Assembly (NCBI GenBank): GCA_002086835.1
Contig: MVIG01000003.1
Location: 477,569-541,568, forward strand
Source: Mycolicibacterium porcinum
Lineage (GTDB): Bacteria > Actinomycetota > Actinomycetes > Mycobacteriales > Mycobacteriaceae
Direction: 5' to 3'
DNA: 64,000 nt
The notes below the pieces were generated by a model. That model saw nothing but the letters and a program-made list of their open reading frames with translations, was not told where the DNA came from and made no database searches. Both the position numbers and the translations under genes were made by a program. Position 1 is the stretch's first letter; every line of letters begins with the position of its first letter. Shown here in pieces: positions 1-64,000 of this stretch.

Positions 1-388
1 ATGGCCGGGCCACCCAGTTGGGATTGGACACCACCTCGAACATCTTGACCTGTACCTCGTGGGGTCGATAACAGTCCCAGAACACCAGGGTCTGCGGTCG
101 CAGCTTCGCGGCAGCCGCGGCCAGACCGGGAGCCATCGACTCGTGCACCAGGCATGGCGCCCCGGGTGGATAGAGCCGCTGGCCGACGAAGTTGTCGCTC
201 GTCGCATACCGCAGGTCGATCACCGCATCCGGAACCACGGTGCGCACGTCGACCAGGCCGGCTTCGGCCTCGGGCCTGGCGGACGCCGTCGGCGCCGCGA
301 CCACCGGCACGGCGATTGCCGCGGCCGTCAGTACGGTGGCCGCCAACAGCCGTTTTCCTGCGGAAATGGCACTCTCTTCTTCAGGCAT
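1..388 (-). CDS. VanX-type D-alanyl-D-alanine dipeptidase, secreted (3' end outside window)
   Basis: The gene runs off the left edge; about 129 N-terminal residues are visible. An ATG at 388 opens a signal-peptide-like start: a Lys/Arg segment, a hydrophobic Ala/Val stretch near residues 14-34 and an Ala-Ser-Ala cleavage-type site near 37. Next come peptidase M15D hallmarks: DLRYATSDNFVGQ near residues 58-70, a conserved Cys-Leu-Val after a PPGAP turn, and WDCYRPHEVQ near 104-113, which contains the Arg of the VanX active site. The zinc-binding SxHxxG(x)D and ExxH motifs would lie beyond the window, so catalytic competence cannot be checked. The family cleaves D-Ala-D-Ala. In mycobacteria the export signal suggests turnover of cell-wall-derived dipeptide rather than vancomycin resistance. 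It is divergent from the molybdenum hydroxylase operon, with a 101-bp gap. Confidence 0.85.
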   Translation of the reverse strand, partial: MPEEESAISAGKRLLAATVLTAAAIAVPVVAAPTASARPEAEAGLVDVRTVVPDAVIDLRYATSDNFVGQRLYPPGAPCLVHESMAPGLAAAAAKLRPQTLVFWDCYRPHEVQVKMFEVVSNPNWVARP

Positions 389-489
389 ATTGCTTTCCGA
401 TGTACGATAACCACACTCTTGATACAACGCCGGATCCTCCGGCGGCCACTGCTTACGCGCAGAAGTAACCGACGGATTGGAGCGATCCT

Positions 490-2901
490 ATGGCGTCAGC
501 CGTACCGGAGACCGTCGCAACCCGCTATGCCGGCAGACGGGTCGAGCGGGTCGAAGACACCCGCCTGCTCACCGGACGCGGCACCTACGTCGACGACATC
601 AGCCGGCCCGGCATGCTGCACGCCTGCTTCGTCCGCAGCCCCTACGCGCACGCCAAGTTCACCGGCATCGACGCCACTGCGGCCCTGGCACTACCCGGGG
701 TGCACGCGGTGCTGACCGCGGCCGACCTGAACCCCGAGGTCAAGGAAGCCTGGCACGCCGTCGCGGGCAAGGACGTCCCCGACACCCCGCGGCCGCCGCT
801 GGCCGAGGGCGAGGTGAAGTTCGTCGGGGATCCGGTGGCCCTGGTCATCGCCGAGAGCCGCTACCTCGCCGAAGATGCCGTCGACCTGGTCGACGTCGAC
901 TACGAGCCGTTGCCCGCCATCGCCGACTTCCGGCAGGCACTGACCTCGGAGGTCTCCGTCCACGAGGCCTTCCCGGACAACAACGCCGGGGGCATGGCCG
1001 GCATGCCGCCGGACGAAGAGGTCTTCGGCTCCGCCGCGCATGTGGTGAAGGAGCACATCTATCAGCAGATGCACGTGCCAGTGCCGATCGAGTGCCGCGG
1101 CATGGTCACCGAGTGGTCGGCCACCTCGGGCGAGCTGACCATCTGGGCCTCCACCCAGACTCCGCACGAGCTGCGCGCGTTCGCGGCCCGGCTGCTCGGC
1201 ATCCCGGCTCAGCACGTGCGGGTCATCATGCGCGACACCGGCGGCGGATTCGGCCAGAAGGTCGTCCCGATGCGCGAGGACATGTGCATCATGCTCGCCG
1301 CGCGGAAGGTTGCTTCTGCGACGTCGAACGCGCGATCGGGCACGGCGTTGAAATGGATCGAGGACCGGCGCGAGAACCTGATGTCGGCCGGCCAGTCCCG
1401 CCACGTCGACGGCGACGTCCGCATGGCCTTCGACGAGGACGGCACCATCCTGGCCGCCGACATCGACTTCATCCAGGACGTGGGCGCGTACCCGACCCCG
1501 TATCCGGTGCTCACCACCGCGGCCATCGGCATGTTCTTCCCCGGCCCGTACCGGGTGCCCAAGGCCAGCTTCAACTACAAGACGGTGTTCTCCAACACCG
1601 CGGGCCTGCACGCCTACCGCGGGCCGTGGCAGTACGAAACCCTCACCCGCGAAATACTTCTCGACATCGCCGCGCGCAAGATGGGCATGGACCCCGTCGA
1701 GCTGCGGCGCAAGAATCTGCTCCGCCGCGACGAGATGCCGTACTTCAATCCCAACGGCATGCCCTATGACCACGTCGCCCCGATCGAGACCTTCGAGCAG
1801 GCCGTCAAGATCCTCGACCACGAGGGCTTCCGCAAGGAGCAGGCCGAGGCGCTGGCCCAGGGCCGCTATCTCGGCCTGGGCTTCTCGGCCTACATCGAGC
1901 CGACCGGCGCGGCCACCGGCCACCTGGCCAGTGAAGGCTGCACCATTCGGATGGAACCGACCGGCAAGATCAACGTGTACGTGAACGGTGGGTCGACCGG
2001 AAACAGCTTGGAAACCACCGTCATCCAGCTCACCGCCGACGTGTTGGGCGCCGACATCGACGATGTCGCCACCATCCAGGGCGACACTGCGGTGACGCCC
2101 TACGGCGCGGGTACCCAGGGCAGCCGCAGCGCCCCGATGACCGCGGGAGCGGTCAACGAGGCCGGCACCATCTTGCGCAAGCAGCTCGTCGCGATGGCCG
2201 CGGCCCGGCTTGAGGTCGAGGAATCGGAGATCGAACTCGGCGGGTCGAAGGCGATTGCACGCAACGATCCCGAAAAGAGCGTCAGTTTCGCCGATCTCGC
2301 CTTCCGCGCCCACTACGAGCCGCAGATGCTGCCACCGGGCATCTCGGCATCTCTGGAGGCCACTGCCCGCTACACCGCACCGCCGACCGCTCCGATCCAC
2401 TGGGCAAACGCCACCCACGCCTGCACGTGCGAGGTCGACGTGGTGACGGGACACGTCACCCTGACGCGCTACATCGTCAGCGAGGACGTCGGCCCGATGA
2501 TCAACCCCAACGTGGTCGAAGGCCAGATCGCCGGCGGCACGGTCCAGGGCATCGGCGGCGCGCTGTTGGAGAAGCTGTCCTACGACGACGCCGGAAACCC
2601 GTTGTCCTCAACATTTGTCGACTATCTGCTGCCCACTGCCACCGAGGTCCCGACGATCGAGTACGGCCACGTCGAGATCCCCGGTCCCGGTGTCGGCGGA
2701 TACAAGGGGGCGGGCGAGGGCGGCGCCATCGGCTCGACGCCCGCGGTGATCAACGCCGTGAACGACGCGTTGGCCCCGCTCGGCGTCACCTTGACCACAC
2801 TGCCCGCCACCCCGGCAGCCATCGTCGACGCCATCGAACAGGCGCAGGAAACCCCACTGCAGGAAGCCCGCTCACACAAACCACACGGAAGGGATCACTG
2901 A
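490..2901 (+). CDS. Molybdopterin-binding large subunit of a xanthine/CO-dehydrogenase-family hydroxylase (CoxL-like)
   Basis: 803 aa with the usual two-part architecture: an aldehyde oxidase a/b-hammerhead domain (about residues 15-135, beginning with RVERVEDTRLLTGRGTYVDD) and a large Mo-pterin domain. Family landmarks are GGGFGQK near residue 253 and a Gly-Ala-Gly-Glu-Gly near 740 carrying the catalytic Glu. The active-site loop reads AYRGPWQYE near residue 376. True CO dehydrogenases carry AYxCSFR and the form II group AYRGAGR, so this is not an aerobic CO dehydrogenase; the substrate is probably an aromatic or N-heterocycle or an aldehyde, but is unknown. It is the first gene of an L-G-M-S operon, two bases before coxG. 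No pterin chaperone (CoxD/CoxF/XdhC type) is adjacent. Confidence 0.9.
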   Translation: MASAVPETVATRYAGRRVERVEDTRLLTGRGTYVDDISRPGMLHACFVRSPYAHAKFTGIDATAALALPGVHAVLTAADLNPEVKEAWHAVAGKDVPDTPRPPLAEGEVKFVGDPVALVIAESRYLAEDAVDLVDVDYEPLPAIADFRQALTSEVSVHEAFPDNNAGGMAGMPPDEEVFGSAAHVVKEHIYQQMHVPVPIECRGMVTEWSATSGELTIWASTQTPHELRAFAARLLGIPAQHVRVIMRDTGGGFGQKVVPMREDMCIMLAARKVASATSNARSGTALKWIEDRRENLMSAGQSRHVDGDVRMAFDEDGTILAADIDFIQDVGAYPTPYPVLTTAAIGMFFPGPYRVPKASFNYKTVFSNTAGLHAYRGPWQYETLTREILLDIAARKMGMDPVELRRKNLLRRDEMPYFNPNGMPYDHVAPIETFEQAVKILDHEGFRKEQAEALAQGRYLGLGFSAYIEPTGAATGHLASEGCTIRMEPTGKINVYVNGGSTGNSLETTVIQLTADVLGADIDDVATIQGDTAVTPYGAGTQGSRSAPMTAGAVNEAGTILRKQLVAMAAARLEVEESEIELGGSKAIARNDPEKSVSFADLAFRAHYEPQMLPPGISASLEATARYTAPPTAPIHWANATHACTCEVDVVTGHVTLTRYIVSEDVGPMINPNVVEGQIAGGTVQGIGGALLEKLSYDDAGNPLSSTFVDYLLPTATEVPTIEYGHVEIPGPGVGGYKGAGEGGAIGSTPAVINAVNDALAPLGVTLTTLPATPAAIVDAIEQAQETPLQEARSHKPHGRDH

Positions 2902-2903
2902 TC

Positions 2904-3608
2904 GTGGAGCTCAACAATGAATTCCGGGTCGCGGTACCTGCGACGAGAACCTGGGAGGTGCTCACCGACGTCGAACGCGTCGCACCGTGCCTGCCCGGCG
3001 CCACCCTGCTCAGCGTCGACGGCGACGATTTCACCGGAGCGGTCAAGGTGAAGGTCGGCCCGATCACGGTGTCCTACAAGGGCGATGCGACGTTCCAGGA
3101 GAAGGACGCGGCGGCGCAGCGGGTGGTGCTCAAGGCCAACGGCAAGGAGACCCGCGGCAACGGCACCGCCTCGGCGATCGTGACGGCCCAACTGAAGGAC
3201 GAGGGCGCTGACTCCACGCTGGTTGTGGTGACCACCGATCTGGCCATCTCCGGCAAGGCCGCGCAGTTCGGCCGCGGTGTGCTCGCCGACGTGGCCGGCA
3301 GCCTGATCGACCAGTTCGCCAAGAGTCTGGAAGCCGAACTTCTCGGAGAAACCACATCGGCGGCGGAAACCGGCTCCGCCGCAACGGGAGCCGAGCAGCC
3401 CCCTCAGGAGGCCGCCCCGATCAACGCGCTCGCCCTGGCCAAGGTGATGGCGGTTCCGATGGCCAAGCGCTTCGCCCCCGCCATCGGCGCGGTCGCGGCA
3501 GCAGGCGTGCTCGGCTTCCTGGTCGGCCGGGCCGGGCGTGGCAAGCGTCAGAACACCGGGCTGAGCACCGAGGACCTGCAGGCGGCACTGCTGCGGTTGG
3601 TGTCATGA
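2904..3608 (+). CDS. CoxG-like SRPBCC-domain protein (carbon monoxide dehydrogenase subunit G family)
   Basis: 234 aa from a GTG two bases after the large-subunit stop. Residues 1-150 form the CoxG/SRPBCC fold: VELNNEFRV start, PGATLLSVDGDDFTGAVKVKVGP, then a GKAAQFGRGVLADV helix near 115-128. A low-complexity Ala/Glu/Thr linker follows, then a hydrophobic helix near 190-210 (AIGAVAAAGVLGFLVGRAG) flanked by Arg/Lys, which would anchor it in the membrane. In Oligotropha-type systems CoxG recruits the enzyme to the membrane; that role is inferred by family. It overlaps the FAD-subunit gene by ATGA. A longer in-frame reading begins upstream inside the large-subunit gene, but that part is out-of-frame Arg-rich noise. 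Confidence 0.88.
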   Translation: MELNNEFRVAVPATRTWEVLTDVERVAPCLPGATLLSVDGDDFTGAVKVKVGPITVSYKGDATFQEKDAAAQRVVLKANGKETRGNGTASAIVTAQLKDEGADSTLVVVTTDLAISGKAAQFGRGVLADVAGSLIDQFAKSLEAELLGETTSAAETGSAATGAEQPPQEAAPINALALAKVMAVPMAKRFAPAIGAVAAAGVLGFLVGRAGRGKRQNTGLSTEDLQAALLRLVS

Positions 3609-4489
3609 AGCCCGCCCCCTTCGCATATCACCGGCCCGCCACGGTCACCGAGGCGGTGACCATGCTCGGCGAGTACGGCGAGGATGCCAAGATCCTGGCC
3701 GGCGGCCAGAGCCTGGTGCCGATGCTGGCCATGCGGCTGACGCACTTCGACAACCTGATCGACATCTCGCGACTGGCTGAGCTGAACGACATCGCCCTGC
3801 AGGGCAACGAGATCCGGATCGGCGCGGCCACTCCGCACGCCATGGTGGGGCTGGACGACGAGATCGCCGACTCGGTGCCGCTACTGACCCTCGCCACGCC
3901 GCACATCGGCCATTTCCAGATCCGCAGCCGCGGCACCCTCGGCGGCGCGATCGCGCACGCCGATCCGGCAGCCGAGTACGCGGCCGTCGCACTGGCGCTC
4001 GACGCGACCATCGAGGCCACCTCGGCGCGGGGAACCCGTCAGATCCCCGCCGCCGAATTCTTCACCGGCCTGTGGGAGACCGCGCTGGCCCCCGACGAGA
4101 TGCTGACCGCCGTGCGCTTCCCGGTGGCGACGGGGCGCAGCGGGTTCGGGATCGCCGAGTTCGCCAGGCGCCACGGCGATTTCGCGATCGCCGGCGCGGT
4201 GGTCGGATTCGAACTCGACGAGGACGACCGGATCACCCGCTGCGGCATCGGCCTGCTGGGCCTCGGCTCCACCCCGCTGCGGGCCACCCCGGCCGAGTCG
4301 GCGGTTATCGGTACCCCGATCGGCGGGATCAGCGCCGACGAGATCGGCAGGCTGGCACTGTCCGAGCTCACCGACATTCCCTCCGATCTGCAGGGCTCGG
4401 CGTCGTACCGGGCCAGGGTCGGAGCCGCCATGGTTTCCCGCGCCTGGACCCAGGCAACCACGCACGCCGAGGAGGCCCTCAATGCATGA
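3605..4489 (+). CDS. FAD-binding medium subunit of the molybdenum hydroxylase (CoxM-like)
   Basis: 294 aa. The N-terminal FAD-binding PCMH-type domain shows the two FAD signatures: LAGGQSLVPML near residues 31-41, and RSRGTLGGAIAHADPAAE near 106-123. The C-terminal CO_deh_flav_C domain starts near 180 (FAIAGAVVGFEL). Length and layout match CoxM/XdhB medium subunits, which pass electrons from the 2Fe-2S subunit to FAD. It is translationally coupled to both neighbours, with ATGA overlapping coxG and an 8-bp overlap with the small subunit. It should act only as part of the L-M-S complex. Confidence 0.93.
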   Translation: MKPAPFAYHRPATVTEAVTMLGEYGEDAKILAGGQSLVPMLAMRLTHFDNLIDISRLAELNDIALQGNEIRIGAATPHAMVGLDDEIADSVPLLTLATPHIGHFQIRSRGTLGGAIAHADPAAEYAAVALALDATIEATSARGTRQIPAAEFFTGLWETALAPDEMLTAVRFPVATGRSGFGIAEFARRHGDFAIAGAVVGFELDEDDRITRCGIGLLGLGSTPLRATPAESAVIGTPIGGISADEIGRLALSELTDIPSDLQGSASYRARVGAAMVSRAWTQATTHAEEALNA

Positions 4490-4979
4490 ACTGCCGGTTG
4501 CGGTTTCGGTCAACGGGCGGGACTACCGGGGCGTGGTCGAGCCGCGCGTCACACTGGCGGATTTCCTCCGGGACAACTGCGGTCTCACCGGGACCCACCT
4601 CGGCTGCGAGCACGGTGCCTGCGGCGCCTGCACAGTGATGCTGGACGGGCAAGCGGTCCGGTCGTGCCTGGTGTTCGCCGTTCAGGTGGACGGTCAGGAA
4701 GTGACGACGGTCGAGGGCATCGCCGGCCCGGACGGCGAGCTGTCTCCGGTCCAGGCCGCGCTCAAGGAGTGCCACGGCCTGCAATGCGGCTTCTGCACAC
4801 CGGGATTCGTCACGTCGATCACCGCGATGCTGCGCGACAACCCGAACCCCACCGATGCGGAGATCCGCGAGGGGCTTTCGGGCAACTTCTGCCGCTGCAC
4901 CGGATACCAGGGGATCGTGAACGCCGTGCACCGGGTCTGCGAACACACCGACGAGCTCAAGCCCCTAGGTCAGCAATAA
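4482..4979 (+). CDS. [2Fe-2S] small subunit of the molybdenum hydroxylase (CoxS-like)
   Basis: 165 aa. All eight cluster ligands are present. The plant-type N-terminal cluster uses Cys42, Cys47, Cys50 and Cys62 (GCEHGACGAC...SC). The C-terminal four-helix cluster uses Cys102, Cys105, Cys137 and Cys139 (CGFC...CRC). It carries electrons from the Mo-pterin to FAD. It is the last gene of the operon. Its 3' end overlaps the 3' end of the convergent DUF1905 gene by 23 bp, with no hairpin terminator between them. Confidence 0.94.
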   Translation: MHELPVAVSVNGRDYRGVVEPRVTLADFLRDNCGLTGTHLGCEHGACGACTVMLDGQAVRSCLVFAVQVDGQEVTTVEGIAGPDGELSPVQAALKECHGLQCGFCTPGFVTSITAMLRDNPNPTDAEIREGLSGNFCRCTGYQGIVNAVHRVCEHTDELKPLGQQ

Positions 4980-5391
4980 CTTTCGCGATGCGACGGGCCC
5001 GGGTCTCAGCGGCCTTGGCCCCTTCCACCTGAGTGACGTGCGCCTTCTGCCTGCTGTAGGACAGGCGCTCCCAGTGCGCGGCTGCACCCGGTGCCCCGTC
5101 GAGGGCGGCCCGCAGATCGTCGGGCACTGTCACGGTGCGTGGCTCGGTGTCGACGGTCAGCTCCACGTCGATGGCATCGCCCCCACCGATGCCCGACTCC
5201 CTGCGGCGCTCGGCGCTGAACGGGATCAGGAACTTGCCGCCCATCGGCGCGATCGTCGAGCGGTACCGGTAGCCGTTCACATCGACCACCACGGCCGGGC
5301 GCTTACCCGCCGCCAGTGCCTCCACCACCTCGGCGGGAACTTCGATGCCGGTGTTGTTGCCGTCCTGGAACATCACTGTCGAGAATTTCAT
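4957..5391 (-). CDS. DUF1905 / YdeI-OmpD-associated domain protein
   Basis: 144 aa. The start is the ATG at 5391, chosen because GGGAGGG sits 4-10 bases upstream; the frame stays open further but without a ribosome site. Residues 1-90 match DUF1905, a small beta-barrel (KFSTVMFQ..., then GYRYRSTIAPMGGKFLIPFSAERR). The C-terminal part (VPDDLRAALDG...HWERLSYSRQKAHVTQVEGAK...R...K) is the YdeI/OmpD-associated (bacteriocin-protection) helix motif. Its biochemical function is not established. It is divergent from the dehydrogenase at 5432 with only 40 bp between starts, so the two must share a very compact promoter region. Confidence 0.85.
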   Translation of the reverse strand: MKFSTVMFQDGNNTGIEVPAEVVEALAAGKRPAVVVDVNGYRYRSTIAPMGGKFLIPFSAERRRESGIGGGDAIDVELTVDTEPRTVTVPDDLRAALDGAPGAAAHWERLSYSRQKAHVTQVEGAKAAETRARRIAKVIADLGA

Positions 5392-5431
5392 CGTCCCTCC
5401 CGTCGCCAACGTAGTCGGTAAAAGTGGTGGT

Positions 5432-6319
5432 ATGAAGATCGGATTCGTCGGCCTGGGCAACATGGGCGCGGCCATGGCCGCCAACCTGCTCACGGCCGGA
5501 CACGAGGTCACCGCGTACAACCGCTCCCCCGACAAGGTGACCGCGCTGGTCGCCCAGGGAGCCCGCCCGGCAGCCTCGGTTGCCGACGCCTGCCGGGGCG
5601 ACGTCGTCGTCACCATGCTGGCCAACGACGAAGCGGTCCGCGCCGTCACATTCGGGGACGACGGCATCGTCTCCTCGCTGTCTCAAGGCGCGGTCCATGT
5701 CTCGTCGTCGACGATCAGTGTCGCCCTGGCCGACCAGCTCACCGCGGCCCACGGCGATGCCGGCCAGGGTTTCGTCGCCGCCCCGGTGTTCGGCCGGCCC
5801 GAGGCGGCCGCGGCAGCCAAGTTGTTCGTGGTCGCGGCCGGTTCCCCGACCACCCTGGAGGTGGTGACCCCGGTGTTCGAGGCGATAGGGCAGCGCACCT
5901 TCGTCCTCGGCGAGGCGCCCCGTGCCGCGAACCTGGTGAAGATCAGCGGCAACTTCTTGATCGCCTCGGTGATCGAATCGCTCGGCGAGGCAATGGCTCT
6001 CGTGGGCAAGGCAGGGGTGGACAAGCAGCAGTACCTGGACCTGCTGACCTCGACGTTGTTCGACGCCCCGGTGTACCGCACCTACGGCGGGCTGCTGGCC
6101 CGTGAGGAGTTCAGCCCGGCCGGCTTCGCCGCCACGCTCGGCCTCAAGGACGTCAAGCTGGCGCTGAGCGCAGGCGAGGAACTCCAGGTGCCGCTGCCCG
6201 TCGGGAGCCTGCTGCGGGACCGTTTCCTCACGCTGCTGGCCACCGGCGGTGGCGATCTGGACTGGTCAGCAGCGGGCGCGCTGAGCACGTGGGAGGCCGG
6301 AGGCGAGCACCCGGCCTAG
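5432..6319 (+). CDS. NAD(P)-dependent beta-hydroxyacid dehydrogenase (3-hydroxyisobutyrate dehydrogenase family)
   Basis: 295 aa, the usual family length. The N-terminal Rossmann motif is IGFVGLGNMGAAMAANLL (residues 3-20). The substrate-loop region HVSSSTISVALADQL near 90-104 replaces the classical DAPVSGG segment, with VAAPVFGRPEAAAAAKL following. The catalytic Lys motif lies near 170 (NLVKISGNFLIAS: Lys in G-N-x-x-x-K-type context). The second NAD_binding_11 helical domain continues to the end. Such enzymes oxidise short beta-hydroxyacids or reduce succinic semialdehyde-type substrates; the exact substrate cannot be told. It ends 7 bp from the convergent SDR. Confidence 0.85.
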   Translation: MKIGFVGLGNMGAAMAANLLTAGHEVTAYNRSPDKVTALVAQGARPAASVADACRGDVVVTMLANDEAVRAVTFGDDGIVSSLSQGAVHVSSSTISVALADQLTAAHGDAGQGFVAAPVFGRPEAAAAAKLFVVAAGSPTTLEVVTPVFEAIGQRTFVLGEAPRAANLVKISGNFLIASVIESLGEAMALVGKAGVDKQQYLDLLTSTLFDAPVYRTYGGLLAREEFSPAGFAATLGLKDVKLALSAGEELQVPLPVGSLLRDRFLTLLATGGGDLDWSAAGALSTWEAGGEHPA

Positions 6320-6326
6320 CACACGT

Positions 6327-7169
6327 CTACTCGCTCGGGACGACTCCACGGAGGCCGTCGACGCCGTACAGCGGTTCCAGCATCCCGGAGATGTCGGGGC
6401 CGCGGCGCAGGCTGTGGCCGCCGTCGACACCGATGGACTGGCCGGTGATCCAGCCCGCGGCGTCGCTGAGCAGGAACACCGCGAGGTTGGCGATGTCCTC
6501 GACCTCACCGAACCGCGGCATCGGGGTGCAGGCCTTGTAGTCGTCGCTGGCCGCCGGCAGTTCGAAGACCGGGCCGACCATCTCCGTCCGGGTCAACCCG
6601 GGCCGGATGCTGTTGAACCGCACCGAGGACGGTCCCATCTCGTCGGCGGCCAGTTTGAGCAGATGGTCGAACGCCGCCTTGCTGACGCCGTACGCGCCGA
6701 ACCAGCGGTGGGTGTTGGTGGAGGCGATCGACGAGATGCCGACGAACGAGCCGCCGCCGGCGCGGACCATCTCCCGGCCGGCGTGCTTGATGAGGTACAT
6801 CGTTCCATTGACGTTCAGATCGACGGTCTGGCGCCACAGTTCGGAGTCGATCTGGGTGATCGGACCGATCGTCAGCGAACCACCGGCGCTGTGCACCACA
6901 CCGTGCAGTTGGCCGTTCCAGGCGGTCGCCACGTCGACTGCGCGGCGGACCTCGTCCTCGTTAGTGACGTCGGCAGGCTCGTAGCGCACCGATCCGGGGC
7001 CCTGGGTGCCGAGCTCGTCGGCCGCGGCGCTCAACTTGTCGGCGTTGCGCCCGATCAGCAGGGCGTTACCTCCGGCGGCGACGATGGCGGCCGCGGCACC
7101 CTTGCCGATTCCGCTACCGCCACCGGTGACCAGATAAGTTCGACCCTCTAACGAAATCTGCATGGTCAT
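6327..7169 (-). CDS. Short-chain dehydrogenase/reductase
   Basis: 280 aa, classical SDR. TGGGSGIGKG near residue 15 binds NAD(P). NxxG-type HSAGG lies near 92, the catalytic Ser is in VGISSIAS near 143, and the YGVSK catalytic pair near 157-161. The C-terminus GWITGQSIGVDGG is standard. Two in-frame ATGs open it (7169 and 7163). The first overlaps the hydratase stop as ATGA, which argues for translational coupling and sets the start. With the enoyl-CoA hydratase it makes a two-gene operon typical of beta-oxidation of an acyl-CoA. In M. tuberculosis, peroxisomal 2,4-dienoyl-CoA reductase-like SDRs have this form; the substrate here is unknown. Confidence 0.88.
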   Translation of the reverse strand: MTMQISLEGRTYLVTGGGSGIGKGAAAAIVAAGGNALLIGRNADKLSAAADELGTQGPGSVRYEPADVTNEDEVRRAVDVATAWNGQLHGVVHSAGGSLTIGPITQIDSELWRQTVDLNVNGTMYLIKHAGREMVRAGGGSFVGISSIASTNTHRWFGAYGVSKAAFDHLLKLAADEMGPSSVRFNSIRPGLTRTEMVGPVFELPAASDDYKACTPMPRFGEVEDIANLAVFLLSDAAGWITGQSIGVDGGHSLRRGPDISGMLEPLYGVDGLRGVVPSE

Positions 7170-8074
7170 GGTGTATCACGCCGGGCGGGCTTGGGAGCGC
7201 CGAGCGTCCGCCAGTCGGGAACATCGGGCGGCATGCCCACCGGCCAGCGGTTCTCGTTGGCGGACGCCCAGTGTGCGTGCCCGAGTTCGTGGATGTGGAA
7301 GGCATGTCGCAGCGCCTCGGTGAAGCCCATCGCGTCGCTGGCCGCGTTGACGGAATCCTTGACCAGCAGGGCCGCCATCGTCGGCCGCTCGGCGATGCGC
7401 CGGGCGAATTCCAGTGTCTTGTCTTCGAGTTCGTCGCGCGCGAACACCTTGGACACCATGCCCAGCCGGTACGCCTCATCGGCATCGATCGAATCTCCGG
7501 TCAGCAGTAGCTCTTTGGCCTTGCGGGCGCCGAACTCCCACGGGTGGGCGTAGTACTCGACACCGGGCATACCCATCCGCACCCCGACCACGTCGCTGAA
7601 CTTGGCGTCGTCGGCGGCGACGATCAGGTCGCAGGCCCAGATCAGCATCAGGGCCGCCGAGATCGCATTGCCCTGCACCTGGGCGATGGTGATCTTGCGC
7701 AGATCACGCCAACGCCGGGTGTTCTCGAAGTAGAAGTGCCACTCCTGCAGATAGGTGCGCTCGGTGATGCCGGAGGCGGTGGCACCGTGGGTGCGGAAGG
7801 TCGGGTGCTGGGTCGGTCCCGGCTGCCGCTCGGCCAGTGCCGCTTCGGAACCGAGGTCATGACCCGCCGAGAAGTTCTTCCCACGCGCGGCCAGGATCAC
7901 CACACGGACCGCGTCATCGGCCTCAGCCCGCCCGAACGCCTCGTCGAGCTCTACCAGCAGCGTCCGGGACTGGGCGTTCTGGGCCTCCGGGCGGTTCAGC
8001 CAGATCCGGGCGATGCGTCCGTCGTCGAGTGTCTCGTACTCGACCTGGCGGGCTGTGTCGTCAGGACTGACCAT
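7166..8074 (-). CDS. Enoyl-CoA hydratase/isomerase family protein
   Basis: 302 aa, crotonase fold. RIWLNRPEAQNAQ near residue 25, the oxyanion-hole segment GKNFSAGHDLGSE near 69-81, and VQGNAISAALMLIWACDLIVAADDAKFSD near 131-160. The usual catalytic Glu pair of hydratases is not obvious: position 1 falls in LMLIWACD and position 2 in MPGVEYYAHPWEFG, so it may be an atypical crotonase (isomerase or C-C hydrolase) rather than a true hydratase. A long insertion (about residues 85-115) carries a YLQEWHFYFENTRRWRD segment seen in mycobacterial EchA paralogues. First gene of the operon with the SDR; the promoter must lie in 8075-8335. Confidence 0.82.
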   Translation of the reverse strand: MVSPDDTARQVEYETLDDGRIARIWLNRPEAQNAQSRTLLVELDEAFGRAEADDAVRVVILAARGKNFSAGHDLGSEAALAERQPGPTQHPTFRTHGATASGITERTYLQEWHFYFENTRRWRDLRKITIAQVQGNAISAALMLIWACDLIVAADDAKFSDVVGVRMGMPGVEYYAHPWEFGARKAKELLLTGDSIDADEAYRLGMVSKVFARDELEDKTLEFARRIAERPTMAALLVKDSVNAASDAMGFTEALRHAFHIHELGHAHWASANENRWPVGMPPDVPDWRTLGAPKPARRDTP

Positions 8075-8335
8075 TGCGGACCACCTTTTAGGCAGGGTAA
8101 GTAAGTTACAGAGTGCACATTACGTGTATCACGCAACCGGACTCACACCGGGATCACAGCTATCGCGCAGGCGCTTCACAGCATTCGCTGGACACGCGTC
8201 GGGACCATGTCAGACTCGCGGCCATTTTTCCTAGTAGAGCGTAGAATGCCAGTGAGGGACGGGATCTTTTTCAACCGCCACCGAACCACCGCGGCCGGGT
8301 ATTCAGCAAACGTTTCAAGGCCCCCGAGAGAAAGC

Positions 8336-8725
8336 ATGGCAATGGCCATCTCCCCGCTTTTCATCCGCCGCTTCGCCGTCGCGGCAGGCATCGCCGCAAC
8401 CATCGCCGCAGCACCCGTCCTGACGGTGTTGTCGACACCGTCCCAGTCGCTGGCCGCGTGCCCCAACGGGGAGACCGAGGACACCTTCACCAACGTGTGC
8501 GTCCCCGACATCGTGCCCAACTCCCCGGGGAACTTCAGCAGCGCCGCAGGTAATCCGGATCTGCCTGCGGTGAACGCGCCGGATGGCGGCGGCTCCATCC
8601 CCTGCACCGGCGCGAACTCCGGGCAGTGCATCGGGTTGGCCGAGGAACAGCAGGCTGAGGGCCCCGAGCCCGTTCCACAGTCGACCGTCGGCAGCAGCCC
8701 GACGGTGCACGGTTCGATCGGCTGA
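8336..8725 (+). CDS. Small secreted Cys-containing protein, tandem paralogue 1 (Ibp1-like)
   Basis: 129 aa. Start ATG at 8336 with a GAGAGAAAG ribosome-site-like run just upstream; the frame is open further 5' but that part shows no coding features. A signal peptide covers about residues 1-40 (FIRR n-region, Ala/Ile/Val core, Ser-Leu-Ala-Ala cleavage). The mature part is Pro/Asn/Gly-rich with CPNGETEDTFTNVCVPDIVPNSP, NPDLPAVN, GGGSIPCTGANSGQCIGLAEE and the tail STVGSSPTVHGSIG. The four Cys would form two disulfides. I recall this mycobacterial family being labelled intersectin-EH-binding protein Ibp1 in databases; that name says little about function. It is closest to paralogue 3 in its tail. 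Confidence 0.85.
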   Translation: MAMAISPLFIRRFAVAAGIAATIAAAPVLTVLSTPSQSLAACPNGETEDTFTNVCVPDIVPNSPGNFSSAAGNPDLPAVNAPDGGGSIPCTGANSGQCIGLAEEQQAEGPEPVPQSTVGSSPTVHGSIG

Positions 8726-8757
8726 CACAGCCACACCGCAGAGACCACACAGTGAAC

Positions 8758-8782
8758 CCTCAGCAGTCCTAGACTGCTGAGG
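8758..8782. promoter_or_regulatory. Perfect 11+3+11 palindrome abutting the next start codon
   Basis: CCTCAGCAGTC (8758-8768), spacer CTA, GACTGCTGAGG (8772-8782). All 11 base pairs match. It sits 32 bp after the stop of paralogue 1 and its last G is the first base of the GTG start of paralogue 2. There is no T-run after it. It could be a factor-assisted terminator for the first gene or an operator at a leaderless start for the second; the sequence alone cannot decide. Confidence 0.7.
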
Positions 8783-9120
8783 TGAATTCACGTGTCGCGG
8801 CTGCCGTGCTGTCCATCGCCGGCGCCGGGTGTGCACTCTCCCTGTGGCTCGGACCTCCGGTGGCACACGCGGCGTGTACGTCCGGCGAGGAAGAGGACGT
8901 CTACACGACCACCTGCACGCCGTTCCTGGTGCCCAACTCGCCATCGCCGTTCAGTGGAATCCCCGGAAATCCGGATTTGCCGGCGGTGAATCTCCCCGGC
9001 GGAGGCGGAGCGATCCCTTGCACTGGCCATAATGCCGGCGAATGCATCGGACTGGCCGAGGAGGACGAGGCCGAAGGGCCGCAACCCATTCCGCGCTCAA
9101 CTATCAGCGCCAGTCCGTAG
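8782..9120 (+). CDS. Small secreted Cys-containing protein, tandem paralogue 2 (Ibp1-like)
   Basis: 112 aa from GTG 8782. Signal peptide residues 1-30 (Asn-Ser-Arg n-region, AAAVLSIAGAGCALSL core, VAHA cleavage). The mature domain repeats the paralogue blocks: SGEEEDVYTTTCTPFLVPNSP, GNPDLPAVN, GGAIPCTGHNAGECIGLAEED, EGPQPIPRST. It lacks the TVHGSIG tail of the other two. There is no clear Shine-Dalgarno sequence, because the region just upstream is the palindrome 8758-8782, so leaderless translation is possible. A later in-frame GTG (8806) would shorten the signal peptide. Confidence 0.82.
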   Translation: MNSRVAAAVLSIAGAGCALSLWLGPPVAHAACTSGEEEDVYTTTCTPFLVPNSPSPFSGIPGNPDLPAVNLPGGGGAIPCTGHNAGECIGLAEEDEAEGPQPIPRSTISASP

Positions 9121-9125
9121 CAGTT

Positions 9126-9140
9126 TGGGACGGTTTCCCA
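9126..9140. terminator. Small hairpin after paralogue 2
   Basis: TGGGA (9126-9130), loop CGGTT, TCCCA (9136-9140): a perfect 5-bp stem 6 bp after the stop codon. It is short and not followed by a T-run, so it is only a candidate terminator. Immediately downstream, AGATCT occurs twice (9151-9156 and 9162-9167) in the leader of paralogue 3. Confidence 0.35.
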
Positions 9141-9222
9141 GCCAACTCCTAGATCTGATGCAGATCTCTCACAGTCTCCATACAATCCCACCTACACAAC
9201 AATCGAATACCTAGAGAAAGCA

Positions 9223-9618
9223 ATGACGATGGCGACGTTCCCGATCTCGATGCGACGACTGATCTTTGCCGGTGGATTTGCGGTCGCCGCAGCCACCGCC
9301 CCGGCGATCGCAGCCCTCGCCGTACCCATGTCGTCCGGCCCGGTGGTGGCCTGCCCGACTGGCGAAGAGGAAGACCTCTACACCGGCAACTGTGTCCCGC
9401 ATACCGTGCCGAACTCCCCCGAACCGTTCAGCGCCACTCCCGCCAACCCCGACCTGCCTTCGGTGAACATGCCGGGCGGTGGCGGCTCGATCCCGTGCAC
9501 CGGCGCCAACTCGGGCGAGTGCATCGGCCTGGCCGAGGAAGCACAGTCCGAGGGTCCGCAGCCGGTCCCGGAGTCCACCGTGGGCAGCAGCCCGACAGTG
9601 CACGGTTCCATCGGCTGA
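9223..9618 (+). CDS. Small secreted Cys-containing protein, tandem paralogue 3 (Ibp1-like)
   Basis: 131 aa. Start ATG 9223 with AGAGAAAGC upstream, the same leader type as paralogue 1. The signal peptide has SMRRLIFAGGFAVAAATAPAI and cleavage near 40-43. The mature part has CPTGEEEDLYTGNCVPHTVPNSP, NPDLPSVN, GGGSIPCTGANSGECIGLAEE and the same STVGSSPTVHGSIG C-terminus as paralogue 1. The four Cys are conserved in all three copies. The shared tail suggests that copies 1 and 3 are the most recent duplicates or were homogenised by gene conversion. Function unknown; an extracellular or wall-associated role is inferred from the signal peptide. Confidence 0.85.
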   Translation: MTMATFPISMRRLIFAGGFAVAAATAPAIAALAVPMSSGPVVACPTGEEEDLYTGNCVPHTVPNSPEPFSATPANPDLPSVNMPGGGGSIPCTGANSGECIGLAEEAQSEGPQPVPESTVGSSPTVHGSIG

Positions 9619-9625
9619 TGGCGTG

Positions 9626-9652
9626 ATGCGACCGGGGTTCTCCCGGTCGCAT
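9626..9652. terminator. Strong hairpin terminator after the secreted-protein trio
   Basis: ATGCGACCGGG (9626-9636), loop GTTCT, CCCGGTCGCAT (9642-9652): an 11-bp perfect GC-rich stem starting 8 bp after the stop of paralogue 3 and ending 11 bp before the next start. There is no poly-T tail, which is common for mycobacterial intrinsic terminators. It isolates the trio from the otsA operon. Confidence 0.72.
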
Positions 9653-9663
9653 ACAGTTGTGTC

Positions 9664-9828
9664 ATGCCTGCGAAATCTGAAACCGCCGAGATCGACGACG
9701 TCGAGCCGCTCGCCGACAGCACCGCCAGCCAGGCCCGCCGCGTTGTTGCGACCTATGCCACCGACGCCGACGAGTGCCGGATGTTCCTGTCCATGCTCGG
9801 CATTGGGCCTTCGAAAAACGAGGCGTAA
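9664..9828 (+). CDS. Conserved 54-aa protein preceding otsA (position of Rv3489)
   Basis: 54 aa: begins MPAKSETAEIDDVEP, then TASQARRVVATYATDADECRMFLSMLGIGPSK. It is too short to rely on length alone. Codon use is typical, the stop TAA abuts the otsA GTG directly (9828/9829), and M. tuberculosis has a 54-aa gene (Rv3489) at the same place, so I take it as real. Acidic, with no signal peptide or membrane segment. Function unknown. It is co-transcribed with otsA, possibly a small partner of OtsA or a translational coupler; that is inference. Confidence 0.75.
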   Translation: MPAKSETAEIDDVEPLADSTASQARRVVATYATDADECRMFLSMLGIGPSKNEA

Positions 9829-11280
<1,452 letters not shown>

Positions 11281-11302
11281 GCGCTGGGAAGCGCGAATTC
11301 AG

Positions 11303-11320
11303 ACTGAGCCGGCGCTCAGT
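11303..11320. terminator. Hairpin between convergent otsA and the mce4 operon
   Basis: ACTGAGC (11303-11309), loop CGGC, GCTCAGT (11314-11320): a perfect 7-bp stem between the otsA stop and the stop of mam4B (11330). It could serve both strands. There is no T-run on either side. Confidence 0.5.
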
Positions 11321-11329
11321 CCGAACGGG

Positions 11330-11815
11330 CTAAATCGGGTTGATCGCGTTGATCAGCCAGTCCCCGCCGATCTTGCGGTAGTCGACCCGCAGTCTGCTGC
11401 CGTCGTACAGCGGCTGGCGGGACTGGTCGGTCACCGTGCGGTTCATGTACACCAGCACCGATCCCGACTCACGTTCCGCGGTCATCACACCGACGCCGAC
11501 GACGCTGATCTGGACGACGAGCTGACGCTTGCGCGCCTCGGGGATCACCTTGGCCGTGGCGTCCTGTTCGAACTTCTGCCGGAAATCCGGGGCGAGCATC
11601 GCATAGGTTTCCGTCAGGCTGCGCTCGACGGTCTGATAGTCGTAGCCGAACACCCGCGGGATCTGGTCCGCCGCCACCGCGGGCAACTCGGCTCTGGTGG
11701 CCTCCTGACCGCGCTGCAGCACGCGGTTCCAGTAGAGCGATCCGCCGACGCCGGCGAGGGCGACAAAGGCGACCGCCAGCAGGCCGATCAACAGGCCAGT
11801 GAGTTTAGAGCGCAT
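11330..11815 (-). CDS. mam4B: Mce-associated membrane protein (Rv3492c position)
   Basis: 161 aa. One transmembrane helix at about residues 7-27 (LIGLLAVAFVALAGVGG), then an extracytoplasmic NTF2-like domain ending in the WLINAINPI motif typical of Mam proteins. The ATG at 11815 overlaps the preceding stop by one base (TGATG); a TTG at 11818 is possible but less likely. Mam proteins stabilise Mce transporters; in M. tuberculosis Mce4 the related OmamA/Mam4 proteins are needed for cholesterol uptake. Last gene of the mce4 operon. Confidence 0.88.
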   Translation of the reverse strand: MRSKLTGLLIGLLAVAFVALAGVGGSLYWNRVLQRGQEATRAELPAVAADQIPRVFGYDYQTVERSLTETYAMLAPDFRQKFEQDATAKVIPEARKRQLVVQISVVGVGVMTAERESGSVLVYMNRTVTDQSRQPLYDGSRLRVDYRKIGGDWLINAINPI

Positions 11816-12510
11816 CAATTTCCACCGTCGGGGTACTTCAGGTCGTATCCGGTCATGTGCCCGCTGTCGTCCTCGTGCACGATCACCCGCAACCGGTACG
11901 GACGGGTCGGAGAATTGACGCCGTCCATGTCGGCGACCGTGACTCGCACCGCCACCAACACCGAGGCGTTTCCGGCGATCTCGTCCACCTTCTCCAGTGC
12001 CGCACCGTTCACCACAGCTTCCGAGCTGGCCTGGGTGTCACGGAACAGTGCCTTGAGGTTGTCGGCGTTGTTGCCCTGACTCATCATGTCGCGCAGCGGG
12101 CCACTGGTGCCGTCGATGAAGCGCTTCACGCTCTCGTCGATGGTGTTCTGGGTGTAGGTGAACATGTTGACGACGGTCTGCTTGCCGGTGTCGACGAATC
12201 GCTCGTTACGCGCCTGTACATCGTCGACGGCGCGCTGCTGATCGAGCATCACATAGCCGAGGCCACCCAGCGCAGCGGTCCCCAGGACGAGCGCCACCGC
12301 AGCCACCAGTGCCACGAGCCTGCCGTGGGCACGGCGGCGGGGCGGCGCCTTGAGCGGTGCCGGTTTGGCCACTCTGGGCACCGTCACCGTCGACGCACCG
12401 CCTGCCGCGGTGGTTGCGGTCACCTCGCTCGCGGCTGCCCCGGTCGGACCAGCCGCCCTGGACGCGCGCCTACGCACCGGCCTCTGGTTCGAGGCCGTTT
12501 CTTCCGTCAT
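11815..12510 (-). CDS. mam4A: Mce-associated membrane protein (Rv3493c position)
   Basis: 231 aa. The cytoplasmic N-terminus (about residues 1-65) is Ala/Thr/Arg-rich and disordered. A transmembrane helix at about 66-86 (LVALVAAVALVLGTAALGGLGYV) precedes an external domain of about 145 residues (helix with QARNERFVDTGKQTVVNM, then mixed beta segments ending DLKYPDGG). It starts at the ATG sharing one base with the mce4F stop. It is paired with the protein at 11330, as the two Mam genes are in M. tuberculosis. Confidence 0.88.
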   Translation of the reverse strand: MTEETASNQRPVRRRASRAAGPTGAAASEVTATTAAGGASTVTVPRVAKPAPLKAPPRRRAHGRLVALVAAVALVLGTAALGGLGYVMLDQQRAVDDVQARNERFVDTGKQTVVNMFTYTQNTIDESVKRFIDGTSGPLRDMMSQGNNADNLKALFRDTQASSEAVVNGAALEKVDEIAGNASVLVAVRVTVADMDGVNSPTRPYRLRVIVHEDDSGHMTGYDLKYPDGGN

Positions 12511-14210
12511 CAAGCCTGCCTTGGATCCAGCATCAGATCTACCCAGGTCTCCGCGGGGTGCAGATTGTCGGCGCCGGCTGCATACACACCGGTGCCTCCA
12601 TCGGCGTCAGCGAAGACCCCACTGTGCTGATCGTAGGTGCCCGTGGCAGGTGCGCTGGCCAGAGGTGGTGCCTCGGCCGGCAACGGCGCATCAGGAGCCG
12701 GGGCCGGGGCTCCCGGTGGCGGTGCTGCCTCGGGTGCGCCCGGAGGTGTCCGGCCGTACGGCGGCACGATCTGGTCCGGCGGCGCGAAGTACGGCCACGG
12801 CGGGGGCTGCGGACCGGGCTTGTTCGGCGGCACCGGCAGCGGGAACGGCGCGTGCGGCGCCGGGCCCGGCCCCGGTTCGACACCAGGCGGCAGTTGCACC
12901 ACCGGTGGGCCCGGATCCGGATCGACCTGTGGCGGGATCATCGGGAACTTGTTGGGCGGCAGGATGTTGCGCCCGTCCTCGATCGGGGTTCCGTACGGCA
13001 CCGGCGGCCCACGCCACGGGTTGGTGCCCACCGGGATGTAACCCTGGGGGTCGCGGCACAACTGGATCGTCGGTGCCCGCTTGCCCGGGAACTCCTGGCA
13101 CGGGTAGTTACGCGCACCGCGCACCACGGCCGGATCGTTCTGCGCGGTCTTGCAGTACATGTCGGTCGGCAGATCCCGCAGGGTCAGATCGGCCGGTGAC
13201 CGCGTCTGCGTCGGCGGGAGGAAGCCGGTCAGGCACGGCGGCGCGTCGCCCAGGTCGACCTTGAAGTCGAGCTTGCCGCCCTCGTCGGAAGGCACGCCAC
13301 CGGCCACCGTGTTCAGCGCCGCCATCAGGGCCGGGAAGATCACCAGCGCCTGCTCGAGCGACTTGCTGTAGATCACGCCGATCCGGCCGAAGTTGGCCAG
13401 ATTGGCCGCCAGCACCGGGAACGTCGGGCGGATACCGCTGAACGCGGTGTTGGCCGCCTCGGTGGTGCCGGGAACGGTCTTCAGCGTGGTGCGCAGCTGC
13501 GGGTCGGCCTTGTTGACTTCGCCGGTGAACCGCGCCAACCCGTCGGCCAGCGAGCGGATGTTGTCACCGCTGCGCATCTGCGCTTCCAGGAACGGCCCGG
13601 CCTGATCGATCAGCTGCGTGGTCTCACCGGAGCTGGCGTTGGCCTCGTCGATCAGTAGTCGTGAGGACTCGATGAGCCGCGCCAGTTCCGGCCCGGAACC
13701 GTTGAACGCCTTGAACGTCTCGCGCAGCAGATCCTGCAGCCGACTGTTCCCGATGCTGTTGACCAGAGTGTCGGCCTCGTGCAGCATGCCTGCGATGTCC
13801 TGACCCACACGGGTGTTCTGCTGATCGATGGTCGCGCCGTTGCGCAGCTTCTCGGTCGACGGGGACTCCGGCGGAACCAGATCGATGTACTGCTCACCGA
13901 CGGCCGAGACACTCTTGACCGTCGCGGTGACGTTCTCCGGAATCGCCGTGCTGCTGTTCAGCTGCATTCTGGCGACCACGCCGTCGGGCGCCAGGCCCAC
14001 CGAATCCACCCGGCCGACCGTCACACCGCGGTAGGTGACGTTGGCGTTCTGGTAGATGCCGCCGCCGGTGACGAAGTTGGCGTTGACGTGATACGTGCCG
14101 ATACCCACGGCAGCGGGCAGATGCAGATAGAACAGCGAGATCGCACTGACGGTAAGGACGGTGACGACCCCGAAGATCATCAACTGCATGCGGGTCAGCC
14201 GGTCGATCAT
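12510..14210 (-). CDS. mce4F: Mce4F substrate-binding/tunnel subunit of the cholesterol importer
   Basis: 566 aa. N-terminal transmembrane anchor (residues 10-32), then the MCE/MlaD domain at about 38-115 (VNANFVTGGGIYQNANVTYRG; VSAVGEQYIDL). A long helical coiled region from about 125 to 300 builds the tunnel. The conserved Cys-rich block (PPCLTGFLPP, YCKTAQND, ARNYPCQEFPGKRAPTIQLC) is followed by an unusually long Pro-rich tail of about 170 residues (400-545). Closest in layout to Mce4F (Rv3494c). ATGA overlap with mce4E. Confidence 0.95.
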   Translation of the reverse strand: MIDRLTRMQLMIFGVVTVLTVSAISLFYLHLPAAVGIGTYHVNANFVTGGGIYQNANVTYRGVTVGRVDSVGLAPDGVVARMQLNSSTAIPENVTATVKSVSAVGEQYIDLVPPESPSTEKLRNGATIDQQNTRVGQDIAGMLHEADTLVNSIGNSRLQDLLRETFKAFNGSGPELARLIESSRLLIDEANASSGETTQLIDQAGPFLEAQMRSGDNIRSLADGLARFTGEVNKADPQLRTTLKTVPGTTEAANTAFSGIRPTFPVLAANLANFGRIGVIYSKSLEQALVIFPALMAALNTVAGGVPSDEGGKLDFKVDLGDAPPCLTGFLPPTQTRSPADLTLRDLPTDMYCKTAQNDPAVVRGARNYPCQEFPGKRAPTIQLCRDPQGYIPVGTNPWRGPPVPYGTPIEDGRNILPPNKFPMIPPQVDPDPGPPVVQLPPGVEPGPGPAPHAPFPLPVPPNKPGPQPPPWPYFAPPDQIVPPYGRTPPGAPEAAPPPGAPAPAPDAPLPAEAPPLASAPATGTYDQHSGVFADADGGTGVYAAGADNLHPAETWVDLMLDPRQA

Positions 14211-15406
14211 TTCGGCTTCTCCTCGTGCTGGGTGGCGGTTCCGGCCGGGATCTGGAACGGATCGGCGGCCTGACCGGACAGGTTGGCCATCTCGCCGGTG
14301 AGCCAGTCCGGTGGATTGATCACCTCGTCGAGGTGCTTCATGTTCGGGTCGAACCCGCCCGTGGTGAAGATCGACTCACCGAACCGGCGCAGTGTCAGGT
14401 CGAAGGTGACGAACACGTTGAGGTAATCACCGCGGACCGCGTTGCGCAGGTACTTGTAGTGGAACGGGAAGGTCGGCAGGAACTCCAGGTCCTTGATGAA
14501 GTCGTCGGCGTTGTCGTTGAACGCCTTGATCACCGGGTACAGGTCCTTGATGTCGGCCGCGAAGTCGTCCTTGGTCTGCGACAGGATGCGCGAGCCCACC
14601 TCGGCGAAGCCGCGCAGCGCGGTAAATGCTTCGACGATGTTGGACCGGTTGTCGTTGAGCACCTTCAGCGCCCCGGGCAGGGTGTCGAGCGTGCGGCCCA
14701 GGTTGTCCTTGCTGCGGGCCAGGATCGACGCGAAGCGGTTCAGCCCGTCGGCGGCGGCGATGATGTCGTTGGTCTGCTGGTCCAACGACGAGGTCAGCTC
14801 GGCCAGGCGCGGGATAAGCTCGGCGAAGCTGCCTGCCCGCCCGGCCACCGCGGCATATGCCTCATCGGTGATGTCCTGCAGCGCACCGAGATTGCCCTTG
14901 TTCACCACCATGCCCAACGAGGACAACACTTCCTCGGTGGACGGGTAGCGGCTGATCTTCGACAGCGAGAGGCTGGACCCCTCACGCAGCTGCCCCTGTG
15001 GAGGCTCGTCGACCGGCTCCGACAGCTGCACGTGCTGCGAACCGAGAAGCGACGTCTGCGCAACGCGCGCAACGGCATTCGCCGGCAGCTTCACGTCACC
15101 GTCCAGCGACAGCTGGACTGCCGCGTAGAAGGTTCCGTCCGGGCGCTGCATGGCGTCCAGGCCCGACACGCTGCCCACCGTGACGTCGTCGACCATCACC
15201 GGCGAGTTCTGCGGCAGGGTCGCCACATCGGGCAACTCGACCGTCACTGTGTAGGACCCCTTGCCGTGCCCGGCGGTACCGGGCATGTTGAGCGAGTTGA
15301 GCCCACCGAACTGGCAGCCGGCCAGCAGCATCGCACCACTGCCGATCGCCAACGTGCGTCCGCCGAACCGGGATGCCTTACCTCTCAATGCTTTACCCCT
15401 CGTCAT
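14207..15406 (-). CDS. mce4E: Mce4E lipoprotein subunit (LprN type)
   Basis: 399 aa. Lipoprotein signal with lipobox LLAGC (Cys near residue 31), so it is lipid-anchored rather than TM-anchored, as expected for the E subunit. MCE domain at about 50-130 (YTVTVELPDVATLPQNSPVMVDDVTVG; LLGSQHVQLSEP), then helical tunnel segments up to about 290 and a TFPFHYKYLRNAVRGDYLNVFVTFDL block characteristic of MceE. Equivalent to Rv3495c (lprN). Overlaps both neighbours by ATGA. Confidence 0.95.
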   Translation of the reverse strand: MTRGKALRGKASRFGGRTLAIGSGAMLLAGCQFGGLNSLNMPGTAGHGKGSYTVTVELPDVATLPQNSPVMVDDVTVGSVSGLDAMQRPDGTFYAAVQLSLDGDVKLPANAVARVAQTSLLGSQHVQLSEPVDEPPQGQLREGSSLSLSKISRYPSTEEVLSSLGMVVNKGNLGALQDITDEAYAAVAGRAGSFAELIPRLAELTSSLDQQTNDIIAAADGLNRFASILARSKDNLGRTLDTLPGALKVLNDNRSNIVEAFTALRGFAEVGSRILSQTKDDFAADIKDLYPVIKAFNDNADDFIKDLEFLPTFPFHYKYLRNAVRGDYLNVFVTFDLTLRRFGESIFTTGGFDPNMKHLDEVINPPDWLTGEMANLSGQAADPFQIPAGTATQHEEKPK

Positions 15407-16806
15407 CCGCCGGCACCAGCCTCCGCGGGAGCGGGCGCCGGTCCGGGTGCGGGCGCGGCAGGCGCGGCCACGGGCCCGGGGGCGGGACCGACCCCTGTTC
15501 CCGCTGCGGGTGCGGGTGCATCCGGCGGCAGGATCAACGAACTCAGCGTCGCGTCATGCGGGATCTGCGGTGGTGTCACGCCAGGGTTGTTCTGCCACTG
15601 CAGGTACGGCACCGGGGTCTCCGACTTGGCCTCGGTCTGCGGGGTGTCGTACATGATCTGCCCCTTGTAGGCAGTGATGCTGTTGACCGGGTGGAACAGC
15701 ACCGGCGGGTAGTTCATCGTGATCCGGCGCAGCACCGGACCCATGCGCTGCCTGCAGATCTCGGCGCGCTTGTAGTTGTCCGGGTTGGCACCGATGTCGA
15801 ACGTGCCGCCGCAGATGAACTGCGTCGGGTTGGCGAAGTTGGGCAGCGACAGCAGACCACCGACGGTGCCCTGGGCCGGGTTGTAGATGTTGTAGAAGTT
15901 CGCCAGGCCGTTGGGTGTGACGTGCAGGATCTGCTCGATGTCGTCGCTGTGATCGGTGAGGATCTGGGTGAAGTCCGCGAGCTTGCCGACCTGCGCGATC
16001 AGCGCATCGTTGTTCTCGTTCAGGAATCCACGCACGTCGCCCAGGGCCTGGTTCAGCGTGGCCAGGGTCTGATCGAGACCGCTGGAGCTGTCGGCCAGCA
16101 CCTGCGAGACCGACGACACGTGATTGGTGAACTGGACGATCTGTTCGTTGCTGTTGGCCAGTGCGTTGACGAGGACCTGTAGGTTCTTGACCGTGCCGAA
16201 CAGGTCGGTGCGCGAATCGCCCAACCGGCCCGCGGTCTGGGACAACTCACGTAAGGCATTGCGGAACGAGTCGCCGTTGCCGTCGAAGGTGGTGGCCGCC
16301 TGATCCACGAACGCCGCGATCGGGCCCTGGACCGAGTTGGCCTGCGGTCCGAGCTGCGAACTGAGCTGCGTCAGTTGCTCTTTGACCTCGTCCCATTCGA
16401 CCGGGACACCGGTGCGGTCCAGGCCGATCGACGCGCCGTCGGCCATCACGTCGCCTTCGGTGTAGGCGGGTGTCAACTGAATGAACCTGGCCGACACCAG
16501 GTTCGGCGACAGGATCAACGCCTTGGCATTGGCCGGGACCTTGATCCCGCGATCCAGCGTCATCTCGATCTTGACGTCGGATGGCCTGGGCTCGATCGAG
16601 TCGATCGTGCCCACCGGCACACCGACGATCCGCACCTCGTCGCCCGGGTAGATCCCGACCGCGTTGGTGAAGTACGCCGTGAGCTTGGGACCCGTCCGCG
16701 ACGGCCACACCTGGTACACGCCGACGGCGAGGACCGCCAGCAGCAACGCCGCCAGCCCGAACCGCAGCCACCGGTTCCGACCGGACACCGAATTGTCTTG
16801 GGTCAT
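15403..16806 (-). CDS. mce4D: Mce4D subunit
   Basis: 467 aa. TM anchor at about residues 14-32 and MCE domain at about 38-120 (LTAYFTNAVGIYPGDEVRIVGVPVG; SARFIQLTPAY). The segment GVPVEWDEVKEQLTQLSSQLGP near 132-153 is diagnostic for MceD subunits. Helical region to about 300, conserved NIYNPAQGTVGG and the Cys pair CGG...C. It ends in an Ala/Pro-rich tail of about 50 residues. Equivalent to Rv3496c. Confidence 0.94.
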   Translation of the reverse strand: MTQDNSVSGRNRWLRFGLAALLLAVLAVGVYQVWPSRTGPKLTAYFTNAVGIYPGDEVRIVGVPVGTIDSIEPRPSDVKIEMTLDRGIKVPANAKALILSPNLVSARFIQLTPAYTEGDVMADGASIGLDRTGVPVEWDEVKEQLTQLSSQLGPQANSVQGPIAAFVDQAATTFDGNGDSFRNALRELSQTAGRLGDSRTDLFGTVKNLQVLVNALANSNEQIVQFTNHVSSVSQVLADSSSGLDQTLATLNQALGDVRGFLNENNDALIAQVGKLADFTQILTDHSDDIEQILHVTPNGLANFYNIYNPAQGTVGGLLSLPNFANPTQFICGGTFDIGANPDNYKRAEICRQRMGPVLRRITMNYPPVLFHPVNSITAYKGQIMYDTPQTEAKSETPVPYLQWQNNPGVTPPQIPHDATLSSLILPPDAPAPAAGTGVGPAPGPVAAPAAPAPGPAPAPAEAGAGG

Positions 16807-17861
16807 GGCGATTTCGGCCTAACGATCGTGCGTTCGGAGATGTAGCCACGCAGCATGTCGGCGAGGCTGTCAGGCAGCTTCCCTGGCTGGAAGTAGGTAT
16901 CGAGCAGAACCTCGGACATCGACGCCGGCGGCAGGCCGTACAGGTTGATGTTGAAGCCCGGGCCGTTGCCGACCACCTCGGCGAGCGTGGTCGCGTACGG
17001 CGGCAGGCGGCGAAGCGCCTCCCCGATGTGCTCTTTGCGCTCCAGCAGGTTGTCCATCACCAGGTTGAGCTTCTCGAGCGCCGGCTTGAACTCCTTGCGG
17101 TTGTCCGCGACGAATCCCGAGAGCTGCCTGGACACATCGTCGATACCGGCGATCAGATTGCTCAGTGCCTGCCTGCGCTCGTCGAGCGCGGCGAACAGCT
17201 GGTTGCCGTCGGTGACCAGCTGGTTGACCTGACCGGCGCGCGCAGCCAGCAGATCCGACACCCGCTTGGCGTGCGTCAGCAACCCCTCGAGGGCCTCGTC
17301 GCGCTTGTTGATGCTGCGCGACAGGTTGGCCACGCCGTCCAGCGCACCGCGCAACTGCGGTGTGGCATCGCGCAGCGTGTCGGTCAGGGTGGTCAGGGCC
17401 TGCTCGAACTTCGGCTTGTCCAGTTCACTGACGTTCTGGCCGAGATCCTGCAGCGCCGTGTTGAGCGTGTAGGGAGTCGTGGTGCGCCCCAACGGGATGA
17501 CCGTCGAGGTCCCGCTGCCCTTCGGCGTCACCGACAGAGACTTCTGTCCCAGCACGGTTTCGGTCTTGATCGCCACCAGCGATTGATCGCCGATCTTGAT
17601 GTTGCGATCCACGGTGAAGCTGACCTTGGCGGTATCACCGGCGAGCGCCACCTCCGTGACCTTGCCGACGGCGATGCCGGAGACGTTGACGTCGTTACCC
17701 GGGTCGATCCCGCCGGCGTCGCTGAAATACGCGTCGTATTTCTTGCCCTGCGGGAAGAAGGGCAGGCCGGTGTAGCCGAAGGACACCAGCACCACGCACG
17801 CCACCAGGGCGATCCCGAAGATCCCGGTGCGTAGTGCTGTGTCGCCGTCGCGTTTAGCCAT
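16803..17861 (-). CDS. mce4C: Mce4C subunit
   Basis: 352 aa. TM anchor at about residues 11-33, MCE domain at about 40-120 (YDAYFSDAGGIDPGNDVNVSGIAVG; VLGQKSLSVTP). Helical tunnel segment at about 130-290 with the RxQALSNLIAGIDDVSRQLSGFV pattern. It is short, with almost no tail after residue 330. Equivalent to Rv3497c. Overlaps mce4B by 8 bp and mce4D by ATGA. Confidence 0.94.
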   Translation of the reverse strand: MAKRDGDTALRTGIFGIALVACVVLVSFGYTGLPFFPQGKKYDAYFSDAGGIDPGNDVNVSGIAVGKVTEVALAGDTAKVSFTVDRNIKIGDQSLVAIKTETVLGQKSLSVTPKGSGTSTVIPLGRTTTPYTLNTALQDLGQNVSELDKPKFEQALTTLTDTLRDATPQLRGALDGVANLSRSINKRDEALEGLLTHAKRVSDLLAARAGQVNQLVTDGNQLFAALDERRQALSNLIAGIDDVSRQLSGFVADNRKEFKPALEKLNLVMDNLLERKEHIGEALRRLPPYATTLAEVVGNGPGFNINLYGLPPASMSEVLLDTYFQPGKLPDSLADMLRGYISERTIVRPKSP

Positions 17862-18900
17862 TCTCCGAACACCTCCCCTTCGACGGGTCCGGCGGGCCGC
17901 CGAACGGAATCAGAATGTCGCTTCCTGCCGGTCCGTTGACCTTCATCCGGATCGAGCAGTAGTAGATGTTGAAGAACGAACCGTAGGCGCCGAGTCCGTT
18001 GAGCCGCAGGTAGTTCTCGGCGAGCGGTTCGATGACCTTGTTGACGTCGGCCTTGCGTTCGTCGAGGCGTTGCGCCAGTGGGCGCGCGTTCTCGATGACG
18101 GCCTGCAGCGGGCGACGCGACTTGTCCAGCATGTCGGTCAGGTCGTTCTCCGCCGAGGCCAGCGGTGCGATCGCGCCGGCGATCGGGTCACGCCCCTCGG
18201 ACAGGCCGGAGATCAACTTCTGCAACTCGTCGACGCTGGAATCGAACTGGGCGCCCTTCTCGTCGACCGTGCCGAGCACCGTGTTGAGGTTGGTGATCAC
18301 GTCACCGATCAGCTGATCGCGGGCGGCCAGGTTCTGGGTGAACGCGCTCGTGCTGGTCAGCATGTTCGCCAGCGCCCCACCCTGGCCCTGCAGCATCTCG
18401 ATCACCGCGTTGGAGATCTCGTTGACCTTGTTGCCGTCGAGGCCCTTGAGCACCGGACGCAACCCGCCCAGCAGTGCATCGAGGTCCAGCGCCGGCTGGG
18501 TGTTCTGCTGCGGGATGGTTGCACCCGGCGGGAGCTTGCGCAGCTCGCCCGGGCCCGAGGTGATCTCCAGATACCGGTCGCCGACGAGGTTCTCGTAGCG
18601 CACCTTGGCCTGGCTCGACGTGTACAGCTGGTAGCGCTTGTTGACCAAGAACTTCACGTCGACGGTGTTGTCCGGATTGAGCTTGACGTCCTTGACCGTG
18701 CCGACCGGCACGCCCGCGATCCGCACATCCTGGCCTGCCTTCAGCCGGGACGCCTGGCTGAACGTGGCGTGGTAGCCGTTCTCCGAAGCGAACCGGAATT
18801 CGCCGAACACCACGACCAGCATGGCCGCCACCAACAACATCGCGATGGTGAAGATGCTGACCTTGAGCATGGTCCGGTCTTTACGCGCACTGGACGCCAT
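17854..18900 (-). CDS. mce4B: Mce4B subunit
   Basis: 348 aa. Start ATG at 18900 shares one base with the mce4A stop; the reading frame stays open upstream inside mce4A but without coding features. TM anchor at about residues 12-32, MCE domain at about 38-118 (YHATFSQASRLKAGQDVRIAGVPVG; LVGDRYLEITSGPG), DLDALLGGLRPVLKGL near 147-162 as in all MceB. The C-terminus has the conserved GAYGSFFNIYYC and a final Cys. Equivalent to Rv3498c. Confidence 0.94.
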   Translation of the reverse strand: MASSARKDRTMLKVSIFTIAMLLVAAMLVVVFGEFRFASENGYHATFSQASRLKAGQDVRIAGVPVGTVKDVKLNPDNTVDVKFLVNKRYQLYTSSQAKVRYENLVGDRYLEITSGPGELRKLPPGATIPQQNTQPALDLDALLGGLRPVLKGLDGNKVNEISNAVIEMLQGQGGALANMLTSTSAFTQNLAARDQLIGDVITNLNTVLGTVDEKGAQFDSSVDELQKLISGLSEGRDPIAGAIAPLASAENDLTDMLDKSRRPLQAVIENARPLAQRLDERKADVNKVIEPLAENYLRLNGLGAYGSFFNIYYCSIRMKVNGPAGSDILIPFGGPPDPSKGRCSENG

Positions 18901-20105
18901 CAGAAGCGATCCCTCTCCGCGAACGCACCATTGAACAAGAACTGCAGCGTCGCCGGAGCGTCGAACTGCACCTCGGTGTTCGGCTGGAACGGCACATAGG
19001 CGTTGTCGGTCACCAGGAACGGCGAGTGGTACCAACTGCCGCCGAACTGCTTCGACGGGACATCCGGCAGGCCACGGCAGTTGGGGCCTCCGGACGCGTT
19101 CACGATCGGCAGGCTCTCCGGATACGTGTACGCGGGCGCGCCCGGCAGGAAGTTCGACGACACGAACAGACCGGGCCGGATACCACCGATGATCGGCGCG
19201 AAGCGGTCGACGCCGATCGACACACCCTTCAACACGCAGCCGAACTCAGGCGAGTAGTCGCTGGCCACCTTCAACGGGGCGCGCAGTCGCTGGATGGCGG
19301 CGATGTAGTCGTCGGCGGCCGGCTGCAGCGTCGCGGTGCCGTTGTTGGCCAGACCGGTCGCGGCCAGCAGCGTGGCGTTGAGATTGGTCTGCTCGTCGAC
19401 GATGGTCTTGTTCAGGGCCGGCACGTTGTCGACCACCTTGGCCAGGTCCGGCCCGGCGTCACCGTAGATGTTGGCCACCACGGCCGCCTTGGCGAAATCC
19501 TCCTGCAGGGTCGGCAGCTTCGGGTTGATCTGACCCAGGTAGCCGTTGAGCCCCGAGATGGCCGCACCGAGATCGTCCCCGTGGCCACGCAGACCCTCGC
19601 CGAGCGCGGTCAGCGTGGCGTTCAGGCTCACCGGATCGATCTTGTTGAGCACGTCCGACAACGTCTGGAACAGGGTGTTGACCTCGAGCTGCACGTCCTT
19701 GGCGGCCACCGTGGCTCCGGGGCGCAACGACGTCGACTGCGGCTTGTCGGGTGCCAGGAACTCCACCGACTTCGCCCCGAAGATCGTGTTGCCCGCGATC
19801 CGCACGGTGGCGTTGGACGGGATGTACCGCATTTCGCCGCGCTTGATGGACAGCGTCAGCTTCGCCTCGTTGCCGGCGTAGGCGATGTCGGTGACCTTGC
19901 CGATCTGAATGCCCCGGTACTTCACCTTGGCGTCGCGCTCCATCACCAGGCCGGCCCGCGGCGCGGTCAGGCTGACGGTGTCGGTCGGCACGAAGGCGGC
20001 TGTGTAGGACAGGTAGGTGAAGATCACCGCTGCGGCGACGATCGCGGTCAGGATCGCGGCGGCGATCCTGACATGGCGGCGGTGCTTGGCGTTTCCGTCA
20101 GACAT
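18900..20105 (-). CDS. mce4A: Mce4A subunit of the cholesterol importer
   Basis: 401 aa from ATG 20105, chosen for the AGGA element 7 bases upstream; a GTG at 20120 would add five residues. TM anchor at about residues 13-38, MCE domain at about 42-125 (VSLTAPRAGLVMERDAKVKYRGIQIG; FGAKSVEFLAP). Helical region to about 280 with FGCVLKGVSIGVDRFAP, then a C-terminal domain with PNCRGLPDVPS. Equivalent to Rv3499c, which with YrbE4AB and the MceG ATPase imports cholesterol. MceG is not encoded in the window. Confidence 0.95.
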   Translation of the reverse strand: MSDGNAKHRRHVRIAAAILTAIVAAAVIFTYLSYTAAFVPTDTVSLTAPRAGLVMERDAKVKYRGIQIGKVTDIAYAGNEAKLTLSIKRGEMRYIPSNATVRIAGNTIFGAKSVEFLAPDKPQSTSLRPGATVAAKDVQLEVNTLFQTLSDVLNKIDPVSLNATLTALGEGLRGHGDDLGAAISGLNGYLGQINPKLPTLQEDFAKAAVVANIYGDAGPDLAKVVDNVPALNKTIVDEQTNLNATLLAATGLANNGTATLQPAADDYIAAIQRLRAPLKVASDYSPEFGCVLKGVSIGVDRFAPIIGGIRPGLFVSSNFLPGAPAYTYPESLPIVNASGGPNCRGLPDVPSKQFGGSWYHSPFLVTDNAYVPFQPNTEVQFDAPATLQFLFNGAFAERDRF

Positions 20106-20120
20106 AGAGATTCCTGCCAC

Positions 20121-20963
20121 CTACCCGGAAAGGTTGAAGTTGCCGGACGCGCCGTAGACGGCCAGGGAGATGAACAGCGTGATGGTGACGACGACGATCA
20201 GCGAGGTGCGCACGGCCTGGCCGACTGCCACGCCGACGCCGACCGGGCCGCCGGAGGCGTTGTAGCCGTAGTAGGTGTGCACGAGCATCACCGCGATAGC
20301 CATCACGATTGCCTGCAGGAAGGACCACAGGAGGTCGCTGGGTATCAGGAACGTGTTGAAGTAGTGGTCGTACAGGCCTGCGGACTGACCGTTGATGAAC
20401 ACGGTGGTGAATCGCGCGGCGAAAAAGGCGGCCAGGACCGACAGCGAGTACAGCGGCACGATTGCGATCAGCCCGGCCAGCAACCGGGTGGACACCAGGT
20501 AGGACACCGCGTGTACGGCCATCGCTTCGACGGCGTCGACCTCCTCGGCCACCCGCATGGCGCCGAGTTGGGCGGTGGCGCCCGCGCCGATCGTGGCGGC
20601 CAGGGCGATACCGGCGATCACCGGGGCCACGATGCGCACATTGAGGAACGCCGACAGGAAGCCCGTCAAGGCCTCGATGCCGATGTTGCCCAGGGACGAG
20701 TAGCCCTGCACCGCAATGACACCGCCGGAAGCCAGGGTGAGGAACGCGGCGACGCCCACGGTGCCGCCGATCATCACCAGGGCACCCGCACCCATGGTCA
20801 TCTCGGCCACCAGCCGGATGGTCTCCTTGCGGTACCGGTTGAGCGCGTTCGGCAGGTACCGAATGGTCTCGCCGTAGAAGAGGGCCTGCTCTCCGATGTT
20901 GTCGACGAGCTTGGGCACGCCGCGGAACAGCCGGCGGAAGCGAAGTGTGGCGTCGTAGCTCAT
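20121..20963 (-). CDS. yrbE4B: YrbE4B permease subunit (MlaE family)
   Basis: 280 aa. Four to five hydrophobic segments of the MlaE/YrbE permease fold. Conserved EA/EQ-loop AMRVAEEVDAVEAMAVHAVSYLV near residues 139-161 and GYSSLGNIGIEALTGF near 88-103. The C-terminus GNFNLSG is typical of YrbEB subunits. Equivalent to Rv3500c. ATGA overlap with yrbE4A; 15 bp to the mce4A ATG. Confidence 0.95.
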   Translation of the reverse strand: MSYDATLRFRRLFRGVPKLVDNIGEQALFYGETIRYLPNALNRYRKETIRLVAEMTMGAGALVMIGGTVGVAAFLTLASGGVIAVQGYSSLGNIGIEALTGFLSAFLNVRIVAPVIAGIALAATIGAGATAQLGAMRVAEEVDAVEAMAVHAVSYLVSTRLLAGLIAIVPLYSLSVLAAFFAARFTTVFINGQSAGLYDHYFNTFLIPSDLLWSFLQAIVMAIAVMLVHTYYGYNASGGPVGVGVAVGQAVRTSLIVVVTITLFISLAVYGASGNFNLSG

Positions 20964-21724
20964 CGAACGAGCACCCGGACCCCGATGGCCGTCATGATCA
21001 CGTTGATCACGAACAGGCAGATGAAGGCGTAGACCACCGTTTCGTTCACCGCGTTACCGACACCCTTCGGGCCTCCCTTGACGGTCAAGCCGCGGTAGCA
21101 CCCGACCAGGCCGGCTACCACGCCGAACAGCAGCGCCTTGATCTCGGCGAGCACGAGCTCGCCGAGCCCGGTCAGCACTGTCAGGCCGTTGATGAACGAA
21201 CCCGGGTTCACGCCCTGCAGGAACACGGAGAAGACATAGCCGCCCGCCAGGCCGATCGCACAGACCAGGCCGTTGAGCAGCAGCGCCACGAAGGTCGAGG
21301 CCAGCACGCGGGGCACGACCAGGCGCTGGATCGGGTCGATGCCCAGCACGCGCATGGCGTCGATCTCTTCGCGGATGGTGCGGGCACCCAGGTCGGCGCA
21401 GATCGCCGTGGCGCCCGCGCCGGCGACCACCAGCACGGTCACCACCGGGCCGAGCTGGGTGATGGTGCCGAAGGCGGTGCCTGCGCCGGACAGGTCGGCG
21501 GCACCGATCTCGCGAAGGAGGATGTTGAGCGTAAACGCGACCAGGACCGTGAAGGGGATGGCAACCAACAGCGTCGGCACCAGCGAGACCCGGGCGATCA
21601 TCCAGGTCTGATCCAGGAACTCTTTGAACTGGAACGGTCGACGGAAGATCTTGGCGAAGGTGTCCAAGGACATCTCGACGAAGCCGCCCACGGCCCGGGC
21701 CGGAACCGCAAGCTGTTCGATCAA
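20960..21724 (-). CDS. yrbE4A: YrbE4A permease subunit (MlaE family)
   Basis: 254 aa. The only sensible start is TTG at 21724 (MIEQLAVPARAVGG), matching the N-terminus I know for Rv3501c; an ACGGAG element lies 8-13 bases upstream. Multi-pass permease with the EQ-loop GARTIREEIDAMRVLGIDPIQRLVVPRVLA near residues 123-152 that contacts the ATPase. First gene of the mce4 operon; KstR-type operators lie 140-242 bp upstream. Confidence 0.95.
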   Translation of the reverse strand: MIEQLAVPARAVGGFVEMSLDTFAKIFRRPFQFKEFLDQTWMIARVSLVPTLLVAIPFTVLVAFTLNILLREIGAADLSGAGTAFGTITQLGPVVTVLVVAGAGATAICADLGARTIREEIDAMRVLGIDPIQRLVVPRVLASTFVALLLNGLVCAIGLAGGYVFSVFLQGVNPGSFINGLTVLTGLGELVLAEIKALLFGVVAGLVGCYRGLTVKGGPKGVGNAVNETVVYAFICLFVINVIMTAIGVRVLVR

Positions 21725-21864
21725 CCTGGGCTCCGTTCTCGGGGTACTCGGGTGGGGGAAATTCCGCGGAAATTCGCGTGAGCGAAACTTTGACGGCCAC
21801 GTGACGTAGCCGTTCTCCCACCCCTTGGTCTTACGGTGCTCTTAGTGAGCCGGATCATACTAAC

Positions 21865-21878
21865 TAGAACACGTTCGC
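21865..21878. promoter_or_regulatory. KstR-type operator, imperfect (mce4 leader)
   Basis: TAGAACACGTTCGC fits TnnAACnnGTTnnA except for the last base (C for A). It is 140 bp upstream of the yrbE4A start. KstR is the TetR-family repressor of mycobacterial cholesterol genes, released by a 3-oxo-cholestenoyl-CoA. The core AACnnGTT is intact. Confidence 0.7.
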
Positions 21879-21952
21879 AGTGTCAAAGAATTCAAAATCC
21901 TCATGTCGGACGCCATTTTTGCAGCTCAGGACGTACCGACCCGATCTCACGT

Positions 21953-21966
21953 TAGAACACGTTCTA
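21953..21966. promoter_or_regulatory. KstR operator, perfect palindrome (mce4 promoter region)
   Basis: TAGAACACGTTCTA matches TnnAACnnGTTnnA at every fixed position and its two TAGAAC arms are perfectly symmetric. It lies 30 bp downstream of the hsd4A stop and 228 bp upstream of yrbE4A, giving the mce4 operon a KstR-controlled promoter separate from hsd4A. The first 10 bases (TAGAACACGT) repeat in the site at 21865. Confidence 0.85.
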
Positions 21967-21995
21967 CTTCCGTCGAGCGACAGTCAACGAGACCG

Positions 21996-22916
21996 TCAGT
22001 CTCGTGAATCCATCAGCTCCGTCGCCGAGAATCCACGCCCCGAGTCACGATCAGCAAAGTAATCGTGCAACGTCCCGCTCAGGTCTGCCGGGTTCCAGGC
22101 ATCGGAGTCCGCAGTGAAGTGCTTCTCCGCTGTAGGCGGCGCGACCAACGTGACAGTTGGACCATAGACGATGAACAGCTGAGCGTTGACGGCTTCGGAC
22201 GCAGGCGAGGCCAGGAATCGGACCAGAGTGACGACGTGCTCGGTCGACAGCGGGTCGACCTTTCCGTCGGCCGCCTCGGGCGCGTCACCGAACACGCCCG
22301 CGGTCATGGCCGTGCGGGCCCGCGGCGCGATCGCGTTGGCCCGGACACCGAAGCGCTCCAGGGCCCGCGCCGCGGACACCGTGAGGGCGGTGATACCGGC
22401 CTTGGCGGCGCCGTAGTTGGGCTGCCCGACGGGGCCCGACAGACCGGCCTCCGACGACGTGTTGATGATCCGGCCGTAGACCGTGCCGTCGCCCGCCTTG
22501 GCCTTGTTGCGCCAGTAGACGGCGGCGTTGCGGGTCAGCAGGAAGTGGCCGCGCAGGTGCACTGCGATGACCGCGTCCCACTCCTCGTCGCTCATGTTGA
22601 AGAGGATCCGGTCGCGGGTGATGCCCGCGTTGTTGACGACGATGTCCAGACCACCCAACCCGTCGGCGGTGGCGACCAGCTCATCGGCGGTCGTGCGCGC
22701 GCTGATGTCCCCGGCCACGGCGACGCCCTTGGAGCCGGCGGCCGCGATCTCGTCGAGGACGTCGGAGGCATCCAGCGCGCCTGCCATGTCGTTGACCACC
22801 ACGGTGGCTCCGGCCTTGGCCAGACCGATGGCCTCGGCACGGCCGAGGCCGGCGGCGGCACCGGTGACCACGGCCACTTTTCCGGACAGATCGATCTGAG
22901 CGTCGTCGGTCGTCAT
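21996..22916 (-). CDS. hsd4A: Hsd4A: 17-beta-hydroxysteroid / 3-hydroxyacyl-CoA dehydrogenase (SDR)
   Basis: 306 aa. Start ATG 22916 preceded by GAGGAG. GAAAGLGRAEA near residues 20-30, NNAG near 98, the catalytic Ser in NTSSEAG near 155 and YGAAK near 168-172. It matches Rv3502c, homologous to the SDR part of peroxisomal multifunctional enzyme 2. It has been linked to 17-beta-HSD activity and to (hydroxy)acyl-CoA oxidation of the cholesterol side chain. Downstream of fdxD in the same orientation (35-bp gap), so probably transcribed from the KstR-controlled promoter at about 23250. Confidence 0.92.
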   Translation of the reverse strand: MTTDDAQIDLSGKVAVVTGAAAGLGRAEAIGLAKAGATVVVNDMAGALDASDVLDEIAAAGSKGVAVAGDISARTTADELVATADGLGGLDIVVNNAGITRDRILFNMSDEEWDAVIAVHLRGHFLLTRNAAVYWRNKAKAGDGTVYGRIINTSSEAGLSGPVGQPNYGAAKAGITALTVSAARALERFGVRANAIAPRARTAMTAGVFGDAPEAADGKVDPLSTEHVVTLVRFLASPASEAVNAQLFIVYGPTVTLVAPPTAEKHFTADSDAWNPADLSGTLHDYFADRDSGRGFSATELMDSRD

Positions 22917-22951
22917 CGTGCTCCTCGCGTGCGCGGCATTTATGAATGCCT

Positions 22952-23143
22952 CTAGTCTTTTCGGATCAGGGCTGCCCGGGGGCATTCGGCGATGGACTGC
23001 TCGGCCAGATCTTCCTGGTCGGCAGGCACCGGATCGGACTTGACCACGGCGTAGTCATCGTCGTCAAGATCGAACAAATCGGGGGCAATACCCACGCAGA
23101 CCGCATTACCTTCGCAGCGATCACGGTCAACTTCTACTCGCAT
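22952..23143 (-). CDS. fdxD: FdxD: small [3Fe-4S]/[4Fe-4S] ferredoxin
   Basis: 63 aa. ATG 23143 has GAGGAGG upstream; longer readings lack one. The Cys ligands are Cys11 and Cys17 (CEGNAVC) and the Cys-Pro near 54. The site that is His in many P450-partner ferredoxins (CxxHxxC) is Asn here, giving CxxNxxC, and there is no fourth cluster Cys, which favours a 3Fe-4S cluster. It is strongly acidic. Equivalent to Rv3503c, in the KstR regulon; likely electron donor to a steroid monooxygenase such as a CYP125/CYP142-type P450, none of which is in the window. Confidence 0.92.
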   Translation of the reverse strand: MRVEVDRDRCEGNAVCVGIAPDLFDLDDDDYAVVKSDPVPADQEDLAEQSIAECPRAALIRKD

Positions 23144-23249
23144 GGCGACCTCCTCACGACGTGTGCACGCACGGGGCTGCGTGCGCGCAGCCACAGAATA
23201 CGACCACACCTGACGGATACCAGTCCGGCACCGGCCTGGATCCTAAGAC

Positions 23250-23263
23250 TAGAACGTGTTACA
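23250..23263. promoter_or_regulatory. KstR operator between divergent fdxD and fadE26
   Basis: TAGAACGTGTTACA fits TnnAACnnGTTnnA at every fixed position. It lies 106 bp upstream of fdxD and 45 bp upstream of fadE26, placed to control both directions. Confidence 0.83.
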
Positions 23264-23308
23264 ACCAGGTGAGAACTCAGGTCTACCAAGCAGTGAGGAT
23301 GCAGCGCA

Positions 23309-24487
23309 ATGCGGATCGGTTACACCCCCGAGCAGGAGGAGCTGCGTCGCGAATTGCGCGCGTACTTCTCCAAGTTGATGACACCCGAACGGGTAGAGGC
23401 ACTCAGCTCGTCCGAGGGCGAGATGGGTCGCGGCAACGTCTACCGCGAAACCGTCGCCCAGATGGGTAAGGACGGCTGGCTGACGCTGAGCTGGCCCAAG
23501 GAGTTCGGCGGCCAGGAGCGTCCGCCCATGGACGGCCTGATCTTCACCGACGAGGCGGCGATCGCCGGCGCCCCGGTGCCGTTCCTGACGATCAACAGCG
23601 TCGCGCCGACGATCATGCACTTCGGCACCGAGGAGCAGAAGAAGTTCTTCCTGCCCAAGATCGCCGCGGGCGAGCTGCACTTCTCGATCGGTTACTCCGA
23701 GCCCGGCGCAGGCACCGACCTGGCCGCACTGCGGACCACCGCGGTGCGCGACGGCGACGACTACGTGGTCAACGGCCAGAAGATGTGGACCAGCCTGATC
23801 GCCTACGCCGACTACGTGTGGCTCGCGGTGCGCACCAATCCCGAGGCCAAGAAGCACCGCGGCATCTCGATGCTGATCATGCCGACCACCGCCGAGGGCT
23901 TCTCCTGGACGCCGGTGCACACCATGTCCGGCGTCGACACCAGCGCCACCTACTACCAGGACGTGCGCATCCCGGCCACCAACCTGGTGGGCGAGGAGAA
24001 CGCCGGCTGGAAGCTGGTGACCAACCAGCTCAACCACGAGCGGGTCGCGCTGGTCTCGTCGCAGCCGATCTATGTCGCGCTGGACGGGGTCCGCGAGTGG
24101 GCCCAGAACACCAAGGATGTGCACGGCAAGCGGGTCATCGACTCCGAGTGGGTGCAGCTCAACCTGGCCCGCGTGCATGCCAAGGCCGAGGTGCTCAAGC
24201 TGATCAACTGGGAGCTGGCCTCTGCCGACGGCGCGCCTTCCCCGGCTGACGCGTCGGCGGCCAAGGTGTACGGCACCGAGCTGGCCACCGAGGCCTACCG
24301 CCTGCTGATGGAGGTGCTCGGCACCTCGGCGACGCTGCGCCCGGACAGCAAGGGCGCGCTGCTGCGTGGCCGCATCGAGCGGTTCCACCGGTCGGCGCTG
24401 ATCCTGACCTTCGGCGGCGGCACCAACGAGATTCAGCGTGACATCATCGGCATGGTCGCGCTCGGCCTGCCCCGAGTGAACCGGTAA
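23309..24487 (+). CDS. fadE26: FadE26 (ChsE4): steroid-CoA dehydrogenase alpha subunit
   Basis: 392 aa acyl-CoA dehydrogenase. The N-terminal helical domain starts YTPEQEELRRELRAYF; FAD segments are YSEPGAGTDLA near 129-139 and KMWTS near 158-162. LNHERVA near 241-247 puts a Glu (about 244) where the catalytic base of the characterised homologue is expected. The C-terminus has RFHRSALILTFGGGTNEIQRDII. In M. tuberculosis FadE26-FadE27 forms the alpha2beta2 ChsE4-ChsE5 that dehydrogenates 3-oxo-cholest-4-en-26-oyl-CoA. First gene of the plus-strand operon under the KstR site at 23250. Confidence 0.94.
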   Translation: MRIGYTPEQEELRRELRAYFSKLMTPERVEALSSSEGEMGRGNVYRETVAQMGKDGWLTLSWPKEFGGQERPPMDGLIFTDEAAIAGAPVPFLTINSVAPTIMHFGTEEQKKFFLPKIAAGELHFSIGYSEPGAGTDLAALRTTAVRDGDDYVVNGQKMWTSLIAYADYVWLAVRTNPEAKKHRGISMLIMPTTAEGFSWTPVHTMSGVDTSATYYQDVRIPATNLVGEENAGWKLVTNQLNHERVALVSSQPIYVALDGVREWAQNTKDVHGKRVIDSEWVQLNLARVHAKAEVLKLINWELASADGAPSPADASAAKVYGTELATEAYRLLMEVLGTSATLRPDSKGALLRGRIERFHRSALILTFGGGTNEIQRDIIGMVALGLPRVNR

Positions 24488-24500
24488 GGACGGCACACCA

Positions 24501-25598
24501 ATGGATTTCAAGACGACCGAAGAGGCCGCCGACCTGGGTGGCCTGGTGCGCACGATCACCGAATCGGTGTGCACGCCAGAGCGTCAGCGCGAGCTCGACG
24601 GGCTCGAGCAGCGCTTCGACGCCAATCTGTGGGCCAAGCTGGTCGAGGCTGACGTGCTGTCGGCCGCGGCTCCCGAGTCGGTGGGCGGCGGTGGCCTGGG
24701 TGTGCTGGAGCAGGCCGCCGTGCTGACCGCGCTGGGTCGCCAGCTGGCCGCCGTGCCCTACCTGGATTCCGTGGTGCTCGGCGCCGGCGCGCTGGCCGCG
24801 TTCGGGTCCGAGGAACTGCGCACCGAGTGGGCTCAGCCCGCCGTGGCCGGCGACAAGATTCTGGCGATCGCCCTCGACGGCGAGATGGGCCAGGGCCCGG
24901 TGCAGGCCCAGGCTGATGGCTCGGGCCACAAGCTGACCGGCACCCGCACCCAGGTGAACTACGGGCCCGTGGCCGACGCGTTCCTGGTTCCGGCCGAAAC
25001 CGAATCCGGCATCAACGTTTTCCTGGTCTCCGGCGATGATCCCGGGGTGACGGTCAGCGTGCTGAGCACCACCGGCAAGGGCAGCGTCGCCCACCTCGAA
25101 CTGCAGGGCACGACGCTGGACGCCGGCCGGCTCGTCGGCGGCGCCGAGGTCGCCGAGTGGCTGACCACGCATTCGGCCCTGGGCCACAGCGCCTACCAGC
25201 TCGGTGTACTGGAGCGGGCCCTGGAGCTCACCGCCGAGTACGCCCGTGAGCGCGAGCAGTTCGACCGGCCGATCGGCAGCTTCCAGGCTGTCTCGTCGCG
25301 GCTGGCCGACGGCTACATCGACGTCAAGGGCCTGCGCCTGACGCTGACCCAGGCCGCCTGGCGGTTGGCCGAGGACCTGCCCGCCGACATCGATGTCGCC
25401 AGCGCGGCGTTCTGGGCGGCCGAGGCCGGCCACCGCGTCGCGCACACCGCGGTGCACGTGCACGGCGGTGTCGGCATCGACATGGACCACCCGGTGCACC
25501 GGTACTTCCTGGCCGCCAAGCAGACCGAGTTCGGTCTCGGCGGGGCGACGGGGCAGTTGCTGCGCATCGGCCGCGAACTCGCGGACACGCCGGTCTAG
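24501..25598 (+). CDS. fadE27: FadE27 (ChsE5): steroid-CoA dehydrogenase beta subunit
   Basis: 365 aa, 13 bp after fadE26. Acyl-CoA dehydrogenase fold with weaker FAD/active-site motifs: QVNYGPVADAFLVP near 152-165, LERALELTAEYAREREQFDRPIGSFQAV near 236-263, then HVHGGVGIDMDHPVHRYF near 318-335. The HGGxG and the Arg-Glu-Gln-Phe element supply FAD contacts across the dimer. As in ChsE5, the base Glu seems to be missing, so it needs FadE26. Equivalent to Rv3505. Confidence 0.93.
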   Translation: MDFKTTEEAADLGGLVRTITESVCTPERQRELDGLEQRFDANLWAKLVEADVLSAAAPESVGGGGLGVLEQAAVLTALGRQLAAVPYLDSVVLGAGALAAFGSEELRTEWAQPAVAGDKILAIALDGEMGQGPVQAQADGSGHKLTGTRTQVNYGPVADAFLVPAETESGINVFLVSGDDPGVTVSVLSTTGKGSVAHLELQGTTLDAGRLVGGAEVAEWLTTHSALGHSAYQLGVLERALELTAEYAREREQFDRPIGSFQAVSSRLADGYIDVKGLRLTLTQAAWRLAEDLPADIDVASAAFWAAEAGHRVAHTAVHVHGGVGIDMDHPVHRYFLAAKQTEFGLGGATGQLLRIGRELADTPV

Positions 25599-25600
25599 GG

Positions 25601-27112
25601 ATGGGGGGTCCAACCGCCGGGCCGACGGTCACCGAGCTGCTGGTCCCGCTGGCGGAGGTCACCGACCGTGGCCTTTACCAAGAGGATTCGTTCGTCAGCT
25701 GGGCCGACCACATCGCCGCCGGTGCACAACTGGCCGCGGCGCTGCGGGCACGGTTGGACCCCTCCAAGCCCCCGCATGTCGGGGCGCTCCTCGGCAACAC
25801 CACGTTCTTCTCCAGCCTGCTGGTGGCCGCGGGCCTGGACGGGCTGGTGCCCGTAGGCCTGAACCAGACCCGCCGCGGTGAGGCGCTGGCCCGCGATATC
25901 GCCAAGGCCGATTGTCAGCTCGTGCTGACCGACGATCCCGGCGCGGTCCCGCCCGGGGTCGATTTCATCGACGTCGAATCTGCCGACTGGACAGCCGAAC
26001 TCGCGTCGTTCGGGGACGCCCCGGTGACGTTCGCCGAGTTGGCGGCCGACGACCTTTTCATGCTCATCTTCACCTCGGGAACCAGCGGTGACCCCAAGGC
26101 CGTGCGGGTCACCCATGACAAGGTGGCGTTTCCGGGCCGGATGCTGGCCGAGCGTTTCGGACTGGGCCCGGCGGACACCGTGTATCTGTCGATGCCGCTG
26201 TTCCACTCCAACGCGATCATGGCCGGCTGGGCCGTCGCGGCCGCGGCCGGCGCCTCGATTGCGTTGCGGCGCAAGTTCTCCGCATCCGGTTTCATGCCCG
26301 ACATCCGGCGCTACGGCGCCACCTACGCCAACTACGTCGGCAAACCGCTGTCCTACATCCTGGCCACCGAACCGGCGCCGGACGACGCCGACAATCCGTT
26401 GCGGATCCTCTACGGCAACGAGGGTGCGCCGCGGGATCTGCGCCGGTTCGCCGAGCGGTTCGGCGTGACGGTGGTCGACGGGTTCGGTTCCAGCGAGGGC
26501 GGTGTCGCCATAGCCCACACCCCCGACACCCCCGAGGGTGCCCTCGGCCCGCTGACCGACCAGGTGGCGATCGTCGACGTGGAGACGGGTGAACCGTGCC
26601 CGCCCGGAGTGGTCGGCGAGCTGGTGAACCCGACCGGCGCCGGGTGGTTCCGCGGCTACTACAACGATCCCGACGCCGAGGCGGAGCGCATGGCCGGCGG
26701 CGTCTACCACACCGGAGACCTGGCCTACCTCGATGAGGACGGCTACGCACACTTCGCCGGACGGCTCGGCGACTGGATGCGGGTCGACGGCGAGAACCTG
26801 GGGACCGCGCCGATCGAACGAATCCTGTTGCGCCACCCCGATGTTGCGGAGGTCGCGGTGTATCCGATCCCCGACCCCAGCGTGGGCGATCAGGTGATGG
26901 CCGCGGTGGTGCTGACGCCAGGCGCACCGTTCGACCCCGACAAGTTCCGGGCCTTCCTGTGCGAGCAACCCGATCTGGGCCCCAAGCAGTGGCCGTCGTA
27001 TGTCCGGGTCGGCACCGGGTTGCCGCGCACCGAGACGTTCAAGGTGATCAAGCGCCAGTTGTCGGCCGAGGGCACCGACTGCACCGACCCGGTCTGGCCG
27101 ATCTCCCGCTAG
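25601..27112 (+). CDS. fadD17: FadD17: acyl-CoA synthetase of the cholesterol side-chain cluster
   Basis: 503 aa ANL-superfamily enzyme two bases after fadE27. P-loop FTSGTSGDPKAVRVTH near 149-164, GFGSSEGG near 295-302 (A5), GDLAYLDEDGY near 374-384 (A7) and RTETFKVIKRQL near 476-487 with the adenylation Lys. It activates a carboxylate with ATP and CoA. FadD17 and FadD19 have been linked to C5 to C8 steroid side-chain acids. Equivalent to Rv3506. A weak hairpin (CCCGC 27113-27117 / GCGGG 27125-27129) follows the stop. Confidence 0.93.
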   Translation: MGGPTAGPTVTELLVPLAEVTDRGLYQEDSFVSWADHIAAGAQLAAALRARLDPSKPPHVGALLGNTTFFSSLLVAAGLDGLVPVGLNQTRRGEALARDIAKADCQLVLTDDPGAVPPGVDFIDVESADWTAELASFGDAPVTFAELAADDLFMLIFTSGTSGDPKAVRVTHDKVAFPGRMLAERFGLGPADTVYLSMPLFHSNAIMAGWAVAAAAGASIALRRKFSASGFMPDIRRYGATYANYVGKPLSYILATEPAPDDADNPLRILYGNEGAPRDLRRFAERFGVTVVDGFGSSEGGVAIAHTPDTPEGALGPLTDQVAIVDVETGEPCPPGVVGELVNPTGAGWFRGYYNDPDAEAERMAGGVYHTGDLAYLDEDGYAHFAGRLGDWMRVDGENLGTAPIERILLRHPDVAEVAVYPIPDPSVGDQVMAAVVLTPGAPFDPDKFRAFLCEQPDLGPKQWPSYVRVGTGLPRTETFKVIKRQLSAEGTDCTDPVWPISR

Positions 27113-27143
27113 CCCGCACCCGGCGCGGGACGCGCGTCAACTA

Positions 27144-27166
27144 TTTCGATACCATCGGCATCGAAA
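27144..27166. promoter_or_regulatory. Palindromic operator candidate in the epimerase leader
   Basis: TTTCGATACC (27144-27153), centre ATC, GGCATCGAAA (27157-27166): 9 of 10 arm positions pair. It ends 17 bp before the epimerase ATG and just upstream of its GGAGG. Size and spacing suit a TetR-family dimer; the TetR gene at 28143-28697 is the nearest candidate. That link is inference. Confidence 0.6.
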
Positions 27167-27182
27167 CATGGGAGGCGTCAGC

Positions 27183-28157
27183 ATGCACATCGCAGTGACC
27201 GGAGGCACCGGCTATCTCGGGGCCCACACCGTGCGGGGCCTGCTGGCCGCGGGCCACCGTATCCGGCTCTTGGTCGCACCCGGCTGCGGAGACGACGAGG
27301 TGATCGGCTACCTCGCCGCGCTCGGCGAGATGTCCGTGCTCGAAGGCGACATCAGGGACAGCGACACGGTCGGAGACCTGCTGTCGGGGTGCGACTCCCT
27401 GATCCACGCGGCGGGCATCGTCGGGACCGATCGCCGGCGCGAGCAGCTGATGTGGGAGATCAACGCGCATGCGACAGAGGCCGTGCTGAACCGTGCCGCC
27501 GAGGCCGGACTCGACCCCATCGTCTCGGTGAGCAGCTACAGCTCGCTGTTCCCGCCGCCGAACGGGGTGATCTCCGCCGACACTCCGCCGGCGCCTGGCC
27601 GCAGCCCGTACGCCCAGACCAAGGCCTACGCCGACCGGGCGGCCCGACGTTTGCAGGACGCCGGGGCCCCCGTCGTGGTCACCTACCCGTCGAGCGTGGT
27701 CGGGCCGCCGTTCTTCACCGCTCCGGGGGTCACCGAGCGCGGCTGGGCGCCGATCGCCAAGGCCGGGCTGGCACCCCGGATGACCGGTGGCATGCAGATG
27801 ATCGATGTGCGCGACGTCGCGCTGGTGCACGAGCGGCTGATGGCCCCCGGCCGGGGACCCAAGCGCTACGTCTGCGGCGGCGTGATGGTGTCGTTCAACG
27901 AGATGATCGACGTGCTCGAACAGGGCGCCCGGCGCAAGATCCACCGAATCCCGTTGCCGGGAAAAATCTTCCGTGGCATCGGCTGGTGCGCGGATCTGCT
28001 CGGCGGGGTACTGCCGCTCGGCGACGGGATCAGCCATGAGGCAGCGCTACTGCTAACGGCCGCCACCCCCACCGACGATCGGAGCACGCTCGCCGATCTG
28101 GGTATCGAGGCCTGGCGCTCGCCACAGGACGCCATGCTGGCCTCATTCGGCCGGTGA
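27183..28157 (+). CDS. NAD-dependent epimerase/dehydratase (extended SDR)
   Basis: 324 aa. The ATG at 27183 is preferred over 27168 because GGAGG lies 8-12 bases upstream. Extended SDR motif TGGTGYLGAHTVRGL near residues 6-20, SVSSYSSLF with catalytic Ser near 121, and SPYAQTKAYADRAA with the YxxxK pair near 144-148. The C-terminal region (PLPGKIFRGIGWCADLLGGVLPLG) resembles hydroxysteroid-dehydrogenase/hopanoid-type epimerase-like proteins, but the substrate is unknown. It follows fadD17 by 70 bp with its own palindrome, so it may be regulated separately. The 3' end overlaps the convergent TetR gene by 15 bp. Confidence 0.82.
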   Translation: MHIAVTGGTGYLGAHTVRGLLAAGHRIRLLVAPGCGDDEVIGYLAALGEMSVLEGDIRDSDTVGDLLSGCDSLIHAAGIVGTDRRREQLMWEINAHATEAVLNRAAEAGLDPIVSVSSYSSLFPPPNGVISADTPPAPGRSPYAQTKAYADRAARRLQDAGAPVVVTYPSSVVGPPFFTAPGVTERGWAPIAKAGLAPRMTGGMQMIDVRDVALVHERLMAPGRGPKRYVCGGVMVSFNEMIDVLEQGARRKIHRIPLPGKIFRGIGWCADLLGGVLPLGDGISHEAALLLTAATPTDDRSTLADLGIEAWRSPQDAMLASFGR

Positions 28158-28697
28158 CACGCGAAGGGCCCGGCTGAGCAACCGCACCAGCTGCTGCTGC
28201 AGCTCCGGCGAATCGTCGTCGATCGCCACCGTGGTGGTGAACAGTGCGGCCCCGGCCGCCATGGACAACACAGCCTTCGCATCCGATTCGGATCCGTACC
28301 CCCTGGCGGTGAACATCTCGATCGCCGGGCCACTGAACCCGTCCCACAGCGCTTTCCGCAGCGCGGGGTTCTCCCGCAGGGCCAGCAGCAGCCCGGGTAC
28401 CGCCTCGCTCACGTCGGGCCGGACGAAGAGCTGGTGACTGCCACGGACCACCCAGTCGATCCAGCCGGCCAGGTCGGTGCCGGAAAACGGTGACATGTCG
28501 GGCGATTCGCCGAGTATCGCGTGCAGTACCAACTCGGCTTTCGACGCCCACCGCCGGTTCAGGCTGGACCTGCCTACTCCGCAGCGCGCCGCGACCAGCC
28601 GAACACTCAGGTCGTCCCAACCCACCTCGACCAGTAGCTCACGCGTGGCCGCGAGCACCCGCTCGTCGATCGACGTGTCCCGTGGTCGCCCTGCCAT
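28143..28697 (-). CDS. TetR-family transcriptional regulator
   Basis: 184 aa from ATG 28697, preceded by GGGGA; an ATG at 28715 is a possible alternative. N-terminal HTH at about residues 10-55: TSIDERVLAATRELLVEVGWDDLSVRLVAARCGVGRSS, with the typical helix-turn-helix followed by LNRRWASKAEL (the usual YxHF is replaced by NRRW). The C-terminal ligand domain resembles the TetR_C-type of mycobacterial repressors of small dehydrogenases. It is convergent with the epimerase and likely its regulator, and divergent from the AraC-type gene by 42 bp. Confidence 0.87.
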   Translation of the reverse strand: MAGRPRDTSIDERVLAATRELLVEVGWDDLSVRLVAARCGVGRSSLNRRWASKAELVLHAILGESPDMSPFSGTDLAGWIDWVVRGSHQLFVRPDVSEAVPGLLLALRENPALRKALWDGFSGPAIEMFTARGYGSESDAKAVLSMAAGAALFTTTVAIDDDSPELQQQLVRLLSRALRVSPAE

Positions 28698-28739
28698 TCC
28701 CCGATTCAACCGCATGGCGACGGGGGTAGCGTCGGGGAC

Positions 28740-29465
28740 GTGGGCTACCGCGAACACCGTCCGCCGCCACGCCTCGCAGAACTCGTGGAGTGTCGATGGA
28801 TCCGGACCGGACCGGCAGAACCCGGCCGGATACTGCCCGACGGCTGCATGGACCTCATCCGGATGGACGGCAGGATCGTCGTCGCCGGCCCCGACACCAC
28901 GGCGTTCATCGCCGCGGGAAGCCGCGATCCGGTGCAGGGGTTGAGGTTTCGTCCTGGAATGCTGCCACGCCTGCTCGGCGTTCCCGCCTCGGAACTGTGC
29001 AACGCCCGGGTCGACCTGCGGGACCTGCGCCGGGTCGACCATGGCCGCTCACTCGACGAGCTTGCCGAGACGCTGGCCTCGGAACAGCCCCGCTCCGAGA
29101 CCGCCCCGTGGCCACTGCCCGCACTGCGGGATGTCACGCGCCGGCTGGCTGCCGGCGAATCGGTCGCCGCGACAGCGCGTCATGCCGGCTGGTCGAACCG
29201 GACGATGCAGCGGCAGTGCGCCGCCGTCTACGGATACGGGCCTGCGACGCTGCGGCGCATTCTCCGGTTCCGCCGCGCGATCGGGCTGCTCGGTGACGGC
29301 CTGAGTGCCGGTGCGGTTGCGGCGGAGGCCGGCTACGCCGACCAACCGCACCTACACCGCGAGGTCCGCGCCCTGGCTGGCGTCGGGTTACGCCAGCTCC
29401 GTCAACTCCCCAGGGCCGCGAACAGGTCCACCGAGGTGCCGTCGGGATCTTCGACAGTGGCGTAA
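28740..29465 (+). CDS. AraC-family-type regulator with N-terminal DUF6597-like domain
   Basis: 241 aa from GTG 28740. N-terminal sensor part: YREHRPPPRLAELVECRWIRTG...RILPDGCMDLIRMDGRI, then FIAAGS and RFRPGMLPRLLGVPASEL, the pattern of single-domain sensors fused to AraC DNA-binding domains. The C-terminal two-HTH domain at about residues 120-225 includes GWSNRTMQRQCAAVYGYGPATLRRILRFRRA and AAEAGYADQPHLHREVRALAGVGLRQLR. Its last 64 bp overlap the 3' end of the convergent glyoxalase-fold gene. Confidence 0.85.
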   Translation: MGYREHRPPPRLAELVECRWIRTGPAEPGRILPDGCMDLIRMDGRIVVAGPDTTAFIAAGSRDPVQGLRFRPGMLPRLLGVPASELCNARVDLRDLRRVDHGRSLDELAETLASEQPRSETAPWPLPALRDVTRRLAAGESVAATARHAGWSNRTMQRQCAAVYGYGPATLRRILRFRRAIGLLGDGLSAGAVAAEAGYADQPHLHREVRALAGVGLRQLRQLPRAANRSTEVPSGSSTVA

Positions 29466-29797
29466 CGCTGCCCCCACGGCGCGTCGAACGGCTTGAGCGT
29501 CCCCGGGTGCCCGGCCGCGGTGAGCCGCTCATAGAGCGCGTCGACATCGGCGGGTACGTCGAGCCCGAAGGCCAGCGCCACCCGGCCCGGCCCGGCCGGC
29601 GGCGTCCAGCCGGGGTGCATTCCGGCGATCACCTCCTCGGTGTCGAACGCGAGCCGGTTCCCGCCCGGCAACGCGACCTCGACATGCGGACCGTCAGGCT
29701 GGGGAACCGCCAGGCCGAGGAGCCGGTAGAAATCCAGGGACCGGGCCAGGTCCCCAGTGACGATCTCGATGACCGCCGAGTTCAGGTTCAATGCCAT
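29402..29797 (-). CDS. VOC-superfamily (glyoxalase-fold) protein
   Basis: 131 aa, two beta-alpha-beta-beta-beta repeats: NSAVIEIVTGDLARSLDFYRLLGL near residues 6-29 and ...PADVDALYERLTAAGHPGTLKPFDAPWGQRYATVEDPDGTSVDLFA. The usual first metal His is absent (NSAVIEI), and the final metal Glu is Asp-Leu-Phe, so it may not be a metal-dependent enzyme; a drug-binding or sensing role is equally possible. It may be controlled with, or antagonised by, the overlapping AraC gene. Confidence 0.82.
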   Translation of the reverse strand: MALNLNSAVIEIVTGDLARSLDFYRLLGLAVPQPDGPHVEVALPGGNRLAFDTEEVIAGMHPGWTPPAGPGRVALAFGLDVPADVDALYERLTAAGHPGTLKPFDAPWGQRYATVEDPDGTSVDLFAALGS

Positions 29798-29924
29798 AAC
29801 CGCAGGTTAGGACGCGCATCCGGGCTCTGTCGTGAACAGATCGGACAAGCTGTCCCTTTGTCGGACTGCCGGTACCGAGTAGGTTGAGCCTGACTGTTAG
29901 TTACTTGCCAGTAGGGAGTCCCCG

Positions 29925-31478
29925 ATGCCCGCTCCGTCCGCCGCCGACTTCGCCCGCCTGCGCGCGCTCGTCGCCATCGACGACGCTGAAGCCCGGCAGT
30001 CCAAGTCGATCGAAGAGGTGTTCACCGGCAAGGAGCTGACCACCATCCCGGTCGGCACGGCCGACGACGTGACCGCCGCCTTCGCCAAAGCCCGCGCCGC
30101 GCAGGCCCGGTGGGCCGAACGCCCGGTCAAGGAACGCGCCGCCATCATCGAGCGCTTCGGCGAACTGGTGGCCCGCAATCGGGACTTCCTGATGGACGTG
30201 GCCCAGGCCGAAACCGGCAAGGCCCGCTCGGCCGCGCAGGAAGAAATCGTCGACATGATCCTCAACTCGCGCTACTACGCGCGCGAGGCGACGAAACTGC
30301 TCTCCCCGAAACGCGTGCAGGGCCTGCTCCCCGGCATCGTCAAGACCGTGGTCAACCATCACCCCAAGGGCGTCATCGGAGTCATCTCGCCATGGAATTA
30401 CCCGATGGCCCTGTCGATCTCGGACTCCATCCCGGCCCTGCTGGCCGGAAACGCGGTGGTGGTCAAGCCCGACAGCCAGACTCCCTACTGCACACTGGCC
30501 AACGCCGAACTGCTGTATGAGGCGGGCCTGCCGCGCGATGTGTTCGCAGTGGTCCCCGGGCCGGGTTCGGTGGTCGGCACCGCGATCGTCGAGAACTGCG
30601 ACTACCTGATGTTCACCGGCTCCACCGCGACCGGCCGGTCGCTGGCCGAGCAGTGCGGCCGCCGCCTGATCGGCTTCTCCGCCGAACTCGGCGGCAAGAA
30701 CCCGATGATCGTCACCAAGGGTGCCAACCTCGACGTGGCCGCCAAGGCCGCGACCCGCGCCTGCTACTCCAACGCCGGGCAGCTGTGCATCTCGATCGAG
30801 CGGATCTACGTCGAGCGGGAGGTCGCCGACGAGTTCACCGCCAAATTCGGTGAGCAGGTGCGGAACATGAACCTGGCGGCCGGCTACGACTTCACCGCCG
30901 ACATGGGCAGCCTGATCTCCGAAGATCAGGTCAAGACCGTCTCCGGCCACGTCGACGATGCAAAGGTCAAGGGTGCCACCGTGGTTGCGGGCGGTAATCC
31001 GCGCCCGGACATCGGCCCGCTCTTCTTCGAGCCGACTGTGCTCACCGGTGTCACCGACGAGATGGAATGCGCACGCAACGAGACGTTCGGCCCGCTGGTG
31101 TCGATCTACCCCGTCGACTCGGTGGAGGAGGCCATCGCGAAGGCCAACGACACCGAGTACGGCCTGAACGCCAGTGTGTGGGCGGGCAGTAAAGCCGAGG
31201 GCGAGGCGATCGCGGCCCGGATCCAGGCCGGCACGGTGAACGTGGACGAGGGCTACGCCTTGGCCTGGGGCAGCACCGCGGCCCCGATGGGCGGCATGAA
31301 GGCCTCCGGGGTCGGACGGCGGCACGGCGCTGACGGCATCCTCAAATACACCGAGTCGCAGACCGTCTCCACCGCACGGGTGATCAACCTCGATCCCCCA
31401 CTGGGCATTTCACAGACGCTCTGGCAGAAGGCGCTCACCCCGATGATCCGGGCGGTGCAGAAGCTGCCCGGCCGCTAG
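29925..31478 (+). CDS. gabD2: Succinate-semialdehyde dehydrogenase, GabD2 type
   Basis: 517 aa, close to the 518 aa of M. tuberculosis GabD2 (Rv1731). Start ATG with AGGGAG upstream. ALDH signatures: PWNYPMALSISD near 158-169, TGSTATGR near 231-238, the general base Glu in ELGGKNP near 253-259, catalytic Cys near 287 in SNAGQLCISIERIY and ETFGPLVSI near 387-395. It oxidises succinic semialdehyde to succinate; other aldehydes are possible. Its own promoter must lie in 29798-29924. It ends 8 bp before the convergent methyltransferase. Confidence 0.88.
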   Translation: MPAPSAADFARLRALVAIDDAEARQSKSIEEVFTGKELTTIPVGTADDVTAAFAKARAAQARWAERPVKERAAIIERFGELVARNRDFLMDVAQAETGKARSAAQEEIVDMILNSRYYAREATKLLSPKRVQGLLPGIVKTVVNHHPKGVIGVISPWNYPMALSISDSIPALLAGNAVVVKPDSQTPYCTLANAELLYEAGLPRDVFAVVPGPGSVVGTAIVENCDYLMFTGSTATGRSLAEQCGRRLIGFSAELGGKNPMIVTKGANLDVAAKAATRACYSNAGQLCISIERIYVEREVADEFTAKFGEQVRNMNLAAGYDFTADMGSLISEDQVKTVSGHVDDAKVKGATVVAGGNPRPDIGPLFFEPTVLTGVTDEMECARNETFGPLVSIYPVDSVEEAIAKANDTEYGLNASVWAGSKAEGEAIAARIQAGTVNVDEGYALAWGSTAAPMGGMKASGVGRRHGADGILKYTESQTVSTARVINLDPPLGISQTLWQKALTPMIRAVQKLPGR

Positions 31479-31486
31479 AACGCCCG

Positions 31487-32323
31487 CTACCGGGGACGCC
31501 GTGCGACGACGGCGAAGTTCAGCGGAATCCGCGGTGTCCCCGGCGGTAGGGCCCAGCCTTCGGTGCACGGCACGAGCGCCGGGAAAGGCTGCCAGTCCAT
31601 GTACGGCAGTTCCTCGAGCGCCTCGATGACGAGCCCGGCCCGCAGCAGAGATGTGACGACTTCGGACAGGTCATGGCGCCATTCGTGGTTGCGCACGTGC
31701 GTGATCAGACCGGCCGAGTTCTCGGTGTACGTCCCCGCGTCGTCGTAGGTCCGCGCGCCACCGCCGCTGAGGTAGTCGTCGGTGACATCCCACGGCTCGA
31801 AGTCCATCGCGTTCAGGATCGGGTGGTCGTCACGGATCAGGAATACCCCGCCCGGCTCGAGCAGGTCGTGGATCGATCGGGCCCAGTTGGCGAGTTCCGG
31901 TAGCCACACGATGGTTCCGGTACTGGTCACCACGGTCTCGAAGCGCCGCTGGATCAGGGTCGACGCGAACCGCGCATCGCCCTCGACCCAGGTGATCTCA
32001 CGGCCGTCGGCCTCGGCGATCCGGGCCGCGTGCCGCAGCGAATTCGGCGACAGATCGACTCCGTGAACGTCACGGGCACCCAGCCTGGCCCACGACACCG
32101 TGTCGGTGCCGATGTGGCATTGCAGGTGCAGCAGCGACCGGCCCGCCACGCCGGTGTCCGGCAGATGGGGCGCGAGCACCTCGAGGTCGTTGCGCACGAC
32201 CCGCGAGATGTCGGTGGGATCGGCCAGAAAGCCTGGCACGTCGTACATCTGGGACCGGGCATGCACGTCGGCCCGGTCGTCCCAGTTGGCCCGGTTCGCG
32301 GCGAGTGCGTCCATGTCAGACAC
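31487..32323 (-). CDS. Class I SAM-dependent methyltransferase
   Basis: 278 aa from GTG 32323, preceded by GGAGGTGA at a suitable distance. SAM motif I is LLHLQCHIGTDTVSWARLGARDVHGVDLSP (about residues 63-92), with an unusual Cys-His in place of the Gly-rich loop, as in the mycobacterial sub-family. Motif II-like RRFETVVTSTGTIVWLPEL near 129-147 and a Trp/Glu-rich C-terminus (YMDWQPFPALVP) follow. Substrate unknown. Convergent with gabD2. Confidence 0.83.
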   Translation of the reverse strand: MSDMDALAANRANWDDRADVHARSQMYDVPGFLADPTDISRVVRNDLEVLAPHLPDTGVAGRSLLHLQCHIGTDTVSWARLGARDVHGVDLSPNSLRHAARIAEADGREITWVEGDARFASTLIQRRFETVVTSTGTIVWLPELANWARSIHDLLEPGGVFLIRDDHPILNAMDFEPWDVTDDYLSGGGARTYDDAGTYTENSAGLITHVRNHEWRHDLSEVVTSLLRAGLVIEALEELPYMDWQPFPALVPCTEGWALPPGTPRIPLNFAVVARRPR

Positions 32324-32360
32324 TGGGTCACCTCCTCGCCGCGACCCTACCGTTCGGGGA

Positions 32361-32963
32361 CTAGATCGGGTTGAACGACGAGATCAGCCACTTCCCGTCG
32401 AGTTTCGTGAGCCCGACTTTCACGGCGCTGGCGGCCTGCGCCGGTTCGGGGTTGTCGCGGCTGGTCGTCGCCTGGTTCAGGTAGACCAAAACCTCCGCTG
32501 CGTCTGCCTGCACCGTGATCGGGGCGGCGCGAACGACCGTCGCGGTGGCGCGGATGTCCTTCTGTTTGGCCGCCGGCGCCACGAACTTGTCGGCGAACTC
32601 GCTGTAGTAGGTCAGGAAGTCACCGGTGAGGCGGGATCGTGCGTCGGCGAAGTCCTTGTCCAAACTGTCTGGCGCATAGGACAACAGCGCCACCGAGCCG
32701 TCGGACGCCGCGTCGATCACCGTCGTGGTTGATCCGGCGATGCCGTGGTCGACGCGGTACATGCCGAAATAGAGTGCCGCCGCAGAACTCGCCGAGGCCA
32801 GCAATACGCAGACGACCGCGATCGGGCGCCACCGCCGGGTGACGCGATCGATCCACCGCTCCTGGGGCTGAGGAGTCTCCTCGGCGACCGCGTCACCGTC
32901 CGTGGCGTCTTCGGCGACATCGGCTTCGACGTCTGGGGCGGCTTCTGCAGTAGCTGTGCTCAC
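32361..32963 (-). CDS. Mce-associated membrane protein (Mam-like), second gene of a pair
   Basis: 200 aa from GTG 32963, which overlaps the upstream stop as GTGA. Acidic N-terminus (EAAPDVEADVAEDATD), a TM helix at about residues 45-67 (PIAVVCVLLASASSAAALYFGMY), an external NTF2-like domain and the C-terminal KWLISSFNPI, the same ending type as mam4B (WLINAINPI). Mam proteins normally sit directly downstream of mceF; here the pair is about 1.7 kb away from the second mce operon (35309), separated by three other genes. Confidence 0.85.
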   Translation of the reverse strand: MSTATAEAAPDVEADVAEDATDGDAVAEETPQPQERWIDRVTRRWRPIAVVCVLLASASSAAALYFGMYRVDHGIAGSTTTVIDAASDGSVALLSYAPDSLDKDFADARSRLTGDFLTYYSEFADKFVAPAAKQKDIRATATVVRAAPITVQADAAEVLVYLNQATTSRDNPEPAQAASAVKVGLTKLDGKWLISSFNPI

Positions 32964-33622
32964 GGGACGAACTCCACTTTCGACATCTTGATCTGTTCCC
33001 CGTCTTTGACCATCGTCACGCTCAGGCGCCAGTTCCGTGGCTGCTGATTCGCCCCCGCCGCGTTGCTCACGGTGGTCGCGGTACTGACGAGGACGACTGC
33101 GGTGTCCCCGTCCATCGACTGCACCGCAGAGGCGCCGACCGTGGCCTTGGTCGTGGCCTTCGAGTCCTGTGCCGCTTTCACCAGGTCTTCGGAGGAGGAC
33201 TCGATGTCCGCCTTGAACTGTCCGGTCGAGTTGTCGAGGATCTGCCGGACGTTGTCCTGGGCCGTGGCACTGTCGATCGACATCAAGGTGACGGCGGCTT
33301 GCGAGGCTGCGGCAGCGAATTCCGCGCGGCGCTGCTGGTCGCGGTCGGCTTGCTGGTGGTACCAGATCACGTATCCGCCTGCCGCCATCAGCGCGCCGCT
33401 GACCAGGATGGCAACGCCGGCGAGAAACGTCGCGAATCTCGGTCGCCACCTACGCTTTTCGCGCGGCGCCGGGTCGGCGTCCGCGGAATCGTCGGTATCA
33501 GATTCGGCATCAGCCTGATCCGGCACCTCCAGGTCGTCGTGACTGGCCGACGACGTGGCGTCCACGGCGTCGTCGAGCACGGCTGTCTCAGTTTCCTGGT
33601 CGGAGCGGCTGAGTAACCGCAT
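32960..33622 (-). CDS. Mce-associated membrane protein (Mam-like), first gene of a pair
   Basis: 220 aa from ATG 33622 with GGAGGTGCACC upstream. Asp/Glu-rich cytoplasmic segment (residues 10-50), a basic REKRRWRPR stop, a TM helix at about 62-84 (FLAGVAILVSGALMAAGGYVIWY) and an extracytoplasmic domain with DNVRQILDNSTGQFKADIESSSEDLVKAAQDSK, which resembles mam4A. The pair 32960/32361 mirrors the architecture of mam4A/mam4B and likely serves an Mce importer, most simply the neighbouring operon at 35309-44554. Confidence 0.85.
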   Translation of the reverse strand: MRLLSRSDQETETAVLDDAVDATSSASHDDLEVPDQADAESDTDDSADADPAPREKRRWRPRFATFLAGVAILVSGALMAAGGYVIWYHQQADRDQQRRAEFAAAASQAAVTLMSIDSATAQDNVRQILDNSTGQFKADIESSSEDLVKAAQDSKATTKATVGASAVQSMDGDTAVVLVSTATTVSNAAGANQQPRNWRLSVTMVKDGEQIKMSKVEFVP

Positions 33623-33781
33623 GGTGCACCTCCGGTTGGTATCGGCCCGTCGCGAATGGCGCCAGTTACTGCGGGTCCCCGACGGCCGATGTGACTGCTG
33701 CCACACGGTAGTGCGGCAGCAGCCCGCGTCCGCTCCGATGTCCCACCCAGCGGACAAATCCGTACCCGGTGACCGGCACCC

Positions 33782-34216
33782 TCACCAGTTCCGCAGCGAA
33801 CACAACGCCCCTTTGGGCCCGGCGGCGCGGTCGACGACGATTCCGTCGATCGCCAGTTCACAGCGCAGGGTGTGGCTGTCCTGCGGAGCCAGGCCGGCCG
33901 TGGTGACAGTGACCATGGCCCACTTCATCGGGTCGGCGAGTGTGGTCTCGCGGATCCAGGGCTTGCCCGGTTCCAGCGTCAGATCGTCCTTGGGACTGAA
34001 TTCGTACGGATTGTGGCTGTAGTCCGCCCACGTCGGCGGGTCGACCTCGCGGAAGTAGATACCTACGGCCGTCGGCTGCTCCGCGGTGACCGTATAGGTC
34101 ACGCGATGCGTCATGGGGGCCTCGTCGGAGTGTGCCGGGGTGGCCAACGCAACGCCCGTACCGAGCGCGACGGCGACCAGTGCGCTCACCGCGACCGCGC
34201 GATCAGAGGTCGCCAC
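33782..34216 (-). CDS. Secreted MmpS-like beta-sandwich protein
   Basis: 144 aa from GTG 34216, which gives a clean signal peptide (ATSDRAVAVSALVAVALGTGVALATPAHS); a GTG at 34240 adds eight residues. The mature part begins HRVTYTVTAEQPTAVGIYFREVDPP and ends CELAIDGIVVDRAAGPKGALCSL, resembling the MmpS accessory fold with one Cys-Cys pair. No mmpL gene is near. The start overlaps the stop of the gene at 34203 by 14 bp, so the two form an operon. Function unknown. Confidence 0.72.
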   Translation of the reverse strand: MATSDRAVAVSALVAVALGTGVALATPAHSDEAPMTHRVTYTVTAEQPTAVGIYFREVDPPTWADYSHNPYEFSPKDDLTLEPGKPWIRETTLADPMKWAMVTVTTAGLAPQDSHTLRCELAIDGIVVDRAAGPKGALCSLRNW

Positions 34217-34592
34217 GGAGCCACCTGGCCGATCCGTCACTGGCGACGCAGCTCAAGAAGAGTCCGTCGGGCGCCTGCGCGACGGTGTTCTCGAAACCTT
34301 GGCACGGTGAGTTCTCCTCGCGAATGCCCTTCAGCGGCGGCGACCGGAAGTACCGCGGCTCGTATCGACGCGGCGATCCGCAGAAGACCAGCCGGCCCCA
34401 CGAGGTGGTGCCGAAGACGTAGTACGCCGTGTCCCCGCAGGGTGCGCCGAGCACGACGCCGCCGGTGATCCCGGGTACGCACGAGGGTTCACTACATCCG
34501 AGAGGTTCTGCACTCGCAGAGGTCGGAGCGGTCAACGCCGCCGCGACGAGCAGCCCTGCCGTTACTGCCACCGGTATCCGCACGTACGACAC
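34203..34592 (-). CDS. Secreted protein with six cysteines, function unknown
   Basis: 129 aa from GTG 34592, chosen because it makes VSYVRIPVAVTAGLLVAAALT-APTSASA a standard signal peptide; an ATG at 34643 is an alternative. The mature region has six Cys (GCSEPSC, PCGD, FCGSP, PCQG, SCVA) likely forming three disulfides, and YYVFGTTSWGRLVFC. No known domain recognised. Co-transcribed with the MmpS-like gene downstream. Confidence 0.68.
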   Translation of the reverse strand: MSYVRIPVAVTAGLLVAAALTAPTSASAEPLGCSEPSCVPGITGGVVLGAPCGDTAYYVFGTTSWGRLVFCGSPRRYEPRYFRSPPLKGIREENSPCQGFENTVAQAPDGLFLSCVASDGSARWLRGDL

Positions 34593-34626
34593 TGTGGCAC
34601 GGCTGAATCCGGCTGCCGGCGAATGG

Positions 34627-34639
34627 CCCACTAGGTGGG
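34627..34639. promoter_or_regulatory. CCCAC/GTGGG palindrome between divergent secreted genes
   Basis: CCCAC (34627-34631), TAG, GTGGG (34635-34639), in the 133 bp between the minus-strand gene at 34592 and the plus-strand gene at 34726. It could be an operator, but if translation of the minus gene begins at 34643 this is coding. Weak. Confidence 0.3.
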
Positions 34640-34725
34640 ACATTGTTCGTCAAGAAACGACAGAAGTAGCACAGTTAGCACAGCCGCGGCGACCGCCGGT
34701 GGCCGGCGCACAGAGGAGTGTGGTC

Positions 34726-35238
34726 ATGCGGGTGTCATCGACATTCATTGGGGCAGGGGTGCTTACCGCCGCTGCGGTGGGTGGACTGTGCTGCCCCGTC
34801 GCCGGGGCATCTCCGAGCTGGGGCCTCAATGGCACCTACGTGGCCACGTCCAACGGCGAATGGGCGAAAACGAACGACATCTTCCACGACGAGGCCAGTA
34901 TTCGTGGCACCTGGACGATCTCCACGACGTGCAGCTACCCGAGCGAGTGCACCGGCACGGTCGACACGGACTGGGGATGGAGCGCACCGATCTACAAGAA
35001 GAGCGGCGTCTGGTTCGTCAAGAAGACGGTCGACAACTGGCAACCGTGCGGTGACGGCACTGCCGGCCCGGGACTGCAGGTGTACCGCTTCTTCCCCTCG
35101 AACGAGAACGCCACCGCAGTTGATCCGGCGTCGACGACCTTGCTGGGCGAGGATTCGACCACCGGTGTCAGCGGGTCCTGCGGCAGCAGCAAGGTCGTCT
35201 TCATCACGATGCCGTTCAAGCTGGTGAAAACAGCCTGA
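34726..35238 (+). CDS. Conserved mycobacterial secreted protein, function unknown
   Basis: 170 aa. ATG 34726 has GAGGAG 8 bases upstream; the frame is open far upstream but those residues are not coding-like. Signal peptide residues 1-28 (VSSTFIGAGVLTAAAVGGLCCPVAGA). The mature domain is Trp/Ser/Thr-rich with WGLNGTYVATSNGEWAKTNDIF, TWTISTTCSYPSECTGTV, GWSAPIYKKSGVWFVKKTVDNWQPC and a final MPFKLVK. Four mature Cys. The pattern recurs in mycobacterial hypothetical exported proteins; no enzyme motif is visible. It interrupts the space between the second mce operon and its probable mam pair. Confidence 0.8.
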   Translation: MRVSSTFIGAGVLTAAAVGGLCCPVAGASPSWGLNGTYVATSNGEWAKTNDIFHDEASIRGTWTISTTCSYPSECTGTVDTDWGWSAPIYKKSGVWFVKKTVDNWQPCGDGTAGPGLQVYRFFPSNENATAVDPASTTLLGEDSTTGVSGSCGSSKVVFITMPFKLVKTA

Positions 35239-35273
35239 CCGAACCGCTTTTCAGCTCGCAGCCCGCCCCAGAA

Positions 35274-35304
35274 GCCCCGCGATGGATTCCATCGCGGGGC
35301 TTTT
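35274..35304. terminator. Strong bidirectional intrinsic terminator
   Basis: GCCCCGCGATGG (35274-35285), loop ATT, CCATCGCGGGGC (35289-35300) followed by TTTT on the plus strand. The 12-bp stem is perfect. It lies between the stops of the secreted gene (35238) and mceF (35309) and is the best terminator in the window. Confidence 0.9.
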
Positions 35305-35308
35305 CGGT

Positions 35309-36907
35309 TCAGGTGGTGAACAGATCCTGCCAGGTCTGCTCACCGGTGCGCGGCACCAGGTCGGTCTGCCGGTACACCTTGCCGTCCGGGGTGGCGTACC
35401 GTCCGGTCCGGGGATCGTAGGTGGCGATCGCCACCGACGGCCCGTCAGATCCGTTGGGGGTGAATGCACTCGGCGCCATCACCGGCCCATCGGTGGCCGG
35501 CGGAACCTCACCGGCCGGCGGTGCGGCCGGCGCCTCGGCCGGCGGCGCCTCCCCTGGCGGCGCGGCAGGCGCCGCTGCCGGTGGCACTGCGGCCGGCGGG
35601 CGCGGGGTGCCCTCGACGGGTCCATGAATGTAGGCGTCCCGATCGACGCGGGAGTCCGGCGCGATCCCCTGCGCGAGCAGGTTGGGGTCGATCGGGTACG
35701 GGCCGAGGGCGTGCTGACGCATCGCCAGGGGCTCGTAAGGCTGGTCGCTGTTGCAGATTTCGACTGTGGGAGCGCGCTTTCCGGGCTTGCCCATGCACGG
35801 GTAGTTGCGGGCACCGCGGACACCGATCGCTGAATCCTGCGGCAGTTTGCAGTACAGCCCGTCGGGGGTATCGATGTCGGTGGTGTCCTCCGGGGACCGC
35901 CACGACGACGGCGGCAGGAATCCGACGGTGCATGCCGGCGGGTCGCCCATCGTAAGTGTGAAGTCGCCCAGGGACATACCGATCGGATTGTTCTTCGGCG
36001 CACCGTATGACTGCGTTGATGCGATGGACGGTGGCAGAAGGACCAGGAGCTGTTCCAGCGAGGGGCGGTAGGTCACCCCGACCTGACCGAGGCTGGTGAG
36101 GTTGGCCAGCAGCAGCGGCAGGGTCGGCTTGACCTGGTTGAACAGACGAGAGGCTTCGTCGGCAGCACCCGACCCCTCCTTGAGCAGCGTGCGCACATGC
36201 TGATCGTCGTCGGCGACCTGCTTGGTCACCCCGGCCATGCTGCGCGCCCACGTGCGGATCGCCTCGACAGACTCGGCCTGCCCATCGAGAAGCGGCGCTC
36301 CGTCGTCGATGAGCGCACGGGACTGATCGGACGCCGCGTTCGCTTCGGCGATCAGTCTCGACGAGGAGTCCAGCAATGCCCCCATGTCGTTTCCAGTGCC
36401 GTTGAAGGCCTTGAAGGTTTCGTCGAGCAGCGGGCTGATCTTGTCCTTGGGGATGCTGCCCATGAGCGAACTGACCTGATCGAGCATCGGCCCGACGGCT
36501 TGCGGGATCGACGTGCTGGAGGCCGGGATGACCGATCCGTCGTGCAGATACGGCCCCGAGTCGTTGCGCGGCTGCAGATCGACGTACTGCTCACCCACTG
36601 CCGACACGCTCAGCACGGCGGCGTGCAGGTCTGCCGGGATCTTGGGTGATGTGTTCAGCGACAGCGTGGCTTCCGCGCCATCACGGGTGGGCCGCACCTC
36701 GGTGACCTTGCCCATCTGCACACCGCGATAGGTCACGTTCGAGAACTGGTACAGCCCACCGGTTCCCGGTAGTTGCAGGGTCACTGTCATCCGCCCGATG
36801 CCCAACAGGGTGGGGGCCTGCAGATACACAATGCCCATCAGGGCCATGCCGATCACCGATGCCACCGCGAAGATAGCCAGCTGGATTCGGACAAAACGGG
36901 TGAGCAT
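35309..36907 (-). CDS. MceF subunit of second mce operon
   Basis: 532 aa. TM anchor at about residues 9-30, MCE domain at about 38-115 (TVTLQLPGTGGLYQFSNVTYRGVQMG; VSAVGEQYVDLQP), helical segment to about 290, then the MceF Cys block (ACTVGFLPPSSWRSPEDTTD, YCKLPQD, ARNYPCMGKPGKRAPTVEIC). A Pro/Ala tail follows from about 440 to 490 and the C-terminus YATPDGKVY...TWQDLF. Distinct from Mce4F in its tail and in the DIDTPDG segment, which resembles the Mce1F-like branch. Substrate unknown. Confidence 0.92.
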   Translation of the reverse strand: MLTRFVRIQLAIFAVASVIGMALMGIVYLQAPTLLGIGRMTVTLQLPGTGGLYQFSNVTYRGVQMGKVTEVRPTRDGAEATLSLNTSPKIPADLHAAVLSVSAVGEQYVDLQPRNDSGPYLHDGSVIPASSTSIPQAVGPMLDQVSSLMGSIPKDKISPLLDETFKAFNGTGNDMGALLDSSSRLIAEANAASDQSRALIDDGAPLLDGQAESVEAIRTWARSMAGVTKQVADDDQHVRTLLKEGSGAADEASRLFNQVKPTLPLLLANLTSLGQVGVTYRPSLEQLLVLLPPSIASTQSYGAPKNNPIGMSLGDFTLTMGDPPACTVGFLPPSSWRSPEDTTDIDTPDGLYCKLPQDSAIGVRGARNYPCMGKPGKRAPTVEICNSDQPYEPLAMRQHALGPYPIDPNLLAQGIAPDSRVDRDAYIHGPVEGTPRPPAAVPPAAAPAAPPGEAPPAEAPAAPPAGEVPPATDGPVMAPSAFTPNGSDGPSVAIATYDPRTGRYATPDGKVYRQTDLVPRTGEQTWQDLFTT

Positions 36908-38157
36908 CAGTTGCCACCTTCGTTCGGTTCTACCGAGGCAGCAGCGTCAGAAGGTGCCACTGCGGCAGGCGATTCGGGCTGAGCGTCCGGCGCAGACGCC
37001 GCGGCGGTATCGATCAGCGGCGGCATCGTGGCCACCGAATCAGGCGGCGGCGTCAGCGGCATACCGAGCGGGTCCTTCGTGTAGTTGGTATACCAGGGGT
37101 CACCCGGCGCCGGCGTGAGGGGCAGCCCCTCCTGCCCCCACCGGGTGCCCAGGAACAGTCCCCGCTTCAGCCTCGGAATGGTGAAGTCGAAAGTGATGAA
37201 CTGGTTGAGGTAGTCCCCGCGGATGGCCCGGTCGATGAAGTTCTGCGGGTAGGGGTATGTCGGCGCGTATGCCAGCACGGTGCCCAAATTCGGGCCGACG
37301 TCAGCCAGTGCCTTGACCGTCGGTTCGAGGTTGCGCAGGTTGGTCAGCAGGTCGTCGCGTGTCGCATTGACGAGGTTGGTCGCGGTTTCGCTGAACTTGC
37401 CGAACTTCTCCAAAGCGGTCGTGATGCGGGGGCGTTCCTTCACCAGCACATCGAGCGCCGGTGGGATCCGTTGCAGCGCCGTGGTGATCACCTCCTGCTG
37501 TCCGGACAGCGTGCCGGCCAGGCGGTTCAGCGCATTGATGGAGGCGTTGATGTCGTCTCGCTGGTTGGCGAACATCCCGACGATGTCGTCGAGCCGGGTG
37601 AGCAGGTCGCGAATCTGGTCTTCACGGCCGTTGAGCGCGGCGTTGAATTCGGTTACCAGGTCACCGATCTTGCCCAGACCGCCACCGTTGACGAGCACGG
37701 ACAGCGACGACAAGGTCTGCTCGGTCGACGGATATGTCGAAGTCTGGTTGAGCGCGAGGGTCGCGCCTGGGGACAGCCGCCCGGACGGCGATTGCCCCAG
37801 CGGCGGATCGAGCGCGATGTGCATCGAGCCCAGCAAGCTGGTCTGCCCGACGGTGGCGACCGCGTTGGCCGGAACGACGACGTCGGGCTTGAGCGAGACC
37901 TCCACGTCGGCGTGCCAGCCCTTCACCACCATGCGGGAGACACTGCCCACGATGACGTCACTGATCATCACCGGCGAATTGGCTTCCAGCGTGCCGATGT
38001 TGGCGAGTTCCACATGGTAGGTCGTGGCGTCAGCCCCGCGCCCCACCGTGCCGGGCAGGGGCAAGGAGTTCAGTCCGTGGAACGCGCAGCCGGTCAGGGT
38101 CGCCGCCGCGCAGGCGGCAACGGCGGTCAGACGGGTCAGCGACCGCCGACGAATCAT
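36907..38157 (-). CDS. MceE lipoprotein subunit of second mce operon
   Basis: 416 aa. Lipobox LTGC (Cys near 24), MCE domain at about 40-125 (YHVELANIGTLEANSPVMISDVIVG; LLGSMHIALDPP), then helical tunnel segments with MFANQRDDINASINALNRLAGTL. Conserved MceE block YPYPQNFIDRAIRGDYLNQFITFDFT near 310-335. Ala/Pro-rich C-terminus. It shares one base (TGATG) with mceF. Confidence 0.92.
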   Translation of the reverse strand: MIRRRSLTRLTAVAACAAATLTGCAFHGLNSLPLPGTVGRGADATTYHVELANIGTLEANSPVMISDVIVGSVSRMVVKGWHADVEVSLKPDVVVPANAVATVGQTSLLGSMHIALDPPLGQSPSGRLSPGATLALNQTSTYPSTEQTLSSLSVLVNGGGLGKIGDLVTEFNAALNGREDQIRDLLTRLDDIVGMFANQRDDINASINALNRLAGTLSGQQEVITTALQRIPPALDVLVKERPRITTALEKFGKFSETATNLVNATRDDLLTNLRNLEPTVKALADVGPNLGTVLAYAPTYPYPQNFIDRAIRGDYLNQFITFDFTIPRLKRGLFLGTRWGQEGLPLTPAPGDPWYTNYTKDPLGMPLTPPPDSVATMPPLIDTAAASAPDAQPESPAAVAPSDAAASVEPNEGGN

Positions 38158-39620
38158 GGGGTGCCTCCTGGGGCCTGCGGTGCCGGTGCCGGGATCGGTG
38201 CGGCTTCTGCGGGTAGCAGCATGTCGTGCAACGTCTTCGGTGCTTGCACCGGCGGATCCGAGACGACCGGCGATCCGGGATACGCCGCGGGCGAGGTGTT
38301 CGCGGGCAATCCGTTGGGTGCATACGCACCGGGTCCTCCAGCTGGGGGAGCGCCCCAGCCGGCCGGCGGCGCCACGTCATTGGCACCGGTGTAGGCCGAT
38401 ACGGCCGGCGGCAGATCCTGATAGGGCTGCGGACGTCCGCCGGCTCCGCCGGGTGCCAGGTTGGGGTCGGTGTACACCAGGTTCTCCGGGCTGGGCGACT
38501 TCCGCAGATAGGCGTTGAACGGCATCGGCATGTGGTTGAAGTTGAGCAACGACAGGGCCGGCCCGAGGTATTGGGCGCACAGCTTGGACGATTCCGCCGC
38601 GGTCGCGTTCTTGACCGCCCCGATCGCCGAGCACACCACCGACAGCGGGTCGGAGAAGTTCGCCAGCGCGAACGCACCGACCGCGGTGCCGCTGTCGGGG
38701 TTGTAGATGTTGTAGCCGTTGGCGATCGCATTGGGCGCGACGTGCAGGACGTTCTCCAGCTTGATCTTGTTGTCCACCAGGTTCTGGGTGACGTTGTTCA
38801 GCCGCTCCAGTTGCTCGGCGGTCTGGTCGCGGCTGCCCGCGACGAATCGCCGGACGTTGCCGACGGCATCCGCCAGGTTGGTCAGCGCGCCGTCCAGATC
38901 GGAGCGGCTTTCGTCGACGACGCTGGTGACGTTGGCGAGATGGCCCTGGAATTCCACGATCTGGGCGTTACTGTCTCGCAGCGCCGTCACAAACACCTGC
39001 AGGTTCTTGATGATGCCGACGACGTCACCGCTGCCCTGGCCCAGAATCTTTGCGACACCGGACAACTGGCTGATCGCCTCGTGCAGCTTCTCGCCGTTGC
39101 CGTTCATCGCCGCGGCTGCGCTGTCGACGAAGCGGCTCAGCGAGGTGGCCGAGGCTCCGTTGATCGGCCCAAGATCGGACGCCAACCGCATCAGCTGGTC
39201 CTTTACCTGGTCCCATTCGACCGGCACCGCGGTGCGCTCGACCCCGATCTGCGCACCGTCGGCCATCGTCGGGCCCTCGTCTTCATAGGCCGGTGCCAGC
39301 TGGACGTACCGGGCGGCAACGAGGTTCTGCGCCATGAGGATTGCCTTGGCGTCGGCCGGGATCTTGACGCCGCGATCGACGGCGAGGGTGATCCGTGCCT
39401 GCCCGCCGACCGGCTCGATGCTCTTGATGGAGCCGACCTTGACCCCGGCGACACGAACCTCGTCGCCCGGGTAGATCGCGGTGGCAGAGGTGAAGTACGC
39501 GGTGATGGTGGTGGGTTTGAAGACGGTCTGCCGCACGATCACCACCGTGCCTGCCATGGCCAGCACGGCCAGCAGCACCAGCATGGTGCGGCTGATCCGC
39601 TTGCGATTACGGGCGATCAT
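38154..39620 (-). CDS. MceD subunit of second mce operon
   Basis: 488 aa from ATG 39620, which overlaps the mceC stop as ATGA; longer readings into mceC are noise. TM anchor at about residues 10-30, MCE domain at about 38-118 (ITAYFTSATAIYPGDEVRVAGVKVG; VAARYVQLAPAY), MceD signature VPVEWDQVKDQLMRLASDLGP near 130-150, then NIYNPDSGTAVGAF and conserved Cys pair near 345-360. A Gly/Pro/Ala-rich tail of about 110 residues ends in PAPAPQAPGGTP. Confidence 0.92.
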   Translation of the reverse strand: MIARNRKRISRTMLVLLAVLAMAGTVVIVRQTVFKPTTITAYFTSATAIYPGDEVRVAGVKVGSIKSIEPVGGQARITLAVDRGVKIPADAKAILMAQNLVAARYVQLAPAYEDEGPTMADGAQIGVERTAVPVEWDQVKDQLMRLASDLGPINGASATSLSRFVDSAAAAMNGNGEKLHEAISQLSGVAKILGQGSGDVVGIIKNLQVFVTALRDSNAQIVEFQGHLANVTSVVDESRSDLDGALTNLADAVGNVRRFVAGSRDQTAEQLERLNNVTQNLVDNKIKLENVLHVAPNAIANGYNIYNPDSGTAVGAFALANFSDPLSVVCSAIGAVKNATAAESSKLCAQYLGPALSLLNFNHMPMPFNAYLRKSPSPENLVYTDPNLAPGGAGGRPQPYQDLPPAVSAYTGANDVAPPAGWGAPPAGGPGAYAPNGLPANTSPAAYPGSPVVSDPPVQAPKTLHDMLLPAEAAPIPAPAPQAPGGTP

Positions 39621-40699
39621 CGACTTCCTCCAGGAATGCCGTTGTGGGGCCACGGGAATTCGGCGCGGGGGCCGGCATTGTCCGGTGGTTGACCGGCATT
39701 GTTGCCGCGGCGGAATCCGAACGCGTAGTCGAGGAACGGCTGGATGGTCTGCGCAGGATTGAGGTTCGCGACAAAGGCGTTGTAGTAGAAGCCGTTGTTC
39801 ACCGATTCGCCCTGGGTCACCTGGTATTTGGCGAGGCCCGCCAGAGCGCCGGCGATGTTGTCGCGGTTCTTCTCCAGCATCGCCGTCACCGCATTGAGCT
39901 GCTTCAGGGTGGGGGCGAGCTCTTCTTCGTTGTCGTGGACGAGTCCGGAGAGCTGCTGGGACAGTGCCGAGGTGTTGGCCAGCAGGTTGACGATCGCGTA
40001 GCGGCGCTGGTCGAGCACCCCGGTCAACGCGTTCGCATCCAGCAACAGCGTGTTGACCTGTTCACTGCGCTTCGACAGGATGCCCGTCACATCGGCCGCG
40101 CTCTTGAGCAGGTTGGACAGCGACTGGTTGCGGCTGTTGAGCGTCTCCGACAACCGGGACAGCCCTTCGAACGTCGGGCCCAGCTGGGGTGCCATCCGGT
40201 CGATGGTGTCCGACAATGTGTCCAGGGACTGCGTGAGCGCGGCGGTGTCCGTGCCTGCGGTGTTGTTGGTGAAGTCGCCGACGGCGTTGGTCAACGAGTA
40301 CGGCGAGGCCGTCCTGGTGATGGGGATGGTGTCCGAGGCACGCATCGTGCCCGTGCCCGCCGGTTCCAGGGTGAGCATCCGGGCACCGAGCATCGTTCCG
40401 GTGCGGATGTGCGCGGTGGTGTCGGAGCCGAGGCGAACCTTGCTGTCGAGGGTGAAGGTCACCAGCGCCTTGCCGTGACTCAGGCTCACATCGGTGACCA
40501 GGCCCTTGGTGACCCCGGAGATCTTGACGTCGTTGCCGGTGGTGAGCCCACCCGCCTCGGTGAACAGCGCGTTGTACTTGACCGACGTGGCCCACGACCA
40601 CAACGCCTGCGGCTGGAGTCCGACCGCGATGATCATCGCGATCAGCACGATGCCGATGAGCCCGCTCCGGACGAGGTGCGATCCACGGTATTTCAGCAT
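39617..40699 (-). CDS. MceC subunit of second mce operon
   Basis: 360 aa from ATG 40699 (one-base overlap with the mceB stop). Basic N-terminus KYRGSHLVR, TM helix at about 12-31, MCE domain at about 38-118 (YNALFTEAGGLTTGNDVKISGVTKG; MLGARMLTLEPAG), long helical region to about 300 and a short C-terminus. Some MceC subunits carry an RGD or Pro-rich tail; this one does not. Confidence 0.92.
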   Translation of the reverse strand: MLKYRGSHLVRSGLIGIVLIAMIIAVGLQPQALWSWATSVKYNALFTEAGGLTTGNDVKISGVTKGLVTDVSLSHGKALVTFTLDSKVRLGSDTTAHIRTGTMLGARMLTLEPAGTGTMRASDTIPITRTASPYSLTNAVGDFTNNTAGTDTAALTQSLDTLSDTIDRMAPQLGPTFEGLSRLSETLNSRNQSLSNLLKSAADVTGILSKRSEQVNTLLLDANALTGVLDQRRYAIVNLLANTSALSQQLSGLVHDNEEELAPTLKQLNAVTAMLEKNRDNIAGALAGLAKYQVTQGESVNNGFYYNAFVANLNPAQTIQPFLDYAFGFRRGNNAGQPPDNAGPRAEFPWPHNGIPGGSR

Positions 40700-41730
40700 C
40701 AGGGCTCCCCACAGCGTCCGGTGTTCTGCATGATCCACGGGAAGTACGCGGTGCGCCCCTGCAGGTCGGTGACGCGGACGTTCATGCCGCACACGTACTG
40801 GTTGATGAAGCTGCCGTAGGCGCCCAACCGGACCAGCTTGCGGTAGTTCTTCGGCGCGTTCTGCAAGGACAGATCCAGACGTGCCATGTCGTCCTCGTTG
40901 GACAGCAACGGCGCCAGGCGGGTGAGTTGGTCCACGGTGCCCGACAGTGGCGGGCGCGCCTGGGTCATCAGATCGGCCAGCGAGGCGGTGCCGTTGTCGA
41001 GGGCGTTGATGGCTTCTCCGATGGGGTCGCGCTCCTGTGACAGACCGGTGATGAGTTGTTGCAGTTGTTCAACGGCGCCGGAGAACTTGTCGCCGTCCTT
41101 GGCGACCGTTGCCACCGTGGTTTTCAGGTTGTCGATCAGCTGTTGCACGGTCTGCCCGTTGTCGGCGAGGGCCTGGGTGAACGACGTCGTGTGGGACAGC
41201 AGCGATTCCACCGTGCCGCTCTGACCCTGCAGAATCTGGATCAGCGAGTTGGTCAAGGCGTTGACGTTCTGGGCGTTGAGGCCCTGGATGACGGGCTTGA
41301 GCCCGCCGAGGAGCAGGTCGAGGTCCAGCGCCGGTTCGGTGCGCTCCACGGGGATCTGCGACCCCGGCGGCTGGAGCTTGGTCGATCCCGGGCTGTCGAG
41401 GAGCTCCAGATACCGGTTGCCGACCAGGTCCAGGTAGCGCACCGCGATCTTGGTGGCAGTCGTCATGACGACTTCGCGGTCCGAGTCGAAGTGCACCAGC
41501 ACAGTGTTGTCAGGTTGCAGCTCAACGTCTTTGACGGTGCCGACGCGGATACCCGCTACGCGCACCGAGTCGCCGGCCTTGAGGCTGGACGCGTCACTGA
41601 ACACCGCCGAATAGCCGTTGGTGGACCCGGTCCGGTACTGGCCCATGATCGCGAACAGTGCTCCGGTCAGCAGCAGCATCGTCACTCCGAACACGCCGAA
41701 CTTGACGGCGGTCCCTCGGGTACGCGTCAT
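40699..41730 (-). CDS. MceB subunit of second mce operon
   Basis: 343 aa from ATG 41730 (ATGA overlap with mceA). TM helix at about 11-30, MCE domain at about 36-120 (YSAVFSDASSLKAGDSVRVAGIRVG; LVGNRYLELLDSPG), DLDLLLGGLKPVIQGL near 146-161, and C-terminal YGSFINQYVCGMNVRV and a final Cys, all as in mce4B. Confidence 0.92.
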   Translation of the reverse strand: MTRTRGTAVKFGVFGVTMLLLTGALFAIMGQYRTGSTNGYSAVFSDASSLKAGDSVRVAGIRVGTVKDVELQPDNTVLVHFDSDREVVMTTATKIAVRYLDLVGNRYLELLDSPGSTKLQPPGSQIPVERTEPALDLDLLLGGLKPVIQGLNAQNVNALTNSLIQILQGQSGTVESLLSHTTSFTQALADNGQTVQQLIDNLKTTVATVAKDGDKFSGAVEQLQQLITGLSQERDPIGEAINALDNGTASLADLMTQARPPLSGTVDQLTRLAPLLSNEDDMARLDLSLQNAPKNYRKLVRLGAYGSFINQYVCGMNVRVTDLQGRTAYFPWIMQNTGRCGEP

Positions 41731-42914
41731 CCCGGTTGTCCTATCTGGGTGGTGTTGCGCGGCGGGCCGTCGATCGGGCCGTAGAGCGCTTGCTTGAGTG
41801 CGTCGGAGTTCAGCAGGATGCCCTGATTGCCGTACTGCGCCGGGTTGGCGTCGATGTCGGTGACGATGAACGGCGGCCGCTTCTCGAAGCCGACCTCGGG
41901 CAGGCCCTGGCACTGCGGTCCGCCGGTGGCGGCCACCTTCGGCAGGTTGCCCGGGTAGCGGTAGCGCTCGGTGCCCAGCAGGAACGAGTCGAGCAGCATG
42001 ACGCCCGGCAACGGCTGCGGCGGACCGAGGGCCAGTGGCTCCATGCCCTTGAGCGCGCAGTTGAGCGCCGCGTTGTACTGGTTGGTGAGATTCGTGGTCG
42101 GCACCAGCAGGCGCATGGCATCGGTGATCCCGGCACTGTTGGTCGCCACCACGTCGTTGCCGATATCAGCCAACCCGATCGCGCTGAGGAGCGCCGCGTC
42201 CAGATCATTGCGCCGATCGAAGACCGTGTCACTGAGCCGGGTCGCGTTGCGGACGGTGTCCATCAACTCGGACCCGACATCGGCGTACGCGTTGAACACC
42301 TGTGGCGCGACGGCGATCTCATGGCTCATCGTCGGCAGACTGGGGCCGATCTTGGCCAGCAGCGCGTCCAGGTCGACCATCGTCTGACCCATCTTGTCGC
42401 CGCGGCCGTCGATCGCCTGCGCCATCGCTCCCAGCGTCTCGTTCAGCTTTTCCGGCTGGATCTGCGCCAGCACCGACACCAGTTGCTCGAACACCGTGTT
42501 GATCTCGACGGTGGTGTGCGTCGCGTCCAGGACCTGACCGGCATACATCGATTTCGGCGACGGATCGGCAGGCGGGACGAGTTGGACGAACTTGGCGCCG
42601 AACACGGTGGTCGAGGCGATCTCGACGCCGGTGTTGGCCGGAATCAGGTGCAGATCATCGGGATTCATCGCCAGCTTCAGGGCTGCCTGCCCGTCCGGCA
42701 ACGTCTCGATCGCGACCACCTTGCCGACCTGAGCACCGTGCAGTTTGACCTTGGCATCGGGGTTCATCACCAGGCCGGCCCGCGGCGAGATGACGGTCAC
42801 CGACGCGGTGGGGGCGACACCGCCGCGGAACAGCACGATGGCCCCGATCACGATCGCGGCGATCACCACGACCGTGATCAGTCCGCTCAGTTGACGTTTA
42901 GCGTCACGCGACAT
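41727..42914 (-). CDS. MceA subunit of second mce operon
   Basis: 395 aa. TM helix at about residues 11-31, MCE domain at about 36-118 (VTVISPRAGLVMNPDAKVKLHGAQVG; FGAKFVQLVPP), helical region to about 265, then NAALNCALKG and PQCQGLPEVG typical of MceA C-terminal domains. It lies 12 bp after yrbEB. Low similarity to mce4A outside motifs marks it as a different subfamily. Confidence 0.93.
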   Translation of the reverse strand: MSRDAKRQLSGLITVVVIAAIVIGAIVLFRGGVAPTASVTVISPRAGLVMNPDAKVKLHGAQVGKVVAIETLPDGQAALKLAMNPDDLHLIPANTGVEIASTTVFGAKFVQLVPPADPSPKSMYAGQVLDATHTTVEINTVFEQLVSVLAQIQPEKLNETLGAMAQAIDGRGDKMGQTMVDLDALLAKIGPSLPTMSHEIAVAPQVFNAYADVGSELMDTVRNATRLSDTVFDRRNDLDAALLSAIGLADIGNDVVATNSAGITDAMRLLVPTTNLTNQYNAALNCALKGMEPLALGPPQPLPGVMLLDSFLLGTERYRYPGNLPKVAATGGPQCQGLPEVGFEKRPPFIVTDIDANPAQYGNQGILLNSDALKQALYGPIDGPPRNTTQIGQPG

Positions 42915-42926
42915 CAGATGCCTTCT

Positions 42927-43787
42927 CTAGCCGGAGAGGTTGAAGTTGCCGTTGGAGCCGTAGACGGCCAGGGAGACCAGCAGCGTGATCGAGACGACGA
43001 CGATCAGCGAGGTCCGGACCGCGTTTCCGACCGCCACGCCCACACCGGCCGGACCACCGGTGGCGAAAAAGCCGTAGTACGTGTGCACCAGCAGGATCGC
43101 CAGGGCCATCAGCAGTGCCTGCAGGAATGACCAGAGCAGATCGATGGGGTTGAGGAACGTGCTGAAGTAGTGGCCGTACAGACCGCCCGACTGCCCGAGC
43201 AGCACCACGGTGGTGAACTGACTGGCCAAGAAGGACAGGATCACCGCGATCGAGTACAGCGGCGTGATCGCGATCATCCCGGCCACGATGCGGCTGGACA
43301 CGAGGTACTCGACCGGCCGGATGGCCATCGCCTCCAGGGCGTCGATCTCTTCGTTGATCCGCATCGCGCCGAGCTGCGCCGTGACACCGGCGCCGAAGGT
43401 GGCGGCCAGGCCGATACCTGCCACGATGGGCGCCGAGATCCGCACGTTGATGAAAGCGGCCAGGAACCCGGTCAGCGCTTCGATGCCGATGTTGCCCAAC
43501 GAGCTGTACCCCTGGATCGCCAGGACCCCGCCGGTGGCCAGGGTGAGGAACCCGACGATGACGACAGTCCCGCCGATCATCGCCAATGTGCCTGCACCCA
43601 TGCTGATTTCGGCTACCAGTCGGATGACTTCCTTGCGGTAGTGCATCGCCGCATGGGGCATGCCTGCCAAGGCCCGGCCGTAGAACAGGACATGGTCACC
43701 GATGCCACCGAGCACGACCCCCGGCCGGCGGACGGCACGGGACAGGCGCGGATAGGCCGACTGGAGTACCGCCGTGGTCGCCGTCAT
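42927..43787 (-). CDS. YrbEB permease subunit of second mce operon
   Basis: 286 aa from ATG 43787, ATGA overlap with yrbEA. Multi-pass MlaE fold with GYSSLGNIGIEALTGFLAAF near 94-113 and the ATPase-contact loop AMRINEEIDALEAMAIRPVEYLV near 145-167. The C-terminus SNGNFNLSG matches YrbE4B (SGNFNLSG). A longer reading fuses it with antisense of yrbEA in another frame and is spurious. Confidence 0.93.
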   Translation of the reverse strand: MTATTAVLQSAYPRLSRAVRRPGVVLGGIGDHVLFYGRALAGMPHAAMHYRKEVIRLVAEISMGAGTLAMIGGTVVIVGFLTLATGGVLAIQGYSSLGNIGIEALTGFLAAFINVRISAPIVAGIGLAATFGAGVTAQLGAMRINEEIDALEAMAIRPVEYLVSSRIVAGMIAITPLYSIAVILSFLASQFTTVVLLGQSGGLYGHYFSTFLNPIDLLWSFLQALLMALAILLVHTYYGFFATGGPAGVGVAVGNAVRTSLIVVVSITLLVSLAVYGSNGNFNLSG

Positions 43788-44554
43788 CGGGTCGTCATCT
43801 GGATGCCGATGGCGGTGACAACCACGTTGACCACGAACAATGCCATGAAGGCATAGACCACCGTCTCGTTGACAGCGTTGCCCACCGCCTTGGCACCGCC
43901 GCCCGAGACGGTCAGTCCGCGATAGCACGCGACCAGTCCGGCGATCAGACCGAACAGGGCCGCCTTGACACAGGAGATGACGACCTCCGGAATGCCGGTG
44001 AGCAGGGTGATGCCGGCGGCGAACGCGCCGGGGTTGACGTCTTGGACGAACACCGAGAACAGGTATCCGCCAAGGATTCCGATGATCACGACGACGCTGT
44101 TGAGCAACAGCGCCACCAGTCCGGAGGCCAGCATCCGCGGGGTGACCAGACGCTGGATCGGATTGATGCCGAGCACCTCCATGGCGTCGATCTCTTCGCG
44201 GACGGTGCGCGAACCGAGATCGGCACACATCGCGGTGGCGCCGGCGCCGGCGACGATCAGCACCGTCACCATCGGTCCGACCTGGGTGACGGCGCCGAAT
44301 GCCGCGCCCGCCCCGGAAAGGTCCGCCGCACCGAGTTCGCGAAGCAGGATGTTCAAGGTGAACGACACCAGCACGGTGAACGGGATCGCCACCAGCAGCG
44401 TCGGCGCCATGGACACCCGTGCCACGAACCAGGATTGGTCCAGAAATTCGCGCCATTGGAAGGGTCTGCGCACCACGAATCTGGCGGCGTCCACCGACAT
44501 GGCGAACAACCCACCCACCCCCTCGAGTGGGCCGGCGAGCTGTCGCTGCAGCAT
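43784..44554 (-). CDS. YrbEA permease subunit of second mce operon
   Basis: 256 aa, ATG 44554. N-terminal amphipathic start (LQRQLAGPLEGVGGLFAMSVDAARFV), permease helices, contact loop SRTVREEIDAMEVLGINPIQRLVTPRMLA near 123-151, very similar to YrbE4A. First gene of the operon, divergent from the HsaD-like hydrolase. Confidence 0.93.
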   Translation of the reverse strand: MLQRQLAGPLEGVGGLFAMSVDAARFVVRRPFQWREFLDQSWFVARVSMAPTLLVAIPFTVLVSFTLNILLRELGAADLSGAGAAFGAVTQVGPMVTVLIVAGAGATAMCADLGSRTVREEIDAMEVLGINPIQRLVTPRMLASGLVALLLNSVVVIIGILGGYLFSVFVQDVNPGAFAAGITLLTGIPEVVISCVKAALFGLIAGLVACYRGLTVSGGGAKAVGNAVNETVVYAFMALFVVNVVVTAIGIQMTTR

Positions 44555-44587
44555 CGGATCTCCGTTCTGTGTAGCTCACACGAGAGG

Positions 44588-44601
44588 GGGTCGTATGACC
44601 C
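44588..44601. promoter_or_regulatory. Palindrome in the mce/hydrolase intergenic region
   Basis: GGGTC (44588-44592), GTAT, GACCC (44597-44601), 33 bp upstream of yrbEA. The 237-bp region 44555-44791 also holds AACCC/GGGTT arms around 44680-44695 and must contain both divergent promoters. No TnnAACnnGTTnnA (KstR) site was seen. The TetR regulator 45645-46307 is the nearest candidate binder. Confidence 0.45.
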
Positions 44602-44791
44602 AGACCACTCGCCTCGACCGGGAACAATCGCAGTTAATTTCCGGGTTCACCATCGGCTGTCCCGCCCACCGGGAAAACAACCCTTCGGGGGTTATTTCTG
44701 GTCAGTCACCGGTGAGCGGACCGTGTCGTTGCCGGCCCGCTGACCACGTGTGAACCTCGAAGTGTCGAGCCATCGAGACGAAAGAAGATCC

Positions 44792-45673
44792 GTGTCGCAA
44801 TCTGCTCCGGTCACCCATCACACCAGTGCGCCAGACGCCTTACGCGAGGTCCGCACGAGCGCGGGCGCTCTGCATTACTACGACGTCGGTAGCGGTCCAA
44901 CCGTGCTGTTCCTGCACGGCTCGGGACCCGGCGTCACGGGATGGCGCAACTTCCGCGGCGTGCTGCCGACATTCGCCGAACGCTTCCGGTGCCTGGTTCT
45001 CGAATTCCCCGGTTTCGGCGTCTCGGACGATTGGGGTGGGCACCCCATGGTCACCGCGCAGGGTGCGGTCACTCCGTTCCTCGATGCCCTCGGGGTCGAA
45101 CGGGTGGACATCGTCGGCAATTCCATGGGCGGCGGCGTCGGCATACATACGGCGATCAACTCGCCCGAGCGGGTCGGCCGCCTGGTGACGATCGGCGGGA
45201 TCGGCACCACGATCTTCTCCCCCGGTCCCAGCGAGGGCATTCGGCTACTGCAGGAGTTCACCGAGGATCCGACGCGTGCGCGCCTGGTCGCCTGGTTACG
45301 GTCCATGGTCTACGACCAGGCGCTGGTCACCGAGGAACTCATCGAGGAGCGCTGGACTCTGGCCACCGATCCCGAGACGCTGGCTGCCGCCCGCCGGATG
45401 TACGGAAAGGCCGCGTTCACAGCGATGATGGCGGCCATGGCGGCTTCCGACCTGCCGATGCCCTGGGCCAGGATGCACAAGGTGGCCGCACCGACGCTCT
45501 TGACGTGGGGACGCGACGACCGCGTGAGCCCCCTTGACATGGCCCTGATTCCGATGCGCACGATTCCGAACGCGGAACTTCACGTGTTCCCGAACTGCGG
45601 GCACTGGGCCATGATCGAGGCGAAAGCCGCCTTCGAGTCGGTGGTTACGACGTTCTTGCGGCGAGGCGACTGA
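44792..45673 (+). CDS. HsaD-like C-C bond (meta-cleavage product) hydrolase
   Basis: 293 aa from GTG 44792, with GAAAGAAGA 5-13 bases upstream; GTG 44750 is a weaker alternative. Alpha/beta hydrolase with the MCP-hydrolase signature HGSGPGVTGWRNF near residues 42-54, nucleophile Ser111 in GNSMGGG, Asp243 in GRDDRVSP and His271 in CGHW, close to the Ser114-Asp-His set of HsaD. HsaD splits the product of HsaC in steroid ring A/B cleavage. A matching HsaC-like gene lies 11 kb away at 56836, so the two may work in one pathway. Confidence 0.85.
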   Translation: MSQSAPVTHHTSAPDALREVRTSAGALHYYDVGSGPTVLFLHGSGPGVTGWRNFRGVLPTFAERFRCLVLEFPGFGVSDDWGGHPMVTAQGAVTPFLDALGVERVDIVGNSMGGGVGIHTAINSPERVGRLVTIGGIGTTIFSPGPSEGIRLLQEFTEDPTRARLVAWLRSMVYDQALVTEELIEERWTLATDPETLAAARRMYGKAAFTAMMAAMAASDLPMPWARMHKVAAPTLLTWGRDDRVSPLDMALIPMRTIPNAELHVFPNCGHWAMIEAKAAFESVVTTFLRRGD

Positions 45674-46307
45674 CGTCCAACCGCTGGAGACCGGCCAGCA
45701 CCATGCCGATTCCAGACCGGTGCGCCGCTATCAGCTCGTCGAGTTCGTGCGGTTCCTTGGCGTCGGTCCACCAGATGTACGCGTTACTGCTGACGTGGAC
45801 GATGAGTCTGCTCGGCAGTGCGCGTATGAACGCGTCGTCACCCAACTCGAAATGCCGCGCCAGGTACTCGGTGATGGCGTCAGCCAGGTTCTCGCTCCAC
45901 TCCATCCATCGCAAGCGATACTGGGGCGTCTCGGCAACGAGCGCCATGAGTTTGCGAGCGATCTCGACCGACTGCCGGTGCTGGGCGCCCGCTGACTGCC
46001 GATGCCGGACCTCGACCGTGAACATGTCGACGAGCACATCTACCGGGTCCGAATCCGCTGCAGCACAGGCCAACAGACCGCGCATGTTGTTCTCACTTCG
46101 CCGGAACAGCGGCCCCAGGACATCTTCTTTGACCGGGAAGTGGCGGTAGAACGTCCGCGTCGCGATGCCGACCTCGGCGCAGATGCGCTCCACGGTCGCC
46201 GTGGTGTCGCCGTCGGCGATGAAGATGTCGCATGCGGTCCTGGCGATATCGAGCCGCAATTCTTCAGCACGACGCTCGGTGAGCGTCGGTCCCTTACTTC
46301 TGGGCAT
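45645..46307 (-). CDS. TetR-family transcriptional regulator
   Basis: 220 aa. HTH at about residues 18-62: LRLDIARTACDIFIADGDTTATVERICAEVGIATRTFYRHFPVKEDV, with the classical FYRHF after the recognition helix. The C-terminal domain (DAFIRALPSRLIVHVSSNAYIWW) is a ligand-binding type. The 3' end overlaps the convergent hydrolase gene by 29 bp. Likely local regulator of the hydrolase and/or the mce operon; target inferred only from position. Confidence 0.88.
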   Translation of the reverse strand: MPRSKGPTLTERRAEELRLDIARTACDIFIADGDTTATVERICAEVGIATRTFYRHFPVKEDVLGPLFRRSENNMRGLLACAAADSDPVDVLVDMFTVEVRHRQSAGAQHRQSVEIARKLMALVAETPQYRLRWMEWSENLADAITEYLARHFELGDDAFIRALPSRLIVHVSSNAYIWWTDAKEPHELDELIAAHRSGIGMVLAGLQRLDVSRLAARTS

Positions 46308-46384
46308 TCGACGATTGTCGTCGCAACAAGCTGCGAGGCACGTGGCCTCCTTTACTTCGCGGCTGTGATGTGCCTAGACTCACA

Positions 46385-46421
46385 CCTGTCACGTTGTGAC
46401 ACATATGCAGAGTATGACAGG
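46385..46421. promoter_or_regulatory. IclR/TetR intergenic operator: nested inverted repeats
   Basis: TGTCAC (46387-46392), GTT, GTGACA (46396-46401) is a perfect 6+3+6 palindrome. An outer pair CCTGTCA (46385-46391) and TGACAGG (46415-46421) also pairs perfectly. The segment ends 12 bp before the IclR start and sits between the divergent TetR and IclR genes; IclR autoregulation is the simplest reading. Confidence 0.6.
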
Positions 46422-46433
46422 TATGGAGGTGTT

Positions 46434-47285
46434 GTGCCAACATCGAATGACGACGGAACTCCCATAGCGATGCTTGATCGCGTTGCTTCCCTTCTGGACG
46501 TCTTCGGTGCACGACAAGCGCTCTCACTGGCGGAGATCAGCCGGTATTCCAACGTGCCCCGCTCATCGGCTCATCGCATCCTGCAGGGCCTGGTGCAGTT
46601 GGGCTGGGTCGAACGTCAGGGCGCCAAATACGCGCTGGGACTGAGGATGTTCGAACTCGGCAGCCAGGCAGTGCGGCAGCGCCGGATCCCCGAAGCGGCA
46701 CTCCCGGTGATGGCGGATCTGCATCGGCGCACCGGTCTGACGGCACATCTGAGCGTTCTGGCGGACACGCATGTACTGCACATCGAACGCTTCGGTGGGT
46801 GGCCCAGCCAAGGCAATTGTTGGCAGGTCGGGTCCAAGCAGCCCCTCGAGCAGAGTGCGGCCGGACGTGCGCTGCTGACGCAGCTCGACGAGTCAGACTG
46901 GCCGGAGTTGCGGTATGCGGTGACGTCGCCATACGGCATTCGGAACCGCGCGGAGTTGGATCGAAACCTGGCCACTGTGCGTGCTCGTGGCGGCGTCGCC
47001 GTCGACGCCGAGGGTTGCGAGTTGGGTGTCACCGTTGTGGCCGCCCCCATCGGAGTGAGCGAGGGTGGCAACCGGTTCGCGTTGTCGCTGTGCGGTCCCG
47101 CCAGGACCACACGCGTCGAGCCCGTCGCCGCCGCCGTACACAGCGCAGCGTGGGCCATCTGCCACAGCCTGTCCAGCGTGCCACGCAACGGCGCCAGACA
47201 AGTTCGCGCAGCGCATCGCGCGGTGACGCCGGCCATGATCCATCGAACCGCCGAGGCCACTGTGGCAGCGGTCGGCGGCAGGTGA
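46434..47285 (+). CDS. IclR-family transcriptional regulator (first of two)
   Basis: 283 aa from GTG 46434, GGAGG 4 bases upstream; ATG 46470 is a later alternative. wHTH at about residues 12-75: MLDRVASLLDVFGARQALSLAEISRYSNVPRSSAHRILQGLVQLGWV. IclR effector domain to about 250 with VLHIERFGG and LEQSAAGRALLTQL. It closely resembles the IclR gene at 59397 (same RSSAHRIL helix). Both flank the catabolic island, suggesting that they sense its intermediates. Confidence 0.9.
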   Translation: MPTSNDDGTPIAMLDRVASLLDVFGARQALSLAEISRYSNVPRSSAHRILQGLVQLGWVERQGAKYALGLRMFELGSQAVRQRRIPEAALPVMADLHRRTGLTAHLSVLADTHVLHIERFGGWPSQGNCWQVGSKQPLEQSAAGRALLTQLDESDWPELRYAVTSPYGIRNRAELDRNLATVRARGGVAVDAEGCELGVTVVAAPIGVSEGGNRFALSLCGPARTTRVEPVAAAVHSAAWAICHSLSSVPRNGARQVRAAHRAVTPAMIHRTAEATVAAVGGR

Positions 47286-47292
47286 CGAAAAC

Positions 47293-48135
47293 CTAGCCGC
47301 GCAGATACCTCAGGGCATACCGGGGAAGCCGGGAGGTGGGTACCCGCTTGGGCCAATCGGCCGGCCGGAAATAGGCATCCGATCCACCGTCGACGAAGAT
47401 GACGCTGCCGCACAGGAACTCGGCCGCATCGGAGAGCATGAAGACCATCCATTCCGCGAGATGATCGGGGTTGCCGAAGCCCCCGACCGGGACCGGGAAC
47501 GACCGCACCGCCTTCGCTTCTCGCGGAGACGCGAGTTGCTTCTCCAGCAGTGGAGTCCTGATCGCCCCTGGCGCTATCGCGTTGAGCCGGATCCCGGCCG
47601 CAGCCCAGTCCGGCGACACCGCATGCCGCCGGACCCAACGCGATACGGCAATCTTGGACGCCCCATAGGCGAACGACGGTCCGATCGAACGGTATCGCCG
47701 CAAGGTCCTGACCGCACCGTCGAGGTCACCACGCAACATCGCCCGTACCGCGCGGTGCGGCACCATCGGCATCGTGGTGCTCGAATTGCTCCCGACGACG
47801 ACCACTTTCGCGTTGTCGCCCGACGCGAATGCGGGCCGCCACTTCTGCAACAGGTCGACCACGCCGAAGTAGTTGACCGACAGGATCAGCCGCACTGCCT
47901 CACGGTCAGGCAACGGACCCACACCCCCGGCCATGATCGCTCCGTCGAGCCGTCCACCGCACAATTCGAGCACTGCGGCCGCGGCTTCCGCGCGACCGTG
48001 CGCTGTCGAAAGATCAGCGATCACCTCGGCATCGCGCAGATCGACTCCGATGACGAGATGCCCGCCGGCCCTCAACCGCTCCGCCGCCGCCCGGCCCATC
48101 CCGGAGGCCGATCCCGTAACCACATAGGTGCCCAT
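47293..48135 (-). CDS. 3-alpha-hydroxysteroid dehydrogenase-like SDR (HsdA type)
   Basis: 280 aa from ATG 48135; a GTG two codons earlier overlaps the upstream stop. SDR motifs TGSASGMGRAAAERL near 6-20 and YGASK near 160-164. The segment GVDLRDAEVIADLST near 33-47 and the LSVNYFGVVDLL segment near 90-101 closely match Comamonas 3-alpha-HSD/carbonyl reductase (HsdA), as does the extra helical insert between Ser and Tyr (about 125-155) and the C-terminus VDGGSDAYFRPADW. HsdA oxidises 3-alpha-hydroxysteroids to 3-ketosteroids. This is strong circumstantial evidence that the island handles steroids. Confidence 0.82.
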   Translation of the reverse strand: MGTYVVTGSASGMGRAAAERLRAGGHLVIGVDLRDAEVIADLSTAHGRAEAAAAVLELCGGRLDGAIMAGGVGPLPDREAVRLILSVNYFGVVDLLQKWRPAFASGDNAKVVVVGSNSSTTMPMVPHRAVRAMLRGDLDGAVRTLRRYRSIGPSFAYGASKIAVSRWVRRHAVSPDWAAAGIRLNAIAPGAIRTPLLEKQLASPREAKAVRSFPVPVGGFGNPDHLAEWMVFMLSDAAEFLCGSVIFVDGGSDAYFRPADWPKRVPTSRLPRYALRYLRG

Positions 48136-48137
48136 GT

Positions 48138-48914
48138 TCACCAGTCCTGCCAGGGAATGATCGTGTTCAGCGGCGTCTCGAGGACGCATTCTCCGGTCGC
48201 CGTTGCACCAGAGGCGTTCCCGTTCAGGCATTCGGCGATGCGTCCGGTGACCTCGACCGGGTCCTCGTCGAGGTAGAGCAGCCGAATGCGCAAGCCGCCG
48301 GGCGGGTCTACGGCCTCCGACGATCGGAGGCCGAGGCCATTGCTCTGATGATGATCCAGCGTGAACGTCCACGCTCCGGCGACACCATCGAGATCCAACA
48401 GTGCGGGAATCGCCACCCGGTCCTCCCACCGGTGGTGGTCGTGAGCCTCGGCGCCGTAAGGTTCGGTGAACCGGGTCATCGTCAGGTGCAGACCTCGGGT
48501 GGGCCGATACGGGATGACGCCCGGCGATACCAGCGCCGACTCGGCCGCATAACCTTTCACCGGCCGGAAGAACGCCAGCACCGTGCGGCGCACGCCGGGG
48601 ATCATGGGTCCGCGACCCCACTGGAACGAGTCGGCGCCAAGCTGTTCCCACGCGCGCACCGATTGCCCGACCGGGGATCGGAACCAGTACATCGCCACGT
48701 AATCGGTATCGGCCTGCTCGGGCTCGGCCGTTGAGACAGCCCGGCACCTGGCAGGGCGACTCCACCGGTCACCCCATGCGATTCCGGGTAGGGCGAGGTT
48801 CTCCGGTCGATGGTCGAGTTGATGCCATTCGTTGTAGCGCCGGTGTTCCTCGGAGCCGCCCCCGTCCAGGGTGACGAACGAGAAGAAGACCAACGGACAG
48901 TCGGAAGCAGACAT
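48138..48914 (-). CDS. Protein of unknown function with two ferredoxin-like (EthD/dimeric barrel) halves
   Basis: 258 aa. No family recognised with confidence. The N-terminal half has YNEWHQLDHRPENLALPGIAWGDRW near 27-51, reminiscent of EthD-type dimeric alpha/beta barrels (conserved His in HxxEH-like position), then DYVAMYWFRS. The C-terminal half repeats the theme (RGLHLTMTRFTE...HHRWEDRVAIPALLDLDGVAGAWTF). GTGA overlap with the HsdA-like gene ties it to that enzyme. It may bind a hydrophobic intermediate or act as an isomerase; inference only. Confidence 0.65.
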   Translation of the reverse strand: MSASDCPLVFFSFVTLDGGGSEEHRRYNEWHQLDHRPENLALPGIAWGDRWSRPARCRAVSTAEPEQADTDYVAMYWFRSPVGQSVRAWEQLGADSFQWGRGPMIPGVRRTVLAFFRPVKGYAAESALVSPGVIPYRPTRGLHLTMTRFTEPYGAEAHDHHRWEDRVAIPALLDLDGVAGAWTFTLDHHQSNGLGLRSSEAVDPPGGLRIRLLYLDEDPVEVTGRIAECLNGNASGATATGECVLETPLNTIIPWQDW

Positions 48915-48923
48915 GCCGATCTC

Positions 48924-49418
48924 TCAGATCTGTTCGGGGACGGCTGATCCGGCCAGTCCGAGGTTGAGCAGGGCGTGTGCGTACGGATTCCCGTTGAGCA
49001 GCCGACTGGTGCGCGTGGTGATCTGCCATCGGCCGTCGAGACGTTCCAGCACGAAATGATTGGCGGTCGCCCGCCAGACCCGGTAACCGGACTCGCCGTC
49101 GCGCAACAGCACCAGCGATTCACACACCGCGACCGCGGAGTCACCGCTGACCGTGACCACGGCCGGCCCGAGAAAATGACAACAGCCATTGGCCACCAGG
49201 TCCTGGTGGCCGGCCGAACTGACCATGTCGTGCACTCCACGCCGACCCGTCATCAGCCAGTCCTCGACGTCATAGGTGCCGTCGTTCGACCACAGCGCGG
49301 CCGCCCGGTCGGCGTTGCCGGCGTCCACCGACGGGCCGTATGAGGCGAGGAGTTTCGTGATGGCCAGTTCGTCCTCGAGACGTTGCAGCCGGGTAAGAAT
49401 GTCCTGTTCGGTACTCAT
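48924..49418 (-). CDS. NTF2-like (SnoaL/ketosteroid-isomerase-fold) protein
   Basis: 164 aa. SnoaL-like: helix ILTRLQRLEDELAITKLLASYGPSVDAGNADRAAALWSNDGTYDV near residues 7-51, then TGRRGVHDMVSS and FVLERLDGRWQITTRTSRLLNG near 125-147. The conserved Asp and Tyr in the N-terminal helix suit this family, which includes delta5-3-ketosteroid isomerase and many non-enzymes. In this steroid-like context an isomerase or dehydratase role is plausible but unproven. ATGA overlap with the LLM gene. Confidence 0.8.
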   Translation of the reverse strand: MSTEQDILTRLQRLEDELAITKLLASYGPSVDAGNADRAAALWSNDGTYDVEDWLMTGRRGVHDMVSSAGHQDLVANGCCHFLGPAVVTVSGDSAVAVCESLVLLRDGESGYRVWRATANHFVLERLDGRWQITTRTSRLLNGNPYAHALLNLGLAGSAVPEQI

Positions 49419-50257
49419 TGTCCCTCCTGAATGTCACGCAATCGGGCGAGTTGGTCGCAGTAATGATGCGCATTGTCGGCGCGTACCGCGTAGGTGATCG
49501 CGGTGGCGCCCGCTTCACGCAGGGTCGCGAGATGCGCCCGGGTGCCCACCGGATCGGCTTCGGGATCGACGCTCGCCGAGAGGAGGACCTCGAATCCAGC
49601 GGGCAGATCGACGCCGGCGAGCAGGTCCCGCACCTCTCGCGATGACAAACCGAACGGCATCCAGCCGTCGGCCAGGTCGACGGCGCGGCGCAACGATCCG
49701 GCGCTGCGACCGCCGACCCAGATCGGCACCTGCAACTGCTCGGCGTGCGGAAGCACCGTCATACCCTGGAAGTCATAGAACGGTCCGCGGTAGCGCGGCG
49801 TCGCGGTGGACAACGACGCCCGCAATGCGCGAAGCGCATCGTCGGCTCGCGCGGCCCTTCCCGACCAGGCCGCACCGAGAAGATCGAATTCTTCTGCAAG
49901 AGAGCCGATTCCAACGCCGAGCGCCACGCGTCCCCCGCTGACCCGGTCCAGGGTGCCGTAGCGTTTGGCGATCTCCAGCGGGTGGTGATATCCGAGGACC
50001 AGAACCGACGTGGCGAGCCTGATCCGTCGGGTGTGCGCGGCAAGGAAAGCCAGGGTGGGCAGCGGATCCCAGTACACCGCTCCGCGCGTGGCGGCGTCGG
50101 TCGACGGAATGGCAACATGCTCTGAACAAGTCAGGTAGTCGAACCCGAGGTCGTCGGCCGCAGCCGCGATCCGGGCCAGATCGTCGATCCCGGCTTCGGC
50201 CTCCCAAGCCGACGCGACACCGGGAACCTGTACCACCACAGGCGTCGACAGGCCCAT
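49415..50257 (-). CDS. LLM-class (luciferase-like) F420/FMN-dependent oxidoreductase
   Basis: 280 aa from ATG 50257. TIM-barrel LLM signatures: AADDLGFDYLTCSEHVAIPS near 32-51, TSVLVLGYHHPLEIAKRYGTLDRVSGGRVALGVGIGS near 88-124, VPIWVGGRSAGSLRRAVDLADGW near 183-205. The layout fits the F420-dependent branch (TIGR03619-like) common in mycobacteria, but FMN use cannot be excluded. It lies 8 bp after the SDR stop. Confidence 0.84.
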   Translation of the reverse strand: MGLSTPVVVQVPGVASAWEAEAGIDDLARIAAAADDLGFDYLTCSEHVAIPSTDAATRGAVYWDPLPTLAFLAAHTRRIRLATSVLVLGYHHPLEIAKRYGTLDRVSGGRVALGVGIGSLAEEFDLLGAAWSGRAARADDALRALRASLSTATPRYRGPFYDFQGMTVLPHAEQLQVPIWVGGRSAGSLRRAVDLADGWMPFGLSSREVRDLLAGVDLPAGFEVLLSASVDPEADPVGTRAHLATLREAGATAITYAVRADNAHHYCDQLARLRDIQEGQ

Positions 50258-50265
50258 CCGCACGA

Positions 50266-51060
50266 TCAGTGCGCCCCCGCGATGAGCGCCGCGATTGCCC
50301 GATGGGTTTCCAGCACCACGCGGCTTCGATCCGGTGCACTGTTGGCTTCGGCGCGTTCGGCATTGCCGCCGGCCACCCATACCGGGCCATCCGCCAGGTG
50401 CTCGAGGCCCTCGGCGGCTACCTCGGCGGGCTCGTTGACGAGGATCCCGGGAGCATCGAAATTCAACCCGACGCGCTCCATCGCCGGAGTGCGCGTCACA
50501 CCCAGCACCAGCTCGAGGACGTCCACGTTGCGGTCACGCAGTTCCAACCACAGGCTTTCGGCGAACATCCGGGAGAACGCCTTGGCTCCGGCATAGATCG
50601 AATGCCGCCACGCGCCCATGTACCCCGACAGCGAGCCGACAACCATGATTCCACCGCGACCGCGGTCGACCATGAGCCGGCCGTAGTGCTGCACCATCTC
50701 CAGCATGCGGGTCACGTTGAGGTCGGTGACCTTCTGGAACTCGCTCAGATCGGTGTCGAGGAACAGCTCGTTGCACGTGCTCGCGCCGGCGTTGTAGATC
50801 AGCAGCCCCGCGTCGAGATCGGCGGTGCCCACGGCGATCCGCGAAACAGCCTGTGGATCAAGCAGGTCCACCGAGATCACTCGCACCTCGACGCCAAGCT
50901 CACGGCACTGGTCGGCGGTCTCGTTCAACGGTCCCGGTTTGCGGGCGATCAGCACCAGGTTGAACCCGTCCTCGGCGAGTTGGCGGGCAAACTCGGCGCC
51001 TACCCCTTCGGACCCCCCGGCGATGACGGCCCAGGGTCCGTATTTGGCCAGATCAGGCAT
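50266..51060 (-). CDS. Short-chain dehydrogenase/reductase (DltE/YbbO-like)
   Basis: 264 aa; ATG 51060 with AGGAGGAGC directly upstream, the best ribosome site in the operon. GGSEGVGAEFARQLA near 14-28, IYNAGAST near 87-94, SLSGYMG near 138-144 and YAGAK near 152-156. Similar to SDRs acting on long hydrophobic ketones. Third SDR of the operon; substrate unknown. Confidence 0.85.
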   Translation of the reverse strand: MPDLAKYGPWAVIAGGSEGVGAEFARQLAEDGFNLVLIARKPGPLNETADQCRELGVEVRVISVDLLDPQAVSRIAVGTADLDAGLLIYNAGASTCNELFLDTDLSEFQKVTDLNVTRMLEMVQHYGRLMVDRGRGGIMVVGSLSGYMGAWRHSIYAGAKAFSRMFAESLWLELRDRNVDVLELVLGVTRTPAMERVGLNFDAPGILVNEPAEVAAEGLEHLADGPVWVAGGNAERAEANSAPDRSRVVLETHRAIAALIAGAH

Positions 51061-51068
51061 TGCTCCTC

Positions 51069-51902
51069 CTAGCGTTGAGTACTTCCGGCGTCCACCGGGA
51101 GAGTGATGGCAGTGATGTAGCGCGCTTCGTCGGAGGCCAGAAAGAGACTCGCGTTCGCGACGTCGACAGGGTGCACCCACGGGATGGCCAACATATTCAT
51201 CGGGGTCGCGGCCGCTGCGAATTCGTCACGGGTCACCGGGCGGTCCAAGTCGGGCCGAAAGCCGCTCCGGACGGAATCGTTCTGGATCAACGGTGTGTCG
51301 ACATTGGTCGGGTGGACACAGTTGACCCTGACGTTGTGCGGTGCCAGATCGTGGGCCAGGCTACGCATCAGTCCGACGACGCCGTGCTTTGCAGCGGTGT
51401 AATGCGCAACGCCGACGAGCCCCCGAAGGCCCGCAATCGAACTGATCAACACCACCGAGCCCGCGCCGCGGTTGATCAGATGAGGCACCGCGGCCGTACA
51501 GGTATTCCACACACCGGTGAGATTGACGTCGACCATGGTGCGCCAGGATGCATCAGCCAGTTCAACGGCCGCGCCCCGCGAGGTGATTCCGGCGGTGGCA
51601 CAGACGATGTCGAGGGCGCCGAACTGCTCCACTCCCCGGTCGACCGCTACCCGGAGTGCGTCGGCGTCACGAACGTCGACGATGTCGGTGACGATCCGCC
51701 CGCCGGCCTGCTCGACGAGATGCGCGGTTTCGGCCAGATCGTCCGGTGTGCTGTGTGGCACGTTCACGGACTCGATGGGCCCGCAGACATCGATGGCGAT
51801 GATGTCCGCGCCTTCCTGTGCGAAGCGCAGTGCCTGCGCACGACCGATACCGCGGGCCGCACCGGTGATCAGTGCCGTCTTGCTCGTCAGCCGACCGGTC
51901 AT
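51069..51902 (-). CDS. SDR oxidoreductase, mycofactocin-associated type (1)
   Basis: 277 aa from ATG 51902. TGAARGIGRAQALRFAQEGADIIAIDVCG near 11-39 is the hallmark start of mycofactocin-coupled SDRs, which hold NAD(H) tightly and pass electrons to mycofactocin. ATAGITSRG near 96, ISSIAG near 146 and YTAAK near 159-163. The HPTNVDTPLIQND segment near 192-204 and VHPVDVANASLFLASDEARYITAITLPVDAG at the C-terminus fit the same group. Closely related to the next gene. Confidence 0.84.
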   Translation of the reverse strand: MTGRLTSKTALITGAARGIGRAQALRFAQEGADIIAIDVCGPIESVNVPHSTPDDLAETAHLVEQAGGRIVTDIVDVRDADALRVAVDRGVEQFGALDIVCATAGITSRGAAVELADASWRTMVDVNLTGVWNTCTAAVPHLINRGAGSVVLISSIAGLRGLVGVAHYTAAKHGVVGLMRSLAHDLAPHNVRVNCVHPTNVDTPLIQNDSVRSGFRPDLDRPVTRDEFAAAATPMNMLAIPWVHPVDVANASLFLASDEARYITAITLPVDAGSTQR

Positions 51903-52702
51903 GTCGTCTTCTGAGTCAGGCCGGCATCGACCACGAGCTGTGTGCCGGTGATGTAGCGGGCCTGGTCGGAGGCCAGGAAGAGGACGGCGTTGGCCACGTC
52001 GACGGGTTCGACCCACGGCACCGGAAGCAGGTTGCGGGCGGTGAGGACCTCGATCGCGTCGGCCTCGGTGGGGTCGGTCAGGTCGGGTCGCAGCCGTTGG
52101 TAGGTTTCGGGATTGCGCACCATCGGTGTGGCGACGGCCCCCGGGTGCACAGTGTTGACCCGGATACGTTGTGGTCCCAGCTCGTTGGCCAGCGTGCGGG
52201 CCAGGCCCACCACCGCGTGCTTACTGGCGGTGTAGGCCGCCGTGCCGGCGGTGCCGCGTAAACCGTTGGTGGAGCTGATGATCACCACCGACCCTCCGTC
52301 GGCGCCAATGTGGGGAACGCCCGCGGTGACGGTGTGCCAAACCCCGGTCAGGTTGATGTCCAGAGTGCGTTGCCACTCTTGGCTGGTGATCTCCCACGCC
52401 GGCCTGTTCGGCGTGTGGATACCAGCATTGGCAACGATGACATCGAGACGGCCGAACGCCCGGACCCCTGCGTCCACCGCAGCCGTGACATCGGCGAGGC
52501 TGCTGACATCCGCCAACCCGGTGACACCGTGTCTGCCCCGCTGCCGCACCCGCTCGGCCGTCTCGCGGAGGCCGGCCGCCGCCTCCGGGCGGTCGAGCAT
52601 GATCACGTCAGCTCCGGCGGCGGCGAAACGCTCGCAATGCGCGCGCCCCGTACCACCGCCCGCGCCGGTGACCAGGACGACCTTGTCCGCCAGGCCTGTC
52701 AC
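51899..52702 (-). CDS. SDR oxidoreductase, mycofactocin-associated type (2)
   Basis: 267 aa from GTG 52702 (GTGA overlap with the monooxygenase stop). TGAGGGTGRAHCERFAAAGADVIMLDRPE near 11-39, ANAGIHTPNR near 90-99, SSTNGLRG near 138-145, YTASK near 151-155 and the C-terminus VEPVDVANAVLFLASDQARYITGTQLVVDAG. The last 60 residues are nearly collinear with its neighbour, so the pair arose by duplication. Possible dehydrogenation of steroid or terpenoid hydroxyls. Confidence 0.83.
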   Translation of the reverse strand: MTGLADKVVLVTGAGGGTGRAHCERFAAAGADVIMLDRPEAAAGLRETAERVRQRGRHGVTGLADVSSLADVTAAVDAGVRAFGRLDVIVANAGIHTPNRPAWEITSQEWQRTLDINLTGVWHTVTAGVPHIGADGGSVVIISSTNGLRGTAGTAAYTASKHAVVGLARTLANELGPQRIRVNTVHPGAVATPMVRNPETYQRLRPDLTDPTEADAIEVLTARNLLPVPWVEPVDVANAVLFLASDQARYITGTQLVVDAGLTQKTT

Positions 52703-54315
52703 TGCGGCGCCTTCAGCAGATCGAATCCCTTGTACCCGGCTGCCGCAGCCTCGTTGCAGATGTCGAGGTATACCCCGAAGCCGCCGATGAAGAGCATGAA
52801 CATCCGAGGTTTCCCGGGCACGTTGGCGCCCATGTACCACGAGTTGGCTCTGGTGAACAACGTCGCTTCGGCGCGCTGGGCGCACTCGGCGATCCAGCTG
52901 TCGACGGCCTCGGGGGTGGGCTCGATCGCGGCACAGCCATGACGGTCCAGATAGCCGATGGCATCGGCGATCCAGTTCACATGCGCTTCGGCGTGCAACA
53001 CCATGTTCGCCAACACCGCCGGCGCCCCTGGACCCGACACCAGAAACAGGTTGGGGAAGCCGTCGGTGCCCAACCCGAGATAGGTGCGCGGCCCGTGCGC
53101 CCAGTCCTCGACCAGCTTCTCGCCACCGCGGCCCACGATGTCGATCTTGGCCAGCGTGCCGGTCATCGCGTCGAACCCGGTGGCCAGTACCAGCGCATCG
53201 ATGTCGTAATGCGCGTCGGAGGTGTTGATCCCCGTGTGGTCGATCGACTCGATCGGCGTCTTGCGGACGCTCACCAGCGTGACACTGGGGCGGTTGAACG
53301 TCTGAAAGTAGTTGGTGTCGGTGCAGATACGCTTCGTACCGATCGGGTGATCGCCGGGTATCAGCAACTCGGCGACGTCCGGATCGTCGATCACGGCGCG
53401 GATCTTGTTCTCGTAGAACTTGCGGGCCTCGTCATTGGCCTCCAGGGAGATCATCTGGTCGCTGAAGGTCTTGGAGAACAGCACTCCGCCCATTTCCCAA
53501 CGCTTTTCGAATGCCTGGTACCGCTCCTCGGGAGTGGCGTCCATGGTCAGCTTGGGGTGCGGTACGTGCGGCGAACCGCCACCGCTTCGCCACGACATCC
53601 GGCGGCGCTCGGCGTAGGTGGCCTTGATCTCCGCGATCTCCTCGCCGGACAGCGGCCGGTTACCTGCCGGGACGCTGTAATTGGGCGTCCGCTGGAACAC
53701 GTAGAGCTGTTCGGCCTGTTCCGCGATGATCGGAATGGACTGTATTCCTGACGATCCGGTGCCGATCACGGCGACGCGCTTTCCGGTGAAGTCCACTTCC
53801 TCATGCGGCCAGTGGGCAGTGTGGTAGACCGCCCCGCCGAAAGTTTCGAGACCCCGAATGTCGGGGGTCATCGCCGCCGACAGTGGTCCGGTGGCCATCA
53901 CCACGAACCTCGCGTCGACGGTCTCGCCTGTGTCGGTGGTGATGCTCCAGCGCAGCCGCTGCTCGTCGAGAACCGCGGCGGTGACCCTGGTCTCGAAGGT
54001 GATGTCCCGGCGCAAGTCGAGCTTGTCGGCGACCCAGTTGATGTAGCGGAGAATCTCAGCCTGGGTGGCGTACTTCTCGGTCCACGTCCACTCTTGCTGG
54101 AGCTCATCGGAGAACGAGTAGCAGTAGTCGACGCTCTCGACGTCACAACGCGCACCGGGGTACCGGTTGAAATACCAGGTGCCGCCGACTTCAGGAGCAG
54201 CCTCGAAGACCCGCACCGACATTCCCTGCGACCGGAACTTGTGCAGCGCGTACAGGCCACCGAAGCCCGCGCCCACCACGATGACATCCACAACGCTCTT
54301 CGATCGACTGGTCAC
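52699..54315 (-). CDS. Baeyer-Villiger flavin monooxygenase
   Basis: 538 aa from GTG 54315, the usual class B BVMO length; upstream codons are not coding-like. FAD motif VVGAGFGGLYALHKF near 12-26, BVMO fingerprint FGGAVYHTAHWP near 160-171, NADPH motif VIGTGSSGIQSIP near 181-193, and ATGFDAMTG near 382-390. It inserts oxygen next to a ketone, giving an ester or lactone. In steroid pathways BVMOs attack C17 or side-chain ketones; the target here is unknown. First gene of the minus-strand operon 47293-54315. Confidence 0.92.
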   Translation of the reverse strand: MTSRSKSVVDVIVVGAGFGGLYALHKFRSQGMSVRVFEAAPEVGGTWYFNRYPGARCDVESVDYCYSFSDELQQEWTWTEKYATQAEILRYINWVADKLDLRRDITFETRVTAAVLDEQRLRWSITTDTGETVDARFVVMATGPLSAAMTPDIRGLETFGGAVYHTAHWPHEEVDFTGKRVAVIGTGSSGIQSIPIIAEQAEQLYVFQRTPNYSVPAGNRPLSGEEIAEIKATYAERRRMSWRSGGGSPHVPHPKLTMDATPEERYQAFEKRWEMGGVLFSKTFSDQMISLEANDEARKFYENKIRAVIDDPDVAELLIPGDHPIGTKRICTDTNYFQTFNRPSVTLVSVRKTPIESIDHTGINTSDAHYDIDALVLATGFDAMTGTLAKIDIVGRGGEKLVEDWAHGPRTYLGLGTDGFPNLFLVSGPGAPAVLANMVLHAEAHVNWIADAIGYLDRHGCAAIEPTPEAVDSWIAECAQRAEATLFTRANSWYMGANVPGKPRMFMLFIGGFGVYLDICNEAAAAGYKGFDLLKAPQ

Positions 54316-54328
54316 CCGGCGTACGGTA

Positions 54329-54343
54329 GGCGGGAGTCCCGCC
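54329..54343. promoter_or_regulatory. Perfect 6+3+6 palindrome between divergent BVMO and KshB-like genes
   Basis: GGCGGG (54329-54334), AGT, CCCGCC (54338-54343), starting 13 bp upstream of the BVMO start. The 132-bp divergent interval 54316-54447 must hold both promoters. A repeat-like ACCGGA occurs twice near 54371 and 54396. Regulator unknown. Confidence 0.45.
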
Positions 54344-54447
54344 CCTGACCTCTGGAGTTCCCGGTCACCGGACGCACGGACCCGACGTCCCGACCACCGG
54401 AACCGACGGGTTGGCGCCATCGTGCCCGTCGGCCACAATCTCGGCCC

Positions 54448-55539
54448 ATGACCGACGTGGAATGCACAACCGACACAGTCGGTGCCGGCGCCCAGGCCAG
54501 CCGCGGCGTCGCGCTGACCGTGGCCGACGTCATCGACGAAAGCCACGACGCCCGTTCGCTGGTCTTCACGATCCCCGAGGACCAGCGTGAGCGGTTCTCC
54601 TATCTGCCCGGGCAGTTCGTGACACTGCGGGTACCCAGCGAGCTGACCGGTTCGGTGGCCCGGTGCTATTCACTGGCAAGCTCACCGCACACCGACCCGG
54701 CGCCGAAGGTGACCATCAAGCGCACCGCCGATGGGTATGGCTCGAATTGGTTGTGTGACAACGTCACTGTCGGTGACACGATCGAAGTCCTGCCCCCATC
54801 GGGTGTGTTCACACCGGCCACCCTCGACGCCGATTTCCTGTTGTGGGCGGCGGGAAGCGGCATCACACCGGTGATGTCGATCCTGAAATCGGTGCTGTCG
54901 GCAGGGACCGGACGGGTGATCCTGTGCTACGCCAATCGCGACGAACGCTCGGTGATCTTCGCCGGCGAACTTCGCGAACTCGCCGCACGCTATGCGGGCC
55001 GCCTGACGGTACTGCACTGGCTGGAATCGATCCAGGGCCTGCCCACCCGGGCCCAGCTGAGCGGGTTCACGCGGACCGTGTTCGCCGGGTCGGCGGGTTT
55101 CGAGTCGTTCGTCTGTGGTCCCGCACAGTTCATGGCGGTGATCAAGGAGACGCTGACCGAGGCCGGGGTGCCGCGAGAGCGGGTTCACCTCGAAGTATTC
55201 CAATCGCTGTCCGGCGATCCGTTTGCCAGTGACATCCCCTCGGCCGCAACCGATTCCGACGACAGTGACGCCGTCGCGCTCCAGGTCGACCTGGACGGAA
55301 ATAGTCACCACCTTCGGTGGCCCCGGCGCGCGACGCTGGTCGACGCCTTGATCAGCTCCGGCGTCGACGTGCCCTACTCCTGCAGAGAAGGTCAGTGCGG
55401 ATCCTGCGCGGCCACAGTGGTGCGCGGCGACGTGGACATGGCCAGTTGCGACATCCTGGAGCCCGAGGACCTCGCCGACGGGGTCATCCTCGGCTGCCAG
55501 GCCCGGCCCATATCGGACGACATCCACATCGAGTTCTGA
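54448..55539 (+). CDS. KshB-like ferredoxin-NAD(P)H reductase (3-ketosteroid 9-alpha-hydroxylase reductase family)
   Basis: 363 aa, near the 358 aa of M. tuberculosis KshB. FAD-binding RCYSLASSPH near 71-80, TIKRTADGYGSNWL near 89-102, NAD(P) motif AAGSGITPVMSILKSVL near 132-148 and VCGPAQFM near 224-231. The C-terminal plant-type 2Fe-2S domain has Cys spacing CREGQCGSC near 308-316 plus a final Cys near 347. It normally feeds the Rieske oxygenase KshA; no KshA or other Rieske oxygenase is in the window, so it must serve a partner encoded elsewhere. Confidence 0.85.
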   Translation: MTDVECTTDTVGAGAQASRGVALTVADVIDESHDARSLVFTIPEDQRERFSYLPGQFVTLRVPSELTGSVARCYSLASSPHTDPAPKVTIKRTADGYGSNWLCDNVTVGDTIEVLPPSGVFTPATLDADFLLWAAGSGITPVMSILKSVLSAGTGRVILCYANRDERSVIFAGELRELAARYAGRLTVLHWLESIQGLPTRAQLSGFTRTVFAGSAGFESFVCGPAQFMAVIKETLTEAGVPRERVHLEVFQSLSGDPFASDIPSAATDSDDSDAVALQVDLDGNSHHLRWPRRATLVDALISSGVDVPYSCREGQCGSCAATVVRGDVDMASCDILEPEDLADGVILGCQARPISDDIHIEF

Positions 55540-55640
55540 GCCAGGGTGCTCAGGAGATTTCCGCTGACCGGGATTTGTCTCCGCCCGGAACCGCGACGCG
55601 GTACATCATCAGTAACAGCCCTCGACGATAGGACCAGACA

Positions 55641-56822
55641 ATGACTGAGCGGGTAATCGACCGGGTGCGCGACATCGCCGAACAGCTGCGCAACCAGGGT
55701 GCCGAAGCCGAGAAGATCGGCAAGCTCACCGACGAGACAGTCAAGATGATGAAGTCGGCGGGCAACATCCGCCTGCTGCAACCGAAGGCGCACGGCGGCT
55801 TGGAGGTCCATCCGCGCGAGTTCGCCGAGACCGTCATGGCCACTGCGGCACTCGACCCCTCGGCCGGATGGATCAACGGCGTCGTGGGCGTGCACCCCTA
55901 CCAGCTCGCCTACGCGGATCCCAGGGTCGCGGCCGAGATCTGGGCCGACGATGTGGATACCTGGGTCGCTTCTCCCTACGCTCCGCAAGGTGTTGCCAAG
56001 CCGGTCGACGGCGGCTACATCTTCAACGGCCGCTGGCAGTTCAGCTCCGGCACCGATCACTGCGACTGGATCTTCCTGGGTGCGATGCTCGGCGACGCCG
56101 ACGGTAAACTACTGATGCCACCGCAAATGCTGCACATGATCCTGCCGCGCAAGGACTACGAGATCGTCGAGGACTCGTGGAACGTGGTGGGGCTGCGCGG
56201 AACCGGGTCCAAGGACGTCATCGTCAAGGATGCGTTCGTACCGTCCTATCGGACCATGGACGCGACGAAGGTGATGGACGGCACGGCGCAACGCGAAGCC
56301 GGGATGACCGACACCCTGTACCTGATGCCGTGGTCGACGATGTTCCCGCTCGGCATCAGCGCGGCCACCATCGGCATCGCCGAGGGCGCGCTGGCGGCCG
56401 CGCTCGACTACCAGCGTGAGCGGGTGAATTCCAGCGGTGTGGCGATCAAGGACGATCCGTATGTGATGTACGCGATCGGAGAGGCCGCCGCGGATATCAA
56501 CGCCGCCCGGCAGGAGTTGTTGGCCAACGCCGACCGCATCTACGACATCGTCGACTCGGGCAAGGAGGTGTCTTTCGAGGATCGCGCTGCCGGGCGACGG
56601 ACCCAGGTGCGTGCGGTCTGGCGCGCGGTGTCAGCAGTCGACGAGATCTTCGCCCGCTGCGGCGGCAATGCCGCCCGGATGGACAAACCGCTGCAACGGT
56701 ATTGGCGCGATGTGCACGTCGGCCAGGCACACGCGATCCACGTTCCTGGCACGGTCTATCACGCTTCGGCGCTGAGCTCGTTGGGTGTGGACCCGCAGGG
56801 TCCGCTGCGGGCGATGATCTGA
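55641..56822 (+). CDS. HsaA-like flavin-dependent hydroxylase (3-HSA monooxygenase oxygenase component)
   Basis: 393 aa (M. tuberculosis HsaA is 394). It belongs to the acyl-CoA-dehydrogenase-fold monooxygenases: LRLLQPKAHGG-type start (IRLLQPKAHGGLEVHPREF near 46-64), GRWQFSSGTDHCDWIFLGA near 131-149, GTGSKDVIVKDAFVPSYRT near 190-208, and a C-terminus RYWRDVHVGQAHAIH. It hydroxylates 3-HSA to the catechol 3,4-DHSA using reduced flavin. The reductase partner HsaB is not in the window. It lies 14 bp before the HsaC-like gene in the same operon. Confidence 0.87.
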   Translation: MTERVIDRVRDIAEQLRNQGAEAEKIGKLTDETVKMMKSAGNIRLLQPKAHGGLEVHPREFAETVMATAALDPSAGWINGVVGVHPYQLAYADPRVAAEIWADDVDTWVASPYAPQGVAKPVDGGYIFNGRWQFSSGTDHCDWIFLGAMLGDADGKLLMPPQMLHMILPRKDYEIVEDSWNVVGLRGTGSKDVIVKDAFVPSYRTMDATKVMDGTAQREAGMTDTLYLMPWSTMFPLGISAATIGIAEGALAAALDYQRERVNSSGVAIKDDPYVMYAIGEAAADINAARQELLANADRIYDIVDSGKEVSFEDRAAGRRTQVRAVWRAVSAVDEIFARCGGNAARMDKPLQRYWRDVHVGQAHAIHVPGTVYHASALSSLGVDPQGPLRAMI

Positions 56823-56835
56823 GAGGACACTTCAG

Positions 56836-57744
56836 ATGGGACTGATCAAGAGCCTCGGCTACGTCACCGTTGCCGCCTCCGACATCGAACGCTGGCGGCA
56901 CTTCGCGTTCGATGTGCTGGGCTTCGCCAAAGGCAACGGGCCCGACGAGTCGGCACTGTATCTGCGGATGGACGAGCGCGCCGCCCGCATCATCGTCGTG
57001 CCCGGCGACGTCGACAAGATCATGACCGTCGGCTGGGAGGTACGCGACCACGCCGACCTTGAACAGGTCAAAGCCGCACTCGATGCCGCTGGGGTGCCGT
57101 TCAAGCAGCTGTCGCTCGACGAGGCCGACGCGCGACGGGTCGAGGAGGTCATCGCGTTCGAGGATCCGGCGGGCACCGCCCTGGAGGTGTTCCACGGCGC
57201 GGTCCTCGATCACTCCCCCGTCGTCACACCCCACGGTGCGAAGTTCGTGACCGGCGAGCAGGGCCTGGGCCACGTCGTACTACCTGCGCTCGACGTGAAC
57301 GGGCTCTTCCAGTTCTACACCGAGGTACTGGGTTTCAAGTCGCGCGGCGCTTTCCGCGTCCCGGTGCCGCCGGAGTTCGGGCCCGTCCGGGTGCGATTCA
57401 TGGGAGTCAACCAGCGTCACCACAGCCTCGCGATCTGTCCGGCACAGAATCTCCGCGACCCGGGGCTGATCCACCTCATGGTCGAGGTGGACACCCTCGA
57501 TGCCGTCGGCCAGGCCCTGGACCGCGTCAACGCCGAGGGGTTCCAGCTGTCATCCACGCTGGGCCGCCACACCAACGACAAGATGGTGTCGTTCTACGTG
57601 CGTGCTCCAGGCGACTGGGATATCGAGTTCGGCACCGAGGGCATACGGGTCGACGAAACCTATTACACCGCTGAGGAAATCACCGCGGACAGCTACTGGG
57701 GTCATCAGTGGGTGTCAGACCTTCCGGCGGCGATGCGCCCGTGA
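56836..57744 (+). CDS. HsaC-like type I extradiol dioxygenase
   Basis: 302 aa with two VOC repeats, like BphC/HsaC (300 aa). Fe(II) ligands His146 (GLGHVVL), His213 (GLIHLMVEVD) and Glu264 (DWDIEFG) are all in place, as are second-shell His196 (QRHHSL), His245 and Tyr254 (SFYVRAPGDW). It cleaves a catechol meta to the hydroxyl groups; HsaC cleaves 3,4-DHSA. The stop overlaps the next gene as GTGA. Confidence 0.9.
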   Translation: MGLIKSLGYVTVAASDIERWRHFAFDVLGFAKGNGPDESALYLRMDERAARIIVVPGDVDKIMTVGWEVRDHADLEQVKAALDAAGVPFKQLSLDEADARRVEEVIAFEDPAGTALEVFHGAVLDHSPVVTPHGAKFVTGEQGLGHVVLPALDVNGLFQFYTEVLGFKSRGAFRVPVPPEFGPVRVRFMGVNQRHHSLAICPAQNLRDPGLIHLMVEVDTLDAVGQALDRVNAEGFQLSSTLGRHTNDKMVSFYVRAPGDWDIEFGTEGIRVDETYYTAEEITADSYWGHQWVSDLPAAMRP

Positions 57745-59207
57745 CGTTCACCGACGACATCCAGCCGATCCCTGTCGGCGCGATCACCGACTGGGCCGAT
57801 GAAGCCGACGTGGTGATCGCCGGCTACGGCGTTGCCGGCGCCGCCGCCGCGGTGGAGGCGACCCGCGCCGGCGCTGACGTCCTGGTACTGGAGCGCACCG
57901 GATCGTGGGGCGGCGCCGCCTCCATGGCGGGCGGGTTCATCTACCTCGGCGGTGGCACCGATCTCCAGAAAGCATGCGGCTTCGAGGACTCCGTCGACAA
58001 CATGGCGGCCTTCCTCAACGCGGCCATGGGTCCCGGCGCGGACGCCGCGCGGATCGCCGATTACTGCGAGGGAAGCGTCGCGCACTTCGACTGGCTGGTG
58101 GGCTGCGGCGTGCCGTTCAAGGCCGAATTCTTCGGCGAACCCGGCTGGGAGCCCATGGGTGACCAGGGCCTCATGTACAGCGGCGGGGAGAATTCGTACC
58201 CGTTCAACACCATTGCCACACCGGCACCGCGCGGGCACGTCCCGCAGATGCAGAACAAGAAGCAGGGCGAGTCCAGCGCGGGTTTCATGCTGATGAAGGG
58301 CCTCGTCGACACCGCGACGGCGGCCGGGGCACGTTCGCTCTATGACGTGCGCGTGCAGGCCCTGATCGTCGAATCCGACGGCCGCGTCGTCGGCATCCGG
58401 ACCCGGCGCTACGGCATCACGATGGACATCCGCGCCCGGCGTGGAGTTGTCCTGGCCACCGGCAGTTTCGCGTACAACGAAGCCATGGTGGCCCGGTACG
58501 CGCCCCGGATCGCCGGGCGGCCGGCCGCCTCGATCGAGCAGCACGATGGGCAGGCCATCCGGATGGCACAAGCACTCGGCGCGGACCTGGCCCACATGGA
58601 CGCCACCGAGGTGGCGTTGTTCATCGATCCCCAGCAGTTGGTGCGCGGCATTTTGGTGAACGAACGTGGGCAGCGCTATGTCGCCGAGGACACCTATCCC
58701 GGTCGCGCCGGCCAGTTGACGCTGTATCACCAGAACAACATCGCCTATCTGATCATCGACGGCGACGCCCAGGAGGAGGCGATGGCCTCACTCACTCCGC
58801 AGCTGATGATGCGGCCGCCGACCTGGGTGGCCGACACCGTGGCCGATCTGGAGGCTGAGATCGGGTTGCCACCGAACTCACTGCAAGCCACCGTCGATGC
58901 CTACAACGAGGGGGCGGCCCGCGGCGAGGACCCGCTGCTGCACAAGAAATCGCAGTGGCTCAAGCCCATCAAATCTCCGGTGGGCGCCATCGACCTCCGC
59001 GAGAGCACCGGCGGCTTCACCCTCGGTGGCCTGCACACGACTCTCGATGCCGAGGTGCTCCATGTCAGCGGCGAGCCCATCCCGGGCTTGTTCGCCGCCG
59101 GCCGCTGCACCGCGGGACTGGCGGCATGGGGCTATGCCAGTGGCGTATCCCTGGGCGACGGGAGTTTCTACGGACGCCGGGCCGGACGGGCCGCGTCCCA
59201 GGCATAG
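57741..59207 (+). CDS. KstD-family flavoprotein, probable 3-ketosteroid delta4-(5-alpha)-dehydrogenase
   Basis: 488 aa from GTG 57741; GTG 57708 would overlap hsaC by 37 bp. FAD-binding VVIAGYGVAGAAAAVEATRAGADVLVLER near 24-52 and the C-terminal GGLHTTLDAEVL...GLFAAGRCTAGLAAWGYASGVSLGDGSFYGRRAGR. Tyr319 (EDTYPG), Tyr465 and Ser467 (GYAS) fall within one position of the catalytic Tyr319, Tyr466 and Ser468 that I recall for the delta4-(5-alpha)-KSTD of Rhodococcus jostii. Classical delta1-KstD proteins are longer (about 510-565 aa) with a different Tyr-Gly end motif. It would convert 5-alpha-3-ketosteroids to delta4-3-ketosteroids. Confidence 0.82.
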   Translation: MTFTDDIQPIPVGAITDWADEADVVIAGYGVAGAAAAVEATRAGADVLVLERTGSWGGAASMAGGFIYLGGGTDLQKACGFEDSVDNMAAFLNAAMGPGADAARIADYCEGSVAHFDWLVGCGVPFKAEFFGEPGWEPMGDQGLMYSGGENSYPFNTIATPAPRGHVPQMQNKKQGESSAGFMLMKGLVDTATAAGARSLYDVRVQALIVESDGRVVGIRTRRYGITMDIRARRGVVLATGSFAYNEAMVARYAPRIAGRPAASIEQHDGQAIRMAQALGADLAHMDATEVALFIDPQQLVRGILVNERGQRYVAEDTYPGRAGQLTLYHQNNIAYLIIDGDAQEEAMASLTPQLMMRPPTWVADTVADLEAEIGLPPNSLQATVDAYNEGAARGEDPLLHKKSQWLKPIKSPVGAIDLRESTGGFTLGGLHTTLDAEVLHVSGEPIPGLFAAGRCTAGLAAWGYASGVSLGDGSFYGRRAGRAASQA

Positions 59208-59246
59208 CCGCTGATCACGCCCCATGCAGGCATCGTCAGATGCATC

Positions 59247-59273
59247 GACCCCCGCCGCTCTGCGGCGGGGGTC
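59247..59273. terminator. Intrinsic-type terminator after the dehydrogenase
   Basis: GACCCCCGCCGC (59247-59258), loop TCT, GCGGCGGGGGTC (59262-59273): a perfect 12-bp stem 40 bp after the stop of the KstD-like gene, with TCTGCAT but no T-run after it. It separates the HsaA/HsaC operon from the IclR gene. Confidence 0.8.
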
Positions 59274-59335
59274 TCTGCATGACCCCGATCGCATTCCGCT
59301 GTTCATGTGACAGCACCCACATCAATATGCTACAA

Positions 59336-59366
59336 ACAGGCATATGCCTAATAGTCATATGCCTGT
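59336..59366. promoter_or_regulatory. IclR operator candidate: 10-bp inverted repeat with nested palindrome
   Basis: ACAGGCATAT (59336-59345), 11-bp spacer, ATATGCCTGT (59357-59366), all 10 pairs perfect. Within it AGGCATATGCCT (59338-59349) is itself a perfect 12-bp palindrome, and CATATGCCT occurs as a direct repeat at 59341 and 59356. It lies 31 bp upstream of the IclR ATG at 59397. The arrangement fits IclR-family operators and autoregulation. Confidence 0.75.
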
Positions 59367-59396
59367 GGCACATGACTCCAGAGCGGGAGGTCCCTC

Positions 59397-60248
59397 ATGA
59401 CAATGGCTGTCGAGAAGGCCGGCGAGACGCCCAGCGCCGTCATCGACCGGGTTTCCCTGGTTCTCGATGTCTTCGACGGACCGGGTCGGCTGACATTGGC
59501 AGAGATCGTGCGGCGCACCGGGCTGCCGCGTTCGTCGGCCCACCGCATCCTGGAGCGCCTCGTTCACCTACGGTGGCTGCGCCGCGACGGCCGCGACTAC
59601 GAGTTGGGCATGCGGCTGGTCGAGCTGGGCTCGCTGGCCCTGCATCAAGACCGCATCCATCAAGCGGCGATTCCCTTGCTCCGCGATCTGCACCGGGCCA
59701 CCGGACTCGTCGTCCACCTCGCGGTCCTCGACGGCTCCGACGTGGTGTACCTGGAGAAGATCGGCGACCAGATGGTGGCTGCCATCCCGACCCGGATCGG
59801 AGGACGCCAACCCGCGCACTGTACGGCGGTCGGCAAGGCGATCCTGGCTGACAACCCATCATGCGAAGTCGACTTCACCGAACGCAAGACACGGTTCTCG
59901 ATCAGCGGTGAGCGGCAGCTTGCTGCCGAATTGGCCAAGGTCCGCGCGCACGGGGTGGCGTTCGAGCGCGAAGAATCACTGGCCGGATTCGGTTGTGTCG
60001 CAGCGCCGATCGGCCCGGTCGGGGCTGCCGTCGCGGCGGTGTCGGTGTGCGGCCCGATGAGCCGCATGACCTTCGACCACCGACTGGCGGCTCCGGTGCG
60101 GATGACCGCGATGGGCATCTGGCGCAACGCCGAGGTCGGTCCCCGACAGGTGGTGCCAACTTTGCAACCGCTGCGCCCGCTGCGCGTCACCAACACCGTT
60201 TCAGGCGCCCACGGGCTGCGGGCTTCGACCGCGCTGCTGCCGGCATGA
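59397..60248 (+). CDS. IclR-family transcriptional regulator (second of two)
   Basis: 283 aa, ATG 59397 with GGGAGG upstream. wHTH: VIDRVSLVLDVFDGPGRLTLAEIVRRTGLPRSSAHRILERLVHLRWL near 15-61; effector domain with VVYLEKIGDQMVAAIPTRIGGRQPAHCTAVGKAILA near 115-150. Close to the IclR at 46434 (DVFxxxxxLxLAEIxRxxxxPRSSAHRIL). ATGA overlap with the esterase gene, so they are co-transcribed. Confidence 0.91.
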   Translation: MTMAVEKAGETPSAVIDRVSLVLDVFDGPGRLTLAEIVRRTGLPRSSAHRILERLVHLRWLRRDGRDYELGMRLVELGSLALHQDRIHQAAIPLLRDLHRATGLVVHLAVLDGSDVVYLEKIGDQMVAAIPTRIGGRQPAHCTAVGKAILADNPSCEVDFTERKTRFSISGERQLAAELAKVRAHGVAFEREESLAGFGCVAAPIGPVGAAVAAVSVCGPMSRMTFDHRLAAPVRMTAMGIWRNAEVGPRQVVPTLQPLRPLRVTNTVSGAHGLRASTALLPA

Positions 60249-61168
60249 CCCTCGATCCTCAGATCGCGGATCTGATCGAAACCCTCGATTCGGGCTTCCC
60301 TCCGGTACACACGATGACCGGCGCGCAAGCCCGTGCGGCGATCCGTTCCCGCTTCGTCGCAAACCCTCAACCCGAGCCGGTCGGCTCCGTGGCCGACGAT
60401 CAGGTGGCGGTGGACAACGGCCGTATCGACGTCCGGATCTACCGCCCCGATGCACCCGGCCCGCTTCCCATGCTTGTCTACGCCCACGGTGGCGGGTTCG
60501 TGTTCTGCGACCTCGACAGTCACGACGGGTTGTGCCGCAACCTCGCCAATTTGATTCCTGCCGTAGTGGTTTCGGTGGGCTACCGATTGGCACCCGAGCA
60601 CCGGTGGCCCACCGCTGCCGAAGACCTCTACGCCGCTACGTGCTGGGCTGTCGAGCACGCCGCCGAATTCGGCGCCGACCCGGCACGGGTTGCGGTGGGC
60701 GGCGACAGCGCGGGCGGCAATCTCGCGGCCGTGACCACACTGATGGCCCGCGATCGCGGCGGACCGGACCTGGCCGCCCAACTTCTGCTGTATCCGGTGA
60801 TCGGTGCGGATTTCGACACCGACTCGTACCTGGCGTTCGGCCAGGGCTTCTACAACCCTCGCCCGGCGCTGCAGTGGTATTGGGACCAGTACGTCCCCGC
60901 CGTCGCGGATCGACAAAACCCCTATGCCTCACCGCTACACGGTGACCTCGGCGGGTTGCCGCCTGCGGTTGTCGTGCTCGCGGGCCACGATCCGCTGCGG
61001 GACGAGGGCATCGCCTACACCGATGCTCTCGAGGCGGCCGGGGTACCGACTGTGCGGTGCGCGTTCGACGGTGGCATCCACGGATTCATGACGATGCCGA
61101 TGCTCGACATCGCGCACCAGGCGAGGCGACAGGCCGGCGACGCGTTAGGTGAGCTGCTCCGCCGGTAG
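60245..61168 (+). CDS. Alpha/beta hydrolase, hormone-sensitive lipase (Lip) family
   Basis: 307 aa. HSL motif HGGGF near 80-84 (oxyanion hole), nucleophile Ser in GGDSAGGN near 156-163, Asp near 247 (GHDPLRDEG) and His near 279 (GIHGF). The usual lid region is short. It hydrolyses esters of short or bulky acids; in this context it could open a lactone or ester made by the BVMO. That link is inference. Its 3' end overlaps the convergent OYE gene by 24 bp. Confidence 0.9.
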   Translation: MTLDPQIADLIETLDSGFPPVHTMTGAQARAAIRSRFVANPQPEPVGSVADDQVAVDNGRIDVRIYRPDAPGPLPMLVYAHGGGFVFCDLDSHDGLCRNLANLIPAVVVSVGYRLAPEHRWPTAAEDLYAATCWAVEHAAEFGADPARVAVGGDSAGGNLAAVTTLMARDRGGPDLAAQLLLYPVIGADFDTDSYLAFGQGFYNPRPALQWYWDQYVPAVADRQNPYASPLHGDLGGLPPAVVVLAGHDPLRDEGIAYTDALEAAGVPTVRCAFDGGIHGFMTMPMLDIAHQARRQAGDALGELLRR

Positions 61169-62350
61169 CACGGCGCCGTACCGTTGCTCGGGGTCGAGGA
61201 CGCAGTGAGTACGACCGAACACCGTCACCATGCACTTGTTGTTGTGGTTGCAGCGGCCGCGGGACGCGGGTTCGGCGATCATCGTGTTGACCCGGTCCGG
61301 TTCCCGCAGCAGGGCCCGCCCCATGGCGAAGAAGTCGAACCCTTCCCGCACGCCCATCTCGAGGTGCTCGCGATTGTTGATGCCGCCCAGCAGAATCAGT
61401 TTGGTGTTACGCATCAACGGCACGAACTGCCGGGCCGGCTCGAGCATGTACAGGTCTCGATACGGGTAGACACCCATCGTCTGCTTGCCCACCAGCCTGA
61501 TGGCCGGGCGCAAGGCCGGCGGCATCACCTTCGCGAACTCCTTGACCGGGACGTCGCCGCGGAACAGGTACATGGGCTTGTACACCGACGAACCCTGAGT
61601 CAGTTCGATCGCATCGAGGGTGGCATCGGCATCGAGAAGTTGAGCCGTCCGCAATGCCTCGTCGATCCAGATGCTGCCGGGAAGGCCATCGTCCATGTCC
61701 AACTTGGCGATCACCGCGATCTGGTCCCCGACCACCTCGCGAACTCGGGCCGCGATCTCCCGCACGAGTCGCGATCGGTTGTCGATGTCACCCCCGTACT
61801 CGTCCTTGCGCCGATTGATGAGTGGACTCAGAAACGAGCTGGGCAGATAGAGGTGGCCGAAGTGCAGTTCGACGGCGTCGAATCCGGCGTCGACCGCCAC
61901 CTGGGCTGCCGCACCGAACTGGTCGATCACGCGAGCGATCTCGGCGCGGGTGATCTCGCGGCAGTAGGCGAAGGAGGTCGGGTTGACGAATCGGCTCGGT
62001 GCCACCGCGGTGACGCCGGTCAGCTTTTTCTGCGCCACCACCCCGGCGTGCCCGAGCTGTGCCGAAATGGCCGCTCCCGCAGCGTGCACCGCGTCGGTGA
62101 GCTTTCGCAGGCCCGGGAGCGCCTTGCTGTCCATCACGATCTGGCCAGGTGCGCTCGCCCCTTGGGGAGACACACAGCAATAGGCGACAGTGGTCATCCC
62201 GACCCCGCCCTCGGCGAAGCTGCGATGGAAGTCGATGAGGTCGTCGGTGACCAGGCCGTCGGGCGAGCGGCCTTCCGACGTGGCTGCCTTGATCACACGG
62301 TTGCGCAGTGCCACCGGACCCAACTGGGCGGGGCTGAACGGATCGGTCAT
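61145..62350 (-). CDS. NADH:flavin oxidoreductase (old yellow enzyme family)
   Basis: 401 aa; ATG 62350. TIM-barrel OYE: FSPAQLGPVALRNRVIKAATSEGRSPDG near 4-31 (FMN contact), QLGHAGV near 99-105, ELHFGHLYLPSSFLSPLINRRKDEYGGDIDNRSRLVREI near 164-202 (the His and Tyr proton donors and the NRxRxxxE element), then GRALLREPD and a CNHNNKC near 369-375 that may bind Fe-S only if two more Cys were present. Bile-acid enzymes such as BaiCD/BaiH belong to this superfamily; a delta-ene steroid reductase is conceivable. Confidence 0.86.
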   Translation of the reverse strand: MTDPFSPAQLGPVALRNRVIKAATSEGRSPDGLVTDDLIDFHRSFAEGGVGMTTVAYCCVSPQGASAPGQIVMDSKALPGLRKLTDAVHAAGAAISAQLGHAGVVAQKKLTGVTAVAPSRFVNPTSFAYCREITRAEIARVIDQFGAAAQVAVDAGFDAVELHFGHLYLPSSFLSPLINRRKDEYGGDIDNRSRLVREIAARVREVVGDQIAVIAKLDMDDGLPGSIWIDEALRTAQLLDADATLDAIELTQGSSVYKPMYLFRGDVPVKEFAKVMPPALRPAIRLVGKQTMGVYPYRDLYMLEPARQFVPLMRNTKLILLGGINNREHLEMGVREGFDFFAMGRALLREPDRVNTMIAEPASRGRCNHNNKCMVTVFGRTHCVLDPEQRYGAVLPAEQLT

Positions 62351-62450
62351 CGGCACACCTTCGCGCTGACGCCCCCCGCCGTCAACGGTGGCTTCCCGAT
62401 GGTCGGGAATGCGCGCCGACCGGCGCAGTGTCCGGCCGTAATCTCGTTTC

Positions 62451-63437
62451 ATGACCGAGGTTTTCGTGATCGATCGGGTGGTCACCGCGCCGGGCTGCGC
62501 CCAGAAGTTCATCGACACCTACCTGGCCGGGTACGTCCCGGGCGCGCGCGAACGCGGTATGACATTGCGCGATGTCCTGGTCAGTCCGCCCATCTGGTTC
62601 GAGGACCGGTCCAACGTGGTGACGATCACCTGGACGCTTCCGAGCCCTGAAGCCTGGTGGCAGATGACCTGGCAGGGTCGGCCCGACACTTCCGTGGCGC
62701 TCTGGTGGGACAGCGTCACCGATCTTGTCGTCGAACGTAGCCGCAGTGTTGCCACCGCGGCCGATGACGTCACCGCCCTTGCTGCCCCAAATGCCAGGCC
62801 CGGTATACCGGCGGGACCCGCCACAGTCGGGGTCACCCGCCTGGTCGACGTCGCCGAGTCTGATCGCAGCCGCGTCCTGGTGGCCCTGCGCGACGCCGCC
62901 GAACGCAGCGGTGCGCTGCGCGCACTGGTTCAGCCGACGTTGGCGGGATCGCGCAACGGCGGCGATATCCTGGTCCATCTGCGGTTTGCCTGCGACAGTG
63001 ACTGGGAGAACAGTGGTTTCGACGCCGCGCTGACCGATCCGGCGATCACCCGGGTAAACGGCGTCACCTACCAGGGAAGTCCACTCCGCCGCGACAGTGG
63101 CACCGTGTACCGGGCGCTGCTGCTGCGAGTCCCTGCCGAGGTGGAGGCCAAGACAGTCGCGGCATTCGAACGCGAGCTCGCGTCGATGCCCCGATACGTG
63201 TCGACGATCGCCGCGTGGCAACTGAGCCGGGTAGAGCAGCCCATCGGCACCAGCGAGTGGACGCACGTCTTCGAACAGGAATTCACCGACGTCGACGGTC
63301 TGATGGGCCCCTACCTGATGCATCCGATCCACTGGGCAGTGGTCGACCGCTGGTTCGACCCCGAGACCACCGACATCGTCGTCCGCGACCGGGTGTGCCA
63401 CAGCTTCTGCGAGCTACCCGCCCCTGTACTCACCTGA
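62451..63437 (+). CDS. Protein with C-terminal Dabb-type (stress-responsive A/B barrel) domain
   Basis: 328 aa from ATG 62451, divergent from the OYE gene (100-bp gap). The C-terminal half (about residues 220-320: YRALLLRVPAEVEAKTVAAFERELASMPRYVSTIAAW...WTHVFEQEFTDVDGLMGPYLMHPIHWAVVDRWFDPE) matches the Dabb dimeric ferredoxin-like fold, including the HPIH segment. The N-terminal half (about 1-120) looks like a second dimeric-barrel unit (VFVIDRVVTAPGCAQKFIDTYLAGYVPGARERGM). Function unknown; such proteins can be aldolases, cyclases or scavengers of reactive intermediates. Confidence 0.72.
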   Translation: MTEVFVIDRVVTAPGCAQKFIDTYLAGYVPGARERGMTLRDVLVSPPIWFEDRSNVVTITWTLPSPEAWWQMTWQGRPDTSVALWWDSVTDLVVERSRSVATAADDVTALAAPNARPGIPAGPATVGVTRLVDVAESDRSRVLVALRDAAERSGALRALVQPTLAGSRNGGDILVHLRFACDSDWENSGFDAALTDPAITRVNGVTYQGSPLRRDSGTVYRALLLRVPAEVEAKTVAAFERELASMPRYVSTIAAWQLSRVEQPIGTSEWTHVFEQEFTDVDGLMGPYLMHPIHWAVVDRWFDPETTDIVVRDRVCHSFCELPAPVLT

Positions 63438-63447
63438 GCCTCGGAGG

Positions 63448-64000
63448 CTATGCGGCTTCTGGTGGTGGTTGGGGTTGGAAGGGTGGGTACCACCACCAGT
63501 GGGCGCGTTCTCCGGTCGGCCCCGGGCACGGCGGGACATCGGGCGGGGGTGTGGTGGGTCGACGGGCCAGCGATCCGCCGTGGAGCTGTTTCCCGGTGTG
63601 GTCGGTGACGACGAGTCGGAGTGCGGGACCGGTGATGGTGATCTCGCCGCGGTGGTGGGCGCGGTGGTGAAAGGGGCAGACCAGAACGAGATTATCGAGG
63701 TCGGTGGGGCCGCCATCTTCCCAGTGCACGATGTGGTGGGCGTGGAGACCGCGGGTGGCCCCGCAGCCGGGCACCACGCAGCACCGGTCACGATGCTCCA
63801 AGGCACGGCGCAGTCGGCGGCTGATGGTGCGGGTGCTGCGCCCAACGCTGATCGGTTGGCCGTGGCGTTCGAGCCACACCTCACAGATGGCATCGCACAA
63901 CAGGTATTGGCGTTCCTCGTCGCTCAGCACCGGGCCCAGATGCAGCGCGGCGATGCGGTCGGTGAGGTTCAGATGGACCGCGACGGTGGTGTGTTGCCCG
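63448..64000 (-). CDS. HNH endonuclease with DUF222 (13E12 type), 5' part outside window
   Basis: Only the C-terminal 184 or so residues are visible; the frame continues off the right edge (AVHLNLTDRIAALHLGPVLSDEERQYLLCD). HNH motif RDRCCVVPGCGATRGLHAHHIVHWEDGGPTDLDNLVLVCPFHHRAHHRGE, with the Zn Cys pair CVVPGC, the catalytic His-His and the C-terminal HHRxxH. This is the mycobacterial DUF222/13E12 family, many copies of which are repeated in mycobacterial genomes. A small 5-bp hairpin (63437-63449) marks the boundary with the Dabb gene. Confidence 0.9.
   Translation of the reverse strand, partial: GQHTTVAVHLNLTDRIAALHLGPVLSDEERQYLLCDAICEVWLERHGQPISVGRSTRTISRRLRRALEHRDRCCVVPGCGATRGLHAHHIVHWEDGGPTDLDNLVLVCPFHHRAHHRGEITITGPALRLVVTDHTGKQLHGGSLARRPTTPPPDVPPCPGPTGERAHWWWYPPFQPQPPPEAA

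Follow-up and report, generated by a model that had tools for sequence, protein, structure and literature searches.

A C-19+-type steroid catabolic island and its neighbouring mce operon in Mycolicibacterium porcinum: a probable KstR-independent regulon

Organization of the locus

The window considered here, that is, the whole analysed stretch of 64,000 nucleotides from Mycolicibacterium porcinum, contains a mce operon and an island of steroid-type catabolic genes that start divergently (Table 1). The first-pass annotation had placed a complete mce operon of a non-mce4 kind at 35309-44554, and YrbEA, YrbEB and MceA to MceF are all present there. The divergent gap of 237 bp that it gave agrees with the starts of YrbEA (44554) and of the HsaD-like gene (44792), the island genes that it named are found from 44792 to 63437, and its three regulators are one TetR and two IclR proteins. 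The window is terminated by a contig end, and genes of the C-19+ type continue on contig C29, which we infer to be the neighbour of contig C26.

The operon encodes a pair of YrbE permeases and then six MCE-domain proteins, which is the pattern of actinobacterial mce transporters, and the nearest solved relative of its YrbEA is YrbE1A of Mce1 (332 bits). We take LTGC near the N-terminus of MceE to be a lipobox-like motif. A mce importer beside steroid catabolic genes is also the arrangement of the mce4/KstR regulon, whose mce4-type operon lies in the same window (11330-21724); however, the second operon is not Mce4, as its YrbEA is 69% identical to the mce4-type copy and falls on a separate tree branch, and it differs further in lacking the KstR motif and carrying another palindrome. 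The KstR motif TnnAACnnGTTnnA occurs in the window solely at 21953 and 23250, in agreement with the earlier remark that the island shows no KstR operator, and the KstR2 motif is absent from the window. No exact motif of either kind lies at 35-64 kb, which, as far as a motif test goes, points to KstR-independent control.

Table 1. Genes and operator-like sites of the second mce operon and the adjoining island (window coordinates)
Feature	Position	Strand	Remark
MceF	35309..36907	-	
MceE	36907..38157	-	lipobox-like LTGC in N-terminus
MceD	38154..39620	-	
MceC	39617..40699	-	
MceB	40699..41730	-	
MceA	41727..42914	-	
YrbEB permease	42927..43787	-	
YrbEA permease	43784..44554	-	first gene of operon
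Operator-like palindrome TCCCGCCCACCGGGA	44660..44674	.	mce/hsaD2 divergent promoter; footprint over 24 sequences
HsaD2-type meta-cleavage hydrolase	44792..45673	+	Ser/Asp/His motifs kept
TetR regulator	45645..46307	-	candidate repressor
IclR regulator 1	46470..47285	+	
SDR, 3alpha-hydroxysteroid dehydrogenase type	47293..48135	-	
Conserved protein	48138..48914	-	without Pfam match
SnoaL_4 (NTF2-fold) protein	48924..49418	-	
Luciferase-like F420-type oxidoreductase	49415..50257	-	TIGR03619, above cut-off
SDR oxidoreductase	50266..51060	-	recognised from sequence; present in relatives
SDR oxidoreductase	51069..51902	-	recognised from sequence; present in relatives
SDR oxidoreductase	51899..52702	-	recognised from sequence; present in relatives
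Steroid monooxygenase (STMO) type Baeyer-Villiger enzyme	52699..54315	-	FxGxxxHxxxWP motif present
Operator-like site	54388..54402	.	1 mismatch; STMO/kshB2 divergent promoter
KshB2-type reductase	54448..55539	+	FAD, NAD, 2Fe-2S
Operator-like site	55559..55573	.	1 mismatch; upstream of hsaA2
HsaA2-type flavin monooxygenase	55641..56822	+	
HsaC2-type extradiol dioxygenase	56836..57744	+	His, His, Glu positions kept
3-Ketosteroid Delta4-(5alpha)-dehydrogenase type flavoprotein	57741..59207	+	
IclR regulator 2	59397..60248	+	present in many related clusters
HSL-type carboxylesterase	60245..61168	+	Abhydrolase_3; HGGG, GDSAGG
Old yellow enzyme (OYE) family reductase	61145..62356	-	
Operator-like palindrome TCCCGATGGTCGGGA	62394..62408	.	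between OYE and Dabb gene
Dabb-domain protein	62451..63437	+	

Island enzymes and kinship with the C-19+ cluster

Comparison with solved structures brings the HsaC-like protein closest to 2ZI8, which we take to be HsaC of M. tuberculosis (294 bits versus 186 for BphC, 1HAN), and the HsaD-like protein closest to HsaD (226 bits versus 185 for BphD). The HsaA-like protein matches 2OR0, presumably an RHA1 protein (562 bits), 3AFE, presumably M. tuberculosis HsaA (306), and the "3-HSA hydroxylase" 2RFQ (289), versus 173 for p-hydroxyphenylacetate hydroxylase. A grouping of the HsaACD-like proteins with monocyclic-aromatic enzymes, which the first-pass annotation had considered fatal to its proposal, is not what was found, because steroid enzymes are nearest among the solved relatives. 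The 3alpha-HSD-like protein matches 1FJH and 2DKN with 175-181 bits. In the HsaD2-type hydrolase we presume functional roles for the Ser/Asp/His motifs, and we take the His, His and Glu positions of the HsaC2-type enzyme to be ligand positions.

Two assignments were refined. The gene at 57741, previously labelled KstD-family, does encode a flavoprotein, but the KstD label was dropped in favour of Delta4-(5alpha)-KSTD: it scores 726 bits with 4AT0, 106 with fumarate reductase and 99 with Delta1-KSTD, lies below the KstD cut-offs, and keeps EDTY and GYASG.S, whose residues we presume to play a role in 3-ketosteroid Delta4-(5alpha)-dehydrogenase. Homology and motifs together thus place it in that family. 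Likewise, the Baeyer-Villiger enzyme is present as annotated and can be specified as probably of the steroid monooxygenase (C21 20-ketosteroid) type, being nearer to STMO (4AOS, 820 bits) than to other solved enzymes of its class (PAMO, 635 bits) and keeping FxGxxxHxxxWP, which we take to be the Baeyer-Villiger motif.

The arrangement, of which the first-pass annotation knew no characterised example, belongs in kind to the C-19+ family (treated in parts of PMC5962712 and PMC5270728). Judged by gene order, lengths and identity, which agree, the island is of a known kind, being the ortholog of part of the C-19+ cluster of M. smegmatis and M. neoaurum. A 36.7-kb contig of M. neoaurum ATCC 25795 carries orthologs from OYE to HsaD (65-92%), which adjoin genes for a flavin reductase, a KshA of 385 aa and two KstD-like proteins, the first of 515 aa and the second, n02, of 558 aa; n02 scores above the NCBIfam cut-off for KstD. 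HsaC has two strong matches in the M. neoaurum genome, one in the island and another at 50%. The founding paper on C-19+ is reportedly that of Fernandez-Cabezon (2017, Environ Microbiol). The order and lengths in M. neoaurum agree with MSMEG_2867 (522 aa), 2869 (558), 2870 (386) and 2893 (351) (as given in part of PMC5270728), and KstD2 and KstD3 of ATCC 25795 are stated to reside in the C-19+ homolog (in part of PMC5962712).

In M. porcinum, contig C29 supplies, outside the window, the cluster's own KshA2, KstD (called from 65% identity to n02) and HsaB-type (flavin) reductase, together with a TetR and other genes; a provisional statement that KshA is missing was accordingly withdrawn. The hsaA-hsaC-kshB block with hsaD is a second one, apart from the KstR copies. 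The order OYE-Est-IclR-Delta4KSTD-hsaC-hsaA-kshB-STMO-SDR-3aHSD-hsaD, followed by KshA2, KstD and TetR, is shared with C-19+. There are also differences: here, the mce operon lies at the hsaD end rather than the kstD2 end, TetR, IclR1, LLM and SnoaL genes are additional, a 13E12-type gene lies within the cluster, and no ortholog of kstD2 (n00) stands beside the other genes on C29. By gene number, a mce set of M. smegmatis (MSMEG_2854-2865) precedes kstD 2867/2869 (parts of PMC4881515 and PMC5270728), and RNA-seq showed it up on cholesterol relative to androstenedione (part of PMC4881515).

C-19+ appears to be needed if AD, ADD and 9OH-AD are to be used efficiently (in a portion of PMC5962712), and neither phytosterol nor C19 steroids are reported to activate it (in a portion of PMC10672877). 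These published statements on C19 steroids conflict.

The cluster might serve plain C19 androgens only (testosterone, androstenedione), with STMO, esterase, 3alpha-HSD and Delta4-KSTD as side activities. This is possible, and the apparent need for C-19+ in AD, ADD and 9OH-AD use speaks for it, but we rather doubt it, because STMO occurs in 56 of 61 loci with HsaD and HsaA and Delta4-KSTD in 46 of 50, which argues for a core role, and C19 steroids are said not to activate the cluster.

The mce clade and the palindrome TCCCG-N5-CGGGA

Co-occurrence across genomes, a check proposed at first pass, was examined for every YrbEA match with 85% identity or more (85 matches in 78 genomes; matches of 69-73% were left out), and operon and island genes are paired in many genomes. 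Twenty-five of the 85 form one clade with the present operon (support 1.0); the other 60 are not claimed as a single clade (support 0.404 in a first tree). Five further operons in the tree set of 90 are outgroups from the M. porcinum genome and enter neither count. Nine of the 90 have three genes or fewer, at contig ends or beside unlike neighbours, and are therefore weakly placed. Within 50 kb of an HsaC2 or kstD2-type gene, with distances counted by hand, lie 19 of the 25 clade members versus none of the 60 others, and clade operons occur at either end of the C-19+ cluster. The operon is directly upstream in 23 of 73 HsaD loci; in 26 of 43 HsaC2 genomes, some of them fragmented assemblies, no close YrbEA lies within 47 kb.

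The palindrome, counted with up to one mismatch in the 400 bp upstream of YrbEA (shuffled background about 4%), accompanies 21 of the 25 clade members (11 exact) versus 4 of the 60 others (none exact). A first, smaller tree of 71 operons had given 37/40 versus 1/24; that set was uneven, with 20 of the 40 found via HsaD and the rest picked after the linkage had been seen, and the recount on all 85 was therefore made. Within the clusters, the site occurs at the STMO/hsaA (17/28), STMO/kshB (16/27) and kstD2-type (3/4) promoters and, in a minority of loci, between kshB and hsaA (10/33); it is absent between hsaA and hsaC (0/67) and between hsaC and Delta4KSTD (0/42). These counts are not fully independent, because overlapping loci from one contig are included (e.g., L017/L131, L040/L137, L053/L138). 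Topic searches, in which the motif itself was not a query, returned no literature mention of such an operator.

The exact extended consensus was set aside as a genome-wide regulon marker: it is too unspecific, with 3 of 10 copies in this genome inside the cluster. Of five further genomes, G082 and G021 have no exact copy inside the cluster, and the copy closest to the cluster in G004 is outside the stretch examined. The pair GGCATATGCC / GTCGTATGAC was also rejected as common operator, since GTCGTATGAC, located at 44590, is not conserved among relatives, where just a TATGAC core persists in part of the close group; it is likely a site of IclR2 self-control.

The island TetR and the C-19+ TetR on C29, which has the exact palindrome in its own promoter, are members of one subfamily (47% identity); the island protein is 44% identical to the C-19+ TetR of M. 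neoaurum.

Might the mce operon be a mere neighbour, a general lipid (e.g., fatty acid) carrier brought there by chance or shared history? Some subfamily operons lie away from C-19+ genes (e.g., on contig C23 of this genome, YrbEA 90%), several adjoin an aldehyde-dehydrogenase-like gene, and 6 of the 25 clade members are unlinked to HsaC2 or kstD2. We nevertheless consider this unlikely, given linkage at two cluster ends within one clade and a common site; of the six unlinked members, L145, L157, L200 and L202 keep an exact site and L186 and L188 do not. Coupling of mce operon and cluster is therefore well supported by genome comparison, and the common palindrome suggests that the island is switched on together with its own importer. 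The proposal of a second steroid-type pathway with its own mce, apart from the KstR set (11330-27112), is strengthened in that the pairing recurs and the operator-like site is common.

A proposed regulon and its relatives

We put at roughly 0.7 the probability that the island and the mce operon are the local form of C-19+, a TetR-controlled, non-KstR regulon for import and degradation of C19/C21 and 5alpha/3alpha-reduced steroids, for which we infer both substrate and repressor. Against this reading stand the low specificity of exact sites for the cluster, the minority of kshB-hsaA intervals that have a site, the clade members that lack the site (4 of 25) or the linkage (6 of 25), the many cluster genomes and the Rhodococcus relatives with no mce operon nearby, and published expression data, in which induction by C19 steroids is not seen. 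A cluster TetR would repress mce and catabolic genes jointly, and the Mce importer would take up C19/C21 steroids. 3alpha-HSD and Delta4-(5alpha)-KSTD would convert 5alpha/3alpha-reduced steroids to 4-ene-3-ones, whereas STMO and the esterase would cut the C21 20-keto side chain to give a 17-hydroxy or 17-keto steroid. KstD and KshA2B2 would then open ring B, and HsaA2(B2), C2 and D2 would remove ring A, with the KstR2 pathway following. More tentatively, and with considerable doubt, this may be a Mce lineage for C19/C21 steroid hormones, in which a TetR sensing a pregnane or 5alpha-reduced steroid frees the palindrome and so induces import, side-chain, 5alpha/3alpha and ring A/B genes as one regulon.

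Degradation of a non-steroid aromatic or terpenoid by HsaACD-like enzymes shifted in range from the cholesterol ones is very improbable and was rejected as the main reading: among relatives of solved structure, steroid enzymes come nearest, and KshA, KstD, STMO and Delta4-KSTD surround the set. In its favour, none of HsaA, HsaC and HsaD reaches the cut-off of its NCBIfam cholesterol equivalog (367 versus 450, 367 versus 450 and 285 versus 400 bits) and, unlike these models, the biphenyl-diol dioxygenase model is passed.

The C-19+ cluster is relevant to steroid-drug production with mycobacteria (PMC5962712, in part), and its natural activation is described as not established (PMC10672877, in part). 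With candidates for operator and TetR, an importer tied to the cluster and enzymes pointing to C21 and 5alpha/3alpha-reduced steroids, this activation becomes directly testable. If the more tentative reading holds, the natural trigger of the "silent" pathway would be identified, Mce importers would be specialised by steroid class, and a second steroid-linked Mce family would stand beside Mce4.

By its description, the pdc progesterone cluster of Caenibius tardaugens, which converts progesterone to testosterone acetate, likewise has a Baeyer-Villiger enzyme and LLM beside regulators (portions of PMC12239570), whereas here genes of these types are joined with ring A/B genes and a mce importer. 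The clusters on R. jostii RHA1 pRHL1 and R. erythropolis pLRE138 share the core genes (HsaA 62-68%, HsaC 60-62%) but show no match to mce over the 41 kb examined of each; the pLRE138 cluster carries MFS transporters.

Identity and extent of the island

The steroid-type island is the C-19+ cluster. In M. neoaurum ATCC 25795, a single contig joins the island genes to KshA, a flavin reductase and two KstD-like genes, and the sizes and order of the M. neoaurum genes agree with those given for M. smegmatis 2867, 2869, 2870 and 2893 in a table of PMC5270728. A review places KstD2 and KstD3 of the M. neoaurum strain in its C-19+ homolog (PMC5962712). The first-pass annotation, which was not aware of this exact arrangement having been characterised, was not right in kind: the arrangement belongs to the C-19+ family in rearranged form. 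The Rhodococcus clusters hold core genes, and the 41 kb read of them contains no mce.

The window sits at the end of contig C26 in a genome of 6.96 Mb, and the nearest named relatives of its HsaD-like protein include Mycolicibacterium peregrinum, setense and fortunisiensis kinds among the best 80 of 346 matches. The end of another contig, C29, carries further cluster genes, namely a flavin reductase, KstD, KshA2 (the C-19+-type KshA copy), a TetR gene, acyl-CoA-dehydrogenase-like genes, a FadD-like gene and a second Baeyer-Villiger monooxygenase (BVMO), several of them named from their identity to M. neoaurum genes, which were themselves assigned to families by eye. We infer that the two contigs are adjacent, and the gap between them most probably arose in assembly, because in a relative (locus L166) a 413-aa copy of the 13E12-type gene at the window end lies exactly between the cluster halves (79% over 173 aa to the window copy).

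The genome holds 67 MCE-domain matches; on visual inspection they form 11 operons, with two matches standing alone. Two of the operons are in the window, one adjoining KstR motifs and the other being the second, complete operon; its divergence from the HsaD-like gene across 237 bp, as first annotated, is confirmed.

Features of the window and of one further locus in the same genome
Feature	Position	Strand	Remark
KstR motifs	21953 and 23250		adjoin the first mce operon
Small protein gene	34840-35238		beside mceF, as are its relatives in most operons read of the same mce subfamily; no Pfam match
Perfect hairpin	35272-35302		probable terminator between mce operon and neighbour
Second mce operon	35309-44554	-	
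C-19+ island	44792-63437		
SDR gene	47293		
Delta4-KSTD gene	57741		
Perfect hairpin	59247-59273		probable terminator 3' of Delta4-KSTD gene
Double palindrome around GGCATATGCC/GTCATATGCC	59336-59366		upstream of second IclR gene, probably its self-control site; unlike TCCCG-N5-CGGGA
HNH/DUF222 gene, 13E12-type	63448-63930	-	cut by contig end
Further small steroid-like set (locus L152, contig C1)	10699-15065		FadD-like gene (25% to n15), KstD-like flavoprotein (68% to n00), KshA-like Rieske oxygenase (52% to n03); n, genes of the M. neoaurum C-19+ contig

Enzymes and probable substrates

The gene first labelled KstD-family is no Delta1-dehydrogenase, as it scores 726 bits to the solved 3-ketosteroid Delta4-(5alpha)-dehydrogenase (Delta4-KSTD) versus 106 to fumarate reductase and 99 to the best Delta1 enzyme. 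The closest characterised relatives of HsaA, HsaC and HsaD are steroid enzymes, and all three score under the cut-offs of the cholesterol equivalogs, which is expected because the set is paralogous. Judged against the contig C22 copies of the same genome, the His, His and Glu ligand positions are conserved in HsaC, as are the Ser/Asp/His motifs in HsaD. The SDR gene matches 3alpha-HSD/carbonyl reductase. The BVMO of the island scores 820 bits to a solved steroid monooxygenase (STMO) versus 635 to phenylacetone monooxygenase. This STMO is taken to be the enzyme of R. rhodochrous that acts on C21 ketosteroids, an identity that agrees with titles cited in PMC12239570.

STMO is carried by 56 of the 61 loci that have both HsaD and HsaA; Delta4-KSTD occurs in 46 of 50 loci and an esterase in six of the eight with enough sequence, while KshB (18/61) and 3alpha-HSD (19/61) were counted under cut-offs of 50% identity and 40% length that miss divergent copies. 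STMO followed by the esterase would fit a route that takes the 20-keto side chain off C21 steroids; PMC12239570 shows its first step for C. tardaugens, where a BVMO or an LLM enzyme converts progesterone to testosterone acetate. Delta4-KSTD together with 3alpha-HSD would point to reduced steroids. From these two fits, C21 and 5alpha/3alpha-reduced steroids appear more likely as natural substrates than plain androgens alone. Some published data stand against this reading or beside it. In M. smegmatis RNA-seq, PMC4881515 gives MSMEG_2854-2865 as up on cholesterol versus androstenedione and 2854-2861 as up versus glycerol. According to PMC10672877, neither phytosterol nor C19 steroids activate C-19+, and what activates it in nature is not established.

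Linkage to one mce clade

Among 78 genomes drawn from the genus, HsaC2, the C-19+-type HsaC, is found in 43 (E up to 1e-130) and a close YrbEA, the first gene of the mce operon, in 66 (E up to 1e-110); by hand count, both lie on one contig, at most 47 kb apart, in 17 of the 43 HsaC2 genomes. A tree was built from the operons of every YrbEA match with 85% identity or more, 85 in number (90 operons with outgroups; 3036 columns). It places the window operon in a 25-member clade (support 1.0). Within that clade, 19 operons have HsaC2 or a kstD2-type gene within 50 kb, versus none of the 60 others. The six unlinked members are L145, L157, L186, L188, L200 and L202. The clade operon stands at the hsaD end in the window, L127, L129, L131, L133 and L137, and at the kstD2 end in L111, L112, L114, L116, L119, L120, L121, L123 and L125. 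The partner genes are the same in both placements, which would favour selection over a neighbourhood that is simply frozen. The second mce operon belongs to the C-19+ cluster, and the pairing first proposed is strengthened by co-occurrence over genomes, by this linkage and by a shared operator-like site.

Two genomes have two C-19+-type mce copies (L116/L117 in G013; L119/L120 in G018) and two HsaC2 copies each, G018 also having two kstD2-type genes. In a metagenome assembly (L049/L053, contig RXJD01000021), the mce operon is flanked by two HsaD-like copies, and the STMO and SDR genes are reoriented.

The shared palindrome and candidate regulators

An alignment of 24 sequences reveals a conserved palindrome, TCCCG-N5-CGGGA, in the mce/hsaD intergenic region. 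When one mismatch is allowed, the 400 bp upstream of YrbEA contain it in 21 of the 25 operons of the clade, 11 of them with an exact copy, versus 4 of the 60 others (none exact); single-base shuffles give about 4%. By promoter type, in counts that include some overlapping loci, it is present at mce/hsaD (28/28), STMO/hsaA (17/28), STMO/kshB (16/27), kshB-hsaA (10/33) and kstD2-type (3/4) promoters. Inside operons, it is absent from the hsaA-hsaC (0/67), hsaC-Delta4KSTD (0/42) and Delta4KSTD-IclR2 (0/28) intervals and present in 4 of 35 mceC-mceD intervals, and the coding-sequence background is 156 sites per 1,527,131 bp. Among the OYE promoters read, nine carry the site (window, L062, L099, L153, L155, L162, L164, L165 and L166), and it was not seen in that of L161.

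As a limit on its specificity, the exact extended consensus occurs 10 times in the genome, three of them in the cluster, and the reversed control twice. Among five other genomes, it lies in the cluster in G029 and G086 and not in those of G082 and G021; G004 has one exact site (C1:376723), about 8 kb beyond the part of the locus read. Within a limited literature search, the shared site, its tie to one mce clade and the substrate pointer look new.

No site was seen between the cluster TetR gene of M. neoaurum and its neighbour. The contig C29 TetR gene carries an exact site in its own promoter, and its product, 47% identical to the window TetR, has a very similar DNA-binding region; for these reasons a cluster TetR is the best candidate for a repressor that may act on the site.
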